Shown here piece after piece: positions 1 through 64,000 of a DNA stretch of 64,000 nucleotides; position 1 is the first letter of the stretch; the number at the start of each line of letters is the position of its first letter. The notes below the pieces were generated by a model that worked only from the letters and a program-made list of their open reading frames with translations, was not told the origin of the DNA and did no database searches. The stretch is from Sinohyriopsis cumingii (taxonomy: Eukaryota; Mollusca; Bivalvia; Unionida; Unionidae), in contig CM068825.1 in assembly GCA_028554795.2 (NCBI GenBank), positions 93,358,451 through 93,422,450 on the forward strand, given 5' to 3'. The translations under genes and the position numbers were made by a program.

Positions 1-1975
1 ACAAAGACAAATATTAAAAAATTGTTTATATTGTATGTATTTATAGTAAAAGTCATACAGGTCGCGTAGGCATTCAATACCAATTATTTCAGTAATGGGT
101 GTTGTTTCTAGAATTTGATTCTACATACCTTTAAATGGCAATAATTCACTTTATTTAGATCCTCATACATCAATATTCCTTTGAAAGGTCATTATTTACA
201 CACACCCCCCAAGAAGTACATACAGCAAAACAAATGGTAATGAACATTTTGGATGAGATCAAAATAAACGTGTGATCCAGTACAATCTGGATTGAATGTG
301 TACTGTGATGTCACAACGAAAGTTATGCATGTTTGTAAAGAAATTTGTACTACCCTATACTGTGGTGATTAGAATCAACATGCTCTTTTCTTGACCCAGT
401 TTAGTGCCTGGCCATCATTGCAATCAATAATCAGGACTAAATAGACTTTAACTAAACAAAATTAGTATTAAATTTATATTAAAATAATTTTTATATATAA
501 TTTAACATAACTCAAGGCAATTCCATGACCTGTATGACTTTTAATACAAAGGTTGCCTTAATTTGAAAAGACATCACAAAGTAGAGATGATAATTTTAAA
601 TCTGCATAAAACATTATGTGTTTTCTCTTGCAGACTAATAACAGACGTGAACTGTAGTCCTACAATGTAAGACAAATCACCCAATATTTTTGTTCTGGGG
701 GTGATGGGTCTTACTGTCTAATGGCACTGTTTAGTGTGTTTTGATGTTAACTAACAGTATAACGAAAGTCAAATTTTCAGGAATATCACACACAACTGGC
801 AACCAATAACAATGCTTTTCTACAAAGTAAAGTTATAATGTTTTTGTCAGACTTTACTTACCATGATGTCTTTTCTCTAATAATTTCAAATTGTCACAAA
901 AGAAATGGACCTGTTTTCAAGTTTCATTGGCCTACATTTCAGTTGGCCAGAAAGCGATGAAAGCCGAGAATGCCAAAGTCAGGTTAAGTTCAAATATTAG
1001 TTTTCAATGAAATGAATAAAAATATATTATGCATATTGGAAATGTAAGCAACATTTCATTTTGTTCAAGAAACATACCTCGACTACCGTCACATTGCAAC
1101 AAATTCAAATGTATGTCAGGGAAACATGAAAATGCATCCATTTGCAAGTACAGGGATCGTCCTGGGCTTCACCAATGTCGCAAATTGTGATTTTTTTCCT
1201 TATTGGCGACAAAAATATCCCATCTGGCGACTTTTTGGGCGACATACTTTTTGGTTATTTAATTTGTACATACAATCATGGATTTGGACTGGATAAATTA
1301 AAAGGCAGAACGAAAGGAAGCCACAAACTTGACTAAGCAATACATTGGAATCAATCTGTTACACAAACGATCCTTTGTTCTTATTGACAACCCCATCTTT
1401 ACAGTGCATTGTTACATCATAATCTGCTTATGCTGACATCGGGGCTGAGTACTGTATGCTGCGAGACAGTCAATCATGCTACCGCACTATACCTACAACT
1501 GACCGACTTCTGAAGACGCGAATAGAACAGATACAATTAATTGCATGGCTAATCCTTCTGTTTTTTTTATACATATACCAATACAATAGTTTTGCTGAAC
1601 CTTCATAGAAAACTGATAAGCTTTGAAGTACCGACTACTGTGTATAAATACAAAGCAAATGGAAAAAATCTAAATCACAATTACATCTGTCGCTAGTGCA
1701 GCATTTTACTCATTGATCTTTTCCTTTTGCCATCAGTCCTGTGTTACGGCTGCAGAGACTTAAACTGCGCAACAAGAAATAGCAACAAAAAAAAAAGTTT
1801 TGCATAATTAATAATAATTATTTATTTCTCAAAATACAGGAGTGAAAGAATCCCTAAATTGGGTGTGAATTTATGCTTATATATACAGTCCAATATTGCC
1901 AGGTGTTGACTCGTGTAAGTTTCATTCGTGGGAATGGAGATCCTATTTTTCTTGTCGAGAAAATTTATACAGCAT
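1..1975. other. AT-rich host intergenic DNA, no gene seen
   Basis: No convincing coding region. The stretch is AT-rich with short random ORFs only. A 17-bp word at about 655-671 (AGTCCTACAATGTAAGA) recurs inverted at about 5687-5703, just beyond the 3-kb foldback element. A run of GGCGAC words at about 1203-1242 resembles a second run at 2394-2452, on the other side of the hAT remnant. Confidence 0.6.
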
Positions 1976-1988
1976 TCAGTGATCATTC

Positions 1989-2267
1989 TTGGGATTTAGG
2001 AAGCAATTTGCTACAAGCTTTGTGAAGCTAGCCGGGGGGGGGGGGGGGGGGGCTGCTGAGAGACTACTGGTGTCACCTGTCAGCACTGAGGACTGTGAAC
2101 GTGGATTCAGTAAGATGAACTTCATAAAAACTGACATCAGAAATAAGCTCTGCATCTCATCTCTCAAGAATTTAATGAGAATCAGCATGTACAGATGTGA
2201 AAAATTAGACTTTGAAACTGCATTCAACAAGTGGGCAGCCCTAAAATCGCGACGGATCTTCATGTAA
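1989..2267 (+). pseudogene. hAT-type transposase C-terminal fragment
   Basis: A 92-residue reading frame resembles the C-terminal dimerisation region of hAT-derived transposases of the KIAA1586/ZBED-like group: an S-x-E-D-C-E-R-G-F-S motif, then K-T-D-I-R-N-K-L, then N-L-M-R-I-S (residues about 30-65). Only the end of the protein is present, and a run of about 19 G (2034-2052) interrupts the start, so this is a dead remnant. No zinc finger or catalytic core is visible upstream. The family assignment rests on the motif pattern alone. Confidence 0.6.
2034..2052. repeat. poly-G homopolymer run
   Basis: About 19 consecutive G inside the hAT remnant. The length may be unreliable in the assembly, and G-quadruplex formation is possible. 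Confidence 0.9.
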
Positions 2268-2690
2268 CACTTTGTAACATTTTGTTAATGCTTGTTGTAA
2301 TTAAAGTATTAACTAATCCATCTTTTGTAATTTTCATTGCCTGTTACATTAATAGACTAAATTAACACTTGGAAAAATGTACACTACTTTTTTTGGCGAC
2401 ACTTTTTGAAAATTGGCGACAAAATATTGAGGTTGGCGATCTTTTTGGCGACAGCTTTTTAAAAGCCAGGACCATCCCTGCTAGTATCATATTTTCATTC
2501 CACCAGGATAAAGACAGCACAGTAAGTACATTAATTACACATACATTAGTGGAAGAGTGTCGATATAGACTGCCAAGTGTGTGAGATAGACCTGAAACTT
2601 TGACTACTGATTCCTATTTCAACCGACATCAGAACAGGTTCTCCAAAGCCGTTATTTGGATAATAAGACATAGCACTAAAACAAAAACAG

Positions 2691-5664
2691 GGTCCTACTA
2701 AATACTGCTAAGCCTGGCAAAGCCCAACAAAGCCATGCAAAGTCAAAGTAAAAAACAGTTTTTATATTGTTAATTATATTGATGAATAATTAACCAAGCC
2801 AAAAGATTAGTTTTCAACATATTTATTCAGAATTAAATGGCTGAAAATTGGGCAAAAGAGCTCAAATTCGAAATTGAATAATGACAAAGTAATAATAAAG
2901 TCTGACAAAATCATATGTAAACTATTTATTACTTCATAAATTGTTCATTTAACTTATTATCGAAAGAAAACACAATTTTTCAATACATCCTAATCACACA
3001 AAGCAAGACAAAGACTACAAAGCCTGACAAATCCTCACAAAGCCTGACAGTCATAAAAATCATATCAGACAAGTGTATTTATATTTTAAATTATATTGAC
3101 GAATAAATTAACCAAACTGAAGGATTAGTTTTCAACATTATTACGCCGAATTAAATGACCGAAATTTGGTGGCAAAGTTTGAATTCGAATAATAAGAAAA
3201 TCATATGCAAAATGTTTATTATTTGATAAATTGTTCATTTGAATGATTATCAAAAGAATATACAATACTGCAATATGTCCTAATTATACAAAGCCTGACA
3301 AAGTCATACAAAAGCCCGACAATGCCTGACAGAGTCGTGCAAAGTCATATTAGACAAATGTATATTGTAAATTACATTGACGAATAAATTAACCAAAACA
3401 GAAGGACTAGTTTCAACATAATTAAAAGTAATGATAAATTCTGAGAAAAAAAATATTTGAAATGTTTGTTATTTTATAAACTGTTCATTTGACTGATTAT
3501 TGAAACATAGGTTGACAAACTCAACAAACCTTTTGATGTTTTATAAGAAGGCATAAACAGCTTGACAGTGTCATACAAAGTGATAAAAAAAATGTGTACT
3601 ATTGCTGTATGGTGGTTTTGCCGCATAAATTACAAAAGAAAAATGTTGGATTTACTAAGCACACCATAATGAATGACTGGGAATTTGGAGACAAATTCCA
3701 ACTTCACTGCATCTCAGAAAAGGCATACAGAGCCTGACAAAGTCTTAACTGGAATGTTTATTATTTCAAAATGTCTGCATATGATAAACTATCGACATAA
3801 ATGGTTATTTTTCACACAGGTACACAATGTCATAAAATGGCATAATATAAATGTGTTAACAGTCCTACTCACCTACTTAATGGATTACAGTAGCACTTCA
3901 CTACCATATGCCATAAATTTTATATCAACGGTAAATAATTTCCAGTATTGTAAGTTTAAAAATGTTTCTATCCTTGTACTGAGTTAAACAGATAATATAA
4001 AAAATAATGATCATAGACAAAGCAAACATTTTCTAATTATAGATAAGAATTTTGTATCAACACTATATATTTTCAAATATTGTTAAGTAATCGCCATGTA
4101 TTTGCCCATCATGATCCTGTCATTTTTGAGTCCCAACACTTAAGGTAATTAAATATTTTTATAAATTGACACAAGGATGTTTCACTGTCAAACAAAAGGA
4201 GAAAGAGTAGAATTAAGAAATAAGAAAATTCAACCTCCATTTGGGAAGATATCTCTATAAACTTACACTAACCGTAATTAAATATTTTTAGGATTTTGGT
4301 ATAATAAGCATTTTACTACTATTTTCATTTACTAATTTATGATAAATGAGTTTTTGTCATGTCGATACAGACAAACACTTTTTGATAATCAACATAATAA
4401 TAATTATAATATCTGTATTTGGACTGTTCATTGATCTTTCATAGTTGTACACTCCACTGTAGGCTGTACGAATGCACACACAACACTCATAAAGGTACTG
4501 TCCCGAAATAGTTTTTAAATCATCAGATGTCAACCCATGACACTTTGCATGCATCAAACATTGCACATACCACAAATAAAGGAACCAACACCACAATTAA
4601 GTCCATATACAGCACAAGCCAGTTCGGTGGTTTTTTTGTCTTTTTTGACCAGAAGCACCATGCATTTTGGAAATTTAAACTTAAATAAGATGTTTGTTAA
4701 ATATAAACAAGAAATATAATTTAGAGAGATGTAAAAGAAATCCGATTAAGCCAACACAGGGTAACTTTTTTTAATTGATATATAAGTATTTACGTGTACC
4801 CTAGTATTTTATTAGGCATCATTTGGCATGTTGCATGCTTTTAATTGGTTAGTTATTCAAAGATATACAGGTGTTACATTTTGGGGGTTTACTTTTCAAA
4901 TTAGGATGACAACAATACTTTCTGTGATGACTCTGCATGATTTTGTATGTGAAAAATAGCCATTTCTGTTGATAATTTTGGGAATATATATATTTTTTAA
5001 AAATAAACAGTTAAGACTTTGTCAGGATTTGTGTGCCTTTGTTATACTTTGTCAAAGATCAACACACTTGCTGAGTTTGCAAAATATGTTTAATAATTCA
5101 AGTAACTCATAAAAATACACAATATTTCAAATATGATTTTGTCTGACTTTGTTATTATCCAAATTAATCTCCCCATTCATAGTCTATTATTAGGGTACGT
5201 GTATAACCCTCATCTTTTGTTTGTTTGATTTATTTATCAATCTGATATTGCAACATAAATACACCTTCCTAATATGATTTTTTCTGGCTTTGTGTACCTT
5301 TGTTACAATGTGCTGAATATAGACAAAAGTAGAGATAAAAATTTATAACTCGCTAAAACATATTGGAAAATTACATTTTCTGTCCGTAATCAGTCAAAAG
5401 AACAATTGATAAACAATAATAAACATTATTTCAAATTTGATTGTATCAAGACTTTATCAATACTTATTCATTGTTTGAATTTGAACTCTGTCGCCCAGTT
5501 TTTGGTAATTATTTTGGCATAATTATGTTGAAAACAAGTCTTTCCGTTTGGTTAATTTATTAATCAATATAATTAAAAATATAAATACACTTTTTTAATT
5601 TGACTTTGCATTGCTTTGTGAGACTTTGTGTAGCTTTGTCAAGCTTAGCAGTATTAGTAGGTCC
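2691..5664. mobile_element. 3-kb foldback-like element with long imperfect inverted arms
   Basis: The left end (GGTCCTACTAAATACTGC) is repeated inverted at the right end (about 5643-5664, AGCAGTATTAGTAGGTCC). The arms (about 2691-3600 and 4990-5664) match in inverse orientation over long blocks at roughly 80 percent by eye. The left arm consists of about 290-bp tandem units, each containing ACAAAGCCTGACAAAG-like words and an AATTATATTGA-YGAATAA block. There is no coding region in the middle. The flanks carry similar AACAAAA-type sequence (2680-2690 and 5665-5673), which could be a worn target duplication. It is probably a non-autonomous DNA transposon; the superfamily is not recognised. Confidence 0.6.
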
Positions 5665-7260
5665 AACAAAACATGTACTATATCTTACATTGTAGGACTA
5701 ACGAGAACTGGTGATCCTATTGCAAATTCTAACTACATTCTAGTTTAAGACGGAAAATAATTTGCATATATATGCACAGTCTGGATAATCCTGATGCATG
5801 TGTTCGCTACACAAAAACAGGTAACAGCATCCACCTAGTAAGAGTAAAACATCACATCACCTTTCCTCGAAAACAGGTGACCCAAACAGTAATCATTTTC
5901 TCGACATCAAATGGGATAAAACATTGCCATCAGTTATATTATAATTATACTGGTTCAAGGTCTATGCTATAAGCTTAACATGGTGTGCAGAAACTGCATT
6001 CCTGCATCTATTATTCTTTAAATCACAGCAAAATACAAAATAACACACAGTTTACTCCCTTCGAAACTGCCGCCATTTAAGTATAATACCACATTCACAG
6101 CAAGCACCGGTCGTTGTACAGCTGAGTTTCTTATCTATTTTTGTTCTCTACAGTGGTATTCTCTACAGTGAAGTGGTTGTATGTGTACGAGTGGGTGTGA
6201 TAGAACTCGGAGCGCAAATAAGTTCATGCTTTCCATTATCTATATATTTTTAACCAATAATTTCTCATTATTTTATGGAATAAGACGTTATGGAGGACCA
6301 TTGGCTGATTCTAACCAGGCTTATCCTGACTGTATAGGCTGAGTAGGGCCATGTGATGAAAATATTAGTTTCATCTTAGATGTGAATGTGACATATCGCT
6401 AAACTACCACCTATTTAAAATAGAATGAATCAAAATCCTATCGACGTTCAACGTTTTAGATACGATCAAATACGCGAGTGGCAACCACAACTGAAAATTA
6501 TCATTAATGTGTTTCCAGTAAAACAAAAAAAAAAAAAAAAAAAAAAAAATACCTCAGACGTGTCGTTGTTACTGACATAATTGTATATTCTGCATCTGCG
6601 GTCATCGCTGGAACAGTAAGGGACATCGATACTTTTTCAGCTACATATGTAATAGCACCAGTGATAGGAATCGGCGTCGCAGTTGTAACAGGAATTGCTG
6701 GTATTGTTAATATCATTGCAAAACAAATATCCACAATAAAATTATATACGGCGACGCTAGCATACTCCAGATTATCTTCGTTGATATCGTCAAGTCTCAG
6801 TGATGGAATAATATCAAAATTCAACTTAGGATTCGCAGCACGTAGATCAATGCTAAAGGATGGAACGGAAGCAGAAGATTTTCATGCGCAATTCCACTGT
6901 CACATATTTTTGGATTTTGCAGAAATGTCAGAAAGGTTATTTTCGGAGCGAAACCTACAGTTGTACTTGTGCGAAAGAGTGATGACAATGATGAAATCTG
7001 ACGGCCTGCTGCTGTTGTTGATGCTGGTAAAGTAATATTAACAAAACTCTAACTGTGGATACCAATAACGATACCATCTCTCGCGGAGGAACAACGGTTA
7101 CTTTCCTTTATGGACTCGGGTGGTAAATCAACATTATCATGCTTGACGATGATCACAGATAGTGTTCAAAGTACCACTCATGGTTTATTCACATGGCAGA
7201 TAGCATCACAGCATCTCTGCACCGCGACATATATTCGTTGCTTTCAAAAATACTGAATGA
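5665..7260. other. host intergenic DNA with poly-A tract
   Basis: No gene is supported. A poly-A run lies at about 6522-6549. A 124-residue ORF at 6661-7035 and an antisense ORF over the same bases have no recognisable domain. They may be a retrocopied or decayed exon, because the poly-A tract sits beside them. Confidence 0.4.
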
Positions 7261-7261
7261 G

Positions 7262-7432
7262 TAAATTCGCAGACACGCAGTCCTAACACTGACCTCTTAA
7301 TGCTGAGCGCTTAGCGAGTCAGCTGTTAGTACCATTTTTAGAAGTCTTTGGTATGACTCAGCGGGGGTTCGAATCCACGACCTTCCGCCTCTGGGGCGGA
7401 CGCTCTAACCACTTGGCCACCGCAGCGGTCTA
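7262..7432 (-). mobile_element. tRNA-derived SINE (RUDI-like), minus strand
   Basis: On the minus strand a tRNA-like head starts near 7432 with an A box (GTGGCCAAGTGGTTAGAGC, 7395-7420) and a B box (GGATTCGAACC). It is followed by a GTCATACCAAAGAC...GCGCTCAGCATTAAGAGG tail that I recognise from widespread molluscan SINEs. The acceptor stem does not pair and position 33 of the anticodon loop is C, so it is not a functional tRNA gene. Confidence 0.65.
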
Positions 7433-8132
7433 AATCTGTATGTAAGATCATAGACCTTTACGTTCGAAGAGGATTTTGTAAACTCTATTTCTGAGTCGAA
7501 GTTGGTGTTTTACAAAGGCTACAAACAATTATTAAAACAAGGGGTATTATATAATGTACCAACACGCGAGTTTCTGTATACAACTATGAGGTACTCGAAA
7601 GTGCCGTCAGAACAGTATTGACACTGTCCCCCCAATGACTTCGTAATCGACAAAGTCAAGGCAGAAAAATATAGTGTTAATACAATTACTGATGAATACA
7701 AGAATTTTTGTTAACACATTAACAGTTAACACTGAATCGCTAACAAATTATTACGATTGTGTGTGTTAGAGATCATATTCTGAATTAGGCACATTCTTGC
7801 ATTAAATTTGATCAGCTTAAAAATATTATAATCTGATTCTCTTGACAAAGTCAAGGATAAAATACAAATTTTATGTCTTTTTTTTTACCATAGTCAGAAA
7901 TCAATTACAGCCCCACCCCCCACCCACCCCGCCCTTGACTCCGTCAAGGACTCAGTCATCGACTCTGTCAAGAATTTTCACTTTTGTTTATGTTGCAATT
8001 ACTTTCATTTTCACTATCAGGTACTACTTTCACTTTGTTTAGCTGTTACTTACAGTCCTTTCACAATCACTATGGCCACTGGTGATAGCGCTTTAATTTT
8101 TCCTTTCACCAGTAACTTAGTTACTTGCAGAG

Positions 8133-8392
8133 AGGGGCCTCGAGTGGCCGAGTGGTCTAAAGCGCTCTTCGTTACGGATCATTGCCATCTCACCTCTGTC
8201 TGCGGCGGTTCGAGTCTAGGATTCAGCCAATGTGGGTATGTGAGAAAGCTTACCAGTAGCTTCTCGTGGGTTGGTGGTTTTTCCCGGGGTTTTCCCGGGT
8301 TCTTCCTCCACCATTAATACTGGCCGCCATGTATAGCCTATCGTGTGCTCAAAAATGGCGTTAAACCGCACAACAAACAAACAAAACTTGCA
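8133..8392 (+). mobile_element. tRNA-derived SINE with molluscan-type 3' tail
   Basis: The tRNA-like head has an A box (GTGGCCGAGTGGTCTAA) and a B box (GGTTCGAGTCT). Its central domain contains TTTCCCGGGGTTTTCCCGGG and CTTCCTCCACC, and the tail ends in AATGGCGTTAAACC followed by CAAACAAACAAA. That tail is typical of bivalve and gastropod SINEs as I remember them, and it is the main evidence for the host phylum. Confidence 0.7.
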
Positions 8393-8722
8393 GACATTAT
8401 CTTTCTCAATTGTCTTACACGCGTTTAATATTCTTATTTTTTGTTTCATATTCGTGAGACAATTCTGAGCTAATGTTCTCTATCTTGTTTGCGAATGAAA
8501 CGAATCGTCCTAACGACACATTACCGTCTTTATTTATCTTGATGACACCAACTGTCTGGGTTTCTTCTTGCAACTTTTTTCTTTCGTGGTAGGGTTTGAA
8601 TCGAAAGGTCGTCAAGATGCGCGAGGTGTCGTCAGCGTAAGTCAGCCAGGGTTCCTAACTGTTGGACTTTCACGTGCCTTTGTGAAATATACCAAGCCAT
8701 TGCCACAAAAAGAGGTAGAGAT

Positions 8723-8860
<138 letters not shown>

Positions 8861-9061
8861 TACACGCACACACACACACACGCTCGCGCACGCAGAACGA
8901 ACTTGATTAAATCATTTCTGAATCAGCAACCGAGATGAAACGATCACACGATTTCAGTGAGAGAGAAGAAGGTAAGAGGCAGGGACTTGACATATAGGCT
9001 CACACGCAAAAAGAAGTGTTCGCTCAAATCAAAGACATGAGCGAACCTGAACCTACACCTA

Positions 9062-9272
9062 CCACGTCTTCGACCAGACCGAGAGAGCCTATTCCAAAAC
9101 CCAAAAAACCTCAAGGACATCCTGGTCAGGGCGAAGCTAACGCCAGTCACTAATCAAGACCACCCTAGTCAATCTGGCCCCTGTGCCGATAAAAGGTGCA
9201 AAACCTGTCAACTTATGACAGAGACCAGGATATATTCCTTCACAGTGACTCGAGAAAAACTCAACATACATG
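9062..9272 (+). pseudogene. GIY-YIG retroelement ORF, 5' half split by element B
   Basis: One frame reads a N-L-K-D-I-L-V-R-A-K-L motif, then a Cys-rich patch (G-P-C-x3-R-C-x2-C), then I-H, ending at the B insertion. The same frame continues after B, at 59985, into a GIY-YIG nuclease. This order (LVRAKL, Cys cluster, GIY-YIG) is what I know from the C-terminal part of Penelope-like and related retroelement proteins. The reverse transcriptase itself is not visible upstream. Confidence 0.65.
9267..9272 (+). repeat. target-site duplication of element B (left copy)
   Basis: TACATG directly abuts the left TIR of element B, and the same six bases abut the right TIR at 59979-59984. Six-base duplications are the hallmark of Polinton integration. 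Confidence 0.9.
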
Positions 9273-9638
9273 AGTAGTGAAGTGGGGCGATATAGGGACT
9301 AGGGGACTTTAATGTTAAAATAGGGGGTTTGCCTTATAGGGACTATGGGAATTTAACATGGGAAATTTTTTGATGCTTTATAGGGACAATGGAATTTAAC
9401 ATGGGAATATATTTTGGGCCTATATAGGGACAATAGGAATTTAACATGGGATATAGATTTTGGGACTATATAGCGACAAGGAAAATTTAACATGGTGGGT
9501 CTGTATAGTGTTATGGAACAGGGGAGATTTATAGATCACAGATAATAGACAACTGACATTTAAAAAAAAAAAAGAAATGTAGGCATGAAAGGGAATCTCT
9601 TTTCGAGGCATTGGAGTGGCCCTGAAAAGGGCCTTTGG
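9273..9638 (+). repeat. left TIR of element B
   Basis: It starts AGTAGTGAAGTGGGG and contains five diverged copies, spaced about 45 bp, of a TATAGGGAC-ATGG...AATTTAACATGGGA unit. It ends in the histone-type stem-loop of the gene just inside. The right TIR is the inverse copy but longer, because of an internal duplication of about 119 bp. Confidence 0.92.
9618..9633 (-). terminator. histone-type 3' stem-loop, B split gene
   Basis: Minus strand GGCCCTTTTCAGGGCC (6-bp stem, TTTC loop), 24 nt after the stop at 9658. It is followed by ACTCCA and then TCGAAAAGAGATTCC, which resembles a histone downstream element. Confidence 0.85.
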
Positions 9639-9657
9639 GTTTCTTCTTCTTCTTCTT

Positions 9658-10158
9658 CTATTTCCTCCACTTCTTCCACCAATTTCTCACTTTTTCCATC
9701 ATTCCTTTCTTCTTCTTCTTTATTTCTGACTCTGGTAACCAGTCAGGATGACCTATCGCTCTGAATTTCTCCTGTATCATGATCCAATTGTTGTTGAGTT
9801 TTTCAAAGGCCTCTTTTTTCTTTAAGTTTTCCTTATCCTTTCGTTCTTTAGTCCACTTGTCTTTGATCTTCATGACTTCTTCCTCCGTCACTTTTCTCAG
9901 AAGTTCTTCCGATTTATTAAGCTGATTCAGGCCTTTTTTGACAAAGGACCACTCTGTCCATTCCATTACGTCTTCCAAAAAGCACCTTACTTCTATCACA
10001 TTATCCATCGCTTCCTTCAAGTGACCAATCTTTACATACTCTGGATCTATAAAACCTCTTAGTCTTTTTACTTCTTCCTCTATCATATCTTTCACCAGAT
10101 CCATAGCTAATTTCAGGTTTGTCACTTGCCTTCTGATAAAATCCCGGGTAACTTCATG
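9658..10158 (-). pseudogene. C-terminal part of B homologue of the 197-residue lysine-rich protein
   Basis: This encodes the C-terminal 166 residues of a protein homologous to the gene at 10516-11109, including its F-R-A-x-G-H-P-D-W-L-P-E motif and lysine-rich end. Element A inserted at the CATGAA (His-Glu) codons. The N-terminal 36 codons, counting the shared His-Glu, lie 20 kb away at 30441-30548. An ORF still runs from a chance ATG inside the TIR of A (10266) into this segment, but that start is fortuitous. Confidence 0.85.
10153..10158 (+). repeat. target-site duplication of element A (left copy)
   Basis: TTCATG precedes the left TIR of A. The same six bases follow the right TIR at 30441-30446. 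Confidence 0.93.
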
Positions 10159-10498
10159 AGTAGTTAATGGGGATCTTATAGGGTCTATGGGATTTATCAT
10201 TACAGACCCCCTTGGGAACATATAGGGTCTATGTAAATTTAACATGGAGAAAAATCGTGGGAACATATAGGGTCTATGGGAATTAACATGGCCAAAAACC
10301 CTGGGACAATATAGGGTCTATGTAAATTTAACATGGACATTAACCCTTGGGACTGTATAGGGTCTATGTAAATTTGAAACAGGGAGGGTCTCTATTTTTT
10401 TTTTAAAAAAATAAAAAAAATAAAATAAAAAAGGGGTAGGCAATTCAAAGACTATCTCTTTTCGAGAAATATGGCTGGCCCTGAAAAGGGCCTTTGGG
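10159..10498 (+). repeat. left TIR of element A
   Basis: It begins AGTAGTTAATGGGG. Five iterations of TATAGGGTCTATG, spaced about 46 bp (near 10178, 10220, 10266, 10312 and 10358), alternate with AATTTAACATGG words. An A/T-homopolymer stretch follows, then the stem-loop of the adjacent gene. The inverse copy is 30101-30440. Confidence 0.95.
10477..10492 (-). terminator. histone-type 3' stem-loop, gene 10516-11109
   Basis: Minus strand GGCCCTTTTCAGGGCC, 23 nt after the stop. It is followed by AGCCA and, 15 nt after the stem, TCGAAAAGAGATA. No AATAAA lies between stop and hairpin. Confidence 0.88.
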
Positions 10499-10515
10499 TT
10501 TTTCTTCTTCTTCTT

Positions 10516-11109
10516 TTATCTTCTTAACTTTTTCCAACATCTTCTTAATTTGTCCATCATTCCTTTCTTCTTCTTTTCTGTTTCCGGCAGCCAGTCCGGG
10601 TGGCCCATGGCCCGGAACTTCTCTTGGATTTTCATCCAGTTTGTGTTCAGTTTTTCGAATTCATCCTTTTTTCTTCTATTTTCTTCGTCTTTTCTTTCAT
10701 TGGACCACTTTTCTTTGATCTTCTTGACCTCTTTGGTCAGCACATTCCTCATTAGTTCTTCAGCTTTCTTAAGTTTTTCTAACCCCCACTTTGCGAAACA
10801 CCAATCTGTCCATTCTACAACGTCTTCTAAAAAGCACCTTGCACTTGTCACATGATCTATTGCTTCTTTTAACTTACCCACTTTGACATACAGTGGGTTA
10901 ATTAAACCTCTGATTCTCTTCTCCTCATCCTCTATCATTTCTTTCACGATGTTTACGGCTAAGTGCAGGCTGTTTACTTGTCTTGAGACGAAGTCTTTTG
11001 TCACTTCATACCTCCATTCCTGTTCAACCCTTTCTGCTACACTCAATCCATCTACCATCCAATACCAACTTCCCATAAGATCGTTGTATAAAGCTGAAGC
11101 TGCTGGCAT
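10516..11109 (-). CDS. conserved lysine-rich accessory protein, 197 residues
   Basis: The function is not recognised. The protein is soluble, largely helical and charged, with Trp-rich patches (W-Y-W-M-V-D-G near residue 16, V-E-W-T-D-W near 95), a conserved G-H-P-D-W-L-P-E near residue 173 and a lysine-rich tail. It has no membrane segment or known catalytic motif. Element B carries a homologue, split by elements A and C. It is the first gene inside the left TIR. It has the shared promoter box plus TATA 50-90 bp upstream and a histone-type stem-loop at the 3' end, so it belongs to the proposed histone-mimicking regulon. It could bind nucleic acid through its basic end, but that is only a guess. 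Confidence 0.85.
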   Translation of the reverse strand: MPAASALYNDLMGSWYWMVDGLSVAERVEQEWRYEVTKDFVSRQVNSLHLAVNIVKEMIEDEEKRIRGLINPLYVKVGKLKEAIDHVTSARCFLEDVVEWTDWCFAKWGLEKLKKAEELMRNVLTKEVKKIKEKWSNERKDEENRRKKDEFEKLNTNWMKIQEKFRAMGHPDWLPETEKKKKGMMDKLRRCWKKLRR

Positions 11110-11158
11110 CTTCTTGTTTGCTTATTCCGTAGAATGAGCTCCAATGGCCAACACTGTT

Positions 11159-11269
11159 AGTTTTATACTGAAAGTGTGGACGTGAAGGAAAACATCCCCC
11201 TAAAAACATAAAATTGATCTTACCTAGATCATGACCCAACAACGCGCGGACGTGAAGGAAAACATCCCC
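11159..11269 (-). promoter_or_regulatory. shared promoter box (two copies) plus TATA for gene 10516-11109
   Basis: Reading on the minus strand, the box GATGTTTTCCTTCACGTCC occurs at 11178-11199 and again at 11249-11269. The nearer copy lies about 10 bp upstream of a TATA element (AGTATAAAACT, 11159-11169), about 50 bp before the ATG. The same box-TATA pair precedes two further genes in A and three in B. Confidence 0.75.
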
Positions 11270-11505
11270 ACTTTTCTCATTTCATATAATATAACCCAAA
11301 CTATACTCTCCACATACGCTAAGAAACAATAAAGAAACCCATAATCTACTATTCACACAAACTTACTTTATTAGTTACTAACACAAACACAAACACACAA
11401 TCACATACACTTCCACTATTAATAAAGAGTTAGTGTTTATTTTCACACTACTCTACCTACACACATTGGCAAATCTATCGTTATTTCTTTCCTAGAGTAT
11501 TGGGT
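11270..11505. other. intergenic, short CA-rich iterated words
   Basis: No gene. Words such as ATACTCTCCACATACGCTAA and CTACTATTCACAC recur here, at 12120-12240 and at 43370-43490. A greatly expanded relative forms the minisatellite of element C. Confidence 0.6.
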
Positions 11506-11521
11506 AGCCCTGAAAAGGGCT
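11506..11521 (-). terminator. histone-type 3' stem-loop, gene 11551-11913
   Basis: Minus strand AGCCCTTTTCAGGGCT preceded by AACAAAAC, 29 nt after the stop. It is followed by ACCCA and then CTAGGAAAGAAATAACG. This matches the animal histone consensus closely, including the flanking A-rich and ACCCA sequences. Confidence 0.9.
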
Positions 11522-11550
11522 GTTTTGTTTGGAACTTCATGGACATCTGG

Positions 11551-11913
11551 TTAATGGTGGCACCTTCCAGGCCTGGCGCCACATACACATCTTATCCCCC
11601 AGTTACTTTTTACCTTTTGGGGGCAGAGAGCAGAGGCAGGATATGTCGCTTCAGAATCCCAATTTTCGCTCTCTGGGATTTTGAAATTTCTTCTCTCCTT
11701 TTCCTCCTCCTCTTCTTTGTTTCTTCTTTCCTCTTTATATCTTCTTTCTTCTTCTTCTTTATATCTTCTCTCCTCCTCTTCTTTGTTTCTTCTTTCCTCC
11801 TCTCTTATCCTTCCCTCCTCGACAATGGCTTCCGCGGCCAGTTCATTTAATATGCGCCTGGCATATTCCAGATGCACATGAAGCTCCAACAGTTTCTCAA
11901 GTCTCGTGTTCAT
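11551..11913 (-). CDS. charged coiled-coil accessory protein with CxCGARPGRC end, 120 residues
   Basis: I chose the internal Met at 11913 because the B homologue (43681-44142) starts at the equivalent residue. An N-terminal helical segment (R-L-E-K-L-L...L-E-Y-A-R-R-I-L) is followed by about 40 residues of Glu/Arg/Lys repeats, probably coiled coil. A variable linker leads to a strongly conserved C-terminus, C-x-C-G-A-R-P-G-R-C-x-H, which could bind a metal ion. There is no known family. The upstream box-TATA and histone-type 3' end are shared with its neighbours. The Glu/Arg tract is low complexity and differs in length from B. Confidence 0.8.
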   Translation of the reverse strand: MNTRLEKLLELHVHLEYARRILNELAAEAIVEEGRIREEERRNKEEEERRYKEEEERRYKEERRNKEEEEEKERRNFKIPESENWDSEATYPASALCPQKVKSNWGIRCVCGARPGRCHH

Positions 11914-11966
11914 TTTTTGGTGTTGATCAATCAACAAGGGTAGCTGGACTGCCGAACGAGTTTCAA

Positions 11967-12004
11967 TTTATACTGAAAGCGCGGACGTGAAGGAAAACAT
12001 CCCC
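11967..12004 (-). promoter_or_regulatory. shared promoter box plus TATA for gene 11551-11913
   Basis: The box on the minus strand (11983-12004) is followed by CGCGCTTTCAG and then TATAAATT (11967-11974), about 54 bp upstream of the chosen ATG. Confidence 0.75.
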
Positions 12005-12371
12005 CTAATAACATAAAATTCATCTTACCTAGATCATGACCACAAAAACAACAACGCGCGGACCTAAAAGAAACACTCACTCACTTTTTATGCTACCCAT
12101 CACTATTTTAAAATTTTTTTATAAATCACTTCAATAGACTATCCACATACGCAAAGCAATTCAATCTAACTCCAAATATACACCTCAAACACTAAGAAAA
12201 GATATCATTTTAATCTACTATCCACACCAACTTACTTGAGCTCTTACAAACACAAACACACCAACACATACACTTTCACTATCAATAAAGAGTTAGTGTT
12301 TATTTTCACACTACTCTACCTACACACACATTGGCAAATCGATCGTTACTTCTTTTCTAGAGTATTGGGGT
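12005..12371. other. intergenic region with conserved AAACACTCACTCACTTTTT block
   Basis: No gene. A block around 12058-12095 (GACCTAAAAGAAACACTC, then TCACTCACTTTTTAT) is also present at 44278-44315 in B and in both arms of C near 36320-36350 and 36840-36870. It therefore marks homologous Polinton sequence near the centre of the C palindrome. Short CA-rich words follow. Confidence 0.6.
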
Positions 12372-12387
12372 AGCCCTGAAAAGGGCT
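12372..12387 (-). terminator. histone-type 3' stem-loop, gene 12418-12777
   Basis: Minus strand AGCCCTTTTCAGGGCT, 30 nt after the stop, followed by ACCCCA and CTAGAAAAGAAGTAACG. Confidence 0.9.
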
Positions 12388-12417
12388 GTTTTTTTTGTTT
12401 GCTATGGCATTCTTTTT

Positions 12418-12777
12418 TTAGTTTCTAAGAATGCGATGTCCTCTGAGGATAGACTTTCTGGCGATAGGTCTGCTTCTTCGGAAAGAGAAGAAGAACTCTT
12501 TGGTGTCGATACGACAATCGACAAAGCCTCTGTCAGCTTCAGGTTGTTGCTGCTGTTGCTGTTGTTGCTGCTGTTGCTGCTGTCTCTGAAGTCTGTACTT
12601 CTCCGTCCATTCTTCTTTTTCCCTGTTCACTTCTTCTCTGAAGAGCTCTTCTATCAGGTCTTCAGTGATTTTTAACATTCTCACATTCTCTATTTCTTCT
12701 GGCTTCGGTATCAGACTGTGTCTGACCCTATGCAAATTCACGTAGGCTTCGTTGAGCTTAGCTAGTTTGGAGCACAT
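12418..12777 (-). CDS. poly-Gln accessory protein, 119 residues
   Basis: The start at 12777 is favoured because B starts at the same Met and because the promoter box lies only about 70 bp upstream. An N-terminal helical region (about residues 1-60) is followed by a poly-Gln run (about 65-80) encoded by CAG/CAA repeats, then an Arg/Ser-rich tail. B carries the same protein with a TGA in place of a Cys codon just after the Gln run, so the basic tail is absent there. The family is not recognised. The 3' end is a histone-type stem-loop. Confidence 0.75.
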   Translation of the reverse strand: MCSKLAKLNEAYVNLHRVRHSLIPKPEEIENVRMLKITEDLIEELFREEVNREKEEWTEKYRLQRQQQQQQQQQQQQQPEADRGFVDCRIDTKEFFFSFRRSRPIARKSILRGHRILRN

Positions 12778-12828
12778 CTTCTTAGGAGGATGAGTCGACA
12801 ATGGATGGCTAGACTGGAAACAACCCCG

Positions 12829-12869
12829 GTTATTATAGTGAAAGCGCGGACGTGAAGGAAAACATCCCC
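12829..12869 (-). promoter_or_regulatory. shared promoter box plus TATA for gene 12418-12777
   Basis: The box on the minus strand (12849-12869) is followed by CGCGCTTTCAC and CTATAATAACC (12829-12838), about 55 bp before the ATG. Confidence 0.72.
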
Positions 12870-13001
12870 CTAATAACACGATTTTCGATTCGCAACGTTC
12901 AGTGATTGTCATGAGAGGGATAGTAAGAAATGAAAGAGCATCAATTCAACATTCTTATAGCTAAACAAAAGACAAAAGCATTTTTTCAAAACACAACATT
13001 T

Positions 13002-13007
13002 TTTATT
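13002..13007 (-). terminator. poly(A) signal downstream of the protease gene
   Basis: AATAAA on the minus strand, about 113 bp after the protease stop, in an AT-rich stretch (12913-13119) without genes. It contrasts with the histone-type ends of the neighbouring accessory genes. Confidence 0.6.
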
Positions 13008-13119
13008 CAAAAATCACTTAACACTAAACAACAACTCTAACATTTTTAACAATAATCCAACACTATAACATCAAACCATATTTTTTCAAATCACTAACAT
13101 TTTTTTCTCAATTAACAAT

Positions 13120-13680
13120 CTACTTTAAACAGGGCTGACAACGTTGTGAATGAAATTGTGATTTCCACTGTTGGAAATCATTAGGCCATTGATGGACACT
13201 ACGTTTCCTAGCTTGAGACAAAAGATAAGCATAATGGTCACAAAACCATCGATCTACTTTCACATCGTTTCTAGCAGAAGAACGAGGATCGAAATGAGTC
13301 ACTAAATGTTCTAAGGAATAGCCCAGGCTGCGATGATGCAGAAAATACACACAGTACTGTCCACACACCAAGGAATCTGTGCCTTGTAATTTCACATTAT
13401 TGAATCGGGTGGTTTGAGCATTTCTTCTCATAAAGTCGATGATATCGTCTTCCAAAGGGGGCAATCCGTACGAATCAAAATATTCCACACAGCCTTCTTG
13501 AGGAAAGTAGACGGCTACCCAGTGGGTTCCTGGGAGATGACTGTCGTCCGTGTTGATCACGTAAGCTTGATGGTCTTTAGGTTTGCGATGAGGGAGTTCA
13601 TCTTTAGCACAGACGACAGGATTCCAAGAAGCCGTATACGAACTGTGGTTCAAAAGGTAATAAAGTTCCCAGGTATCCAT
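13120..13680 (-). CDS. PRO: adenain-like cysteine protease, 186 residues
   Basis: This is the maturation protease of Polintons, related to adenoviral adenain and Ulp1 (clan CE). Visible catalytic residues are His53 in G-T-H-W, Asp69 in F-D-S-Y-G, Gln99 in K-L-Q-G and Cys106 in V-C-G-Q-Y-C. Gln and Cys are seven apart, as in adenain. It is expected to cleave capsid precursor proteins during virion assembly. I took the Met at 13680 rather than the upstream one at 13704 because the intact B copy (45288-45848) starts there and the shorter form does not overlap the neighbour. The frame is intact. Confidence 0.93.
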   Translation of the reverse strand: MDTWELYYLLNHSSYTASWNPVVCAKDELPHRKPKDHQAYVINTDDSHLPGTHWVAVYFPQEGCVEYFDSYGLPPLEDDIIDFMRRNAQTTRFNNVKLQGTDSLVCGQYCVYFLHHRSLGYSLEHLVTHFDPRSSARNDVKVDRWFCDHYAYLLSQARKRSVHQWPNDFQQWKSQFHSQRCQPCLK

Positions 13681-13700
13681 TGATTTGTGTTTTTTCTTCT

Positions 13701-14204
13701 TCACAGGTAATAATAAGTCGTCAATTCGATCCTGACTTTTTGCTTGAAAATGTCTGACGAATAAACGGTTATTCGTTCTGTTTCCTCACTCTGATTCAGG
13801 AGAGCTTCGATACGATGGATCTCTTGAGTGGTTAATGGTGGACAAGAATGCTCACGCAAGTCTTTATACCACTGGTGCAACACGTCTTTGTTTGAGATGA
13901 GACTCCAAGCTTCGTCCAGATACTCGTCCAATTTTTCTTCTTGACTTAACATCAGGCATTTATCGTGTTGAATTTGACTGGGATGATCGTTTTGACATCC
14001 ATAGCAATTTTTCTTGATCAATTCCGTCATTTTGTCGACCAAGTGTTTGGCAAAACAGGAGACTAAATGGGCTTCTTGTTCTGGCCATCTTGACTTCATC
14101 ATGACAACTTCTTCGTCTTTGTCTTGGGATCCTTCTTCCACGATCTCCTCACATTCCGTCTCCAAAGTTTCTCCACTTTGTAAAGAGGGATAACAGTCTT
14201 CCAT
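13701..14204 (-). CDS. Polinton-associated putative zinc-binding protein, 167 residues
   Basis: An acidic N-terminus (residues 1-35) is followed by C-F-A and then a Cys/His cluster near residues 67-83 (C-Y-G-C-x2-D-H-P-S-Q-x2-H-x2-C) that looks like a metal site. The remainder is helical. I recall the GC...HPSQxxHxxC pattern in other Polinton genomes, but no function is assigned. The gene lies between the protease and the major capsid genes, suggesting a morphogenesis role. B has a frameshifted, truncated copy (about 45870-46383). Confidence 0.75.
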   Translation of the reverse strand: MEDCYPSLQSGETLETECEEIVEEGSQDKDEEVVMMKSRWPEQEAHLVSCFAKHLVDKMTELIKKNCYGCQNDHPSQIQHDKCLMLSQEEKLDEYLDEAWSLISNKDVLHQWYKDLREHSCPPLTTQEIHRIEALLNQSEETERITVYSSDIFKQKVRIELTTYYYL

Positions 14205-14209
14205 GGTTT

Positions 14210-15541
14210 CTAATAATCTAGAATGACTTCTCTCAAACTGTTGATTTCTATGGTATTATCAAATTCTGCATACAGGATGACGTTCAACGTTACATCATCT
14301 TCAGGGGTTCGGTTTCCAAACTGAATTTCCACACGAATCTGGCCGGATTTTATAGGGTGGAAATGTCCCTCGTCGCTGCCTTGGTCTGGAGTGAAATCGA
14401 AAGCCCACAAAGCATAGCCTCCGTCATAATCGTCGTACGTAATACCGTGACTGGTGTTGGTTCCTAACTGACCCGTGGCTTCGTACAGGGACAAGTACGA
14501 TCTCAAGTAATTCTTCTTCTCAAAGTCGGGTTCGAAAGGTCGGGTACACAAGGACTTGCCATCACGACTGACTTCGATTTTCTTCACGTTGAAGTGATGA
14601 AAGTTGAAAGGATTTTTAGTGAAGGCTCCGTTGAAGGCTTCATTCGAGACCATGCCAACGATCAAACGTTTGGGTAGCTGTCCTTGGAACAGATGATCTT
14701 CGATCATGGATTTCTGTCCCCTAGGAATAGTGAAAGTTTTCACTTCCACGCGTCGTATGGGATACTTGGCGGTCGTTCTGCTCAACGTCTGACTGATGTC
14801 GTTACCTACTTTAGGTAACACTTCCACACGGCGTACGTAGAGTCTGGCTTCTTCGATTTTGGTTTTGTAATCGGCACTGTCAGCTATTAAATGGAAAGCG
14901 GTACTGCTACGATTCAGTCTCAGGCGAACATTCACCCCGTTCAGCAAATATTTTTCTTGCAACCACATGTCCAAATGCAAACGATCCATCAGGTCTAAAC
15001 TTTGGTTGACTCCCATGATTCTCTTTCTTCGTTCTACAAATCCCTCATTGGTGGTTGTTTTTGATTTGGGGTCAGCTTCAAGACCTGTTTTATCAAATTC
15101 GCCCGCTTCGTCAGGTTCCCATAGCACGCAAGCATTGAGATGACTATCCTTGGCATCTATTCCGTACGTCAAGAGATTTTCCAGGTAGGCACGGTAAGGG
15201 TAAGTATCCATGCTGCTACTGACTAGTTTGTTATTCAAGTACAAGTCCACTGAGCTGAACAAGGAATGCATGAAATTGTTGACGGGAGCTACTGGCTCAG
15301 TGTCTATATCATTTCCATCCTTATCTAGAACTTTGACTTTCAAGTACAAGTAACTGCTATTCAGATCGATGTAATCTTCGGGTTGTCCTTTGATTTCAAA
15401 CTCGATGGGAGCGGAATCGGCCAATGAGGAGACGGGATGAAATTCCACCCACTGGGATTCTTGCATCGTCATCATGGTGGGGGGCATGGCAAACAGATCC
15501 AGTTCCGTCTTGGAACAGGCGCAAGACTCTCGGTGCATCAT
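14210..15541 (-). CDS. MCP: major capsid protein, double jelly-roll (hexon-like), 443 residues
   Basis: This is the Polinton/adintovirus major capsid protein. The N-terminal signature is I-x-G-x2-E-D-Y-I-D-L-N-S-S-Y-L-Y-L-K-V (about residues 50-70), followed by P-V-N-N-F-M-H-S-L-F-S-S-V-D-L-Y-L-N-N-K and T-Y-P-Y-R-A-Y-L-E-N-L-L. That set is characteristic of the first jelly roll. A G-I-T-Y-D-D-Y-x-G-G-Y-A-L-W-A-F-D-F motif lies in the second half. The length is usual for the family. Several Met codons cluster at the N-terminus; the first is used here. It is expected to trimerise into capsid capsomers. The B copy is broken in at least three places. Confidence 0.92.
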   Translation of the reverse strand: MMHRESCACSKTELDLFAMPPTMMTMQESQWVEFHPVSSLADSAPIEFEIKGQPEDYIDLNSSYLYLKVKVLDKDGNDIDTEPVAPVNNFMHSLFSSVDLYLNNKLVSSSMDTYPYRAYLENLLTYGIDAKDSHLNACVLWEPDEAGEFDKTGLEADPKSKTTTNEGFVERRKRIMGVNQSLDLMDRLHLDMWLQEKYLLNGVNVRLRLNRSSTAFHLIADSADYKTKIEEARLYVRRVEVLPKVGNDISQTLSRTTAKYPIRRVEVKTFTIPRGQKSMIEDHLFQGQLPKRLIVGMVSNEAFNGAFTKNPFNFHHFNVKKIEVSRDGKSLCTRPFEPDFEKKNYLRSYLSLYEATGQLGTNTSHGITYDDYDGGYALWAFDFTPDQGSDEGHFHPIKSGQIRVEIQFGNRTPEDDVTLNVILYAEFDNTIEINSLREVILDY

Positions 15542-15553
15542 TTTTTCTGTGTT

Positions 15554-15970
15554 TCAATAATCGAAAACGTCTAAGTCTCGAACGGTTCTTCTTTTCTTGG
15601 CCTTTCTCGCTTGAAGTCTGGTGAAAGGGTGTTTTCTTCGTCGTCTCTTTCTGCCTTGTCCTTGCTGAATGCCTGACTCGGTAGCGTGCAGGGCATTTAT
15701 AGGTGTGTCTCGTCGGCCTAAAATGTCTTTGCCCGTTTGCAGCAAGACATTTTTGCCTGCCCTCATGAAGGCTTCTTTAGGGTTTTGTTTGTCGATGATG
15801 ACATTTTGGAGAAATTCTTTGCCTTGCGTCAGTGCCGCATCTTTCAAGGCGTGCAATCCGCGTGTCACCATCGGTTTCAACACCGGGACCACCGAACGAA
15901 AGGCCGATTTTAACATATCTCCTAAACCGTGTCCTCGCTGTCGTGCAACCCCTCGGTACACTGGATACAT
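15554..15970 (-). CDS. small basic virion-core-like protein, 138 residues
   Basis: The N-terminus M-Y-P-V-Y-R-G-x-A-R-Q-R-G-H-G-L-G-D-M-L is followed by an amphipathic helical stretch, and Arg/Lys clusters (G-R-K-R-R-R-R-K, K-K-R-R) lie near the C-terminus. It sits between the capsid and penton genes. The composition resembles adenoviral core or pVI/pX-type minor proteins annotated in adintoviruses, so a DNA-condensing or membrane-active virion role is plausible but inferred. The B copy (47544-48056) is open but reads into former capsid leader sequence. Confidence 0.7.
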   Translation of the reverse strand: MYPVYRGVARQRGHGLGDMLKSAFRSVVPVLKPMVTRGLHALKDAALTQGKEFLQNVIIDKQNPKEAFMRAGKNVLLQTGKDILGRRDTPINALHATESGIQQGQGRKRRRRKHPFTRLQARKAKKRRTVRDLDVFDY

Positions 15971-15977
15971 GACTTAC

Positions 15978-16895
15978 TTACGAGTCGTGAGAGAACCGTT
16001 TTCGAAAATGGAGTTTCACCGTGACTTTTCCTTTGGTGAATGGAATATTTTGTCCCAAATCTCCTTTTATAGTAATGTTGACCGTGTCCAAATACGACTT
16101 GCTGACGGGTAAATAATGAGGATGTACAAATTCGCGGTGGACGTGGTAAGTGTTTCCACCTTCCTCGTCAGTGTTCGTGGTAGAATCCACTTTGAAAGGA
16201 ATGACACGCAGTAATGGCACAGAGGTGTGTCCCACCACGTTGTACTCCACCACATCGGAGTACACGAACATTAAATTCAGTCCTTGGTTCAGTTCTACCG
16301 GTTTTCCAAAAGCTCTGTAAAAATCCATATTACTGTTGATCTTGGGGCTCCAATTGTTTGTGACCATTGTTGAATGTCCACCCAAAATTTCAAACAAACT
16401 ACCATTGAACCTGAAGGACAATGTGTCCGTATCTGAAAATTTCATCAGTAAGCGACGAGCCACTTTATGGTACTCCAGGGTGACACTTTTTTTGGCTCTG
16501 TTCAGGGCTTTGCCAAAGGCGAACTCGAACCTGTCCACAATAGTGTCCACCAAATGTTGGCCACTAAAATAAAACCCTGCTGGAATTTTCAAGGTGTAGA
16601 TACTGAAGGCTGGTTTGCTGGCTGGTCTTGTGATCCCTGAAAACCCGATGTCAGTCATGGCTTCTTGTAATTGTTGGTTCAGGATTTCGACCTCAAAAAA
16701 GTTTTGTTTTTCGGTGATGTTTTGGATTTGTGTAGGGTGAATCATTTCTACTAAAGCCACTTCCCAATGGGCTTCGTGATCTAAGGGGATGGCTTGAGGT
16801 AATTTGGCCGTGTAACAGCACAATGTGTTATTGGGAAACACCTCCATGGAACTGTCACTGGGTAAGGTCAAGTAAAATTGGTTTTGGTGACTCAT
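15978..16895 (-). CDS. penton-like minor capsid protein, single jelly-roll, 305 residues
   Basis: The N-terminus F-Y-L-T-L-P-S-D-S-S-M-E-V-F-P-N-N-T, then Y-T-A-K-L-P-Q and W-E-V-A-L-V-E-M-x-H-P, is the typical opening of Polinton minor capsid (penton) proteins. The C-terminus has V-K-L-H-F-R. It overlaps the upstream membrane-protein gene by four bases. It is expected to occupy capsid vertices. B carries a copy broken near 48641-48773. Confidence 0.88.
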   Translation of the reverse strand: MSHQNQFYLTLPSDSSMEVFPNNTLCCYTAKLPQAIPLDHEAHWEVALVEMIHPTQIQNITEKQNFFEVEILNQQLQEAMTDIGFSGITRPASKPAFSIYTLKIPAGFYFSGQHLVDTIVDRFEFAFGKALNRAKKSVTLEYHKVARRLLMKFSDTDTLSFRFNGSLFEILGGHSTMVTNNWSPKINSNMDFYRAFGKPVELNQGLNLMFVYSDVVEYNVVGHTSVPLLRVIPFKVDSTTNTDEEGGNTYHVHREFVHPHYLPVSKSYLDTVNITIKGDLGQNIPFTKGKVTVKLHFRKRFSHDS

Positions 16896-17308
16896 AATTC
16901 CAGAGTTCTGTGGCTGTCCGAGGGGATATTACTGGACGTCAGAGGTGTGTCTCCGCCCAAAATGGGGTTCTGGTTGTGGTTGTTGTTGGAGTGGTGACTG
17001 GCACTGGCACTGGACACAACGTTCCCGTTCGAGGAGAATTTCAGGGAGGGATTGGGAAGCAGGTAACCGATGCAACTGCTCAATAAAATGGTCCACAATT
17101 GTTTGTCTCCTTGTTGCAAACTCAAATTGGCGATGGCTGCCCCGATGACACAATACACCACGAAGATTTGGCAGAAAAAGACGATTTGCGTTTTAGGCAC
17201 ACGTTCTCCACACCACACCCACAAGGGTTGTTTTTGTAAATCTTGCACAGAAGAACTAGGTGAAGGAGGATTGGTCGACGTAGCTGCGTCTGATGTGTGA
17301 AAGGGCAT
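16892..17308 (-). CDS. two-helix membrane protein conserved in Polintons, 138 residues
   Basis: I start at the ATG at 17306-17308; the codon three upstream is GTG. Two hydrophobic segments (about residues 43-62 and 70-88) surround N-L-S-L-Q, with a P-K-T-Q-I-V-F-F-C-Q lead-in and S-S-C-I-G-Y-L-L-P-N-P at the second helix. I recall this pattern from Polinton membrane proteins of unknown function. The TATA element TATAAAAAG lies at 17331-17340 within the integrase C-terminus. In B the same domain is fused to the C-terminus of another protein (48973-49938). Confidence 0.75.
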   Translation of the reverse strand: MPFHTSDAATSTNPPSPSSSVQDLQKQPLWVWCGERVPKTQIVFFCQIFVVYCVIGAAIANLSLQQGDKQLWTILLSSCIGYLLPNPSLKFSSNGNVVSSASASHHSNNNHNQNPILGGDTPLTSSNIPSDSHRTLEL

Positions 17309-17313
17309 GATGG

Positions 17314-18423
17314 TCACTTCTTTTTATAGTCGATGACTTGCGAAGCGTCGATCCAAGAATCGAAACTGGGTGGATATCCTTTCCAACGTACTTTGACTTC
17401 TTTGACACGTCGTTTGCCCACTTTACGGGTTCTGCGTTCGAGAATGCTTTCGATGTCGTACACGTCGTCTTCTTTTTTGGTGACACGTTGTAACTCGGGC
17501 AAATAAAACGTTCCTTTGAGCACTTCTCCGTTCATGTCTTCCAATTTATAGACGGCAGGATGACGGCCATGCACTCGTCCAGTGACGCGAAACAATTCGG
17601 TCGTCCAGTTAGGTAAGTAACCTTTGTCGAAAGTGCGTTTGGTTTTGCCAATGCGCACCCAATCTCCTACGGCCAACTCTCCACTTTTCTTGGGGACAGC
17701 CCTCGTCGGGGACGTACCGAACAGACGCTCAAACACCAACACTTCATTGTCGGGAGTCACGTCTTGCGGGGCACGTCCGATGCTTCGATGGTAAGATTGG
17801 TTGTACGCTTGCACCAGGTGCGGTAAGATGTCGATGTACTTCAGAGTGTGGTGATGCGTAAAATATTTCCACATGCGTTCTTTCAAAGTGCGTTGAAAAC
17901 GCTCCACGATGCTGGCTTTGGTTTCGGGATTCTCGGTGGTAAAAAAATGAATGTCACGTTTCTTTAATTCTTTTTGGAAAGCTTGGTTCAGAAATTCGGT
18001 GCCTTTGTCCGTTTGCCATCGAAGAGGGTGACGGCCACTTTGTTTCAACACTCGTTGCAAGGCTCGCACTAACTCGCTGCTCGATTTGGAAGTCAAGGGC
18101 ACGACCCAGGCAAATTTGGAAAAGACGTCGATGACACAAAACAGATATTTGTAGCCACGATTGTAGCTGGCCAAATGAGAGACATCGGCTAAATCGGCTT
18201 GCCATTGATGATCGATGCCTTCCACTCGGGTGCGACTTCTGGCAAACTTGCGTCGAATGGGTTTGTGCAAAGTGTAGGTAGCTTGTTCTTGTAACCATCG
18301 TTGCACTTGAGGTAAACGGAGACTTTTCAGTCGCGTTTTGGCAGCACGATACAATTTTTGAACTCCTGCGTAACCTGCAGGATGCGAGGGATCGTAGTAA
18401 ATGCTAGCTAAGACTTTTTCCAT
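17314..18423 (-). CDS. INT: retroviral-type integrase with C-terminal chromodomain, 369 residues
   Basis: This is the Polinton integrase. The rve catalytic core has Asp77 (W-Q-A-D-L-A-D), Asp139 (T-D-K-G-T-E-F) and Glu174 (S-I-V-E-R-F), giving a D,D-34-E spacing. The C-terminus (about residues 315-365) is a chromodomain with Y-D-I-E-S-I-L-E-R-R and V-R-W-K-G-Y-P-P-S-F-D-S-W-I. It joins element ends to target DNA with 6-bp staggering, which matches the TSDs seen here. A chromodomain suggests chromatin-guided targeting. Element B has lost this gene entirely, and C keeps only about 100 bp related to its C-terminal part. Confidence 0.95.
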   Translation of the reverse strand: MEKVLASIYYDPSHPAGYAGVQKLYRAAKTRLKSLRLPQVQRWLQEQATYTLHKPIRRKFARSRTRVEGIDHQWQADLADVSHLASYNRGYKYLFCVIDVFSKFAWVVPLTSKSSSELVRALQRVLKQSGRHPLRWQTDKGTEFLNQAFQKELKKRDIHFFTTENPETKASIVERFQRTLKERMWKYFTHHHTLKYIDILPHLVQAYNQSYHRSIGRAPQDVTPDNEVLVFERLFGTSPTRAVPKKSGELAVGDWVRIGKTKRTFDKGYLPNWTTELFRVTGRVHGRHPAVYKLEDMNGEVLKGTFYLPELQRVTKKEDDVYDIESILERRTRKVGKRRVKEVKVRWKGYPPSFDSWIDASQVIDYKKK

Positions 18424-18444
18424 TTTTTTGTGTTGATTGGTGTC

Positions 18445-19074
18445 TTAATAAGGCGCCCACTCTTGGAAGAGGCTACTCTTTTTCTCTTGGGGTATTTTCT
18501 TGGATTGCAAGGCTTTGCGTGTGCGACCGGCAATAGGTGTTGAAGAGGAGGATGTCTGAGCAGGGGATATCGGTTCTTGTTTCACTTCTGTCTTCACTTT
18601 CTTTTTCTCTTGTGAGGAAGAAGGGGTGGCCATCATCTTTTTAATCCATCCAATTCTGGAGGTAGGTGGTGTTGTTAACTTGCGTACTTTTTCTGGTGGA
18701 GTTTGAAACCCTTCTTCTTCTTCTTCTTTTCCTTTTTCTGTCTTGGTCACGGGTAGTGGTGGAACTGGTACTGGTACTGGTGATGGTGCTGGACTTTTCA
18801 TCAAGGCCTTAAAATCTTTCAAAGTGGGTAGAGCTGTTTCGTCTAAAGCTTTCTGGTGAAAGAGTTGTAGTCGTTGCAAGAGTTGACCGTACTTTTGCGA
18901 TTTTTCTGTTTCGGACAAATCTTGGCGATCCATCAAGGATTGCAATTCGTGTTGTAACTGGGACATCTCGCTCAAATGGGGATTGGGAGGTAAATGAGGG
19001 GTGCGTTGTTCTTGCCACCGATGGTATTCCATCCATCGTTTGTAAGGCACTAAAGCTAGTTTTCGTCCTTCCAT
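18445..19074 (-). CDS. unknown helical, Pro/Lys-rich protein, 209 residues
   Basis: The N-terminal K-L-A-L-V-P-Y-K-R-W-M-E-Y resembles an opening seen in unassigned Polinton ORFs as I recall them. A Gln/Leu-rich helical region (residues about 35-85) is followed by a disordered Pro/Ser/Lys tail with a V-K-T-E-V-K-Q-E-P stretch that looks like a SUMOylation site (K-x-E). The TATA-like TTTTTATC lies at 19121-19128 on the opposite strand reading. It is absent from B through the deletion. Function unknown. Confidence 0.65.
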   Translation of the reverse strand: MEGRKLALVPYKRWMEYHRWQEQRTPHLPPNPHLSEMSQLQHELQSLMDRQDLSETEKSQKYGQLLQRLQLFHQKALDETALPTLKDFKALMKSPAPSPVPVPVPPLPVTKTEKGKEEEEEGFQTPPEKVRKLTTPPTSRIGWIKKMMATPSSSQEKKKVKTEVKQEPISPAQTSSSSTPIAGRTRKALQSKKIPQEKKSSLFQEWAPY

Positions 19075-19123
19075 GGGGTTGTCAGGGGTCGATTCTGAGA
19101 TCTTGGGACTTCCGAGGGCCTTT

Positions 19124-19534
19124 TTATCTTGCTCCCACCAGTCCTCCCAACATGGTTCCCAAGACTCCTTTCAGTATGGGGCCTAACAAGAGAGGTAAAA
19201 TGCCTCCACGTTGGACCAACATCTTCTTTTTTTGACGAATGGGAATTTTCTTTCGAACCATTTGGCGAAGAACGTGACGATGTTTTCCTAAGCATTGTTT
19301 CTGGTGTTTGGACAAAGGGATCGTGCCTTTCAAAACGTTCAAACAACATTCGCACACGGTATCGATGACCTCTTTGGAGGCCGTTTGAATGAGTTTTTTT
19401 CGTAGGGGTGAAGAAGCTTTGGACAGGACAGATAACATGTCCCCATGTTTAGCTAAACGTGGTGGCAGTCCTTTCCTTTTCTTTCCTTGGGGTTTTCTGG
19501 AGGGTGACATTTTTTGCTTGTGGTTCCGGGACAT
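19124..19534 (-). CDS. Polinton 'QRGG' basic protein, 136 residues
   Basis: The N-terminus is basic. A Cys-rich middle (E-C-C-L-N-V-L-K-G) is followed by L-S-K-H-Q-K-Q-C-L-G-K-H, then K-K-K-M-L-V-Q-R-G-G-I-L-P-L-L-L and a Gly/Leu-rich hydrophobic C-terminus. Small Polinton proteins with this LVQRGG motif are common to my knowledge and may be minor virion components. A second Met at codon 9 (19510) is an equally good start. It is absent from B. Confidence 0.72.
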   Translation of the reverse strand: MSRNHKQKMSPSRKPQGKKRKGLPPRLAKHGDMLSVLSKASSPLRKKLIQTASKEVIDTVCECCLNVLKGTIPLSKHQKQCLGKHRHVLRQMVRKKIPIRQKKKMLVQRGGILPLLLGPILKGVLGTMLGGLVGAR

Positions 19535-19594
19535 TCACCGAACAGACACTAACGTCGATGACTTAACGCACACCCTTTTATCTTTTTTTTGGGA

Positions 19595-19783
19595 CTATCG
19601 CTTTGTCATAAAGGTGACAATGTTTTTCCCAAAATCACCAAGGAATCCTCCCCTTTGTTGACGCCTCTTTTTCTTGGAATGACTGTGTCTTTTCTTAGGG
19701 TAATGTCGATGCTTGGCTAAGCGCTTTGTCGGATGACGCGTCTGCCTTTGTCTCTTTCTTTTGTGGCTTCTTGGAGGTGACAT
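19595..19783 (-). CDS. very basic short protein (pX-like), 62 residues
   Basis: Over half of the residues are Lys, Arg or His, ending in Q-Q-R-G-G-F-L-G-D-F. It resembles adenoviral core peptides in composition and shares the QRGG motif with its neighbour. A TATA element (TATAAAAAG on the minus strand, 19827-19834) lies about 45 bp upstream. It is probably a DNA-condensing virion peptide (inference). It is absent from B. Confidence 0.6.
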   Translation of the reverse strand: MSPPRSHKRKRQRQTRHPTKRLAKHRHYPKKRHSHSKKKRRQQRGGFLGDFGKNIVTFMTKR

Positions 19784-19829
19784 CTTTTTTACAAGTTCAC
19801 TGATACCCCGACTTGGTCACAGGCTCTTT

Positions 19830-20786
19830 TTATACTGGAACGCGTCGCCACTGATTGTCTTTACGTTTTATCAGTTTGAGGACAGGCATGACACGTCGTG
19901 CAGGGGTACGCAACGGACTAAATCGAGCCAGTTCTTGCTTAGACAAATCCAGTAAACTTTGTAACATGCCCGATCTTTCTTGGACTTTGATTTTGGGAGA
20001 AGGTACTTTGTGAGCAGCAGCCACTGCCACTAAATTGGAGGGTCCTGCCACTGGGGAAGTTCTTTTGGGGGTCATCAACGGAGATGTTCTTGGTGTGATC
20101 AACGTCTCCAAGTACTCTTCAGTTCTGGGTGTCATCAACGGAGAAGTGGATGAACGTGAGGATGCCGGAGACGCAGTCACTGCCATGGCAGGTCGTGGTT
20201 TGCGAGTGTAAGGTTGCGTCCTGGCCGAAGTGCCTCTCTTGCGACTAGTTTTCTTCTGTGGACTTTTCTTTTTCTGGGGGCTTTTTCTCTGTTTCTTTTT
20301 CTGGGGGCTTCTTTTCTTTTTCCGGGGTGGTGGTGTCTGGTAAGAGGAGGGTCCTGCCACTGGAGAAGTTATTCTTCTTGGGGACCTGGTCTTTTTCTTT
20401 TTCTTCTTGGGGCTTCGTTGGACTTTTGTCTTGGGGATAACTTTGGGGGCATTAGGATCCCATCTTAAGAGTGAGCGAATGATGACCCCTCCTAGAGTAC
20501 CGCTCCCTCCAGGTTTCAAAATGATTTGTTTTTTGGTTTGAGTGTCGATGCGGGGATCGGCCAGTTGGACCAAAGCGACTTTGTTTCGATCGAAAAAGCG
20601 TTGGGTTTGATGAGGAATCTGAATGATTCCTTGGAGTAATTGACGTGCCGTCACCGTGAACCATCGTAAGACTTCTTTGAGACTAGCTTCTAAGACACGG
20701 GCTCGTGTTTGTGGATTTTTTTCTCGACTGATGCCATACAAGGCACGAATCAATTTGACGGGAAGATGCGACTGAAGGGACGTCAT
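19830..20786 (-). CDS. basic repeat-tailed putative virion protein, 318 residues
   Basis: The Met at 20786 is preferred. It follows a TATA element (20825-20833) by about 40 bp, and the longer frame upstream only overlaps the ATPase end. The N-terminal domain (about 1-125) contains V-L-R-W-F-T-V-T-A-R, L-A-D-P-R and K-P-G-G-S-G-T-L-G-G. The middle is Lys/Ser/Pro repeats, and the C-terminal part has T-S-P-L-M-T-P-R-T repeats. B has this gene frameshifted and fused to the membrane protein. A core or scaffold protein is a guess from composition. Confidence 0.72.
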   Translation of the reverse strand: MTSLQSHLPVKLIRALYGISREKNPQTRARVLEASLKEVLRWFTVTARQLLQGIIQIPHQTQRFFDRNKVALVQLADPRIDTQTKKQIILKPGGSGTLGGVIIRSLLRWDPNAPKVIPKTKVQRSPKKKKKKTRSPRRITSPVAGPSSYQTPPPRKKKRSPQKKKQRKSPQKKKSPQKKTSRKRGTSARTQPYTRKPRPAMAVTASPASSRSSTSPLMTPRTEEYLETLITPRTSPLMTPKRTSPVAGPSNLVAVAAAHKVPSPKIKVQERSGMLQSLLDLSKQELARFSPLRTPARRVMPVLKLIKRKDNQWRRVPV

Positions 20787-20827
20787 GTTCACACTGTGTG
20801 AGACAGACGAAAAAGGGTCTGAGGTTT

Positions 20828-21583
20828 TTATAGATTTTTTGATGGGGAGTGAAATGAAGTCGAGGACGGAGACGTGTACAGGACAGGCCCTCCGTCTTGG
20901 CACCAGTGGTGAAACAAGTGGGTACGAAATCGCAAATCCTCGGGGGTCGTAGGTTTCAAATCGACGAGTAAATAGGCGTGTGGCGTTTGAGTGGCATCGT
21001 CGTACGCCTGAGTCAGCCAAGGCGTTCCTAACTGTTTGGCTAAGACTTGCACTTGCGATTTATCTCGAGGGCTTTTAAACAAGACCACGTAATGCGCATT
21101 GAGACTGATGGTGCGATGGGCTTTACTTTGTTGAAACAAATTTTGGGTGATGTAAATGACACTGGCATTACGGTGATGCCCTTTGCGCGTGAACCACAAT
21201 TTAATTTCTTCTTCGTCTTCTCCTAACATGTCGTCGAAAATGACCAAATGGGTTTGACGGGAGTCAGAGACGATGCCGTCGTCTTCTTTAGGAATGCCTT
21301 CCACAAACACGATGGAATCGCCTTGACTTTCTCGCAAGAGGCTGTACGCCGATTGCCACTCTTTGTAACACCACACGATCCGTTGAGGTGGCCGATCGAT
21401 CAAATGATGTTTATGTTCGATCAAACGTTTGACGAATTCGGTTTTGCCTGAACCGCTAGGTCCAGCAATGAGCATGTTAAAGGGATGGCGAAGATACAAA
21501 GCCTCCCAACTGGCACGATCTAAGTGTTCGTCGATGACTTTGACAGTAGAGGAAGAGGGAGCAGAGACAGCAGAGGTAGCCAT
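20828..21583 (-). CDS. ATP: FtsK/HerA-type packaging ATPase, 251 residues
   Basis: This is the genome-packaging ATPase of Polintons. Walker A is G-P-S-G-S-G-K-T at residues 41-48, and Walker B is L-V-I-F-D-D-M at 113-119. A Y-I-T-Q-N-L-F motif follows (sensor-like Gln/Asn). Length and motif spacing fit the family. A TATA element (TATATAAAC on the minus strand, 21630-21639) lies about 50 bp upstream. It should translocate element DNA into capsids. The B copy has Glu at the Walker A lysine. Confidence 0.93.
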   Translation of the reverse strand: MATSAVSAPSSSTVKVIDEHLDRASWEALYLRHPFNMLIAGPSGSGKTEFVKRLIEHKHHLIDRPPQRIVWCYKEWQSAYSLLRESQGDSIVFVEGIPKEDDGIVSDSRQTHLVIFDDMLGEDEEEIKLWFTRKGHHRNASVIYITQNLFQQSKAHRTISLNAHYVVLFKSPRDKSQVQVLAKQLGTPWLTQAYDDATQTPHAYLLVDLKPTTPEDLRFRTHLFHHWCQDGGPVLYTSPSSTSFHSPSKNL

Positions 21584-21652
21584 GGTGTGAGAAATGTCAC
21601 TTGTGACACGAAAACGAACAAGACAAGAGTTTATATACTTTTTCAGAACACG

Positions 21653-21658
21653 TTTATT
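21653..21658 (-). terminator. poly(A) signal downstream of gene 21671-21961
   Basis: AATAAA on the minus strand, 13 nt after the stop, conserved at 51072-51077 in B. It overlaps the promoter region of the ATPase gene. Confidence 0.6.
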
Positions 21659-21670
21659 GAATGTTTTTTA

Positions 21671-21961
21671 TCAAACATGAATACGAAAGACAAAAATACA
21701 TAAAAGCCAAAGGCTTAAGTACAAGGATAAAAGGCACATGATAACGATGAACGTGGAATAAACACAAGTGTCTGTACAACAATCACATCTTTTGGGTAAT
21801 GTTCTAACCAGTTCAACAGGGGGTAAGGTCACACAAGTGTCCTCCCGAAAGGGTCTTTCAGGTCTGTCCACGACAGTCCTGTCCTGGGTGACGGGTTCTT
21901 CTGGCACCGTCACTAACACGGGTTGAAAAGTAACTTTTTTCCTTGAACAACTCTCGTGCAT
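21671..21961 (-). CDS. small C-terminal single-pass membrane protein, 96 residues
   Basis: A hydrophilic N-terminus (residues 1-55) and a Cys motif (C-D-C-C-x3-C) are followed by a hydrophobic helix of about 24 residues near the C-terminus, the layout of a tail-anchored protein. It overlaps the next gene in another frame (21858-21961). The B homologue conserves V-T-F-Q-P-V-L-V-T-V-P-E-E and R-P-F-R-E-D-T-C but frameshifts before the membrane segment. No family is recognised. Confidence 0.6.
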   Translation of the reverse strand: MHESCSRKKVTFQPVLVTVPEEPVTQDRTVVDRPERPFREDTCVTLPPVELVRTLPKRCDCCTDTCVYSTFIVIMCLLSLYLSLWLLCIFVFRIHV

Positions 21962-22181
21962 ACTGGGCCACTTCTTGGGTCCAAGCCTCAAAATCCCATT
22001 CTTTCCAGGCACGGACATCTGTCCAATGGGGATGTAAGTCACAAGCTACACACACATCGTCATACACGTCTTGGGTAGCTAAAAGTTGACGAATCTTTTT
22101 TTCCCGTAGAGGTCGAGAAGTATCCAGATGAAAACGCAAGGCTTTGAGCAAAAGGAGTTTTTCGTGACCATTTAAGGCCAT
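21858..22181 (-). CDS. small accessory protein with CxxC, 107 residues
   Basis: Starting at the Met conserved with B, a helical segment K-L-L-L-L-K-A-L-R-F-H-L leads to a D-V-C-V-A-C motif and W-T-D-V-R-A-W. In B the frame stops after Q-Y-T-R-E-L (51372). In A an 18-bp deletion fuses the tail to another frame, adding about 29 unrelated residues. So the last third is probably not native. Function unknown. Confidence 0.55.
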   Translation of the reverse strand: MALNGHEKLLLLKALRFHLDTSRPLREKKIRQLLATQDVYDDVCVACDLHPHWTDVRAWKEWDFEAWTQEVAQYARELFKEKSYFSTRVSDGARRTRHPGQDCRGQT

Positions 22182-22396
22182 GGATGTGGTAAGTACTGAT
22201 CGTAAAGAGTCCACAAAGAATCGGCTGGTAAACGAAATCCCAAAAAACAAGTCACTAAGACACACACCACTTGTCGTCCCAAATTGAATGGATACAGTTC
22301 TTGTAATAATCGATGGTAATGATCCACGGTTTGAATATGGTCATTGAGTTCCTTCCACGGAATCTGTTGGATGACATGTGACATAAGTCGTGGCAT
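22172..22396 (-). CDS. conserved 74-residue protein
   Basis: It is open and the same length in B (51599-51823), with substitutions spread evenly, which supports coding. It contains I-P-W-K-E-L and a hydrophobic V-V-C-V-L-V-T-C-F-L-G-F segment. It overlaps both neighbours in other frames. A TATA element (CTATAAAAAC, about 22405-22414) lies just upstream inside the neighbour. No known family; a Bcl-2-like fold was considered but no BH motif is visible. Confidence 0.6.
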   Translation of the reverse strand: MPRLMSHVIQQIPWKELNDHIQTVDHYHRLLQELYPFNLGRQVVCVLVTCFLGFRLPADSLWTLYDQYLPHPWP

Positions 22397-22859
22397 GGCA
22401 GCCTGTTTTTATAGTCTCTTTGTTTCGGAAACAATACACGTACTTTCTAGCCAGAGATCTTCGTTCTCCAGTAGGGAATCTAAATCTTGCATACTGTAAC
22501 CGAAACTTCAGAGTTCGTTTAGAAGTTTCCTCTTCCTCTAAGTAGATTCCACGTAAAATATGTTGATAATCCTTTAACTTGTCTTCCTCAATGTATTGCT
22601 GTAGGTGAATCTCGAAGTAACCAAAATAATGAACATTTCGATCATTCACTAACTCAAAGTGTTGAACAAGGTCTGACCACTGAAACAATTTCTGACGAAT
22701 CAGTTCTCTTATACCATTCAGGTACCAGTGGTTAAAGATCTGGTGACGTAACGGATGCAATTGTTCTTTACGTTTGACTTGTATTTTCACCAGCTCTCGG
22801 TAAATGCGTTCTCTCAACTCCACAGGCAAAGCACGAATGTTCTCTAGCAAAGTATCCAT
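22341..22859 (-). CDS. F-box-like accessory protein, paralogue 1, 172 residues
   Basis: The N-terminus (residues 1-45) reads A-L-P-V-E-L-R-E-R-I-Y-R-E-L, the kind of L-P-x-E-[LI]-x2-x-I-x3-L pattern that opens F-box domains, followed by basic residues and N-H-W-Y-L. The rest is charged and divergent. The next gene is a tandem paralogue with a nearly identical first 40 residues. A ubiquitin-ligase adaptor role is possible but unproven. B has broken copies of both. Confidence 0.55.
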   Translation of the reverse strand: MDTLLENIRALPVELRERIYRELVKIQVKRKEQLHPLRHQIFNHWYLNGIRELIRQKLFQWSDLVQHFELVNDRNVHYFGYFEIHLQQYIEEDKLKDYQHILRGIYLEEEETSKRTLKFRLQYARFRFPTGERRSLARKYVYCFRNKETIKTGCHATTYVTCHPTDSVEGTQ

Positions 22860-22871
22860 GAATAGGTCATT

Positions 22872-23327
22872 CTAAATCCTCTTTGGTCTGACACAAGAAA
22901 TGTACTCTTTGCACAAACATGGTTTCACTTCAGTGTCAAATTTAAATCGTTGAGTCACTAATCTACACATTACAATTCGTTCAGAAGTTTCCTCTTTCAC
23001 TAAGTTGACATTGTGTTCAAGATGTTGGTAATTCGTTAACTCTTCCTCTGGAATTCGATGCAGTACGTTTACAATGATGTAGGTAGAATCGTCCATACCA
23101 AACCAATCCTTTTTAAAACTAGAGGATCGTTGATCAATGTCTGTCCGATGAAACACTTTCAATTGAATCAATCCTTGTATAGCCTTCAGGTACCAGTGGT
23201 TCAAACACCGGTGACGTAACGGATGCAATTGTTCTTTACGTTTCACTTGTATTTTGACCAGCTCTCGGTAAATGCGTTCTCTCAACTCCACAGGCAAAGC
23301 ACGAATGTTCTCTTGTAAAGTATCCAT
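22872..23327 (-). CDS. F-box-like accessory protein, paralogue 2, 151 residues
   Basis: It shares the first 40 residues with the gene at 22341-22859 almost exactly, then diverges strongly. This suggests a tandem duplication with the N-terminal region conserved by selection or gene conversion. C-terminal Cys-rich patch (C-L-C-K-E-Y-I-S-C). The 12-bp gap to the downstream paralogue is very short. Function unknown beyond the F-box-like start. Confidence 0.55.
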   Translation of the reverse strand: MDTLQENIRALPVELRERIYRELVKIQVKRKEQLHPLRHRCLNHWYLKAIQGLIQLKVFHRTDIDQRSSSFKKDWFGMDDSTYIIVNVLHRIPEEELTNYQHLEHNVNLVKEETSERIVMCRLVTQRFKFDTEVKPCLCKEYISCVRPKRI

Positions 23328-23355
23328 GAACAGATTATTATGGTAAGAAGTTACT

Positions 23356-24099
23356 TCAATGTCTCGGTCCCACTAAGGGTAAGTAATGACAATTCGGTGA
23401 CCATCGAGCATGTTCTACGTAGGCCGAATCTTGCGGTTCCCAGTGGTGAAGTGTCACATCGCAACTGAAGCACCTGACTTTATCTCCTTCGCCCAAGTAG
23501 AAAAATCCGGCTCTGGCTAATTCTTCGGGGGTCGGTCCTCCCAGATACTTTGGCCATTTTCCTTTGAACGATTGAAGACGATTTTCAAAGTCGCAGTATT
23601 CCGACAAACGCACAGGAAACGAATATTCGTTTTTCACAGGTTCGTTTCGATGAGGGTTGAGTGACATGGGTAGGAGTTTGCTCAAGGCTGGATGACATCC
23701 GTAGGGGGGTAGACGTGAAGGTGAACATTCCCCTTTAAAACGAAACCCAGTAAAATGTCCAAGAGGACGAGCGGCATCACTTTCGCATCCGACAGGTTTG
23801 ACACGCACAGCATCACTTTCCATGATAGGGGTAGGGGTACTAAAGTTCCCATGATGCTTTACGGCATCGCTCAGGTCACAACGTACAGCATCGTATCCAT
23901 CGCAAGGCTCACAATCGCACTCGTCTGCAAACTCCGTTACGCAATTACAATGGTAACCACATGGACAATCGCAGTTTCCTTCCGGACATTTTCCGTCGCA
24001 ATGCCTGGGTCTTATCCATCCAGTATTAGTCACACTAGAGGAAGATACAACTTTTTTACAATCCCCAAACTGGAACGATGTCTCTTTCAAAGTATTCAT
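23356..24099 (-). CDS. BIR-domain (IAP-like) protein with Cys-rich N-terminus, 247 residues
   Basis: The C-terminal BIR domain (about residues 161-241) has zinc ligands Cys210, Cys213, His230 and Cys237 and the G-F-F-Y-L-G-E-G-D motif. This is the fold of inhibitor-of-apoptosis proteins, so the product may block host cell death. No RING follows. The N-terminal 35-75 region is unusually Cys-rich (C-D-G-K-C-P-E-G-N-C-D-C-P-C), perhaps a second metal-binding module. The TATA element TATATAAAAA (24156-24164) lies in the polymerase C-terminus, about 60 bp upstream. The B copy has a Trp codon changed to a stop. Confidence 0.88.
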   Translation of the reverse strand: MNTLKETSFQFGDCKKVVSSSSVTNTGWIRPRHCDGKCPEGNCDCPCGYHCNCVTEFADECDCEPCDGYDAVRCDLSDAVKHHGNFSTPTPIMESDAVRVKPVGCESDAARPLGHFTGFRFKGECSPSRLPPYGCHPALSKLLPMSLNPHRNEPVKNEYSFPVRLSEYCDFENRLQSFKGKWPKYLGGPTPEELARAGFFYLGEGDKVRCFSCDVTLHHWEPQDSAYVEHARWSPNCHYLPLVGPRH

Positions 24100-24131
24100 C
24101 TTGTTTGCTCGGTCTTGGTAGTCACAATGAA

Positions 24132-27100
24132 CTATCGATCTTGCCTAGGGTTCCTTTTTATATACAGACCAATACCGACGTGACCGTACGGTAAGGTGAA
24201 ATGATTGGGAAGTCGAACTCGCTTCTGGTACACGATTTGATAAACTTTTTCCAAAGGTCGACTGACGATGTGGTGAGTGGGTAAACGTACAATCTTGTTC
24301 GGTTGGTAAGTGGTCACTTTAAAGTTTCCATCCTCTTCCGATTGCAAGGCTTCTTTCAATACCCCAAAGTTGACTACACGACTGGTACGATGATTCAGAG
24401 TCAGTCCTTTCACTTTGCACGTCGTGTGCACTTCTCCTTGTTTGTCCCGGTATTCGTAGCCGTAATTTTTGGGACCGCCACTGACGAAACTTAGAATCTT
24501 GTCGTCGGGATGCTCGTCTGTCCAGGCTCCTAAACGGTCTCCTTCGATGTCAGGGTGATGTTGAATCGGGTGATGGATGTAAATGCAACTGTCCGTGTCA
24601 AAGTACAGGACGCGTTCTTCTAGCAGTTCTAAAGCTTCGTACAATTTTAAGCGAGCATGGGCTGTCACGTAAGCCGCAATGATGACATTTCCAAAGGGGT
24701 CGTCTTGTACAAAGTCCAGATCTTCTTCGTAATTGACTAAGATCAAATCCTCGCGAACGACGTCCACGTGTTTCATGAATTTGGTTTTGTCGTGAATCAT
24801 CTGAAAGTAGCGGGAAGGTTCTGTCAAATATTCCGTCTTGGGTAAACACGGGCGTTGTGCCATTTTACCCCACAAGCAATTTAACATCACTTTGGCAAAC
24901 GATCGCCTGCCTTCGTTTTTCTCGATGTGGTCTAAAGTGATGCCTTCTTGTTCGTAGTATTTCTCTTTGAATTGTATTTGGTCTTCGGGAGTGTGACACC
25001 AGGAAGGATAGCCGCTGGCTTCTTGCTTCAGTTTCAAAAAGGCATCCACGTAGTCTGCGAAAATGCTTTTCTGAGTAGGGTCACCCTTGTGGTATTGTTG
25101 TGTCTTGGGAAAGTGGCAAATTTCGTACACTTCTAACAGTTGGTATCCCATGTCCATAGCTTTGAACAATTCTACGCTGACCCAGGTTCCCGTCAAGGCC
25201 CGTTCTTCCTGGCTGTGATGACAAGGCTGGTCTTGGTTGCACGTTTCGGCACAAGTACGGCACAAAGGAAACATCAGTTTGCCTTGACAATGGTGAGGTA
25301 AGACGGGATGGTATAGGTTCGTGGGAGGCAAAACTTTACACTTGATCAAGCCTTCGTATTGTCGAATGTTGACCAGGTCGATGTGTTCCGTGAACAATTG
25401 CGGGTGCCCTACAGGAAAGCGACAATATTTGCACACGTAGGGATACAGCGAACACACGTCCAAGTATTTGATTTCTTCTCCGTTCTCTTCGTCGGCTTGG
25501 TACAGCAAACAGGTGGCATTGGTCCTTCCTCCGTACAAACTATCCCTCGGGTTCAGCGGGTCCATGAACTGGTAACTTTCCACGAGGCGTTTAAACTCGG
25601 GATCGGTTTTCATACGGTGATCGTACTCGTGTTCCCACATTTCCACCACTTGGTATCCTTGCTGTTCTAACTTTAGGCGTCGCTGACAAGTGTCCTGGTA
25701 CAAGTCTTCCATGGTTCGTTGCAAAAACTGATTTTTAGTGCCACGGTCAGGATAACAAACGGGACATCCGTGAAATAAGCAACCGTTAAACTCGTACACG
25801 ATCTTGGGGTTTTCTAAGTCCCAGCCATCGACCGAATACGTTCCGATGGTCTTTTCGCCCCCTCCGTTGCGGGCATGCTGAATCCACTTGTCTTCCTTGT
25901 CGCACAAGTAATGTAACCAACGTAGGGCTTTGACCGAGTATTGACGCTTGACATAGTGGGTCGTTTGAGGACTGATGACAGCCACGGTGTTTTCAGGCAT
26001 GAATCGTTGTCGATACACTAAGGAACACGCTTTGGCAATGGTGCAAGCTTCTTTCAAAGGATCGACCCCTCCGTGTTCCATGAACAGTTCTCGAAATTTT
26101 CCACAGCAACGCCGTAAAATGTCCACGTCGGAACGACAATACTTTAGCATTTCTTCCTGAAAGTCGAAAGGGTCCGAGGCGTGAGCCTGGTACCAAGCGT
26201 AGAAAGCTTCTCGTTGTTCGGTACGCATGTTGTCGGGGTCGTAATAGTGAGCCTCAGGCAAATGGGGTAGAACGGCGTGTTGATTGGCTTCCGTATTGAA
26301 AAAGTGTGGAAAGTACCCTTTAGCCATTTCTGTCATTCCAAACGTTTTAGGCATTCGACTCAAAGGCATGGCCAAATAGCTCATCGAATCTTTAAACTGT
26401 ACTTGTCCCACTTGCATGAAAATGATTTTGGCTCCGTTCAAAGTCACTTTAGGACGTTCGGTGCCATGTTCCGTATAGTATCTGAGAAGAAACTGTCCAT
26501 CGTATCCGGAGAAATTGTGAGCCATCACCGTGGCATGACGATGACAATCTCCGTAAAGTCCGATGTCCTCTTGGCTCCACGTCTTGTCGATGGGGTCTAA
26601 GACCCATTGGGCAAAATCGGCTAACGTGTTTGACCCCCGAAAGATTTTTTCACGTCCTCCAGGAATCTTGCTGCAGTGAGGGCAATGACTGAAGATAGGT
26701 TCTTGAATGCACTTCTCGCACGCTCGATGAGCCACGCAGAAATTAGGAATGTGAATGCCAGTCTCTTGCATGCATTCGAAATCGAAAAAGATGAAATTGC
26801 CTTTCTTCTTGTGACTGTCCTCTTTCTCTGGTGGGGGCTGGTATTTTTGCACGTAACATTGGTGTTCCAAGTCCACGATGTGGTGACAAATGTGACATTT
26901 CTTTTTTCCTGAACATACGTGTGCCTTGGTACTATTGGTACGTATGCCTTGTCCACACGTAGGGCACAATCTCAGGAGTTGACAAGCACATTTCTGCTGT
27001 GAACCTTGCGTTTTCAGATGTTGTTGGTAACAGGTAGGGCTGACAAACGTGCGCAGACAAGTGGAACAAGGCACTGGTTCTTCGCTCAGACAGGGTGAAG

Positions 27101-28190
27101 AGGCCAAACATCCTGAGCATTTCGATCCACAATGCTTGTGTTGCTCTCGATTATTATAACCATGGTCACATTTCTCACAGTAATAACCGTATCCCAGGAA
27201 TCCGGTGATACTGGTAATGGTATCGAAATGGTCATCGTGATGATAAACGTGAATGTATTTTCCGTCCTTAAAATCTTGCCCTCGAAACAACAGAGACCCG
27301 CGCACTTCTTGAGGGTGCACTTTCAAAGTGTATCGTGGAGCTAGGGCATCTTGCAATTTTTGCATCTCAGGAATGCCACAGGGTGTGTCTTTGGACATGC
27401 CAGCTTGTCGTAACAGGAGTTCTGCTTCACTTCGTTGTTTGGCTCGGTCCGATTGTCGAATGTTCTCCCAGTCTCTTTTCCATTCTACCGTGTCGTTCTT
27501 GTTGGCATAGGTTCGTCCCACCACGATGGCACGGGCTAAACACATCTGGTCATGAGGATTGTGAATTTGGACAAGGCTACGCTTAATGCTGCGAAGGTCG
27601 TTCACCAATAACATCTTTTTGCGTCCGGTCCCTTGAGGAGGAGAGACGTGGGTCATGTCCAATGTGGCTTTTCCATCGGTGATGTCAAACTGGTCATTAG
27701 ATTGTTGCACGTGTTGAATCTTGTCCATGACTTTGGAAGCGGTCAATTCTGCAGGGGTGCTAAACTCGATCCAAACAGGGGATTTCAAACCGTCGTGTTG
27801 TATGGAAAGTCTCAAGCGATCGTCTTCTTTGGGTTGACATTGTCGCTTGAGTGCAGTGAGCAGAGAATCCCACACTCCGGTGATGAACCCTTCTGCTTTC
27901 TCTAACGGTACTTCGGACTTGAAATCTTTAAACTTCACCGTGTATTTGTAAGCCGTGGTTCTAAATTTTCTAGAGGAGCGCTTTTCCGTCTCTCGAATGG
28001 AATAGTATTTTTCAGGGTTGACTAAGGGTGGTAAACTTGGTTTAGAGGTTTCAAATTCTGGTTCACTCATGTCCTCTTCAAAATCACTGGCATGAATTTG
28101 TGCCAAGATTTCAGCCCTGGTTCGAGGCGATAGATCACGTTTCTGCCTCTTACTTTCTTCTTTCTTCTCGAATGAATGGGATCGTTTCAT
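24132..28190 (-). CDS. POLB: protein-primed family B DNA polymerase, 1352 residues
   Basis: This is the replicase of Polintons. The N-terminal third contains Cys/His clusters (near residues 340-440). Exonuclease motifs are F-F-D-F-E (about 468), H-N-F-S-G-Y-D (about 560) and Y-C-R-S-D-V-D (about 690). Polymerase motif A is D-V-C-S-L-Y-P (about 910), motif B is N-C-L-W-G-K (about 1103) and motif C is Y-F-D-T-D-S (about 1197). An R-G-Q-D-F-K-like segment and a large N-terminal region match the protein-primed (TPR-containing) layout. It should replicate linear DNA from terminal protein at the TIR ends. A TATA element at 28239-28245 faces it, divergent from the zinc-knuckle gene. Frame intact. 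Confidence 0.96.
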   Translation of the reverse strand: MKRSHSFEKKEESKRQKRDLSPRTRAEILAQIHASDFEEDMSEPEFETSKPSLPPLVNPEKYYSIRETEKRSSRKFRTTAYKYTVKFKDFKSEVPLEKAEGFITGVWDSLLTALKRQCQPKEDDRLRLSIQHDGLKSPVWIEFSTPAELTASKVMDKIQHVQQSNDQFDITDGKATLDMTHVSPPQGTGRKKMLLVNDLRSIKRSLVQIHNPHDQMCLARAIVVGRTYANKNDTVEWKRDWENIRQSDRAKQRSEAELLLRQAGMSKDTPCGIPEMQKLQDALAPRYTLKVHPQEVRGSLLFRGQDFKDGKYIHVYHHDDHFDTITSITGFLGYGYYCEKCDHGYNNREQHKHCGSKCSGCLASSPCLSEEPVPCSTCLRTFVSPTCYQQHLKTQGSQQKCACQLLRLCPTCGQGIRTNSTKAHVCSGKKKCHICHHIVDLEHQCYVQKYQPPPEKEDSHKKKGNFIFFDFECMQETGIHIPNFCVAHRACEKCIQEPIFSHCPHCSKIPGGREKIFRGSNTLADFAQWVLDPIDKTWSQEDIGLYGDCHRHATVMAHNFSGYDGQFLLRYYTEHGTERPKVTLNGAKIIFMQVGQVQFKDSMSYLAMPLSRMPKTFGMTEMAKGYFPHFFNTEANQHAVLPHLPEAHYYDPDNMRTEQREAFYAWYQAHASDPFDFQEEMLKYCRSDVDILRRCCGKFRELFMEHGGVDPLKEACTIAKACSLVYRQRFMPENTVAVISPQTTHYVKRQYSVKALRWLHYLCDKEDKWIQHARNGGGEKTIGTYSVDGWDLENPKIVYEFNGCLFHGCPVCYPDRGTKNQFLQRTMEDLYQDTCQRRLKLEQQGYQVVEMWEHEYDHRMKTDPEFKRLVESYQFMDPLNPRDSLYGGRTNATCLLYQADEENGEEIKYLDVCSLYPYVCKYCRFPVGHPQLFTEHIDLVNIRQYEGLIKCKVLPPTNLYHPVLPHHCQGKLMFPLCRTCAETCNQDQPCHHSQEERALTGTWVSVELFKAMDMGYQLLEVYEICHFPKTQQYHKGDPTQKSIFADYVDAFLKLKQEASGYPSWCHTPEDQIQFKEKYYEQEGITLDHIEKNEGRRSFAKVMLNCLWGKMAQRPCLPKTEYLTEPSRYFQMIHDKTKFMKHVDVVREDLILVNYEEDLDFVQDDPFGNVIIAAYVTAHARLKLYEALELLEERVLYFDTDSCIYIHHPIQHHPDIEGDRLGAWTDEHPDDKILSFVSGGPKNYGYEYRDKQGEVHTTCKVKGLTLNHRTSRVVNFGVLKEALQSEEDGNFKVTTYQPNKIVRLPTHHIVSRPLEKVYQIVYQKRVRLPNHFTLPYGHVGIGLYIKRNPRQDR

Positions 28191-28261
28191 CTTGAAAGCA
28201 AAAAGTCAAATGACTCAAGTTCAAACACCATAAACTACTTTATAGTCATAGCAGACCAGCG

Positions 28262-28270
28262 TATATAAAA
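28262..28270 (+). promoter_or_regulatory. TATA box of zinc-knuckle gene in divergent promoter
   Basis: TATATAAAA about 55 bp before the ATG at 28325. The opposite-strand TATA (CTATAAA, 28239-28245) serves the polymerase, giving a compact bidirectional promoter of 134 bp. B conserves the arrangement (57587-57719). Confidence 0.7.
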
Positions 28271-28324
28271 GGGTGTGTGTCTTGTCCTTTCACTATTCAT
28301 TTCACTCTCAAGCCGAGCACAACG

Positions 28325-28765
28325 ATGGAAGAGACTAACCAGATGGAACGTTTCGTCAGAGCTTTGCGAGGGGTCATTAGAAAATTCTCTTCAGACCAGC
28401 CTACGGACTACTCTCCTTCCTTTCGAGATAAAAGTCAAGATACTTGCTATATCTGTCAGAAGAAAGGGCATTGGTCTTCAGAGTGTCCAGACCGTCAAAA
28501 AACAGGAGCTAAAAAAGACAAAAGTCAAGATACCTGTTATTATTGTAAAGAAAAAGGACATTGGTCTCCAGATTGCCCAAAAAAGAAACAAGAGGAGTCA
28601 GAAGAAAAGAAGGATTCTTCAGAAGAAGAGAGGGATTCTTCAGAGGAAGAAAGCAGACAGGTGAAGAAAAAGAAACAGGAGAAGAAAAGAAGAAGGGAAG
28701 AAAGTGAGGAGGAAGAAGAGGAAAAGAGTGTGACGGTGAAGAAATTCAAAAAACAGAGAGACTAA
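28325..28765 (+). CDS. two-zinc-knuckle protein with acidic/basic tail, 146 residues
   Basis: Two CCHC knuckles (C-x2-C-x4-H-x4-C) lie at residues 41-54 and 71-84, each preceded by K-S-Q-D-T. A Ser/Glu-rich repeat region (D-S-S-E-E-E) and alternating Lys/Glu tail follow. It is likely a single-stranded nucleic-acid binding protein, retroviral nucleocapsid-like in its knuckles. The ATG at 28325 follows the TATA. It is one of the two genes in A read on the plus strand. It ends with AATAAA (28851-28856), not a histone stem-loop. B and both C arms hold broken copies. Confidence 0.85.
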   Translation: MEETNQMERFVRALRGVIRKFSSDQPTDYSPSFRDKSQDTCYICQKKGHWSSECPDRQKTGAKKDKSQDTCYYCKEKGHWSPDCPKKKQEESEEKKDSSEEERDSSEEESRQVKKKKQEKKRRREESEEEEEEKSVTVKKFKKQRD

Positions 28766-28850
28766 ACAAGGAGAAAGAAGAAGTCAATGAACTTATTATT
28801 AAAGTGTTGTGTTGTGAATTGTGAATTGGATTGTAAAAAATGGAGAAAAG

Positions 28851-28856
28851 AATAAA
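28851..28856 (+). terminator. poly(A) signal of zinc-knuckle gene
   Basis: AATAAA 86 nt after the stop, also present at 58228-58233 in B. It shows that conventional polyadenylation coexists with histone-type ends in the same element. Confidence 0.7.
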
Positions 28857-29017
28857 TGAATGATATAAGGTAAGAGTCTTTGAGTTATGATTTTAAAATA
28901 AGAAGCTACACTCACGCACTCATACACAGACACGTACTATAAGGGTAAAATGGGTGGGTTATTTTTTTTTGAGTTATTGGCAAATTGAAATTGTATTTCT
29001 TTTCGAGATATGTGGGT

Positions 29018-29033
29018 GGCCCTGAAAAGGGCC
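29018..29033 (-). terminator. histone-type 3' stem-loop, gene 29058-29633
   Basis: Minus strand GGCCCTTTTCAGGGCC, 24 nt after the stop, followed by ACCCA and TCGAAAAGAAATAC. It is located outside the TIR. Confidence 0.9.
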
Positions 29034-29057
29034 TTTTATTACGATGTAGGGGTGAGT

Positions 29058-29633
29058 TTAAGCAATCAACTTTAACTGCCTTATGCCTTTGCCACGGCCA
29101 AGGCCTACTTCTGGACTGCGTAATGTTGATGATGATGATAATGATTGGGTTGAAATCACTAAGGGTGGTACGGTAGGCTTAGTCACAGGGTTGACGTGTT
29201 TAGCTCGGGAAGGTCGTATTCTCTTCGGTCGTGATAAAGAAGTCTGATACATTTGTTTCAGACTTCTTAACTCCGCTAAAATATCCAACAGTACCGTGAC
29301 CGTTTGATTTTCACCCTCTTGTTTCTTTGCTGCTACTTCTTCTTGCTGTTGTTTTTTTCTTACCTCTTCTTCTTGTTGCTGTTGCTGTAAGAGAAAAGCC
29401 TGTTCCGCTTCCTTTTGTCGTTGCATAAATTTCTCCAATTCTTCTTTCTGTCTCTGTCTAAAATTCTCCACTTGCGGTAATGAAGAAGGTAACGAAGGTT
29501 CCGGAACAAATTCTTGCGAGGAGAGAAAATCGACAAAATCCCAATTCACCTCTTCTGAAAGTAAGTCCGGGTTCCCTTGGGCGGTCTCCGCTGCTGGTGC
29601 ACCCCATTGGATCGTTTTCTGAGTTTCCGTCAT
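29058..29633 (-). CDS. Gln/Glu-rich coiled-coil accessory protein, 191 residues
   Basis: An acidic N-terminus (E-E-V-N-W-D-F-V-D-F-L, residues 27-37) is followed by about 55 residues of Gln/Glu/Lys heptad-like coiled coil (60-115), then L-L-D-I-L-A-E-L-R-S-L-K-Q-M and a basic Arg/Pro tail ending G-R-G-K-G-x-R-Q-L-K-L-I. The acidic plus aromatic N-terminus looks like an activation domain and the basic end like a DNA or RNA contact, but this is speculation. It forms a divergent pair with 29853-30083; both end in histone-type stem-loops. The B copy is frameshifted near 58790. Confidence 0.75.
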   Translation of the reverse strand: MTETQKTIQWGAPAAETAQGNPDLLSEEVNWDFVDFLSSQEFVPEPSLPSSLPQVENFRQRQKEELEKFMQRQKEAEQAFLLQQQQQEEEVRKKQQQEEVAAKKQEGENQTVTVLLDILAELRSLKQMYQTSLSRPKRIRPSRAKHVNPVTKPTVPPLVISTQSLSSSSTLRSPEVGLGRGKGIRQLKLIA

Positions 29634-29852
29634 GTTGAATCACTGTCGCATAGATTGACTGCACACAAGCGCTAGCAGATCTATATTGACTACGTGACGT
29701 CACAGACTGCTCTCTTCGGATTGGATGCGGGCTGACTGAATTCTGTAACGCGTGTTCGGATTGGTGAATGAACTCAATCCGTTTCAATCCTACCTGTCCC
29801 TATAAATAAGCGCAGTTCAGTGCATTGATTCACCTATTGTAGGAGCCTCAAC
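29634..29852. promoter_or_regulatory. bidirectional promoter with CRE and two ATTGG boxes
   Basis: TGACGTCA at 29695-29702, ATTGG (inverted CCAAT) at 29720-29724 and 29760-29764, and TATAAATAAG at 29801-29810 for the plus-strand gene. B keeps the CRE (59079-59086), ATTGG words and a TATAAATA. The layout resembles divergent histone gene promoters, which also use CCAAT and TATA elements. Confidence 0.7.
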
Positions 29853-30083
29853 ATGTGGACCGACGTTGAATCTTCAACCCTTGTGTCAACAATGATGTTC
29901 AGGACGGACATGCTCATGTATGTCCGATCCAAGTGGACCGTTGTCCACAGGACCAGCAGCAGCCTGTGGATAAGAAGAGTCTATATAGAGAGACAAGGTT
30001 GCCTCAAGAGGACTCTGATGTATGGCCCTGCTGTAAGACGAAGTTTGAGGACAAGAAGATGTCGCAAATGCCCTTTATGTTAA
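29853..30083 (+). CDS. Arg-rich small accessory protein, 76 residues
   Basis: The B homologue (59238-59471) has a nearly identical first 25 residues and the same C-terminal C-P-L-C. The pattern M-W-T-D-V-E-S-S-T-L-V-S, Y-V-R-S-x-W-T, R-R-x-Y-x-E-R-Q-G-C-L-K and R-S-L-R-T-R is conserved, with silent and conservative change elsewhere, supporting a real gene. It is basic, with no known family. It reads outward into the right TIR, which supplies its histone-type stem-loop. Confidence 0.75.
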   Translation: MWTDVESSTLVSTMMFRTDMLMYVRSKWTVVHRTSSSLWIRRVYIERQGCLKRTLMYGPAVRRSLRTRRCRKCPLC

Positions 30084-30100
30084 GGGCATATTAACATAAA

Positions 30101-30440
30101 CCAAAGGCCCTTTTCAGGGCCAGCCATATTTCTCGAAAAGAGATAGTCTTTGAATTGCCTACCCCTTTTTTTATTTTATTTTTTTTATTTTTTTAAAAAA
30201 AAAATAGAGACCCTCCCTGTTTCAAATTTACATAGACCCTATACAGTCCCAAGGGTTAATGTCCATGTTAAATTTACATAGACCCTATATTGTCCCAGGG
30301 TTTTTGGCCATGTTAATTCCCATAGACCCTATATGTTCCCACGATTTTTCTCCATGTTAAATTTACATAGACCCTATATGTTCCCAAGGGGGTCTGTAAT
30401 GATAAATCCCATAGACCCTATAAGATCCCCATTAACTACT
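30101..30440 (-). repeat. right TIR of element A
   Basis: Inverse of 10159-10498 with the same length (340 bp) and no difference found by eye. It ends CCCCATTAACTACT, followed by the TTCATG duplication. Confidence 0.95.
30106..30121 (+). terminator. histone-type 3' stem-loop, gene 29853-30083
   Basis: GGCCCTTTTCAGGGCC, 22 nt after the stop, preceded by AACATAAACCAAA and followed by AGCCA and TCGAAAAGAGATA. It is carried by the TIR, so the same hairpin serves the gene at each end of the element. Confidence 0.88.
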
Positions 30441-30446
30441 TTCATG
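30441..30446 (+). repeat. target-site duplication of element A (right copy)
   Basis: TTCATG, identical to 10153-10158. It encodes His-Glu on the minus strand, so the interrupted B frame is the same on both sides. Confidence 0.93.
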
Positions 30447-30548
30447 CTTCCATTCACTTTCAAGCCTTTCCACCACATAGGCTCCATCCACCATCCAATA
30501 CCAAATGTCCTTCAACTGGTTAAACAATTCTGTTACAGCCGCCATCTT
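30441..30548 (-). pseudogene. N-terminal part of the split B lysine-rich protein gene
   Basis: The ATG at 30548 begins a 36-codon segment matching the N-terminus of the gene at 10516-11109 (shared W-Y-W-M-V-D-G). It then enters the A TIR and meets a stop after two Ser codons. The remainder is at 9658-10158. Confidence 0.85.
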
Positions 30549-30563
30549 CCTTGTCTTTATTCC

Positions 30564-30569
30564 GTAAGT
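30564..30569 (+). repeat. target-site duplication of element C (left copy)
   Basis: TCCGTA, also at 43253-43258. The joined flanks restore the leader of the B gene, as compared with 11110-11140 in A. Confidence 0.92.
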
Positions 30570-30865
30570 AGTTAAGTGGGCCACTTTACCGTCAATGGGA
30601 ATTAGCATTACAAGACCCCTTGGGCAACTCTAGCGTCAAGGGAAATTTAACATGGAGAAAAATCGTGGGCAACTCTAGGGACAATGGGAATTTAACATAG
30701 AGTTTGGGCTTGTCTAGGGACAAGGGAAATTGAACATGGGGGGAATAGAGTTTGGGCTTGTCTAGGGACAAGGGGAATTTAACATGGGAATAAATCGTGG
30801 GACTGTCTAGCGTCAAGGGAAATTGAACATGGTGGGATTGTCTAGGGACAATAATGGTAGAGGGT
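30570..30865 (+). repeat. left terminal repeat of element C with iterated subrepeats
   Basis: Iterations of TCTAGGGACAA-GG...AATTTAACATGG, spaced about 40-50 bp, have the same architecture as the TIRs of A and B but a different core word. The inverse copy is 42957-43252. Confidence 0.9.
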
Positions 30866-31092
30866 CAAACACAACAGAGACAGAGACATACATACACTAG
30901 TACAAGCGTGAGATTTATATATAAAGCATTACCAAGACCTGAAATCTTGCTGGGGTGTTCAAAAATTTGCATAATTGTAATGATGCTATAAATAGCTATA
31001 ATCAAGGAAATGCTCAACGACAAAATGGATGTGACTAAAAGTAACGCTAAAATGACGAAATTGTCCCAGAATTTAAAGGAAAATAAACACAT
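30865..31092 (-). CDS. small putative two-helix membrane protein, 75 residues
   Basis: Two hydrophobic segments (about residues 11-40 and 55-75) surround an E-H-P-S-K-I-S-G-L-G-N-A loop. It lies downstream of a TATA-rich leader (31200-31400). The mirrored copy in the right arm (42729-42956) has ATG changed to ATA, so only one copy keeps the start. It has no counterpart in A or B. Coding status is uncertain. Confidence 0.4.
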   Translation of the reverse strand: MCLFSFKFWDNFVILALLLVTSILSLSISLIIAIYSIITIMQIFEHPSKISGLGNALYINLTLVLVYVCLCLCCV

Positions 31093-31199
31093 CCCCGAAA
31101 ATTAAGTTACAATGGTTTAGACTAAAATGGATAAAATTAGTAACTACTTACAATATCAACTTCTGTGACGATCGTGAATAAATACCTATGTATCTATAA

Positions 31200-31404
31200 T
31201 CAGCTGAAATTCCTATGAAATCCCACTATCTATTTATAGCTCCAACTTGTGGGTTTTTCCTTTGGAAAATCCCACTATCTTTTTATAGCCTCAGCTTGAG
31301 TGACGTTCCTGTTTATGAATTCTAGTATATATGTATAGCTACAAAATGTGGAAATCCCCAAGTCGATATTTATAGTCTCAAAATTTCCAGCGTCAGTGAC
31401 GTCA
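31200..31404 (-). promoter_or_regulatory. array of TATA boxes, kappaB-like sites and a CRE (left arm)
   Basis: Read on the minus strand: CRE TGACGTCA (31397-31404), then TATAAATA with GGGGATTTCC (31350-31359), then TATAAAAAG with GGGATTTTCC (31264-31273), then TATAAATAG. The unit repeats every 60-80 bp. It leads toward the membrane ORF. The mirrored copy is at 42417-42620. Confidence 0.55.
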
Positions 31405-31519
31405 CTGTACTGAACACTAGGGGATAAATGTCAACAGTGTTGCAAGTGGCTGACCTGAATACACGCTACTGCAGGTAGGTAGGTAGAGTGTATCTGATAG
31501 GGATAAAGTGAGTTTTTAT

Positions 31520-32074
31520 AGGGACAAACAGAGACCAATACACACACACACACACACACAACGTACGCGCGCAGACATACGCACGCACACACACACACAC
31601 ACACAGAGGGAAGAGGAAAAAACAAACCCCAAATATACTATCAATACAGAAGGGAGATAACACAAACCCCAAATAAACTATCAACACAAACGTACGCGAA
31701 CGCATACAAACCCCAAATATACTATTCACACAACGTCGCTAACGCATACAAACCCCAAATATGCTATCCACACTCGGGAGGAAGAAGAAAAAAACAACCA
31801 AATATACGATCTACACAACGTACGCGAACACACACACACACACACTCACACACAGAGGGAAGAGGAAAAAACAAACCCCAAATATACTATCAACACAGAA
31901 GGGAGATAATACAAACCCCAAATAAACTATCAACACAAACGTACGCGAACGCATACAAACCCCAAATATACTATTCACACAACGTCGCTAACGCATACAA
32001 ACCCCAAATATGCTATCCACACTCGGGAGGAAGAAGAAAAAACAACCAAATATACGATCTACACAACGTACGCG

Positions 32075-32109
<35 letters not shown>

Positions 32110-32880
32110 GGAAGAGGAAAAAACAAACCCCAAATATACTATCAACACAGAAGGGAGATAATACAAACCCCAAATAAACTATCCACACAAACGTACGCGA
32201 ACGCATACAAACCACAAATATACTATCAACACAGAAGGGAGATAATACAAACCCCAAATAAACTATCCACACAAACGTACGCGAACGCATACAAACCCCA
32301 AATATACTATCAACACAGAAGGGAGATAATACAAACCCCAAATAAACTATCCACACAAACGTACGCGAACGCATACAAACCCCAAATATGCTATCCACAC
32401 TCGGGAGGAAGAAGAAAAAAACAACCAAATATACGATCTACACAACGTACGCGAACAAACACACACACACATACACACACACACAGAGGGAAGAGTCAAA
32501 AACAAACCCCAAATATACTATCAACACAGAAGGGAGATAATACAAACCCCAAATAAACTATCCACACAAACGTACGCGAACGCATACAAACCCCAAATAT
32601 ACTATTCACACAACGTCGTTAACGCATACAAACCCCAAATATGCTATCCACACTCGGGAGGAAGAAGAAAAAAAACAACCAAATATACGATCTACACAAC
32701 GTACGCGAACAAACACACACACACACATACACACACACAGAGGGAAGAGGCAAAAACAAACCCCAAATATACTATCAACACAGAAGGGAGATAATACAAA
32801 CCCCAAATAAACTATCCACACAAACGTACGCGAACGCATACAAACCCCAAATATACTATCAACACAGAGTGAAGAAGAAA
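31520..32880. repeat. minisatellite, left arm of C
   Basis: Tandem units built from AAACCCCAAATATACTATC, ACACAGAAGGGAGATAATAC, ACGTACGCGAACGCATAC and GAGGAAGAAGAAAAAACAAC blocks, with (CA)n tracts. ORFs across it are repeat artefacts. The right-arm counterpart (about 40310-42300) is about 600 bp longer. Confidence 0.9.
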
Positions 32881-33255
32881 AAGTTTTTTGAAAGCACCTA
32901 AGCCCTCACCTGCAATGACCAACTCTGCCAAACACCTACACCCCAGCCCCACTCCCAACACTACAAAACCCATTTAACCCGTTATTTTATGGCATCAGTG
33001 TGTGATTTAGGAAACATCAAGACACAAAATGATGGATGAATAGACTGACTATTGTTTACCGACTTGCATGCCTAAAGAGCGTGCGTGAAGGAAAACATCC
33101 TTCCATTTCAATTCTAACTAAAACATGATCCAGAGGGATAGAGAGAGGTGAAAGAGCACAATTTCATAAAGTGTGAGTAAAAACAAAACACGCCATCCTT
33201 ATTATACAATGTCAAGACCAAGAGACACTTACGTTTTCTTTCTGGTCTATTCTCT

Positions 33256-33637
33256 CTATGTCTTTACTGGCACAAGTTCTTCATCATCTTCAATTTCTTC
33301 TTCTTCTGAATCCCTCTTCTCTGTTTCGTCTTGTTTTTGTTTCTTCTCTTTTCTCGTAGGGCACTCTGAATTCCAGTGTCCTTTCTCCTGACAACGATAT
33401 TAGGTATCTTGACTTTTGTCTCTCTTTCTTAGACGAAGCAGGTATTCTGGAGACAAATACCCATTTACCTTTGCAGATATAGCAAACTTCATTAGCACTT
33501 ACACACTTTCGTATGACTCTCATCAAATCAACGATCAAAAGAGTAAGTTTTGTTGCCACTTTCGCATGTGAATTATGCTTTCGTATGACTTTTAGCAAAT
33601 ATTTGACCAGCAGGTCGATCTGTGCTGACTCTTCCAT
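33256..33637 (-). pseudogene. broken zinc-knuckle gene, left arm of C
   Basis: It starts with ATG-Glu-Glu and the V-I-R-K segment of the gene at 28325-28765, with a TATATAAGG box about 50 bp upstream. The first knuckle is degraded. The second keeps C-Q-E-K-G-H-W-x3-C in another frame, but its first Cys codon is TAA. The mirrored copy is 39551-39932. Confidence 0.7.
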
Positions 33638-33639
33638 CT

Positions 33640-36035
33640 TCTTGATCGTTTGAGAGCGGAATGAATACTCTGACGCTAAGACACTCTCCTTATATACAGA
33701 GACCTGCTGCGTATGAAACCTAGTCAAATGTAATTTTGCAATAAGATGAAACGATTTCATTGAGGAAGTAAAAAGCAATGATGTACCGTATCGCCTCACA
33801 CAAAACCTGAAGTGTTAGTTCAAATCCGTGTCAGCGATTTCGAAGACGACATAACTGAGCTTTAATCAATGCTCTCCAATTATGCCACAAAACCACGAGT
33901 CCTGATTCACGCCAAAAGAAATTTCGTTCGGTCCATAAAAAATAGTATCATATCTGAGAAACGCAAAAAGGAACTTCCAGAAAACTGAGAAAGACGGCTT
34001 ACACCTACAACGTAAATGTATGAGTTCAAGTAGTGCGTAAAACTTAGTCAAATTAAATTTTTATAGTCAAGACGAAACGATCTCTTTCGAACAAGAAAGC
34101 AGACACCAAGCGACAATGGCGATCCGTGTCACACAACACTTTTCAAAATGTATATTATCAGAGGTTTGTTCTAGCGATCTGCACGGTTAAATTAAATGTT
34201 GATGTATTTTGCAATAAGACGGACACAATTTCCATGGGATCGCCCATGGTACGAATGTTCGTGCATTAGTTTAATTTTTAAAAATATTTTTTTATATAAA
34301 TCGCCTATAGGATAGACCCAGTAAAGCATGGCCATTCTCGTCACTGTCTGAATAGCTACTCAAGTCAATTCGAAGCGAACGCGGTAAGAAAATAAGTATA
34401 GCCAATGAAATGGCTTACAACGGGTGATGCATTGTTTTGTTCTAGGACTGTGTGGCATAATAATCCCTATGTTCTTGCGTTGTTACCATTACAGTGCAGA
34501 CAGACTGAAATGTGAACTTACAAGCCCTCTTTGTGTGTGTTGTACCATTTCCTCTTACCACATCAAAATACTGAGCGTCACAGTATTGGTTCGCGTTTCC
34601 AAACTGACCATTTTTTTTATATCTCACTTAAACATTTCGACATAAACACTCACACTCACATCGGTAGAGTCAGAACAGACGTGTTACAGTATTGAGGGGC
34701 ATGTTATCTTTTCGTTTTCAAACTAATACATTTGGGGCTTGTATGAAGTAAAGAACCGAAAGTACAGTGAAACTCAAGGATGATGACCCAATCTGTCTGT
34801 CTATTGATGCGTGTATTTACTTAAGAAGAAATATGACCTCTAAAACACAAAGAGATACGGCAAGCATGATTAGATCAAACACAACGATGTTTTCCTTCAC
34901 GCCCGTGTAATTTAGAGTTTCAATCGTCTTTGAAGACAAACTTGGTCTCCTTTTGTAGGGCTTGAAATAATAAAAGAAACTGAAAAATCTTAAGCACTTT
35001 GCTATAGATAATTTCATCAACAGACTAAACAACATAAATACCGTTACAACAATAGAAAGCCTTAAATCTTCTATCAAAAAGAAATGCATGAAAAAAATTA
35101 AAGATTAACGATAACTAACCAATGAAACCGAATTTAACAAAGGCAATGACATGTGAAGAAATGCCTCTCACTTTGGAAAGGTAGGCGAATGTACTCTGTC
35201 ATGCACCATCAACTTGAAAAAAATTATAAACAGAGAGAAACCTGAATTCAAAATTCAGTTGTTTCTTTTTCTTCAAAATTGTTTCGTTTCTTTTTTCTTT
35301 TTTTTTGGAACAAATCTAAGCACTAATATAGAGTGGAAAAGGGAAAATGCACATACAAGCTTTGATATTTCTGAAAAAATGATGGGATATTCCTAACGTT
35401 CATAACCACCTATATATGCTTGGACTTGTCTGTGACTTATCCACAAAACAAGATGTACATATTTCTGGTCAAGCTGCAAGTGTGTGCGTGTTTTTGAAAA
35501 TGGTAAAAATGGGATATACAATTTTCTCGTGACACTTATAAAGTGAAGAGTCTGTGCAAGTGTCAAAAGCCAAAGTCATATAAGTTTTGTATTTTGTACG
35601 GCTTGTAAAGATTTCCACTTTAGAAAATGTGAAGTATCACAAGTTATTATCACAAACAGAAGTGGAACATAGGGGCTTGCAAGAAAGAAAATAAGCCAGA
35701 CAGTTGGTGTCATCAAGAGTGCTAGAGACGGTACCCGAACTTGCTTGCTTGCTTACTTGAATTAAAGTGATTTTCGCTCTAATGGAGCATGTATCACTGG
35801 TTTAATAACGCACCGCGTGATTTTTAATTACTCCTGGGAAGGAAAGAGAGCCTCATCCCCCCAGGCTTTTATGTACTCACAGACTACTTTTAAATTTAGC
35901 CAATCAGGTGTAGGACTAACTAGTCCTTAACAACCTGACTGAAAGGCTTTAAACATGAGTGGGAATTGTCTCACCACACACTCATTTTTCTGTCCGAGCG
36001 TGGTAACGGAGGAAAAAGGTGCTCAGCAAGACAGC
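33640..36035. other. left arm of C, no gene recognised
   Basis: Unique-looking AT-rich DNA, mirrored at about 37150-39550. It includes an isolated promoter-box copy (34885-34903, plus strand) not followed by a recognisable gene. Short ORFs are identical in both arms only because the DNA is. Confidence 0.5.
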
Positions 36036-36039
36036 CATG

Positions 36040-36145
36040 GATGTTAAGTACTCACCAAAACGCTAGCCCGTACTTATTTCAAATCAAGTCGTGTCACCAA
36101 AAAAGACGACGTGTACGACATCAAAGGCATTGTCAAACGCAGAAT
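36040..36145 (+). pseudogene. integrase chromodomain-region remnant, left arm of C
   Basis: A frame with R-V-T-K-K-D-D-V-Y-D-I-x-x-I-x-x-R-R matches the linker before the chromodomain of the integrase at 17314-18423, then ends in a stop. The mirrored copy is 37043-37148. It indicates that C descends from an integrase-bearing Polinton. Confidence 0.65.
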
Positions 36146-36525
36146 GCCTCAGTGCTAACTGGCTAGGTCTGCATTTCTTGCTCCCGCTGCTGTTGCGTAT
36201 ATTTCTTCCCTCCACACCGAGTTCTGGGCATAATTCTTTAAATTTCGTTGTACCCGAACTTACATTATCCATATTATCACCAACAAAAAAAAACAAAAAA
36301 AAAAAAAAAAACGCACAGACCTAAAAGAAACACTCACTCACTTTTTACAGAACATTACTATTTTTAAAATTTTGATAAGCGACGGAAACGAACAACTTAG
36401 AGTCACACTTTCTAACCAAGATAAAGAAATCATGTGCTGATAGACTCACTTCTGTATTTTTTCTTCTAACTGACTAACATATCATAGGCAATGGAATGTT
36501 ATTTCTTTTCGAGAGTATGGGGTAG

Positions 36526-36666
36526 CCCTGAAATTTTTTGGGGGAACTTGAAGCGATCGCCATAGCTTCAAGTTCCCCAAATTTTTTTTAAAAATTCCCC
36601 CCAAAAATTTGGGGAACTTGAAGCTATGGCGATCGCTTCAAGTTCCCCCAAAAAATTTCAGGGCTA
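36526..36666. repeat. palindrome centre with nested hairpins
   Basis: The left arm runs TAGCCCTGAAA (half of a histone-type stem-loop), then GGGGAACTTGAAGC, GATCGCCATA, GCTTCAAGTTCCCC (itself a hairpin), then an A/T spacer, then the same in inverse. In B the homologous sequence continues through the loop as AGCCCTGAAAAGGGCT (44535-44550). Confidence 0.85.
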
Positions 36667-37042
36667 CCCCATACTCTCGAAAAAGAAATAACATTCCATT
36701 GCCTATGATATGTTAGTCAGTTAGAAGAAAAAATACAGAAGTGAGTCTATCAGCACATGATTTCTTTATCTTGGTTAGAAAGTGTGACTCTAAGTTGTTC
36801 GTTTCCGTCGCTTATCAAAATTTTAAAAATAGTAATGTTCTGTAAAAAGTGAGTGAGTGTTTCTTTTAGGTCTGTGCGTTTTTTTTTTTTTTTGTTTTTT
36901 TTTGTTGGTGATAATATGGATAATGTAAGTTCGGGTACAACGAAATTTAAAGAATTATGCCCAGAACTCGGTGTGGAGGAAAGAAATATACGCAACAGCA
37001 GCGGGAGCAAGAAATGCAGACCTAGCCAGTTAGCACTGAGGC

Positions 37043-37148
37043 ATTCTGCGTTTGACAATGCCTTTGATGTCGTACACGTCGTCTTTTTTGGTGACACGAC
37101 TTGATTTGAAATAAGTACGGGCTAGCGTTTTGGTGAGTACTTAACATC
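37043..37148 (-). pseudogene. integrase remnant, right arm of C
   Basis: Mirror copy of 36040-36145. Confidence 0.65.
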
Positions 37149-39550
37149 CATGGCTGTCTTGCTGAGCACCTTTTTCCTCCGTTACCACGCTCGGACAGAA
37201 AAATGAGTGTGTGGTGAGACAATTCCCACTCATGTTTAAAGCCTTTCAGTCAGGTTGTTAAGGACTAGTTAGTCCTACACCTGATTGGCTAAATTTAAAA
37301 GTAGTCTGTGAGTACATAAAAGCCTGGGGGGATGAGGCTCTCTTTCCTTCCCAGGAGTAACTAAAAATCACGCGGTGCGTTATTAAACCAGTGATACATG
37401 CTCCATTAGAGCGAAAATCACTTTAATTCAAGTAAGCAAGCAAGCAAGTTCGGGTACCGTCTCTAGCACTCTTGATGACACCAACTGTCTGGCTTATTTT
37501 CTTTCTTGCAAGCCCCTATGTTCCACTTCTGTTTGTGATAATAACTTGTGATACTTCACATTTTCTAAAGTGGAAATCTTTACAAGCCGTACAAAATACA
37601 AAACTTATATGACTTTGGCTTTTGACACTTGCACAGACTCTTCACTTTATAAGTGTCACGAGAAAATTGTATATCCCATTTTTACCATTTTCAAAAACAC
37701 GCACACACTTGCAGCTTGACCAGAAATATGTACATCTTGTTTTGTGGATAAGTCACAGACAAGTCCAAGCATATATAGGTGGTTATGAACGTTAGGAATA
37801 TCCCATCATTTTTTCAGAAATATCAAAGCTTGTATGTGCATTTTCCCTTTTCCACTCTATATTAGTGCTTAGATTTGTTCCAAAAAAAAAGAAAAAAGAA
37901 ACGAAACAATTTTGAAGAAAAAGAAACAACTGAATTTTGAATTCAGGTTTCTCTCTGTTTATAATTTTTTTCAAGTTGATGGTGCATGACAGAGTACATT
38001 CGCCTACCTTTCCAAAGTGAGAGGCATTTCTTCACATGTCATTGCCTTTGTTAAATTCGGTTTCATTGGTTAGTTATCGTTAATCTTTAATTTTTTTCAT
38101 GCATTTCTTTTTGATAGAAGATTTAAGGCTTTCTATTGTTGTAACGGTATTTATGTTGTTTAGTCTGTTGATGAAATTATCTATAGCAAAGTGCTTAAGA
38201 TTTTTCAGTTTCTTTTATTATTTCAAGCCCTACAAAAGGAGACCAAGTTTGTCTTCAAAGACGATTGAAACTCTAAATTACACGGGCGTGAAGGAAAACA
38301 TCGTTGTGTTTGATCTAATCATGCTTGCCGTATCTCTTTGTGTTTTAGAGGTCATATTTCTTCTTAAGTAAATACACGCATCAATAGACAGACAGATTGG
38401 GTCATCATCCTTGAGTTTCACTGTACTTTCGGTTCTTTACTTCATACAAGCCCCAAATGTATTAGTTTGAAAACGAAAAGATAACATGCCCCTCAATACT
38501 GTAACACGTCTGTTCTGACTCTACCGATGTGAGTGTGAGTGTTTATGTCGAAATGTTTAAGTGAGATATAAAAAAAATGGTCAGTTTGGAAACGCGAACC
38601 AATACTGTGACGCTCAGTATTTTGATGTGGTAAGAGGAAATGGTACAACACACACAAAGAGGGCTTGTAAGTTCACATTTCAGTCTGTCTGCACTGTAAT
38701 GGTAACAACGCAAGAACATAGGGATTATTATGCCACACAGTCCTAGAACAAAACAATGCATCACCCGTTGTAAGCCATTTCATTGGCTATACTTATTTTC
38801 TTACCGCGTTCGCTTCGAATTGACTTGAGTAGCTATTCAGACAGTGACGAGAATGGCCATGCTTTACTGGGTCTATCCTATAGGCGATTTATATAAAAAA
38901 ATATTTTTAAAAATTAAACTAATGCACGAACATTCGTACCATGGGCGATCCCATGGAAATTGTGTCCGTCTTATTGCAAAATACATCAACATTTAATTTA
39001 ACCGTGCAGATCGCTAGAACAAACCTCTGATAATATACATTTTGAAAAGTGTTGTGTGACACGGATCGCCATTGTCGCTTGGTGTCTGCTTTCTTGTTCG
39101 AAAGAGATCGTTTCGTCTTGACTATAAAAATTTAATTTGACTAAGTTTTACGCACTACTTGAACTCATACATTTACGTTGTAGGTGTAAGCCGTCTTTCT
39201 CAGTTTTCTGGAAGTTCCTTTTTGCGTTTCTCAGATATGATACTATTTTTTATGGACCGAACGAAATTTCTTTTGGCGTGAATCAGGACTCGTGGTTTTG
39301 TGGCATAATTGGAGAGCATTGATTAAAGCTCAGTTATGTCGTCTTCGAAATCGCTGACACGGATTTGAACTAACACTTCAGGTTTTGTGTGAGGCGATAC
39401 GGTACATCATTGCTTTTTACTTCCTCAATGAAATCGTTTCATCTTATTGCAAAATTACATTTGACTAGGTTTCATACGCAGCAGGTCTCTGTATATAAGG
39501 AGAGTGTCTTAGCGTCAGAGTATTCATTCCGCTCTCAAACGATCAAGAAG

Positions 39551-39932
39551 ATGGAAGAGTCAGCACAGATCGACCTGCTGGTCAAATATTTGCTAAAAGT
39601 CATACGAAAGCATAATTCACATGCGAAAGTGGCAACAAAACTTACTCTTTTGATCGTTGATTTGATGAGAGTCATACGAAAGTGTGTAAGTGCTAATGAA
39701 GTTTGCTATATCTGCAAAGGTAAATGGGTATTTGTCTCCAGAATACCTGCTTCGTCTAAGAAAGAGAGACAAAAGTCAAGATACCTAATATCGTTGTCAG
39801 GAGAAAGGACACTGGAATTCAGAGTGCCCTACGAGAAAAGAGAAGAAACAAAAACAAGACGAAACAGAGAAGAGGGATTCAGAAGAAGAAGAAATTGAAG
39901 ATGATGAAGAACTTGTGCCAGTAAAGACATAG
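39551..39932 (+). pseudogene. broken zinc-knuckle gene, right arm of C
   Basis: Mirror copy of 33256-33637 with the same TAA in the second knuckle, so it decayed before or together with palindrome formation. Confidence 0.7.
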
Positions 39933-40309
39933 AGAGAATAGACCAGAAAGAAAACGTAAGTGTCTCTTGGTCTTGACATTGTATAATAAGGATGGCGTGT
40001 TTTGTTTTTACTCACACTTTATGAAATTGTGCTCTTTCACCTCTCTCTATCCCTCTGGATCATGTTTTAGTTAGAATTGAAATGGAAGGATGTTTTCCTT
40101 CACGCACGCTCTTTAGGCATGCAAGTCGGTAAACAATAGTCAGTCTATTCATCCATCATTTTGTGTCTTGATGTTTCCTAAATCACACACTGATGCCATA
40201 AAATAACGGGTTAAATGGGTTTTGTAGTGTTGGGAGTGGGGCTGGGGTGTAGGTGTTTGGCAGAGTTGGTCATTGCAGGTGAGGGCTTAGGTGCTTTCAA
40301 AAAACTTTT

Positions 40310-41078
40310 TCTTCTTCACTCTGTGTTGATAGTATATTTGGGGTTTGTATGCGTTCGCGTACGTTTGTGTGGATAGTTTATTTGGGGTTTGTATTATCTC
40401 CCTTCTGTGTTGATAGTATATTTGGGGTTTGTTTTTGCCTCTTCCCTCTGTGTGTGTGTATGTGTGTGTGTGTGTTTGTTCGCGTACGTTGTGTAGATCG
40501 TATATTTGGTTGTTTTTTTTCTTCTTCCTCCCGAGTGTGGATAGCATATTTGGGGTTTGTATGCGTTAACGACGTTGTGTGAATAGTATATTTGGGGTTT
40601 GTATGCGTTCGCGTACGTTTGTGTGGATAGTTTATTTGGGGTTTGTATTATCTCCCTTCTGTGTTGATAGTATATTTGGGGTTTGTTTTTGACTCTTCCC
40701 TCTGTGTGTGTGTGTATGTGTGTGTGTGTTTGTTCGCGTACGTTGTGTAGATCGTATATTTGGTTGTTTTTTTCTTCTTCCTCCCGAGTGTGGATAGCAT
40801 ATTTGGGGTTTGTATGCGTTCGCGTACGTTTGTGTGGATAGTTTATTTGGGGTTTGTATTATCTCCCTTCTGTGTTGATAGTATATTTGGGGTTTGTATG
40901 CGTTCGCGTACGTTTGTGTGGATAGTTTATTTGGGGTTTGTATTATCTCCCTTCTGTGTTGATAGTATATTTGTGGTTTGTATGCGTTCGCGTACGTTTG
41001 TGTGGATAGTTTATTTGGGGTTTGTATTATCTCCCTTCTGTGTTGATAGTATATTTGGGGTTTGTTTTTTCCTCTTCC

Positions 41079-41137
<59 letters not shown>

Positions 41138-41655
41138 CGCGTACGTTGTGTAGATCGTATATTTGGTTGTTTTTTCTTCTTCCTCCCGAGTGTGGATAGC
41201 ATATTTGGGGTTTGTATGCGTTAGCGACGTTGTGTGAATAGTATATTTGGGGTTTGTATGCGTTCGCGTACGTTTGTGTGGATAGTTTATTTGGGGTTTG
41301 TATTATCTCCCTTCTGTGTTGATAGTATATTTGGGGTTTGTTTTTGACTCTTCCCTCTGTGTGTGTGTGTATGTGTGTGTGTGTTTGTTCGCGTACGTTG
41401 TGTAGATCGTATATTTGGTTGTTTTTTTCTTCTTCCTCCCGAGTGTGGATAGCATATTTGGGGTTTGTATGCGTTCGCGTACGTTTGTGTGGATAGTTTA
41501 TTTGGGGTTTGTATTATCTCCCTTCTGTGTTGATAGTATATTTGTGGTTTGTATGCGTTCGCGTACGTTTGTGTGGATAGTTTATTTGGGGTTTGTATTA
41601 TCTCCCTTCTGTGTTGATAGTATATATGGGGTTTGTTTTTTCCTCTTCCCTCTGT

Positions 41656-41702
<47 letters not shown>

Positions 41703-42300
41703 CGCGTACGTTGTGTAGATCGTATATTTGGTTGTTTTTTTCTTCTTCCTCCCGAGTGTGGATAGCATATTTGGGGTTTGTATGCGTTCGCGTACGTTTG
41801 TGTGGATAGTTTATTTGGGGTTTGTATTATATCCCTTTTGTGTTGATAGTATATTTGGGGTTTGTATGCGTTCGCGTACGTTTGTGTGGATAGTTTATTT
41901 GGGGTTTGTATTATCTCCCTTCTGTGTTGATAGTATATTTGGGGTTTGTTTTTTCCTCTTCCCTCTGTGTGTGAGTGTGTGTGTGTTCGCGTACGTTGTG
42001 TAGATCGTATATTTGGTTGTTTTTTTCTTCTTCCTCCCGAGTGTGGATAGCATATTTGGGGTTTGTATGCGTTAGCGACGTTGTGTGAATAGTATATTTG
42101 GGGTTTGTATGCGTTCGCGTACGTTTGTGTTGATAGTTTATTTGGGGTTTGTGTTATCTCCCTTCTGTATTGATAGTATATTTGGGGTTTGTTTTTTCCT
42201 CTTCCCTCTCTGTGTGTGTGTGTGTGTGCGTGCGTATGTCTGCGCGCGTACGTTGTGTGTGTGTGTGTGTGTGTGTGTGTATTGGTCTCTGTTTGTCCCT
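40310..42300. repeat. minisatellite, right arm of C
   Basis: Same units as 31520-32880 in inverse orientation, with extra units and longer (GT)n tracts. Confidence 0.9.
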
Positions 42301-42416
42301 ATAAAAACTCACTTTATCCCTATCAGATACACTCTACCTACCTACCTGCAGTAGCGTGTATTCAGGTCAGCCACTTGCAACACTGTTGACATTTATCCCC
42401 TAGTGTTCAGTACAGT

Positions 42417-42620
42417 GACGTCACTGACGCTGGAAATTTTGAGACTATAAATATCGACTTGGGGATTTCCACATTTTGTAGCTATACATATATACTAGAA
42501 TTCATAAACAGGAACGTCACTCAAGCTGAGGCTATAAAAAGATAGTGGGATTTTCCAAAGGAAAAACCCACAAGTTGGAGCTATAAATAGATAGTGGGAT
42601 TTCATAGGAATTTCAGCTGA
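42417..42620 (+). promoter_or_regulatory. array of TATA boxes, kappaB-like sites and a CRE (right arm)
   Basis: CRE 42417-42424, GGGGATTTCC 42461-42470, GGGATTTTCC 42547-42556, with TATAAATA, TATAAAAAG and TATAAATAG between. Mirror of 31200-31404. Confidence 0.55.
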
Positions 42621-42956
42621 TTATAGATACATAGGTATTTATTCACGATCGTCACAGAAGTTGATATTGTAAGTAGTTACTAATTTTATCCATTTTAGTC
42701 TAAACCATTGTAATTTAATTTTCGGGGATATGTTTATTTTCCTTTAAATTCTGGGACAATTTCGTCATTTTAGCGTTACTTTTAGTCACATCCATTTTGT
42801 CGTTGAGCATTTCCTTGATTATAGCTATTTATAGCATCATTACAATTATGCAAATTTTTGAACACCCCAGCAAGATTTCAGGTCTTGGTAATGCTTTATA
42901 TATAAATCTCACGCTTGTACTAGTGTATGTATGTCTCTGTCTCTGTTGTGTTTGAC

Positions 42957-43252
42957 CCTCTACCATCATTGTCCCTAGACAATCCCACCATGTTCAATTT
43001 CCCTTGACGCTAGACAGTCCCACGATTTATTCCCATGTTAAATTCCCCTTGTCCCTAGACAAGCCCAAACTCTATTCCCCCCATGTTCAATTTCCCTTGT
43101 CCCTAGACAAGCCCAAACTCTATGTTAAATTCCCATTGTCCCTAGAGTTGCCCACGATTTTTCTCCATGTTAAATTTTCCTTGACGCTAGAGTTGCCCAA
43201 GGGGTCTTGTAATGCTAATTCCCACTGACGTAAAGTGGCCCACTTAACTACT
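42957..43252 (-). repeat. right terminal repeat of element C
   Basis: Inverse of 30570-30865. It ends CCCACTTAACTACT next to the TCCGTA duplication. Confidence 0.9.
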
Positions 43253-43258
43253 TCCGTA
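43253..43258 (+). repeat. target-site duplication of element C (right copy)
   Basis: TCCGTA, identical to 30564-30569. Confidence 0.92.
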
Positions 43259-43290
43259 GAATGGTGCAAACGACGAACACTGTGGGGTCT

Positions 43291-43326
43291 TATTTAAAAA
43301 GCTCGGACGTGAAGGAAAACATCCCC
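43291..43326 (-). promoter_or_regulatory. shared promoter box plus TATA-like of the split B gene
   Basis: Box at 43305-43326 followed by TTTTTAAATA (43291-43300) on the minus strand. Without C it would lie about 65 bp upstream of the ATG at 30548. C therefore separates this gene from its promoter. Confidence 0.72.
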
Positions 43327-43635
43327 TACTTTTGCCATCTCATATTATATACTATCCATACACTCAAAGCAGCATAAAACAAACCCAAAATATACTATCC
43401 ACACACGTAAAGCAGCAAAATCAAACCCTAAATATACTATCCACACACGTAAAGCAGCAAAAACATAACCATAATCTACTATCCACACATACGTACGTGA
43501 GCGCTTACAATCACCCCACCCCACCCACACACACACATACAATCATACCAGGAAAAGAGTGATTGTTTATTTTCACACTACTCCACATTCACACATTGGC
43601 AAATTGATTACTATTTCTTTTCTAGAGTATTGGGT
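43327..43635. other. B intergenic region with short tandem words
   Basis: No gene. Three copies of a TATACTATCCACACACGTAAAGCAGC-type unit (43390-43490) resemble single units of the C minisatellite, suggesting where that array came from. Confidence 0.6.
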
Positions 43636-43651
43636 AGCCCTGAAAAGGGCT
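43636..43651 (-). terminator. histone-type 3' stem-loop, gene 43681-44142
   Basis: Minus strand AGCCCTTTTCAGGGCT, 29 nt after the stop, then ACCCA and CTAGAAAAGAAATAG. Confidence 0.9.
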
Positions 43652-43680
43652 GTTTGTTTTTGAACTCCAGATGCACCTAT

Positions 43681-44142
43681 CTAATGCTGGCACCTCCCTG
43701 GCCTGGCACCACACATGCATCTCCGACTCCAGTCTCCTTGCCAATTCACCCTTATGACTGGAATCGCATAATGGGGATGATTGGCTTCAGAATCCCAGTC
43801 TTCACTCTCTGGGGCCCTGAAGACTTCCCTCTGTCTGTGCTGAATTCGTGGATGCTGTTGTGGCTGTGTCTGTGGTGGAAGAGGTTGTGCCTGTGGCTGT
43901 GGTGTAGCTACTGGCTGGGGTGATGTCCTCACCAAGGGTTTCACCTCACTTTTTGCCTCATTATTATGTAAGGCAGGATTCCTTTCTTTCTTTTCCTCCT
44001 CTTCCCTCTGTCTTCTCTCCTCCTCTTCCTTCTTTATCCTTCCATCTTCGACTATGGCCTCCGCGGCCAGTTTATTCAGTAGGCGCCTGGCATATTCCAG
44101 GTGCATCTGGAGTTTTAAAAGTTTTTCAAGTCTGCTGCTCAT
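43681..44142 (-). CDS. charged coiled-coil accessory protein with CxCGARPGRC end (B copy), 153 residues
   Basis: Homologue of 11551-11913. The N-terminal helix and the C-terminal C-M-C-G-A-R-P-G-R-C-x-H are conserved, while the middle has gained a Pro/Gln-rich insert of about 40 residues. The frame is intact although most of B is decayed, which may be chance or maintained function. Promoter box and TATA lie upstream at 44195-44233. Confidence 0.75.
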   Translation of the reverse strand: MSSRLEKLLKLQMHLEYARRLLNKLAAEAIVEDGRIKKEEEERRQREEEEKKERNPALHNNEAKSEVKPLVRTSPQPVATPQPQAQPLPPQTQPQQHPRIQHRQREVFRAPESEDWDSEANHPHYAIPVIRVNWQGDWSRRCMCGARPGRCQH

Positions 44143-44194
44143 TTTCTAGTGTTGATCAATCAACAAGGGTAGCCAGACTGCCGAGCAGTTTCCA

Positions 44195-44233
44195 ATTTAT
44201 ACGAAAAGTGCGGACGTGAAGGAAAACATCCCC
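44195..44233 (-). promoter_or_regulatory. shared promoter box plus TATA for gene 43681-44142
   Basis: Box 44212-44233, spacer CGCACTTTTCG, TATAAATT at 44195-44203 (minus strand), about 55 bp before the ATG. Confidence 0.75.
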
Positions 44234-44359
44234 GTAAGACACATAACTTAGATTACGTAGATCATGACCTAAAACGCGCGGACCTAAAAGAAACACTCAC
44301 TCACTTTTTTATACTACCCATCACTATTCTAAAAAATTTTGACAAGCCACTTAAAGAAA

Positions 44360-44363
44360 ATAC

Positions 44364-44409
<46 letters not shown>

Positions 44410-44430
44410 ACACACACATACACACACACA
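44360..44430. repeat. (CA)n microsatellite in B
   Basis: About 70 bp of CA dinucleotides with TA interruptions, inside the intergenic stretch 44236-44534, which otherwise holds the AAACACTCACTCACTTTTT block shared with A and C. Confidence 0.9.
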
Positions 44431-44534
44431 CTTTTTTAACCAAGATAAAGAATTCATGTGCTTATACACGCACTTCTATTTTTTAAACTTATTATAGGCA
44501 ATCGATTGTTATTTCTTTTCTAGAGTATGGGGGT

Positions 44535-44550
44535 AGCCCTGAAAAGGGCT
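44535..44550 (-). terminator. histone-type 3' stem-loop, poly-Gln gene of B
   Basis: Minus strand AGCCCTTTTCAGGGCT followed by ACCCCCA and CTAGAAAAGAAATAAC. This is the direct homologue of the half hairpin at the C palindrome junction. Confidence 0.9.
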
Positions 44551-44683
44551 GTTTTGTGTGTGAACTTAAAGCCATGGCAATCTTTTAGGTTCTAAGATTG
44601 CGGCCTCCTCTGACGACAGGCTTTCTCCCAGGATAAGGTCTGCCTCTTCGGAAAGAGAAGAAGAACTCTTTGGTATCGATACG

Positions 44684-44953
44684 TCAGTCGACAAAGCCTC
44701 TGTCAGGTTCAGGTTGCTGCTGCTGCTGCTGTTGTTGCTGGTGCTGCTCTCTCTGCTGTTTCTGAAGTCTGTACTTCTCCGTCCATTCTTCTTTCTCCCT
44801 GTTAATTTCTTCTCTGAAGAGCTCTTCTATCAGGTCTTCAGTGACTTTTAACATTCTAACATTCTCTATCTCTTCCGGCTTTGATATCAGACTGTGTATG
44901 ACCCTATGCAAATTCACGTAGGCTTCGTTTAGCTTAGCTAGTCTGGAGCACAA
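44684..44953 (-). pseudogene. poly-Gln accessory protein (B copy), truncated at 89 residues
   Basis: It matches 12418-12777 up to G-F-V-D, where B has TGA instead of a Cys codon. The remaining basic tail is untranslated and extends to about 44595. The promoter box lies at 45023-45043 with a degenerate CCATAAAACC (45004-45013). Confidence 0.75.
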
Positions 44954-45003
44954 CTTCGTAGGAGGATGAGTCGATAATGGATGGTTAGACTGGAGACTGC
45001 CCC

Positions 45004-45043
45004 GGTTTTATGGTCAAAGCGCGGACGTGAAGGAAAACATCCC
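45004..45043 (-). promoter_or_regulatory. shared promoter box plus weak TATA for gene 44684-44953
   Basis: Box at 45023-45043 intact. The TATA position reads CATAAAAC rather than TATAATA as in A. Confidence 0.65.
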
Positions 45044-45173
45044 TACACGGTTTTCGAGTCGGAACGTTCAAATAGTGTCATGGGAGGGATAGAGAGAAGT
45101 CAAAGAGCATGAATCAGTATACCTATAGCAAAACAAAAGACAAAGGCATTTTTTCTTCAAAACACAAGATTTT

Positions 45174-45179
45174 TTTATT
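45174..45179 (-). terminator. poly(A) signal downstream of B protease
   Basis: AATAAA on the minus strand, at the position homologous to 13002-13007, in an AT-rich gap (45044-45287) without genes. Confidence 0.6.
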
Positions 45180-45287
45180 CAAAATCACTTAACACTAACA
45201 AGTAACAAATATTTTAACAATAACTATCCAATATAACATTAAACATTTTTTTCAAATTACAAACATTTTTTTCTCAAATCACTAACA

Positions 45288-45848
45288 CTATTTTGGACAG
45301 GGCTGACAACGTTGTGAATGAAACTGTGATTTCCACTGTTGTAAGTCATTAGGCCATTGATAGACACTACATTTCCTAGCTAAAGACAAAAGATAAGCAT
45401 AATGGTCACAAAACCATCGGTCTACTTTCACATCGTTTCTAGAAGAAGAATGACGATCAAAATAAGTCACTAAATGTTCTAAGGAATAGCCCAGGCTGCG
45501 ATGATGCAGAAAATACACACAATATTGTCCACACACCAAGGAATCTGTGCCTTGTAATTTTACATTATTGAATCGTGTGGTCTGAGCATTTCTTCTCATA
45601 AAGTCAATGATATCGTCTTCCAGAGGAGGCAGTCCATACGAATCGAAATACTCCACACATCCTTCTTGACGAAAGTAGACGGCTACCCAGTGGGTTCCTG
45701 GGAGATGACTGTTGTCCGTGTTGATCACATAAGCTTGATGGTCTTGAGGTTTGCGATGAGGGAGTTCATCTTTAGCAGATACGACAGGATTCCAAGAAGC
45801 ACTATACAAACTGTGGTTCAGAAGATAATAAAGTTCCCAGGTATCCAT
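45288..45848 (-). CDS. PRO: adenain-like cysteine protease (B copy), 186 residues
   Basis: Full length, with the same catalytic His53, Asp69, Gln99 and Cys106 as the A copy and about 90 percent similarity by eye. It is one of the few core genes of B without a break. It starts at the M-D-T-W Met, which fixes the start for A as well. Confidence 0.9.
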   Translation of the reverse strand: MDTWELYYLLNHSLYSASWNPVVSAKDELPHRKPQDHQAYVINTDNSHLPGTHWVAVYFRQEGCVEYFDSYGLPPLEDDIIDFMRRNAQTTRFNNVKLQGTDSLVCGQYCVYFLHHRSLGYSLEHLVTYFDRHSSSRNDVKVDRWFCDHYAYLLSLARKCSVYQWPNDLQQWKSQFHSQRCQPCPK

Positions 45849-45869
45849 TTATTTGTGTTGTCTTTTTCT

Positions 45870-46383
45870 TCACAGGTGATAATAAGTGATAAATTCCATC
45901 CTGATTTTCTCTTGGAAAATGTCTGTCAAGTAAAGGGGTACGAGCTCCGACTTCGGACCCTGATTCACGAGAGTTTAGATGCGACGGATCTCCAGAGGCG
46001 TTAATGGAGGAGAAGAATATTTACGCAAGCCTTTATACCACTGATCAAACACGAATTCTGTCTCGATGAGACTCCAAGCTTTTTCCAGATACTCGTCCAA
46101 TTTTTCTTCTTGACTCAGCATGAGACATTTATCGTGTTGAATTTGACTGGGATGATCGTTTTGACATCCATAACAATCTTTCTTGATCAATTCCTTCATT
46201 TTATCTCCCAGGACTGTAGCAAAACATGACACTAAATGGGCTTCTTGTTTACGCCATCGGGACATCATTATGATGACTTCTTCGTCTTTGTCTTCGTCTT
46301 TTTTTTTCGTCTCCTTCCACAGTTTCCTCACATTCCATGTCCAAAGTTTCTCCACTAGGCAAAGAGGGATAACAGTCTTCCAT
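45870..46383 (-). pseudogene. broken B copy of the putative zinc-binding protein
   Basis: ATG at 46383. A frameshift near 46300 lies in a run of A, and a TAA at 45975 precedes the conserved C-terminus. The Cys/His cluster C-Y-G-C-x2-D-H-P-S-Q is still readable. Confidence 0.75.
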
Positions 46384-46401
46384 GATTTCTAATAATCTCA
46401 A

Positions 46402-47620
46402 ATGACTTCTCTCAACCTGTTGATTTCTATCGTACTATCAAATTCTGCATACAGGATGACGTTCACCGTTTCATCAGGGAGTCGGTTTGCAAACAATTTC
46501 CACACGAATCTGGCCGGATTTTATAGAGTGGAAATGTCCCTCGTCGCTGCCTTGGTCTGGAGTGAAATCAAACGCCCACAAGGCATAGTCTCCTGCATAA
46601 TCTTCGTATGTAATGCCGTGACTGGTGTTGGTTCCTAACTGTCCGGTAGCTTCGTAGGGGGACAAGTGCGATCTCAAGTAATACTTCTTGTCAAAGTCAG
46701 GCTCGAAAGGTCGGGTATACAAGGTCTTGCCATCGCAACTGACTTCGATCTTGGACACGCCAAAGTGTTGCAACTCAAAAGGGTTCTCATCGAAGATTCC
46801 AATGAAGGCTGTATTCTCGACGATACCAAGGATTAAACGTTTGGGTAACTGTCCTTGGAACAGAAGATCTTCGATCATGGATCGCTGTCCCCTGGGAATG
46901 GTGAAGGTTTTCACTTCCACGTCGTATCGGATACTTGGCGGTCGTTCTGCTCAACGTGAGACTGATGTCGTTTCCCACTTTAGGTAACACTTCCACGCGT
47001 CGTACGTAGAGTCTGACTTCCTCGATGGCAGTTTTGCAATTGGCAGCAGCAGCATTAGCCATCAAATGGAAAGCGGTACTGCTGCGATTCAGTCTCAGGC
47101 GGACATCCACACCGTTCAGCAAATACTTCTCTTGCAACCACATGTCCAAATGCAAGCGATCCATCAGTTCTACACTTCGGCTTCCAGTAATTTTCTCTTT
47201 ACGCTCTTTAAACCCCACATTGTTTTCATCTAAGGTCTTAAACTTGTTTGGTGTGTCAGGTTTCCATATCACACACGCATCCAGATGGGTGTGCTTGGCT
47301 TCTTTTCCGTACGTCAAGAGATTTTACAGGTAGGCACGATAAGGGTAAGTATCCATGCTGCTACTGACCAGTTTGTTATTCAAGTACAAGTCCACTCCAC
47401 TAAACAAGGACTGCATGAAATTGTTGACGGGAGCTATAACCTCATCGCCATCTAGGTCCGAATTGTCCTGGTCTGCAACTTTCACTTTCAAGTACAAGTA
47501 ACTACTGTTCAGATCAATGTAATCTTCCGGCTGTCCTTTGATTTCAAACTCGATGGGAGCTGAGGATGTCAAAGAGGAGATGGGATGAAATTCCACCCAT
47601 TGGGATTCCTACATCGTCAT
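46402..47620 (-). pseudogene. broken B major capsid protein gene
   Basis: It aligns to the capsid gene at 14210-15541. A TAG replaces the Gln codon before E-S-Q-W-V-E-F, a TAA follows Y-R-A-Y-L (about 47321), and a frameshift lies near 46918. The leader and first codons are deleted, so the upstream gene runs into it. Confidence 0.85.
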
Positions 47621-48056
47621 CATAGTGGGTGGCATCTCGAACGGTTCTTCTTTTCTTTGTCTTTCTAACTTTAGAAGTGTGAAGTCTGGTGAAAGGGTGT
47701 TTTATTCGTCGTCTCTTTCTACCTTGTCCTTGCTGTGGTGTCAGGGAAGTAGGAATGCCTGACTCGGTAGGGTGCAGGGCATTTATAGGCGTTTCTCGTC
47801 GACCCAAAAGGTCTTTGCCCGTTTGCAACAAGACATTTTTGCCTGCCCTCATGAAGGCTTCTTTAGGGTTTTGTTTGTCAATGACGACATTTTGGAGAAA
47901 TTCTTTACCGTGTGTCAATGCCGCATCTTTCAAGGCGTGCAATCCGCGTGTCACCATCGGTTTCAACACGGGGGCCACCGAACGAAAGACTGATTTCAAC
48001 ATATCTCCTAAACCGTGTCCTCGCTGTCGAGCAACACCTCGGTACACTGGATACAT
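47544..48056 (-). CDS. small basic virion-core-like protein (B copy), 170 residues
   Basis: Homologue of 15554-15970 with the same M-Y-P-V-Y-R-G opening and Arg/Lys cluster. A deletion at its 3' end removed the stop, so about 30 extra residues come from former capsid-gene sequence read out of frame. Confidence 0.65.
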   Translation of the reverse strand: MYPVYRGVARQRGHGLGDMLKSVFRSVAPVLKPMVTRGLHALKDAALTHGKEFLQNVVIDKQNPKEAFMRAGKNVLLQTGKDLLGRRETPINALHPTESGIPTSLTPQQGQGRKRRRIKHPFTRLHTSKVRKTKKRRTVRDATHYDDDVGIPMGGISSHLLFDILSSHRV

Positions 48057-48059
48057 GAC

Positions 48060-48976
48060 TTACGAGTCATTAGAGAACCGTTTTCGACAATGGAGTTTCA
48101 CCGTGACTTTCCCTTCGGTGAATGGAATATTTTGTCCCAGATCTCCTTTTATAGCAATGTTGACCGTGGCCAAATAAGACTTGCTGATGGGCAAATAGTG
48201 AGGATGTACAAATTCGCGGTGTACGTGATCAGTGTTTCCACTTTCCTCGTCAGCGAGCGTGGCAGAATCCACTTTGAAAGGAATGACACGCAGTAACGGT
48301 ACGGAGGTGTGTCTCACCACGTTATACTCCACCACATCGGAGTACACAATGATCAAATTCAGTCCTTGGTTCATTTCTACTGGGGAACGAAAGAACTTGG
48401 TAAAAGAAGCGTTGTCGGAAATCACTGGTAATTCCTTTTTCTTGATCATGGTCATCCTTATCTCCATGTCTCCACCCAACATGTCAAACAATTCAGGACA
48501 AAATAAGAAAGACAACGTTTTACTCCCCTCAGGAAATTTCATTAGAAGACGACGAGCTACTTTATGGGTGACACTTTTTTTGACACTCTCCAAAGCTTTG
48601 AGAAACACGACATTAAACTTGGAGGCAATGGTGCTCACCAAATGTTGACCACTAAAATAATAACCTGGATCAAGCGATAGGTCGACTTTTTAGTTTCTGA
48701 GTTATATATTTTGTTATCATATTTGACGTTGGTATCCAAGTACTGTTGCAATTGTTCGTCATGAACTTCCACTCAAAAAAAATTTTGAATGGGAAGGACA
48801 TTGAGGACTTGAGTTGGGTGAATCATTTCTACCAAAGCCACTTCCCAATGGGCTTCGTGATCTAATTGGATGGCCTGAGGTAATTTGGCCGTGTAGCAGC
48901 ACAAAGTGTTCTTGGGAAACACCTCCATGGAACTGTCAATGGGTAAGGGTAAGTAAAATTGGTTAGTGTGACTCAT
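48060..48976 (-). pseudogene. broken B penton-like gene
   Basis: The N-terminal part (48773-48976) and the C-terminal part (48060-48641) match 15978-16895, with stops and deletions in between. Confidence 0.82.
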
Positions 48977-49938
48977 AATAATTCCAGAGTTTTTGGGTTG
49001 TCCGAGGGGTTACTGGAAGTCAGAAGAGTGTCTCCACTCAAAATGGAGTTGTTGTTATTGGAGTGGTGACTGGCACTGGCACTGGACACAAGGTTCTCGT
49101 TGTTCCTGTTCGAGGAGAATTTCAGGGAGGGATTGGGAAGCAGGTAACCAATGCAACTGCTCAATAAAATGGTCCACAATTGTTTGTCTCCTTGTTGCAA
49201 ACTCAAATTGGCAATGGCTGCACCGATGACACAATACACCACGAAGATTTGGCAGAAAAAGACGATTTGCGTTTTAGGCACACGTTCTCCACACCACACC
49301 CACAAGGGTTGGTTTTGTAAATCTTGCAGAGAAGAACTGGGTGAAGGAGTGGTAGCAGTAGCAGGGGTACGTAACGGACTAAATCGAGCCAGTTCTTGCT
49401 TGGACAAATCCAGTAAACTCTGTAACATGCCCGATCTCTCTTGGACTTTGATTTTGGGAGAAGGTACTTTGTGAGCAGCGGCCACTGCCGCTAAAGAGGA
49501 GGGTCCTGCCACTGCAGAAGTTCTTGGTGTCATCAACGGAGAAGTTCTTGGTGTGATCAACGTCTCTAAGTACTTTTCAGTTCTTGGTGTCATCAACGGA
49601 GAAGTGAATGAACCTGAGACTACCGGAGACGCTGTCACCGTCCTTGCAGGTCGTGGTTTGCGAGTGTAAGGTTGCGTCCTGGCCGAAGTGCCGCTCTTGC
49701 GACTAGTTTTCTGTGGGCTTTTCTTTTTCGGAGGACTTCTCTGTTTCTTTTTCTGGGGGCTTTTCTTTTTCTGTGGGCTTTTCTTTTTCCGGGGTGGTGA
49801 CCGGAAAGAGGAGGGTCCTGCCACTGGAGAAGTTCTTGGAGACACGGGTCTCCTTGGGGACCTGGTCTTGACACCGTGGCTCTTTTTCTTCTTGGAGCTT
49901 CGTTTGGCTTTTTTTCTTGGGGAGAACTTTGGGAGCAT
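48973..49938 (-). pseudogene. B fusion ORF: basic repeat protein joined to membrane protein, 321 residues
   Basis: The first 200 residues match the Lys/Ser/Pro repeat half of the gene at 19830-20786 up to F-S-P-L-R-T-P-A. The rest matches the two-helix membrane protein at 16892-17308 from S-P-S-S-S onward. The junction near 49350-49368 is where A carries the integrase and three other genes. The frame stays open, so a chimeric protein could be made. Confidence 0.8.
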
Positions 49939-50271
49939 TAGGATCCCATCTTAAGAGAGACCGAATGATGACACCTCCTAGAGTACCGCTCCCTCCAGGT
50001 TTCAAAATGATTTGTTTTTTGGTTTGAGTGTCGATGCGGGGATCGGCCAGTTGGGTCAAAGCGACTTTGTTTCGATCAAAAAAGCGTTTGGTTTGACGAG
50101 GAATCTGAATAATCCCTTGTAGTAATTGACGTGCTGTCACCGTGAACCATCGTAAGACTTCTCTGAGACTGGCTTCTAAGACACAAGCTCGTATTTGTGG
50201 ATTTTTTCCCGACTGATGCCATAAAAGGCACGAATCAATTTGACGGGAAGATGAGACTGAAGGGACGTCAT
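49703..50271 (-). pseudogene. frameshifted N-terminal part of the B basic repeat protein gene
   Basis: The ATG at 50271 matches M-T-S-L-Q-S-H-L-P. A frameshift near 50205 and another near 49915 separate it from the fusion ORF. Confidence 0.75.
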
Positions 50272-50273
50272 GT

Positions 50274-51002
50274 TCAAACTGAGATTTTTGTGGGGTTAAG
50301 TCGAGGACGGAGACGTTCACACCAGTGGTGAAACAACTGGGTACGAAATCGCAAATCATCAGGGGTAGTATGTTTCAAATCGACGAATAAATAGGCGTGT
50401 GGAGTTTGAGTGGCATCGTCGTACGCCTGAGTGAGCCAAGGCGTTCCTAACTGTTTGGCTAAGACTTGCACTTGCGATTTATCTCGATAGCTTTTAAACA
50501 AGACCACGTAATGAGCATTGAGACTGATGGTGGGATGGGCGTTACTTTGCTGAAACAAATTTTGAGTGATATAAATGACACGGGCATTACGATGATGCTC
50601 TTTGCGCGTAAACCAAAATCTAATTTCTTCTTCGTCTTCTCCTAACATGTCGTCGAAAATGACCAAATGGGTTTGACGGGAGTCAGACACGATTCCGGCG
50701 TCTTCTTTAGGAATGCCTTCCACAAACACGATGGAATCGCCTTGACTTTCTCGCAAGAGGCTGTACGACGATTGCCACTCTTTGTAACACCACACGATGC
50801 GTTGAGGTGGACGATCGATCAAATGATGTTTATGTTCGATCAAACGTTTGACAAATTCGGTCTCGCCTGAACCGCTAGGTCCAGCAATGAGCATGTTAAA
50901 GGGATGGCGAAGATACAAAGCCTCCCAACTGGCACGATCTAAGTGTTCGTGGATGACTTTGACAGTGGAGGAAGAGGGAGCAGAGACAGCGGAGGTAGTC
51001 AT
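50274..51002 (-). CDS. ATP: packaging ATPase (B copy), Walker A lysine lost, 242 residues
   Basis: Open throughout and close to the A copy, but Walker A reads G-P-S-G-S-G-E-T: the invariant Lys is Glu (codon GAG). Walker B L-V-I-F-D-D-M is intact. ATP hydrolysis is expected to be lost. The C-terminus diverges after a small deletion. Confidence 0.85.
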   Translation of the reverse strand: MTTSAVSAPSSSTVKVIHEHLDRASWEALYLRHPFNMLIAGPSGSGETEFVKRLIEHKHHLIDRPPQRIVWCYKEWQSSYSLLRESQGDSIVFVEGIPKEDAGIVSDSRQTHLVIFDDMLGEDEEEIRFWFTRKEHHRNARVIYITQNLFQQSNAHPTISLNAHYVVLFKSYRDKSQVQVLAKQLGTPWLTQAYDDATQTPHAYLFVDLKHTTPDDLRFRTQLFHHWCERLRPRLNPTKISV

Positions 51003-51160
51003 AGTGTCTGGAATGTCACTTGTGACACGAAAACAGACAAGACAAGAGTTTTTATACTTTTTCAGGACACGTTTATTGAGGTTTTAAAAATGAACACGAA
51101 AGACAAAAATACATAAAAGCCAAAGGCTTAAGTACAACGATAAAAGGCACATGAAAACGA

Positions 51161-51440
51161 TCAACGTGGAATAGAAACAAGTTTCTGTACAACATGTTTT
51201 AGGCAATGTTCTGACCAGTTCAACAGGGGTAAGGTTACACAAGTGTCCTCCCGAAATGGTCTTTCAGGAATGTCCACGACAGTTCTGTTCTGAGTGACGA
51301 GTTTTTCTTCTGGTACTGTCACTAACACAGGTTGAAAAGTGATTTTTTTCTTTGGACGTTGAAAGGAAGGATCACAACTCTCGAGTATACTGGGCCACTT
51401 CTTGGATCCAACCCTCAAAACCCCCTTTTTTCCAGGCACG
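51161..51440 (-). pseudogene. broken B copy of the C-terminal membrane protein
   Basis: It retains I-T-F-Q-P-V-L-V-T-V-P-E-E and R-P-F-R-E-D-T-C but frameshifts before the membrane helix. The AATAAA at 51072-51077 is conserved. Confidence 0.6.
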
Positions 51441-51608
51441 TACATCTGTCCAATGCAGGTGTGAGTCACAAGCTACACACACATCGTCATACACGTCTTC
51501 GGTATGTAAAAGTTGACGAATCTTTTTTTCCCGTAGAGGTTGAGAAGTATCCAGATGAAAACGCAAGGCTTTGAGCAAAAGGAATCTTTCGTGAACATTT
51601 AAGGCCAT
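51372..51608 (-). CDS. small accessory protein with CxxC (B copy), 78 residues
   Basis: Homologue of 21858-22181 ending at Q-Y-T-R-E-L. It probably shows the original C-terminus of this family. Confidence 0.55.
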   Translation of the reverse strand: MALNVHERFLLLKALRFHLDTSQPLREKKIRQLLHTEDVYDDVCVACDSHLHWTDVRAWKKGGFEGWIQEVAQYTREL

Positions 51609-51823
51609 TTGGGTGGTAAGTACTGTTCGTAAAGATTCCACAAGGAATCGGCTGGTAAACGAAATCCCAGAAAACAAGTCACTAAGACACACACCACACG
51701 TCGACCCAAATTGAACGGAAACAGTTCTTGTAATAATTGATGGTAATGATCCACGGTTTGAATATTGTCAATGAGTTCCTTCCACGGAATCTCTTCAAAC
51801 ACATGTGATAAAAGCTTTGGCAT
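51599..51823 (-). CDS. conserved 74-residue protein (B copy)
   Basis: Same length as 22172-22396 with scattered conservative changes and no break, supporting that the pair is real coding sequence. Confidence 0.6.
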   Translation of the reverse strand: MPKLLSHVFEEIPWKELIDNIQTVDHYHQLLQELFPFNLGRRVVCVLVTCFLGFRLPADSLWNLYEQYLPPKWP

Positions 51824-51839
51824 GGCAGCCTGTTTTTAT

Positions 51840-52295
51840 ACTCTTTTTTCGGATGCAATAAATGTACTTTCTGCCTAGAGATATTCGTTTTCCAGTAGGG
51901 AATCTAAATACTCCATGTGCTAACCTACACTCCAAAGTTCGTTTTACAGTTCGTTCAGAAGTTTACTCTTTCTCTAAACAGATGTTACATAAAAGATGTT
52001 TGTAATTCTTCAACTTTTCTTCCTCAATTCGTTGCAGTAGGTCTATCTGAAAGTAACGAAAAACATGAACATGTCGATCGTTTGCGACCTCAAAGTGTTG
52101 AACAATGTCTGACCACTGAAACAATTTCTGACGAATCAGTTCTCTTATAGCATTTATGTACCAGTGGTTAAACATCTGGTGACGTAACGGATGCAATTGT
52201 TCTTTACGTTTCTCTTGAATTTTGACCAGTGCTCGGTAAATCCGTTCTCTCAACTCCACAGGCAAGCCACGAATATTCTCTTGTAAAGTATCCAT
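51840..52295 (-). pseudogene. broken B F-box-like paralogue 1
   Basis: The N-terminal L-P-V-E-L-R-E-R-I-Y-R is kept. The frame stops at about 51963, short of the C-terminal third. Confidence 0.65.
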
Positions 52296-52329
52296 GAATA
52301 GGTCATACTAAATCATATTTTGCCTGACA

Positions 52330-52763
52330 CAAGAAATGTACTGTCTACACAGACATGGTTTTACTCCAGTAGCGAATCTAAAAGGTTCAATTACTAACCT
52401 ACAGATCACAGTTCGTTCAGCAGTTTCCTCTTTCACTAAGTTGACGTTGCGTAAAAGATGTTGGTAACTCTTTAACTCTTCTTCTGGAATTCGGTGCAGT
52501 ATGTTTACATTGTAAGAAATAGAATCATCAATAACAAGCCAATCCTCTTTAAAACCATGGGGTAGTTGATGAAGGTCTGATCAATGAAACACTTTCTGAC
52601 GAATCAGTCCTTTTATAGCATTCAGGTACCAATGATTGAAACACCGGTGACGTAACGGATGCAACTGTTTTTTACGTTTCACTTGTATTATGACCAGTTC
52701 TCGGTAAATGCTTTCTCTCAATTCCGCAGGCAAAGCACGAATGTTCTCTTGTAAAGTATCCAT
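52330..52763 (-). pseudogene. broken B F-box-like paralogue 2
   Basis: Open for only 60 codons from 52763, then a stop. The remaining homology to 22872-23327 continues to about 52330. Confidence 0.65.
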
Positions 52764-53505
52764 TTAAATATATTGTCCTACTAAAGGTAAATAGTAACAA
52801 CTGGGAGACCATCGATCATGTTCCAGGTAAGCTGAATCTTGCGGTTCCCAGTGGTGAAGTGACACACCGCAACTGAAGCACTTGACTTTATCTCCTTCGC
52901 CCAAGTAGAAAAATCCGGCTCTGGCTAATTCTTCGGGGGTTGGTCCTCCCAGATACTTAGGCCATTTTCCTTTGAACGGTTGAAAACGATTTTCAAAGTT
53001 GCAGTATTCAGACAAACGCACAGGGAACGAATATTCGTCTTTCACAGGTTCGTTTCGATGAGGGAGGGGTGACATGGACAGGAGATTGCTCAGGGCTGGA
53101 TGACATCCGTAGGGTGGTAGACGTGAAGGTTGACATCCACATTGACCATGAAACTCAATAAAGTGTCCATGATGACCAGGGACATCGATTTTGCATCCAT
53201 CAGGTTTGACACGCACAGCATCACTTTCCATGATAGGAGTAGTGAGAACAAGGTTCCCATGATGCTTTACGGCATCGCTAAGGTCACAACGTACAGCATC
53301 GCTCACATCGCAAGACTCACAATCGCACTCGTCTGCAAACTCCGTTACGCAATTACAATGGTAACCGCATGGACACTTGCAGTTTCCTTCCGGACATTTT
53401 CCGTCGCAATACATGGGTCTTATCTATCCAATATTAGTCACACTAGGGGAAGGTAAAACTTTTTTACAATCCCCAAACTGGAACGATGTCTCTTTCAAAG
53501 GATTC
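52764..53505 (-). pseudogene. broken B BIR-domain gene
   Basis: The Trp codon in the N-terminal region (T-G-W-I-R in A) is TAG in B, near 53425. The downstream 216 codons, including the Cys-rich part and the BIR zinc ligands, remain open from an internal Met at 53414. Confidence 0.75.
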
Positions 53506-53539
53506 ATCTTGTTCGCTTGGTCTTGGTAGTCACAATGAA

Positions 53540-56500
53540 CTATCGATCTTGGACATTATCCCTTTTTATATACAGACCAATACCGAGACGTCCATACGGC
53601 AACGTAAAGTGATTGGGAAGTCGCACTCGCTTCTGGTACACGATCTGATAGACTTTTTCCAAGGGTCGACTGACGATGTGGTGAGTGGGTAAACGTACAA
53701 TCTTGTTTGGTTGATAGGTGGTCACTCTAAAGTGTTCATCTTTTCCAGACTGCAAGGCTTCTTTCAATACGCCAAAGTTCACCACTCGACTGGTACGATA
53801 ATTCAGAGTCAATCCTTTCACTTTACACTTCGCGTGCACTTCTCCTTGTTTGTCCCGGTATTCGTAGCCGTAATTTTTAGGACCACCACTTGCGAAACTT
53901 AGAATCTTGTCGTCGTGGTACTCGTCTGTCCAGGCTCCTAAACGATCTCCTTCGATGTCAGGGTGCTGTTGACTCGGGTGATCGATGTAGATGCAACTGT
54001 CCGTGTCAAAGTACAGGACACGTTCCCCTAACAGTTCTAAAGCTTCGTACAATTTTAAGCGAGCATGAGCTGTCACGTAAGCCGCAATGATGACATTTCC
54101 AAATTCGTCGGCTTCTACAAAGTCCAGATCTTCTTCCTAATTCACTAAGATCAAATCCTCACGAACTACGTCCACGTGTTTCATGAATTTGGTTTTGTCG
54201 TGAATCATCTGGAAGTAGCGGGAAGGTTCTGTCAAATATTCCGTCTTGGGTAAACACGGTCGTTGTGCCATTTTACCCCACAAGCAATTTAACATCACTT
54301 TGGCAAACGATCGCCTGCCTTCGTTTTTCTCGATGTGGTCTAAAGCGATGGCTTCTTGTGCCCAGTATTTCTCTTTGAATGTCGTTTGGTCTTCGGGAGT
54401 GTGACACCAGGAAGGAGAGTCACTGGCTTCTTGTTTCAGTTTCAAAAAGGCATCCACGTAGTCTGCGAAAATGCCGTTCTGACTGGGGTCACCCTTGTGA
54501 CATTGTTGTGTCTTGGGAAAGTGGCAAATTTCGTACACTTCTAACAGTTGGTATCCCATGTCCAGAGCTTTGAACAATTCTACGCTCACCCACGTACCCG
54601 TCAAGGCACGTTTTTCCTGGGTGTGCAGACAAGGCTGGTCTTGGTTGCACGTTTCGGCACAAGTACGGCACAAAGGAAACATCAGTTTTCCTTGACAGTG
54701 GTGAGGTAACACGGGATGGTACAAGTCGGTGGGAGGCAAAACTTTGCACTTGATTAAGCCTTCGTATTGTCGAATGTGGTTCTGGTCGATGTGTTCCGTT
54801 AACAATTGTGGGTGTCCTGCAGGAAAGCGACAATATTTGCACACGTAGGGATACAGCGAACACACGTCCAAGTATCTGATTTCTTCTCCTTTCTCTTCGT
54901 CGGCTTGGTACAGCAAACAGGTGGCATTGGTTCTTCCTCCGTACAAACTATCCCTCGGGTTCAGGGGTTTCATGAACTGGTAACTTTCCACGATGCATTT
55001 AAACTCGGGATCGAATTTCAAACGGTGATCGTATTCGTGTTCCCACATTTCCACCACTTGATATCCTTGCTGTTCTAACTTTAGGCGTCGCTGACAAGTG
55101 GCCTGGTACAAGTCTTCCATGGTTCGTTGTAAAAACTGATTTTTAGTGCCACGGTCAGGGTAACAGACGGGACATCCGTGAAATAAGCAACCGTTAAACT
55201 CGAACACGATCTTGGGGTTTTCTAAGTCCCAATCATCAACCGAATACGTTCCGATGGTCTTTTCACCCCCTCCGTTGCGGGCATGCTGAATCCATTTGTC
55301 TTCCTTGTCGCACAAGTAATGTAACCAGCGTAGGGCTTTGACCGAGTAGTGACGTTTGACATAGTTGGTCGATTGAGGACTGATGACAGCTAGGGTGTTT
55401 TCAGGCATGAATTGTTGTCGGTAGACTAGGGAACATGCTTTGGCAATGGTGCAAGCTTCTTTCAAAGGATCGACCCCTCCGTGTTCCATGAACAGTTCTC
55501 GAAATTTTCCACAGCAACGTCGTAAAATGTCCACGTCAGAACGACAATACTTTAACATTTCATCCTGAAAGTCAAAAGGGTCGGAGGCATGGGCCTGGTA
55601 CCAAGCGTAGAAAGGTTCTTGTTGTTCGGTACGCATGTTGTCGGGGTCGTAATAGTGATCCTCAGGCAAATGGGGTAGAACGGCATGTTGATTGACTTCG
55701 GTATTGAAAAAGTGTGGAAAGTACCCTTTAGCCATTTCTGTCATTCCAAACGTTTTATGCATTCGACTCAAAGGCATGGCCAAATAGCTTATCGAATCTT
55801 TAAACTGCACTTGTCCCACTTGCATGAAAATGAGTTTGGCTCCGTTCAAAGTGACTTTAGGACTCTCGGTGCCTTGTTCCGTATAGTATCTGAGAAGAAA
55901 CTGTCCATCGTATCGGGAGAAATTATGAGCCATCACCGTGGCAATCTCCGTAACGTTCGATGTCCTCTTGGCTCCATGTCTTGTCAATGGGGTCTAAGAC
56001 CCATCGGGCAAATTCGGCTAGCGTGTTCGGTCCCCGAAAGATTATTTCACGCCCTCCAGGAATCTTGCTGCAGTGAGGGCAATGACTGAAGATAGGTTCT
56101 TGAATGCACTTCTCGCACGCTAGATGAGCCACACAGAAATTAGGAATATGAATGCCGGTCTCTTGCATGCATTCGAAATCAAAAAAGATGAAATTGCCTT
56201 TCTTCCTCTTGTGACCATCTTCTTTCTCTTGTTGGGGTTGGTATTTTTGCATGTAGCATTGATGTTCCAAGTCCACAATTCGGTGACAAATGTGACATTT
56301 TTTCTTTCCTGGACATACGTGTGCCTTGGCATTATTGTTAAGTATGCCTTGTCCACACGTGAGGCACAATCTCAAGAGTTGACAAGCACATTTCTGCTGT
56401 GAACCGTGTGTCTTGAGATGTTGTTGGTAACAGGCAGGGCTGACAAGCGTACGTAGACAAGCAGGACAATGCACTCGTTCTTGTCCTTGGTCAGACAGGG

Positions 56501-57586
56501 TTGAGAGACCAAACATCCTGAGCATTTCGATCCGCAATGTTTGTGTTGCTCTCGATTGTTATAGCCATAGTCACATTTCTCACAGTAATAACTGTATCCC
56601 AGGAATGCGGTGATACTGGTAATGGTATCGAAATGTTCATCGTGATGATAGAGATGAATGTATTTTCCATCTTTAAAGTCTTGGCCTCGAAACAACAGAG
56701 GTCCGCGCACTTCTTGAGGGTGCACTTTCAAGGTGTAGCGTGGAGCTAGGACATCTTGCAATTTTTGCATTTCAGGAATGCCACAGGGTGTGTCTTTGGA
56801 CAGGCCGGCTTGTTGTAACAGGAGTTCTGCTTCATTTCGTTGTTTGGCTCGGTTCGATTTTCGAATGTTCTCCCAGACCATTTTCCATTCTGCCGTGTCG
56901 TTCTTGCTGGCATAGGTTTGTCCCACCACGATAGCCCTGGCTAAACACATGTGGTCTTTAGAGTTGTGAATTTGAACGAGGCTACGCTTAAGGCTGCGAA
57001 GGCCGTTCACCAATAACACCTTTTTGCGTTGTCCAGTCCCTTGAGGAGGAGAGAAGTGGGTCATTTCCAGTGTGGCTTTTCCATCGGTGATGTCAAACTT
57101 GTCATTGGATTGTTGTACGTGTTGAATCTTGTCCATGACTTTGGAATGGGTCAATTCTGCAGGCTACTAAACGCGATCCAAACAGGGGATTTCAAACCGT
57201 CGTGTTGTATGGAAAGTCTCAAGCGATCGTCTTCTTTGGGTTCACATTGTCGCTTGAGTGTGGTGAGCAAAGAATCCCACATCTCGGTGATGAACTCTTC
57301 TGCTTTCTCCAGCGGTGCGTCGGACTTGAAATCTTTAAACTTCACCGTGTATTTGTAAGCCGTGGTTCTAAATTTTCTAGAGGTACGCTTTTCCGTCTCT
57401 CGAATGGAATAGTACTTTTCAGGGTTGACTAATGGTGGTGAACTTGGGCTAGGTGCAGACTCTCTGGGTTTGGATTCTGGCATGAATTTGTGCCAAGACT
57501 TCAGCAGTGGTACGAGGCGATAGATGACGTTTCTGTCTTTTACGTTCTTCTTCTCCTTTCTTTTCGATTGGATTGGATCGTTTCAT
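53540..57586 (-). pseudogene. POLB: broken B DNA polymerase B gene
   Basis: Collinear with 24132-28190. Breaks include a deletion near 57485, a stop near 57160, frameshifts near 56500 and 55950, and a TAA near 54137. Motif A (D-V-C-S-L-Y-P) and motif C (F-D-T-D-S) remain readable in separate fragments. Confidence 0.9.
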
Positions 57587-57719
57587 CTTGACTGCAAGAA
57601 GTCAAATGACTAAAGTTTAAACACCATGGGTTACTTTATATCCATGACAGACCAGCTTATATAAAGGGTGTGTGTCTTGTCCTTCCACTATTCATTTCAC
57701 TCTCAAACCGAACAGAACA

Positions 57720-58122
57720 ATGGACGAGACTACACAAATGGAACTTTTCATCAGAGCTTTGCGAGGGGTCATCAGAAAATTTTCTTCAGACCAGCCGACG
57801 GACTACTCACCCTCCTTTCGCGAGCAAAGTCAAGATACTTGCTAAATCTGTCAGAAGAAAGGGCATTGGTCTGCAGAGTGTCCCGACCGTGAAAAAAAAA
57901 AACCGGGGTTAAAAGAGACAAAAGTCAAGATACCTGTTATCATTGTCAAGAAAAAGGACATTGGTCTCCAGATTGCCCTAAGAAACAACAGGAAAAAGAA
58001 GAAGAGGGGAGATATGGAGAGGAAGAAGAGGAAGAAGAAAGCAGACAGGTGAAGAAACAGAAACAGGAGAAAAAAAGAAGGAAGAAAGTGAGAATGAAGA
58101 GTAAAAAGCTGTCAAAGTGAAG
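57720..58122 (+). pseudogene. broken B zinc-knuckle gene
   Basis: TAA at 57843-57845 replaces a Tyr codon in the first knuckle, and a run of A near 57892 shifts the frame. The second knuckle is still readable. AATAAA lies at 58228-58233. Confidence 0.8.
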
Positions 58123-58398
58123 ACATTAAAAAGAAGAGAGAGTGAAGACAGAAAAAAGAAGAAGAAGCCTATGAACTTTTTAAAATGTTATGTTGTGTTG
58201 TGATTTGGATTGTAAAATTTGTACCAGAATAAACAGTCTATAAAACGTAAGTGTCTCTTGGTTTTGATTTTTAGAATATAAATCTACACTCATGCACTCA
58301 ATTATTCACACGTACTACAGGGGTAAAAAAAAAAGGGATTTTTGAGTTTTAATTGATGTTGGCCATTGAAATACTATCTCTTTTCGAGAGACTTGGGT

Positions 58399-58414
58399 GG
58401 CCCTGAAAAGGGCC
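58399..58414 (-). terminator. histone-type 3' stem-loop, gene 58446-59052
   Basis: Minus strand GGCCCTTTTCAGGGCC, 31 nt after the stop, then ACCCA and TCGAAAAGAGATAG. Confidence 0.9.
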
Positions 58415-58445
58415 TTTGGGTCTTGGTGGGTTTTAAACAACAAAC

Positions 58446-59052
58446 TTAAGAAGCAATCAACTTTAACTGTCTTAAGCCTTTGCCACGGCCAAGGCCTACT
58501 TCTGGACTGTGTACTGTCGATGATGATGATTTGGTAGAAATTATTAAGGGTGGTATGGAAGGTGTTGTCACAGGGTTGGATTGTTTAGCTCGGGAAGGTC
58601 TTTTTCTCTTCGGTCGTAATAAAGAAGTCTGATACATTTGTTTCAGACTTTTTAACTCCGCTAAAATGTCTAACAGTACCGTAACGGTTTGACTTTCACC
58701 CTCTTGTTTCTTGGCTGCTTCTTCTTCTTGTTTCTTTCTTACCTCTTCTTCTTGTTGTTGTAGGAGAAAAGCTTGTTCCGCTTCCTTTTTGCTGTTGTAT
58801 AAATTTCTCCAATTCTTCTTTCTGTCTCTGTTTAAAATTCTCCACGTGTGGTAAAGAAGGAGAAGGTGACGAAGGTACTGGTTCAGGAACAAATTCTTGC
58901 GAAAGAAAATCCACAAAATCCCAATTCACCTCTTCTGGAAGTAAGTCCGGGTTCACATGGGTAGTCTCCACGGTCGGTGCACCCCAATTCATTGTCTTCT
59001 GAGTTTCCGTCATATTTATGATCACTGTGTCGCATGGATTGACTGCACACAA
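58446..59052 (-). pseudogene. frameshifted B Gln/Glu-rich coiled-coil gene
   Basis: The first 76 codons from 59052 match 29058-29633. One extra T near 58790 shifts the frame into the coiled-coil region. The C-terminal G-R-G-K-G-x-R-Q-L-K-L-I is retained. Confidence 0.78.
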
Positions 59053-59237
59053 ACGCTAGTGTCTCTATATAGGGAGTGTGACGTCACGGACTGCTTTTTT
59101 TTTCCGACTGGACGAATGGTGACTGAATTTTGTAACGCGTGTTTGGATTGGTCAATCAACTCAATCCGTTTCGATCCTCCCTCTCCCTATAAATACTCGC
59201 AGTTCGCTGCACATCTTCATTTGTTCTCGTCACCAAG
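59053..59237. promoter_or_regulatory. bidirectional promoter of B with CRE and ATTGG boxes
   Basis: TGACGTCA at 59079-59086, TATATAG (59065-59072) for the minus-strand gene, TATAAATA near 59191 for the plus-strand gene, and ATTGG words between. Confidence 0.65.
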
Positions 59238-59471
59238 ATGTGGACCGACGTGGAATCCTCTACTCTTGTGTCTTCAATGATGTTTAGAACGGACTTACCC
59301 ATGTACGTCCGATCTACCTGGACTATTGTCAAGATAAGTTATACCTGTGTGTGGAAAAGAAGAATCTACGTAGAAAGACAAGGTTGTTTGAAGAAAATGA
59401 TGATCTACGGTCCAGAAGTAAGACAGAGTTTAAGGACAAGAAGTAGACCTAAGCGGTGCCCTCTATGTTAA
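59238..59471 (+). CDS. Arg-rich small accessory protein (B copy), 77 residues
   Basis: Homologue of 29853-30083 with intact frame and the conserved C-terminal C-P-L-C. The middle (about residues 30-40) is the most diverged part. Confidence 0.7.
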   Translation: MWTDVESSTLVSSMMFRTDLPMYVRSTWTIVKISYTCVWKRRIYVERQGCLKKMMIYGPEVRQSLRTRSRPKRCPLC

Positions 59472-59494
59472 CAGTATGGTATGTTAACATAAAA

Positions 59495-59978
59495 CCAAAG
59501 GCCCTTTTTAGGGCCACTCCAATGCATCGAAAAGAGATTCCCTTTCATGCCCACATTTCTTTTTTTTTAAAAATGTCTGTTGTCTATTATCTGTGTTCTA
59601 TAAATCTCCCCTGTTCCATAACACTATACAGACCCATCATGTTAACCTTCCCTTGTCGCTATATAGTCCCAAAATCTATATCCCATATTAAATTCCTATT
59701 GTCCCTATATAGGCCCAAAATATATTCCCATGTTAAATTCCATTGTCCCTACAAAGCATCAAAAATTTTCCTTGTCGCTATATAGTCCCAAAATCTATAT
59801 CCCATGTTAAATTCCCATTGTCCCTATATAGGCCCAAAATATATTCCCATGTTAAATTCCATTGTCCCTATAAAGCATCAAGAATTTTTCCATGTTAAAT
59901 TCCAATAGTCCCTATAAGGCAAACCCCCTATTTTAACATTAAAATCCCCTAGTCCCTATATCGCCCCACTTCACTTTT
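59495..59978 (-). repeat. right TIR of element B
   Basis: Inverse of 9273-9638, with an extra tandem copy of a block of about 119 bp (about 59650-59768 repeated at 59769-59880). Its outermost bases carry two substitutions relative to the left end. Confidence 0.9.
59500..59515 (+). terminator. histone-type 3' stem-loop, gene 59238-59471 (loop mutated)
   Basis: GGCCCTTTTTAGGGCC: the stem is intact but the loop C is T, 28 nt after the stop. ACTCCA and TCGAAAAGAGATTCC follow. Confidence 0.8.
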
Positions 59979-59984
59979 TACATG
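59979..59984 (+). repeat. target-site duplication of element B (right copy)
   Basis: TACATG, identical to 9267-9272. Confidence 0.9.
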
Positions 59985-60301
59985 GTTCAAACAAAACGTG
60001 CAAAACAGAGAATGTAATTTATCTCATCACATGTAATATCTGTAGCCTTCAGTATGTCGGAGAAACTGAAAGGCAACAGAAAAGGATCAACCTTCATAGA
60101 TCTGACTGGATCACAAAGAAGTTGTACAGAAACCCGGTCGCAGAACACTTCTCCTCACCCTGCCACACTTTCAGTGATAAGACACTTATTGCAACTGCTC
60201 ACAATCCCAAATGGAGTTTCGAAACCAGGAAAGAAAATGAATCTTAAAGGATACGCAGCCTTAGAACATTGAAACCAAGCGGTTTAAGGCAAGAAGACTA
60301 G
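59985..60301 (+). pseudogene. GIY-YIG retroelement ORF, 3' half
   Basis: It continues the frame of 9062-9272: V-I-Y-L-I-T-C-N-I-C and Y-V-G-E-T form the GIY-YIG nuclease signature, followed by R-I-N-L-H and an E-H-F motif. A TAA interrupts W-S-F-E-T-R-K-E-N-E-S, and the frame resumes to a final L-R-T-L-K-P-S-G-L. It was already decaying, so B may have landed in a dead copy. Confidence 0.7.
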
Positions 60302-61175
60302 AAAAAGACAGCCATGTACAAATAAAAATATATTTGTGATGTTTAGCTGAGCTTAGACATTGTGAATATTCTAGACTCGTCCCAAGTGCTTTGGCTGGTA
60401 GCCGTGTGTATAGATTTTTCTATTGTGGACACACGGTGGTTGTGCGAGTGGTCTCTTCCAAATCTGGTACATGGCGGCGTTGCAGATAGACACTAACATA
60501 AATTCTTCTTCTTCTTGGCATCCATCCGTCTACGGGAGACGATGGTGTAGCTGCAGAGTACGTTGTTGAACATAAATTATACTTTTATTTGAACCAGTAA
60601 CCGCGCGATTGTTACTTTATAAAATATTCTGTATTTTTGTTGTCACCATTTTTACTGTGATCGTTAAAAGAATTAATGCAGCAAGTGGTGTAGACCCTCT
60701 TCTATTACCGTCAGTTATTAAGTACAACAATAATTAACTCATTTTTAGCAGACCTTATCATAATCAAAACTATGTGGCAGACACCGGTCGCCGTGCGGAT
60801 AGCCTTTGCCAGATTGGGTATACGGGAGCCGTGCAAATAGTTTTCGTAAAATTATATTTACTCTCGCCGTACAAACAAGACACTTCTGTACACATAATGC
60901 ATAAGCAACTTTATGTTTTGAATGCCATCTCGGTTTCTGAGTTCAAGGCCGTAATTTATCCATACTGGAAATAATCGGCATACCTCAACTATTTTCCTTC
61001 AGCAAATTGATGAATAAACTAAAAACACTCCAATTGCTAGATTTGTTTAGGCATGGTTGACACTGGAACGAATTTCACCGTGGAAGTGTTTTCTAAATGA
61101 AAGTAATATTGCTAATGGCACATTTAAAATTCTAAATCTGTTATGACATAAAATTTTGGTGCAATTCCTATCAAA
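60302..61175. other. host intergenic DNA upstream of MAP10-like gene
   Basis: No ORF is supported. It presumably contains the MAP10 promoter and 5' leader. No TATA box is obvious close to the ATG. A CTTCTTCTTCTTGGCATCC stretch at 60506-60524 looks repeat-derived. Confidence 0.5.
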
Positions 61176-64000
61176 ATGGAATCGGAGAAAGAGTCCCTTT
61201 TCTCCTTAGAACTGGTTGCTGAGAAACTTTATTTGCCACACGTCACTTGTAGATTTCCCGCTATTGCATTTCGACTTTTGGATTTTCCTACAATACTAAT
61301 CAGTCATGTCGAAGACGATCTTGCAGAACGACTTAAAATGAAAATTTCACTTGATCCTTACTACCAGGTACCTAATCAGTTTACCGAACTCAAAGACAGG
61401 GATGGAAATTTCCTTGTTAAGCGAGGGAAATCGTGTCTCTTCAAAATGCCAATAAGAACCTTAAAATCTCACCTCTCAAGCATCCCATTGTATGTGATGG
61501 TAATAGATACTTTTCCAGAAGTACCAAAGTTACTTGGAACAAGTTCAATTCCGCTCAACACAGTGATGAACACGATATGCTCTAACGTCAAGAAACAAGG
61601 AATAACAGTTCCAGCTGTTCATGGTGACAGAGGCTTGTTTAAGATCTATAGTCTAATGGGAAAGGAGATTGGGTATGCAGTTCTTGGATATCGATTACTC
61701 AGCCTTGGTCCTGGTTTGATATCCCATTTACCACAAACGGCATTTGCACAGAGGGAATCCCAGAAAGATAAACAAACAGTTCCAAAACAATTAAATAGAC
61801 ATGAGAGTGTGCTTCAAGAGATGCCATCTTCATCCTTTATGAAGAGGGATGAAAAACTAAATAATACACGTGACATAGGCTCTATGACAAATGTGGAGAA
61901 ACAAGATGCATTGATCCAAACAGTTGAAATGCAGGATAAAAATATTCATGTTGAAATCACTGGTCAGGACGAAAATGCTAAGGGAGAGCCAGCAAAGGAA
62001 TATAAATCTCACTTCACTCAAACTGAAAAGAGGAGAAAGCATAAACAGCATATTTTGAGAAATGAACTTGAGTTTGATAACGATAATGAATCTGACGATG
62101 ATGATTTGATAATCAATCCAAATATCAATCGCCCACCACCTTTGTTTTACAACAGTAACTGTGAACCAGCAGTTAAAATTCAGAGACCTTTTTTTGATGA
62201 TTATGATAGTGTATTTGAGGAAGATGTCTCCTTGGAAAGTATTTCTGATGAGGAAGGAAAAAGAAAAACAAAAACTTTTGAGAACTCAAAACCAACTGTT
62301 GAAGTAAAGCAAAAACAGAAATATGATCAGAAGTCAGTTGAAAAGCAAAAGAAGGCTGATAGCAAATCATTACTGGTAGCCAATAGTCAGCCTATAGAAC
62401 AACATACCCCTAGTGTACTTTTCAGTCTTCAAAATCAGTCTGACAATATATATCCCATTCTAACTGCTCTAATGAATGAAGTTGAACAATTGAAGAACCA
62501 ACAGTTCCAGTCTGCAATTCAGCAACAGAAAACGCAAGTACAGTTCATTCAGCAAAAGTCAGTAAAACAACAGTCAGCTAAACTTGACTTGCATAAAGTT
62601 AGCACAAAACCACAGCAGTCTTTCAAAGACCAGAGCAGTGATCAAAAAGAAAATGTACAAGATGCTGCTGAGAAAGATGAGGGCAAATTAAATAGGAAGA
62701 AAACCAGAAAGAGTCACAAGAAATGTGCTCATCAATCACACGTTGTTCCAAAACAGAAAGGTTGGATTAGGCAAACTCCAGGGACAGATATTAAAAAGAG
62801 CCAACTTGTTTTTGGGCTGACTCATACTCAAAGACTCCGGTTGGAAAAAGGAAACCCAGAATGGTTGAAAAATATAGAGAAAGAGGTGGCTATAGCAAAG
62901 GCACAAAAGCAAAGGATTCAAAGAACTAGAGAAGTAGATACTGATGTTGATGATACAGGAAATCTGTCAGACACTTATACAGAAGTGAGAAGACTTCAAG
63001 CAGCTGAAATGGAAAGAGGTGAAATTGCATGCACAGAAGCAGAGACGGTAAAGCAAGCATCAAAATCAGGCACAGAGAAATCCCCAGTAAGAGCAGATAA
63101 GTATAAAAATAATTCTGCCTGGAAAACAAGGAGAAGGAGCAAGTCTCCAAAGCATAAGAGTAAACAGAAAGATTCCAAAAAAGAAGCTAAGGCCATAGAG
63201 TTAACTTTAGGGCATGAATCTGAGGAAATTGTAAAGGAGAAACCTTCATCAGTAGACCCTGATCTAGGACATATTGCTTCCCCTGATATTAACTATGGTG
63301 AAAAGATAGATTCTATGTCGGAGAGTCTTTCAAGCTCCAGAAGTCAGAAGAGTATTGAGGTGCACATCCCAAGTGCACATATGAATTATGAAAGCGATCA
63401 AACTCTGGATGATGATGAAAGTGAATCAGAAGAAGAATTAGGAAAATCAAGGAAGAGCCATTTCCCAGGTTTCATTGATAAAGACACCAGCATGCCAGAG
63501 TCAATCAGAGGTATACCAAACAAGTCATTAAACATATCTGAGGATATTGATGAATACCATCCATTAGAGTCTACTCGTTACTCCAAACAGAATCAATCTG
63601 CTGCAGATGAATCACAGCTTTTTAAATCCACAGATGACTTTGATACAAAACAGTTTCATTCTACTGATGAACCTGAGCTTCAAAAGTTGGTCAGTGATGA
63701 TGAACACTCAGAGTCCTTTGAGGTTACACCATATGTTACTGAACAGTCACTTACACGCTCACCCAGTCCTTTGCCAGCTGAACTCAATACTGCTACCAGT
63801 CTCCAGTCAGCAAAGTTCCAAGTGTTGAATCCAACTGCCTCACAGCAATCACCCATCCCAGCCCTGCGAAGATCAGTTGTAAAACTTGACACCACAACTG
63901 CTAGGCCATCACCAACAGACACACCGAGATCAAGAACATCTCTGCCAAGCCCAAGTCCCCGGCCAAGAATTCGCCCTAGAGAAAAGAAGTTTGATTTTAA
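61176..64000 (+). CDS. MAP10: MAP10-like microtubule-associated protein, 5' part (runs off window)
   Basis: One frame is open from the ATG at 61176 to the window end (941 codons) without an intron. The N-terminal domain has L-F-S-L-E-L, P-A-I-A-F-R-L-L-D-F-P-T, G-K-S-C-L-F and G-Y-R-L-L-S-L-G, the pattern of the MAP10 N-terminal domain. P-P-P-L-F-Y-N-S occurs near residue 320, and F-G-L-T-H-T-Q-R-L-R-L near residue 550 is a further MAP10 signature. The rest is Lys/Glu/Ser-rich and probably disordered. MAP10 stabilises microtubules in cytokinesis in vertebrates. It is the only host protein gene in the window. Confidence 0.82.
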   Translation, partial: MESEKESLFSLELVAEKLYLPHVTCRFPAIAFRLLDFPTILISHVEDDLAERLKMKISLDPYYQVPNQFTELKDRDGNFLVKRGKSCLFKMPIRTLKSHLSSIPLYVMVIDTFPEVPKLLGTSSIPLNTVMNTICSNVKKQGITVPAVHGDRGLFKIYSLMGKEIGYAVLGYRLLSLGPGLISHLPQTAFAQRESQKDKQTVPKQLNRHESVLQEMPSSSFMKRDEKLNNTRDIGSMTNVEKQDALIQTVEMQDKNIHVEITGQDENAKGEPAKEYKSHFTQTEKRRKHKQHILRNELEFDNDNESDDDDLIINPNINRPPPLFYNSNCEPAVKIQRPFFDDYDSVFEEDVSLESISDEEGKRKTKTFENSKPTVEVKQKQKYDQKSVEKQKKADSKSLLVANSQPIEQHTPSVLFSLQNQSDNIYPILTALMNEVEQLKNQQFQSAIQQQKTQVQFIQQKSVKQQSAKLDLHKVSTKPQQSFKDQSSDQKENVQDAAEKDEGKLNRKKTRKSHKKCAHQSHVVPKQKGWIRQTPGTDIKKSQLVFGLTHTQRLRLEKGNPEWLKNIEKEVAIAKAQKQRIQRTREVDTDVDDTGNLSDTYTEVRRLQAAEMERGEIACTEAETVKQASKSGTEKSPVRADKYKNNSAWKTRRRSKSPKHKSKQKDSKKEAKAIELTLGHESEEIVKEKPSSVDPDLGHIASPDINYGEKIDSMSESLSSSRSQKSIEVHIPSAHMNYESDQTLDDDESESEEELGKSRKSHFPGFIDKDTSMPESIRGIPNKSLNISEDIDEYHPLESTRYSKQNQSAADESQLFKSTDDFDTKQFHSTDEPELQKLVSDDEHSESFEVTPYVTEQSLTRSPSPLPAELNTATSLQSAKFQVLNPTASQQSPIPALRRSVVKLDTTTARPSPTDTPRSRTSLPSPSPRPRIRPREKKFDF

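Follow-up and report, generated by a model that had tools for sequence, protein, structure and literature searches.

Histone-type 3′-end signals on a non-histone gene set of a Maverick/adintovirus-like element in Sinohyriopsis cumingii

To our knowledge, the histone stem-loop/U7 route is regarded as a private 3′-end pathway of animal histone mRNAs, and the locus considered here raises the question of whether a virus-like element makes use of it as well. The original prediction for this window (the whole 64,000-nt stretch of Sinohyriopsis cumingii DNA that was analyzed) reported histone-type hairpins behind five accessory genes of a Polinton.

The element and its second copy

Judged by gene content and repeats, a Maverick/Polinton element of the adintovirus kind occurs twice in the window. 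The window contains two inverted repeat pairs (10159-10436/30163-30440 and 9276-9525/59726-59975). Element B is truncated at its left end, and tblastn of the proteins of element A revealed no counterpart of the integrase gene in it. In element A, replication and capsid genes are packed together in a core block from which stem-loops are absent.

9276..30440, unstranded: element A, approximate extent from inverted repeats and gene content
43230..59975, unstranded: element B, decayed second copy, from direct repeats to A and tblastn with A's proteins
13120..28190, minus: core block without stem-loops, a protease-like gene among its members (adenovirus-type protease, PF00770, at 16.2 bits, below the cut-off of 21.3)
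14210-15541, minus: core-block capsid gene, double-jelly-roll; predicted model has matches among the capsid proteins of iridovirus, Sputnik and mavirus
17314-18423, minus: core-block integrase (rve, PF00665, E 2.2e-14)
20828-21583, minus: core-block A32-like packaging ATPase (PF04665)
23356-24099, minus: core-block BIR protein
24132-28190, minus: core-block type B DNA polymerase (PF03175, E 2.9e-42)
28325..28765, plus: zinc-knuckle gene without stem-loop, AATAAA-type signal 33 nt downstream

Relatives from other sources were sought in IMG/VR. The polymerase as a single query retrieved none, and a polymerase alignment led to a single distant contig, L002 (27% identity across residues 1093-1227). 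This contig, the sole other-source relative available as DNA, gave no Histone3 match at E <= 5. No phage records matched the element ATPase. One hairpin pattern matched only by chance, in a phage (L001), as did the promoter motif described below, within a phage tail-fibre-like gene (L156); another hairpin pattern and the composite of hairpin and purine block had no IMG/VR matches.

Stem-loops behind the accessory genes

Six open reading frames, all non-histone and located at both ends of element A, are followed by stem-loops.

9658..10266, minus: stem-loop ORF, paralogue of 10516-11109, N-terminus derived from the terminal repeat; stem-loop 1 at 9618..9633, minus, 25 nt after it
10516..11109, minus: 197-aa helical protein, basic C-terminal tail; stem-loop 2 at 10477..10492, minus, 24 nt past the stop
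11551..11913, minus: 120 aa, charged, coiled-coil-like; stem-loop 3 at 11506..11521, minus, first pair A-U, 30 nt past the stop
12418..12777, minus: 119 aa counted from an internal ATG, frame open to 12912; stem-loop 4 at 12372..12387, minus, first pair A-U, 31 nt past the stop
29058..29633, minus: 191 aa; stem-loop 5 at 29018..29033, minus, 25 nt past the stop
29853..30083, plus: 76 aa, basic; stem-loop 6 at 30106..30121, plus, 22 nt past the stop
43636..43651, minus: copy B stem-loop, core 43637
44535..44550, minus: copy B stem-loop, core 44536, preceded by an 86-codon open frame
58399..58414, minus: copy B stem-loop, core 58400
59500..59515, plus: copy B stem-loop, core 59501, loop TTTT; long open frame before the hairpin gone

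None of the six encoded proteins reached a Pfam cut-off, and histone families were absent at E <= 0.1. The predicted helical fold of an accessory protein had no PDB match at E <= 0.001, and the 10516-11109 protein has one metagenomic homologue (51%).

All five hairpins reported previously are present with exact cores, and the set proved to be larger, with a sixth in element A and four in element B. The exact GCCCTTTTCAGGGC cores of element A lie at 9619(-), 10478(-), 11507(-), 12373(-), 29019(-) and 30107(+). When the window was scanned with the core pattern allowing up to two mismatches, 11 matches were returned (nine exact, one with one mismatch and one with two), the two-mismatch match at 16495 being an unrelated site; 0.20 matches are expected by chance, and the shuffle maximum was 2. 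As for geometry, the short gap described after each ORF was recovered at 6/6 element A sites, with a range of 22-31 nt rather than 22-30 nt. The purine block had been placed 15-20 nt downstream, which does not hold: it begins 13 nt past the stem at eight of the ten window sites and 14 nt past it at the other two. Another motif lies 20-24 nt beyond the first base of the block. The ACCCA/AGCCA-like sequence expected directly after the stem was found as ACCCA at four sites and AGCCA at two, but the remaining sites carry ACCCC (two) or ACTCC (two). The proposed covariance-model check was also positive, with 4/10 window stem-loops passing the threshold of Rfam Histone3 (RF00032). Between elements A and B, the stem-loops are identical at 63/64 positions, the flanks at 191/281 and 295/466. 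Changes within the stem keep base pairing; at stem-loops 3 and 4 the first pair is A-U.

Correspondence with host histone genes and genome-wide copies

A host-specific model, trained solely on five histone 3′ ends of this host, recovered exactly the ten stem-loops from the window (E 4.4e-12 to 3.5e-7; next match 0.09). The hairpin, the purine block and the 13-14 nt spacing are those of the host, in which the block occurs at that spacing in 5/5 histone genes. The central claim of the original prediction, a complete histone 3′-end signal on a defined gene set, thus appears sound with respect to hairpin, fixed spacing and purine block.

The correspondence extends to promoters, as a 24-bp motif of host H2B and H1 promoters is also found at three left-hand stem-loop genes, two of them with exact copies.

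11173..11196, minus: promoter motif, proximal copy before 10516-11109, differing from the host H2B/H1 pattern at 2 positions
11243..11266, minus: promoter motif, distal copy before 10516-11109, 1 mismatch
11978..12001, minus: promoter motif before 11551-11913, exact
12053..12073, minus: host H4-type promoter motif, exact
12843..12866, minus: promoter motif before 12418-12777, exact
29634..29852, unstranded: divergent promoter shared by genes 29058 and 29853; contains ATTGG boxes and TGACGTCA
43300-43323, minus: copy B promoter motif, 1 mismatch
44207..44230, minus: copy B promoter motif, 1 mismatch
44273-44293, minus: copy B H4-type motif, 0 mismatches
45018-45041, minus: copy B promoter motif, 0 mismatches

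The 24-mer was not found at 9658-10266, 29058 or 29853. Genome-wide it has 24,594 exact copies, the reversed-pattern control giving 0. We take it to resemble the HINFP/H4-box consensus; literature text confirming this likeness was not found.

Exact composites of hairpin and block number 53,384 across the genome, with 0 for the reversed-pattern control, and copies of the element are numerous and partly recent. From 300 protein matches, 40 gene copies were picked by protein without sight of the hairpin: all 40 carry the purine block, 32 have the exact hairpin and 6 more have a hairpin with one change. Absence of the hairpins from related elements, which would have told against the prediction, is therefore contradicted within this genome. 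At hairpin-selected loci the block lies at 13 nt in 54/55 hairpins, and stem-loop and block are also retained in a subfamily only ~54% identical in protein. Hairpin or block is damaged in some copies (L113, L134, L004).

A host U7 snRNA was not recovered by the Rfam U7 model (65 of 801,960 candidates scored), and patterns designed after U7 features yielded no convincing candidate, in one case among the first 100 of 287 matches; 20 candidate stretches had no Rfam match at E <= 0.5. Two candidates (L092, L093) were rejected as decayed element hairpins read in reverse, and TCTTTTCCAAATTTGTCTGG was rejected because it reads as an integrase-like coding repeat (three copies inspected).

Interpretation and comparison with known systems

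Taken together, these signals make it likely, in our assessment, that this Maverick/adintovirus-like element has a set of non-histone genes transcribed into replication-dependent mRNAs of the histone type. Given the host histone 3′ signal together with some host histone promoter motifs, the stem-loop genes probably ride on the host DNA-replication programme. Under such a mechanism, RNA polymerase II would transcribe them under the factor or factors that drive histone genes, SLBP would bind the hairpin of the transcripts, and the U7 snRNP would base-pair to the purine block, whose distance from the stem is fixed. Cleavage of the pre-mRNA a few nucleotides past the stem would give a tailless, non-polyadenylated mRNA that is most abundant in S phase, and the accessory proteins would thereby be supplied while element DNA is copied.

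The poly(A) signals of the locus bear on how exclusive this route may be. The suggestion that core and zinc-knuckle genes use AATAAA instead is only partly upheld: AATAAA/ATTAAA occurs 113 nt past the last core gene (13007-) and, behind the zinc-knuckle stop, at distances of 33 and 86 nt (28798+, 28851+), but the core block as a whole has few minus-strand signals (17968, 18645, 21205, 21658). Among the stem-loop genes, 29058-29633 also has an AATAAA (29040-), immediately upstream of its hairpin. Further AATAAA/ATTAAA signals lie ~70 nt downstream of hairpins 11507 and 12373 (11441-, 12304-) and just upstream of 6/55 hairpins at other loci. The hairpins may accordingly be real processing signals that most tissues read through, or bypass by cutting at nearby poly(A) sites, the histone-type end being one option; in human H4C11, a poly(A) signal placed shortly before the stem-loop brings in both machineries (PMC9756948). 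We regard such dual use as unlikely, as the spacing of the composite signal stays exact and hairpins 10478 and 30107 have no poly(A) signal close behind.

That the signals are instead functionless, persisting by descent from an ancestor that took up a histone cassette, would fit the identity of the motifs at the two gene ends with those of host genes, and the many, partly recent copies. It is nonetheless quite improbable given that stem-loop and block are conserved while flanks diverge, even in the ~54%-identical subfamily, and that stem changes preserve pairing. The very high copy number could also suit repeats that act as DNA, by targeting histone locus bodies, acting in replication or titrating histone factors, with no mRNA ends formed; we give this very little credence, since the hairpins lie on the coding strand right after stops, including those of the divergent pair 29058/29853, and promoter motifs lie right before start codons. 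Chance or ordinary hairpins can practically be dismissed. The window does contain 151 perfect hairpins with a 6-bp stem and 4-nt loop, but only 16 have at least 4 G/C in the stem arm, ten of these being the sites described here; the low chance expectation, the empty reversed control and the restriction of host-model matches to the ten sites likewise contradict it. Counted against the preferred reading of histone-type expression are the lack of a Histone3 match in L002, the damaged copies, the AATAAA-type signals close to some hairpins (29040-, 11441-, 12304-), the absence or imperfection of the 24-mer at some genes, and the failure to find host U7.

With somewhat less assurance, we favor a broader form of the same reading, in which virus-like copies numbering in the order of ten thousand carry a non-histone gene set as near-complete histone-gene mimics (promoter motif plus SLBP/U7 end), yielding mRNAs that lack poly(A) and keep pace with DNA replication, perhaps in histone locus bodies. 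The signals of the element outnumber those of the host about a hundredfold, such that the host histone pathway may itself be under pressure, and one would ask how the cell holds histone supply steady against tens of thousands of competing genomic signals. The element would also show how a DNA virus can couple some of its gene programme to the S phase, and would offer a natural experiment on the requirements of the histone 3′-end pathway. We know of no earlier non-histone or viral use of this pathway, and the present case would be the first.

In open-licence literature, including passages of PMC9756948, no virus or transposon was found to use histone 3′ ends, nor was a Maverick/adintovirus member with histone-type gene ends. 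In PMC6713331, SLBP is named solely among the references, and passages of PMC10294476 that mention Mavericks in molluscs do not contain the word "histone". The element shares with Maverick/Polinton elements and adintoviruses its PolB, rve integrase, A32-like ATPase, double-jelly-roll capsid protein and inverted repeats, and differs in its histone-type gene ends, for which we know of no precedent in any described member. With the replication-dependent histone genes of the host (H1, H2A, H2B, H3, H4) it shares the hairpin GGCCCTTTTNAGGGCC, the GAAAAG block at 13-14 nt, a short 3′ UTR and, at three genes, H2B/H1/H4 promoter motifs, whereas its genes encode non-histones within a virus-like element. 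Bracovirus H4 and the histones of giant viruses are virus-encoded histone proteins, and in these systems, as would be so here, a virus exploits histone biology; the present element, in contrast, is histone-like in its regulatory signals only.

Histone-type hairpins in two virus-like elements

With respect to overall layout, the window, one 64-kb stretch at 93358451-93422450 on its contig in a 2.9-Gb genome, holds two related virus-like elements of the Maverick/Polinton, adintovirus-like kind in the same orientation: element A (~9.3-30.4 kb) and a decayed element B (~43.2-60 kb) with no counterpart of A's integrase gene. Element A codes for a type B DNA polymerase, a chromodomain-bearing rve integrase, an A32-like ATPase and a BIR-domain protein, together with a protease match that fell below threshold. 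Its capsid candidate was modeled with a pLDDT of 83, and the top PDB matches to this model were the capsid proteins of iridovirus, Sputnik, PBCV-1 and mavirus (E down to 5.5e-17). The highest-ranked polymerase and capsid relatives, counting only those with an animal name, come from oysters, which points to an animal host, probably a mollusc; one capsid-protein relative, P0157, is filed under a MAG of the bacterial symbiont Candidatus Thiodiazotropha, which is probably host contamination.

9658-10266 (-), 10516-11109, 11551-11913, 12418-12777, 29058-29633, 29853-30083: accessory, non-histone ORFs followed by stem-loops
14210-15541: predicted double-jelly-roll capsid protein, 443 aa
22341-22859 and 22872-23327 (-): tandem paralogous gene pair, duplicated in both elements
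23356-24099 (-): gene with a BIR (inhibitor of apoptosis) domain, PF00653 E 1.9e-23
30590-43230: inverted repeat between A and B

The hairpin core GCCCTTTTCAGGGC was found in nine exact copies and one with a single mismatch, against a chance expectation of 0.20; a match at 16495 with two mismatches is unrelated. Six hairpins lie in element A, all on the coding strand and 22-31 nt past an ORF stop, and 4.2% of positions on both strands of both elements fall 15-35 nt past the stop of a frame of at least 74 codons. The five hairpins of the original prediction are present, but its count was incomplete, as the hairpin at 9619 and four in copy B had been missed. The window contains 151 perfect hairpins with a 6-bp stem and 4-nt loop. 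Four or more G/C in the arm are seen in 16 of them, 10 of which are the element sites. At these sites the purine block GAAAAG (GGAAAG at 11507) follows after 13 nt in eight cases and 14 nt in two.

The host's own histone genes provide the closest comparison. An H4 query gave 114 genomic matches, most within tandem units of ~8.3 kb, and one such unit (L081) carries H4, H2B, H2A, H1 and H3 together. Its 3′ ends read GGCCCTTTT(T/C/A)AGGGCC (GGTCCTTTTCAGGACC for H1), with stop-to-stem gaps of 27-38 nt and GAAAAG 13-14 nt after the hairpin. The Rfam Histone3 gathering score was passed by four of the ten element sites, and a covariance model built solely from the five L081 ends returned exactly the ten (E 4.4e-12 to 3.5e-7; next match 0.09). 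A third motif, 20-24 nt past the GAAAAG start, is GCC at 10/10 element sites and GCC or GTC in four of the five host genes, being absent from H2B; it keeps a nearly fixed distance from the purine block and may serve further U7 pairing. When 20 sequences were aligned jointly, 99.2% of cells pair, the first stem pair is G-C in 16 sequences and A-U in the other 4, and stem pair 3 shows one both-sided change. Pairing and covariation scores were exceeded in 0/500 shuffles, and measures counting pairs or types were reached by 50 and 343 of 500. Covariation therefore lends modest support, since shuffles reach the count measures and most varied rows are related.

Promoter motifs and the intervening palindrome

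Upstream of three accessory genes, we found motifs of the host H2B and H1 promoters (GATGTTTTCCATCACGTCCGCGCT and GATGTTTTCAATCACGTCCGCGCT; a 24-mer) and of the H4 promoter (TTTCTTTTAGGTCCGCGCGTT). The promoter motif may resemble the HINFP/H4-box consensus. Ahead of 11551-11913 and 12418-12777 the 24-mer is free of mismatches and lies 63-65 nt from the start codon (81-83 nt in host H2B/H1), and an exact H4-type motif also precedes 11551-11913. For 10516-11109 the 24-mer occurs at 63-65 nt with two mismatches, and a second copy with one mismatch lies 70 nt further upstream. Copy B keeps both motifs with 0-1 mismatches (shuffle expectation 0). The remaining matches in the window are two weaker mirror pairs, and none (≤3 mismatches) precedes the core replication and capsid genes, 9658, 29058 or 29853.

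Weaker promoter motif pairs inside the palindrome
33076-33099/40089-40112: 3 mismatches
36310-36330/36860-36880: 2 mismatches

The divergent promoter common to 29058 and 29853 contains TGACGTCA as well as ATTGG boxes and bears by eye only a loose likeness to the host H2A promoter. The paralogue 9658-10266, which lacks the 24-mer, looks to have been altered by repeat exchange, as its first ~36 codons lie within an inverted repeat with a copy at 30163-30440. The near-perfect palindrome separating A from B (arms 98-100% complementary, centre near 36595, tandem repeats near both ends) may be either real or an assembly fold-back. It also contains a zinc-knuckle-like match which, along with the weaker promoter motifs, indicates that it may be partly element-derived.

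Conservation and copy number

Four A/B site pairs could be compared because B is truncated on the left, and one of these (30107/59501) joins two subtypes. Identity was 63/64 positions in the stem-loop and 38/40 in the purine block, versus 191/281 in the 60 nt upstream and 295/466 at nt 46-150 downstream. Genome-wide, a Histone3 search scored 75 matches of 589,472 first-look candidates, and 48 of the 75 were read. Within the stretch examined, 47 of these hairpin-selected loci are homologous to one or more of the element's stem-loop ORFs, though only over short stretches, partly of the terminal repeat, in about five (L022, L024, L026, L034, L050); L027 has none. The purine block is present at 54 of their 55 hairpins, always at 13 nt, having been lost at one site of L004.

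A set not selected by hairpin was drawn from two groups of 150 protein matches, with 20 taken from those of gene 10516-11109 and 20 from those of a diverged subfamily, whose query (from L006, ~54% identical to 10516-11109) was itself found through a hairpin. Among these 40 copies the hairpin is exact in 32, has one mismatch in six and is more damaged in two (L113, L134), and the block G(A/G)AAAGA appears in the following stretch in all 40; the stop-to-stem spacer varies in length by AAG repeats. Conservation is thereby shown within a single genome; the distant relative L002, the one element of another source compared as DNA, gave no Histone3 match.

The exact 24-mer pattern has 24,594 genomic matches and the composite of GCCCTTTTCAGGGC and GAAAAG has 53,384, with 0 for either pattern reversed. 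The arrangement seen in element A appears again among the first 100 composite places listed, with three hairpins ~0.8-1 kb apart, a ~16.7-kb gap, and a divergent pair ~1.1 kb apart. If each element holds about five composites, the copy number would be of the order of ten thousand, fragments included. Of the best-scoring 150 copies of gene 10516-11109, a list biased to intact copies, 144 lack an internal stop.

Proposed expression route

Taken together, the accessory genes look built for expression as histone-type mRNAs; a search of open-licence papers turned up no earlier description of such gene ends in Maverick/Polinton elements or adintoviruses. Four of the six stem-loop proteins have a pI of 9.3-11.1 and the others 5.9 and 7.9; neither fold nor homology named a function for them. 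Poly(A)-type signals close to some hairpins, including AATAAA at 29040 (-) directly upstream of the 29019 hairpin and AATAAA/ATTAAA just upstream of 6/55 hairpins in other loci, leave room for dual use of histone-type ends and polyadenylation. In the histone-type route, one or more histone promoter factors would act at the left-hand genes, and SLBP and the U7 snRNP would handle the 3′ end, with cleavage just beyond the hairpin yielding mRNA without poly(A) and transcripts peaking in S phase. We infer every RNA step here from DNA; a search of the genome for the host U7 snRNA did not find it. The SLBP/U7 route itself is established for animal histone genes, as described in PMC9756948.
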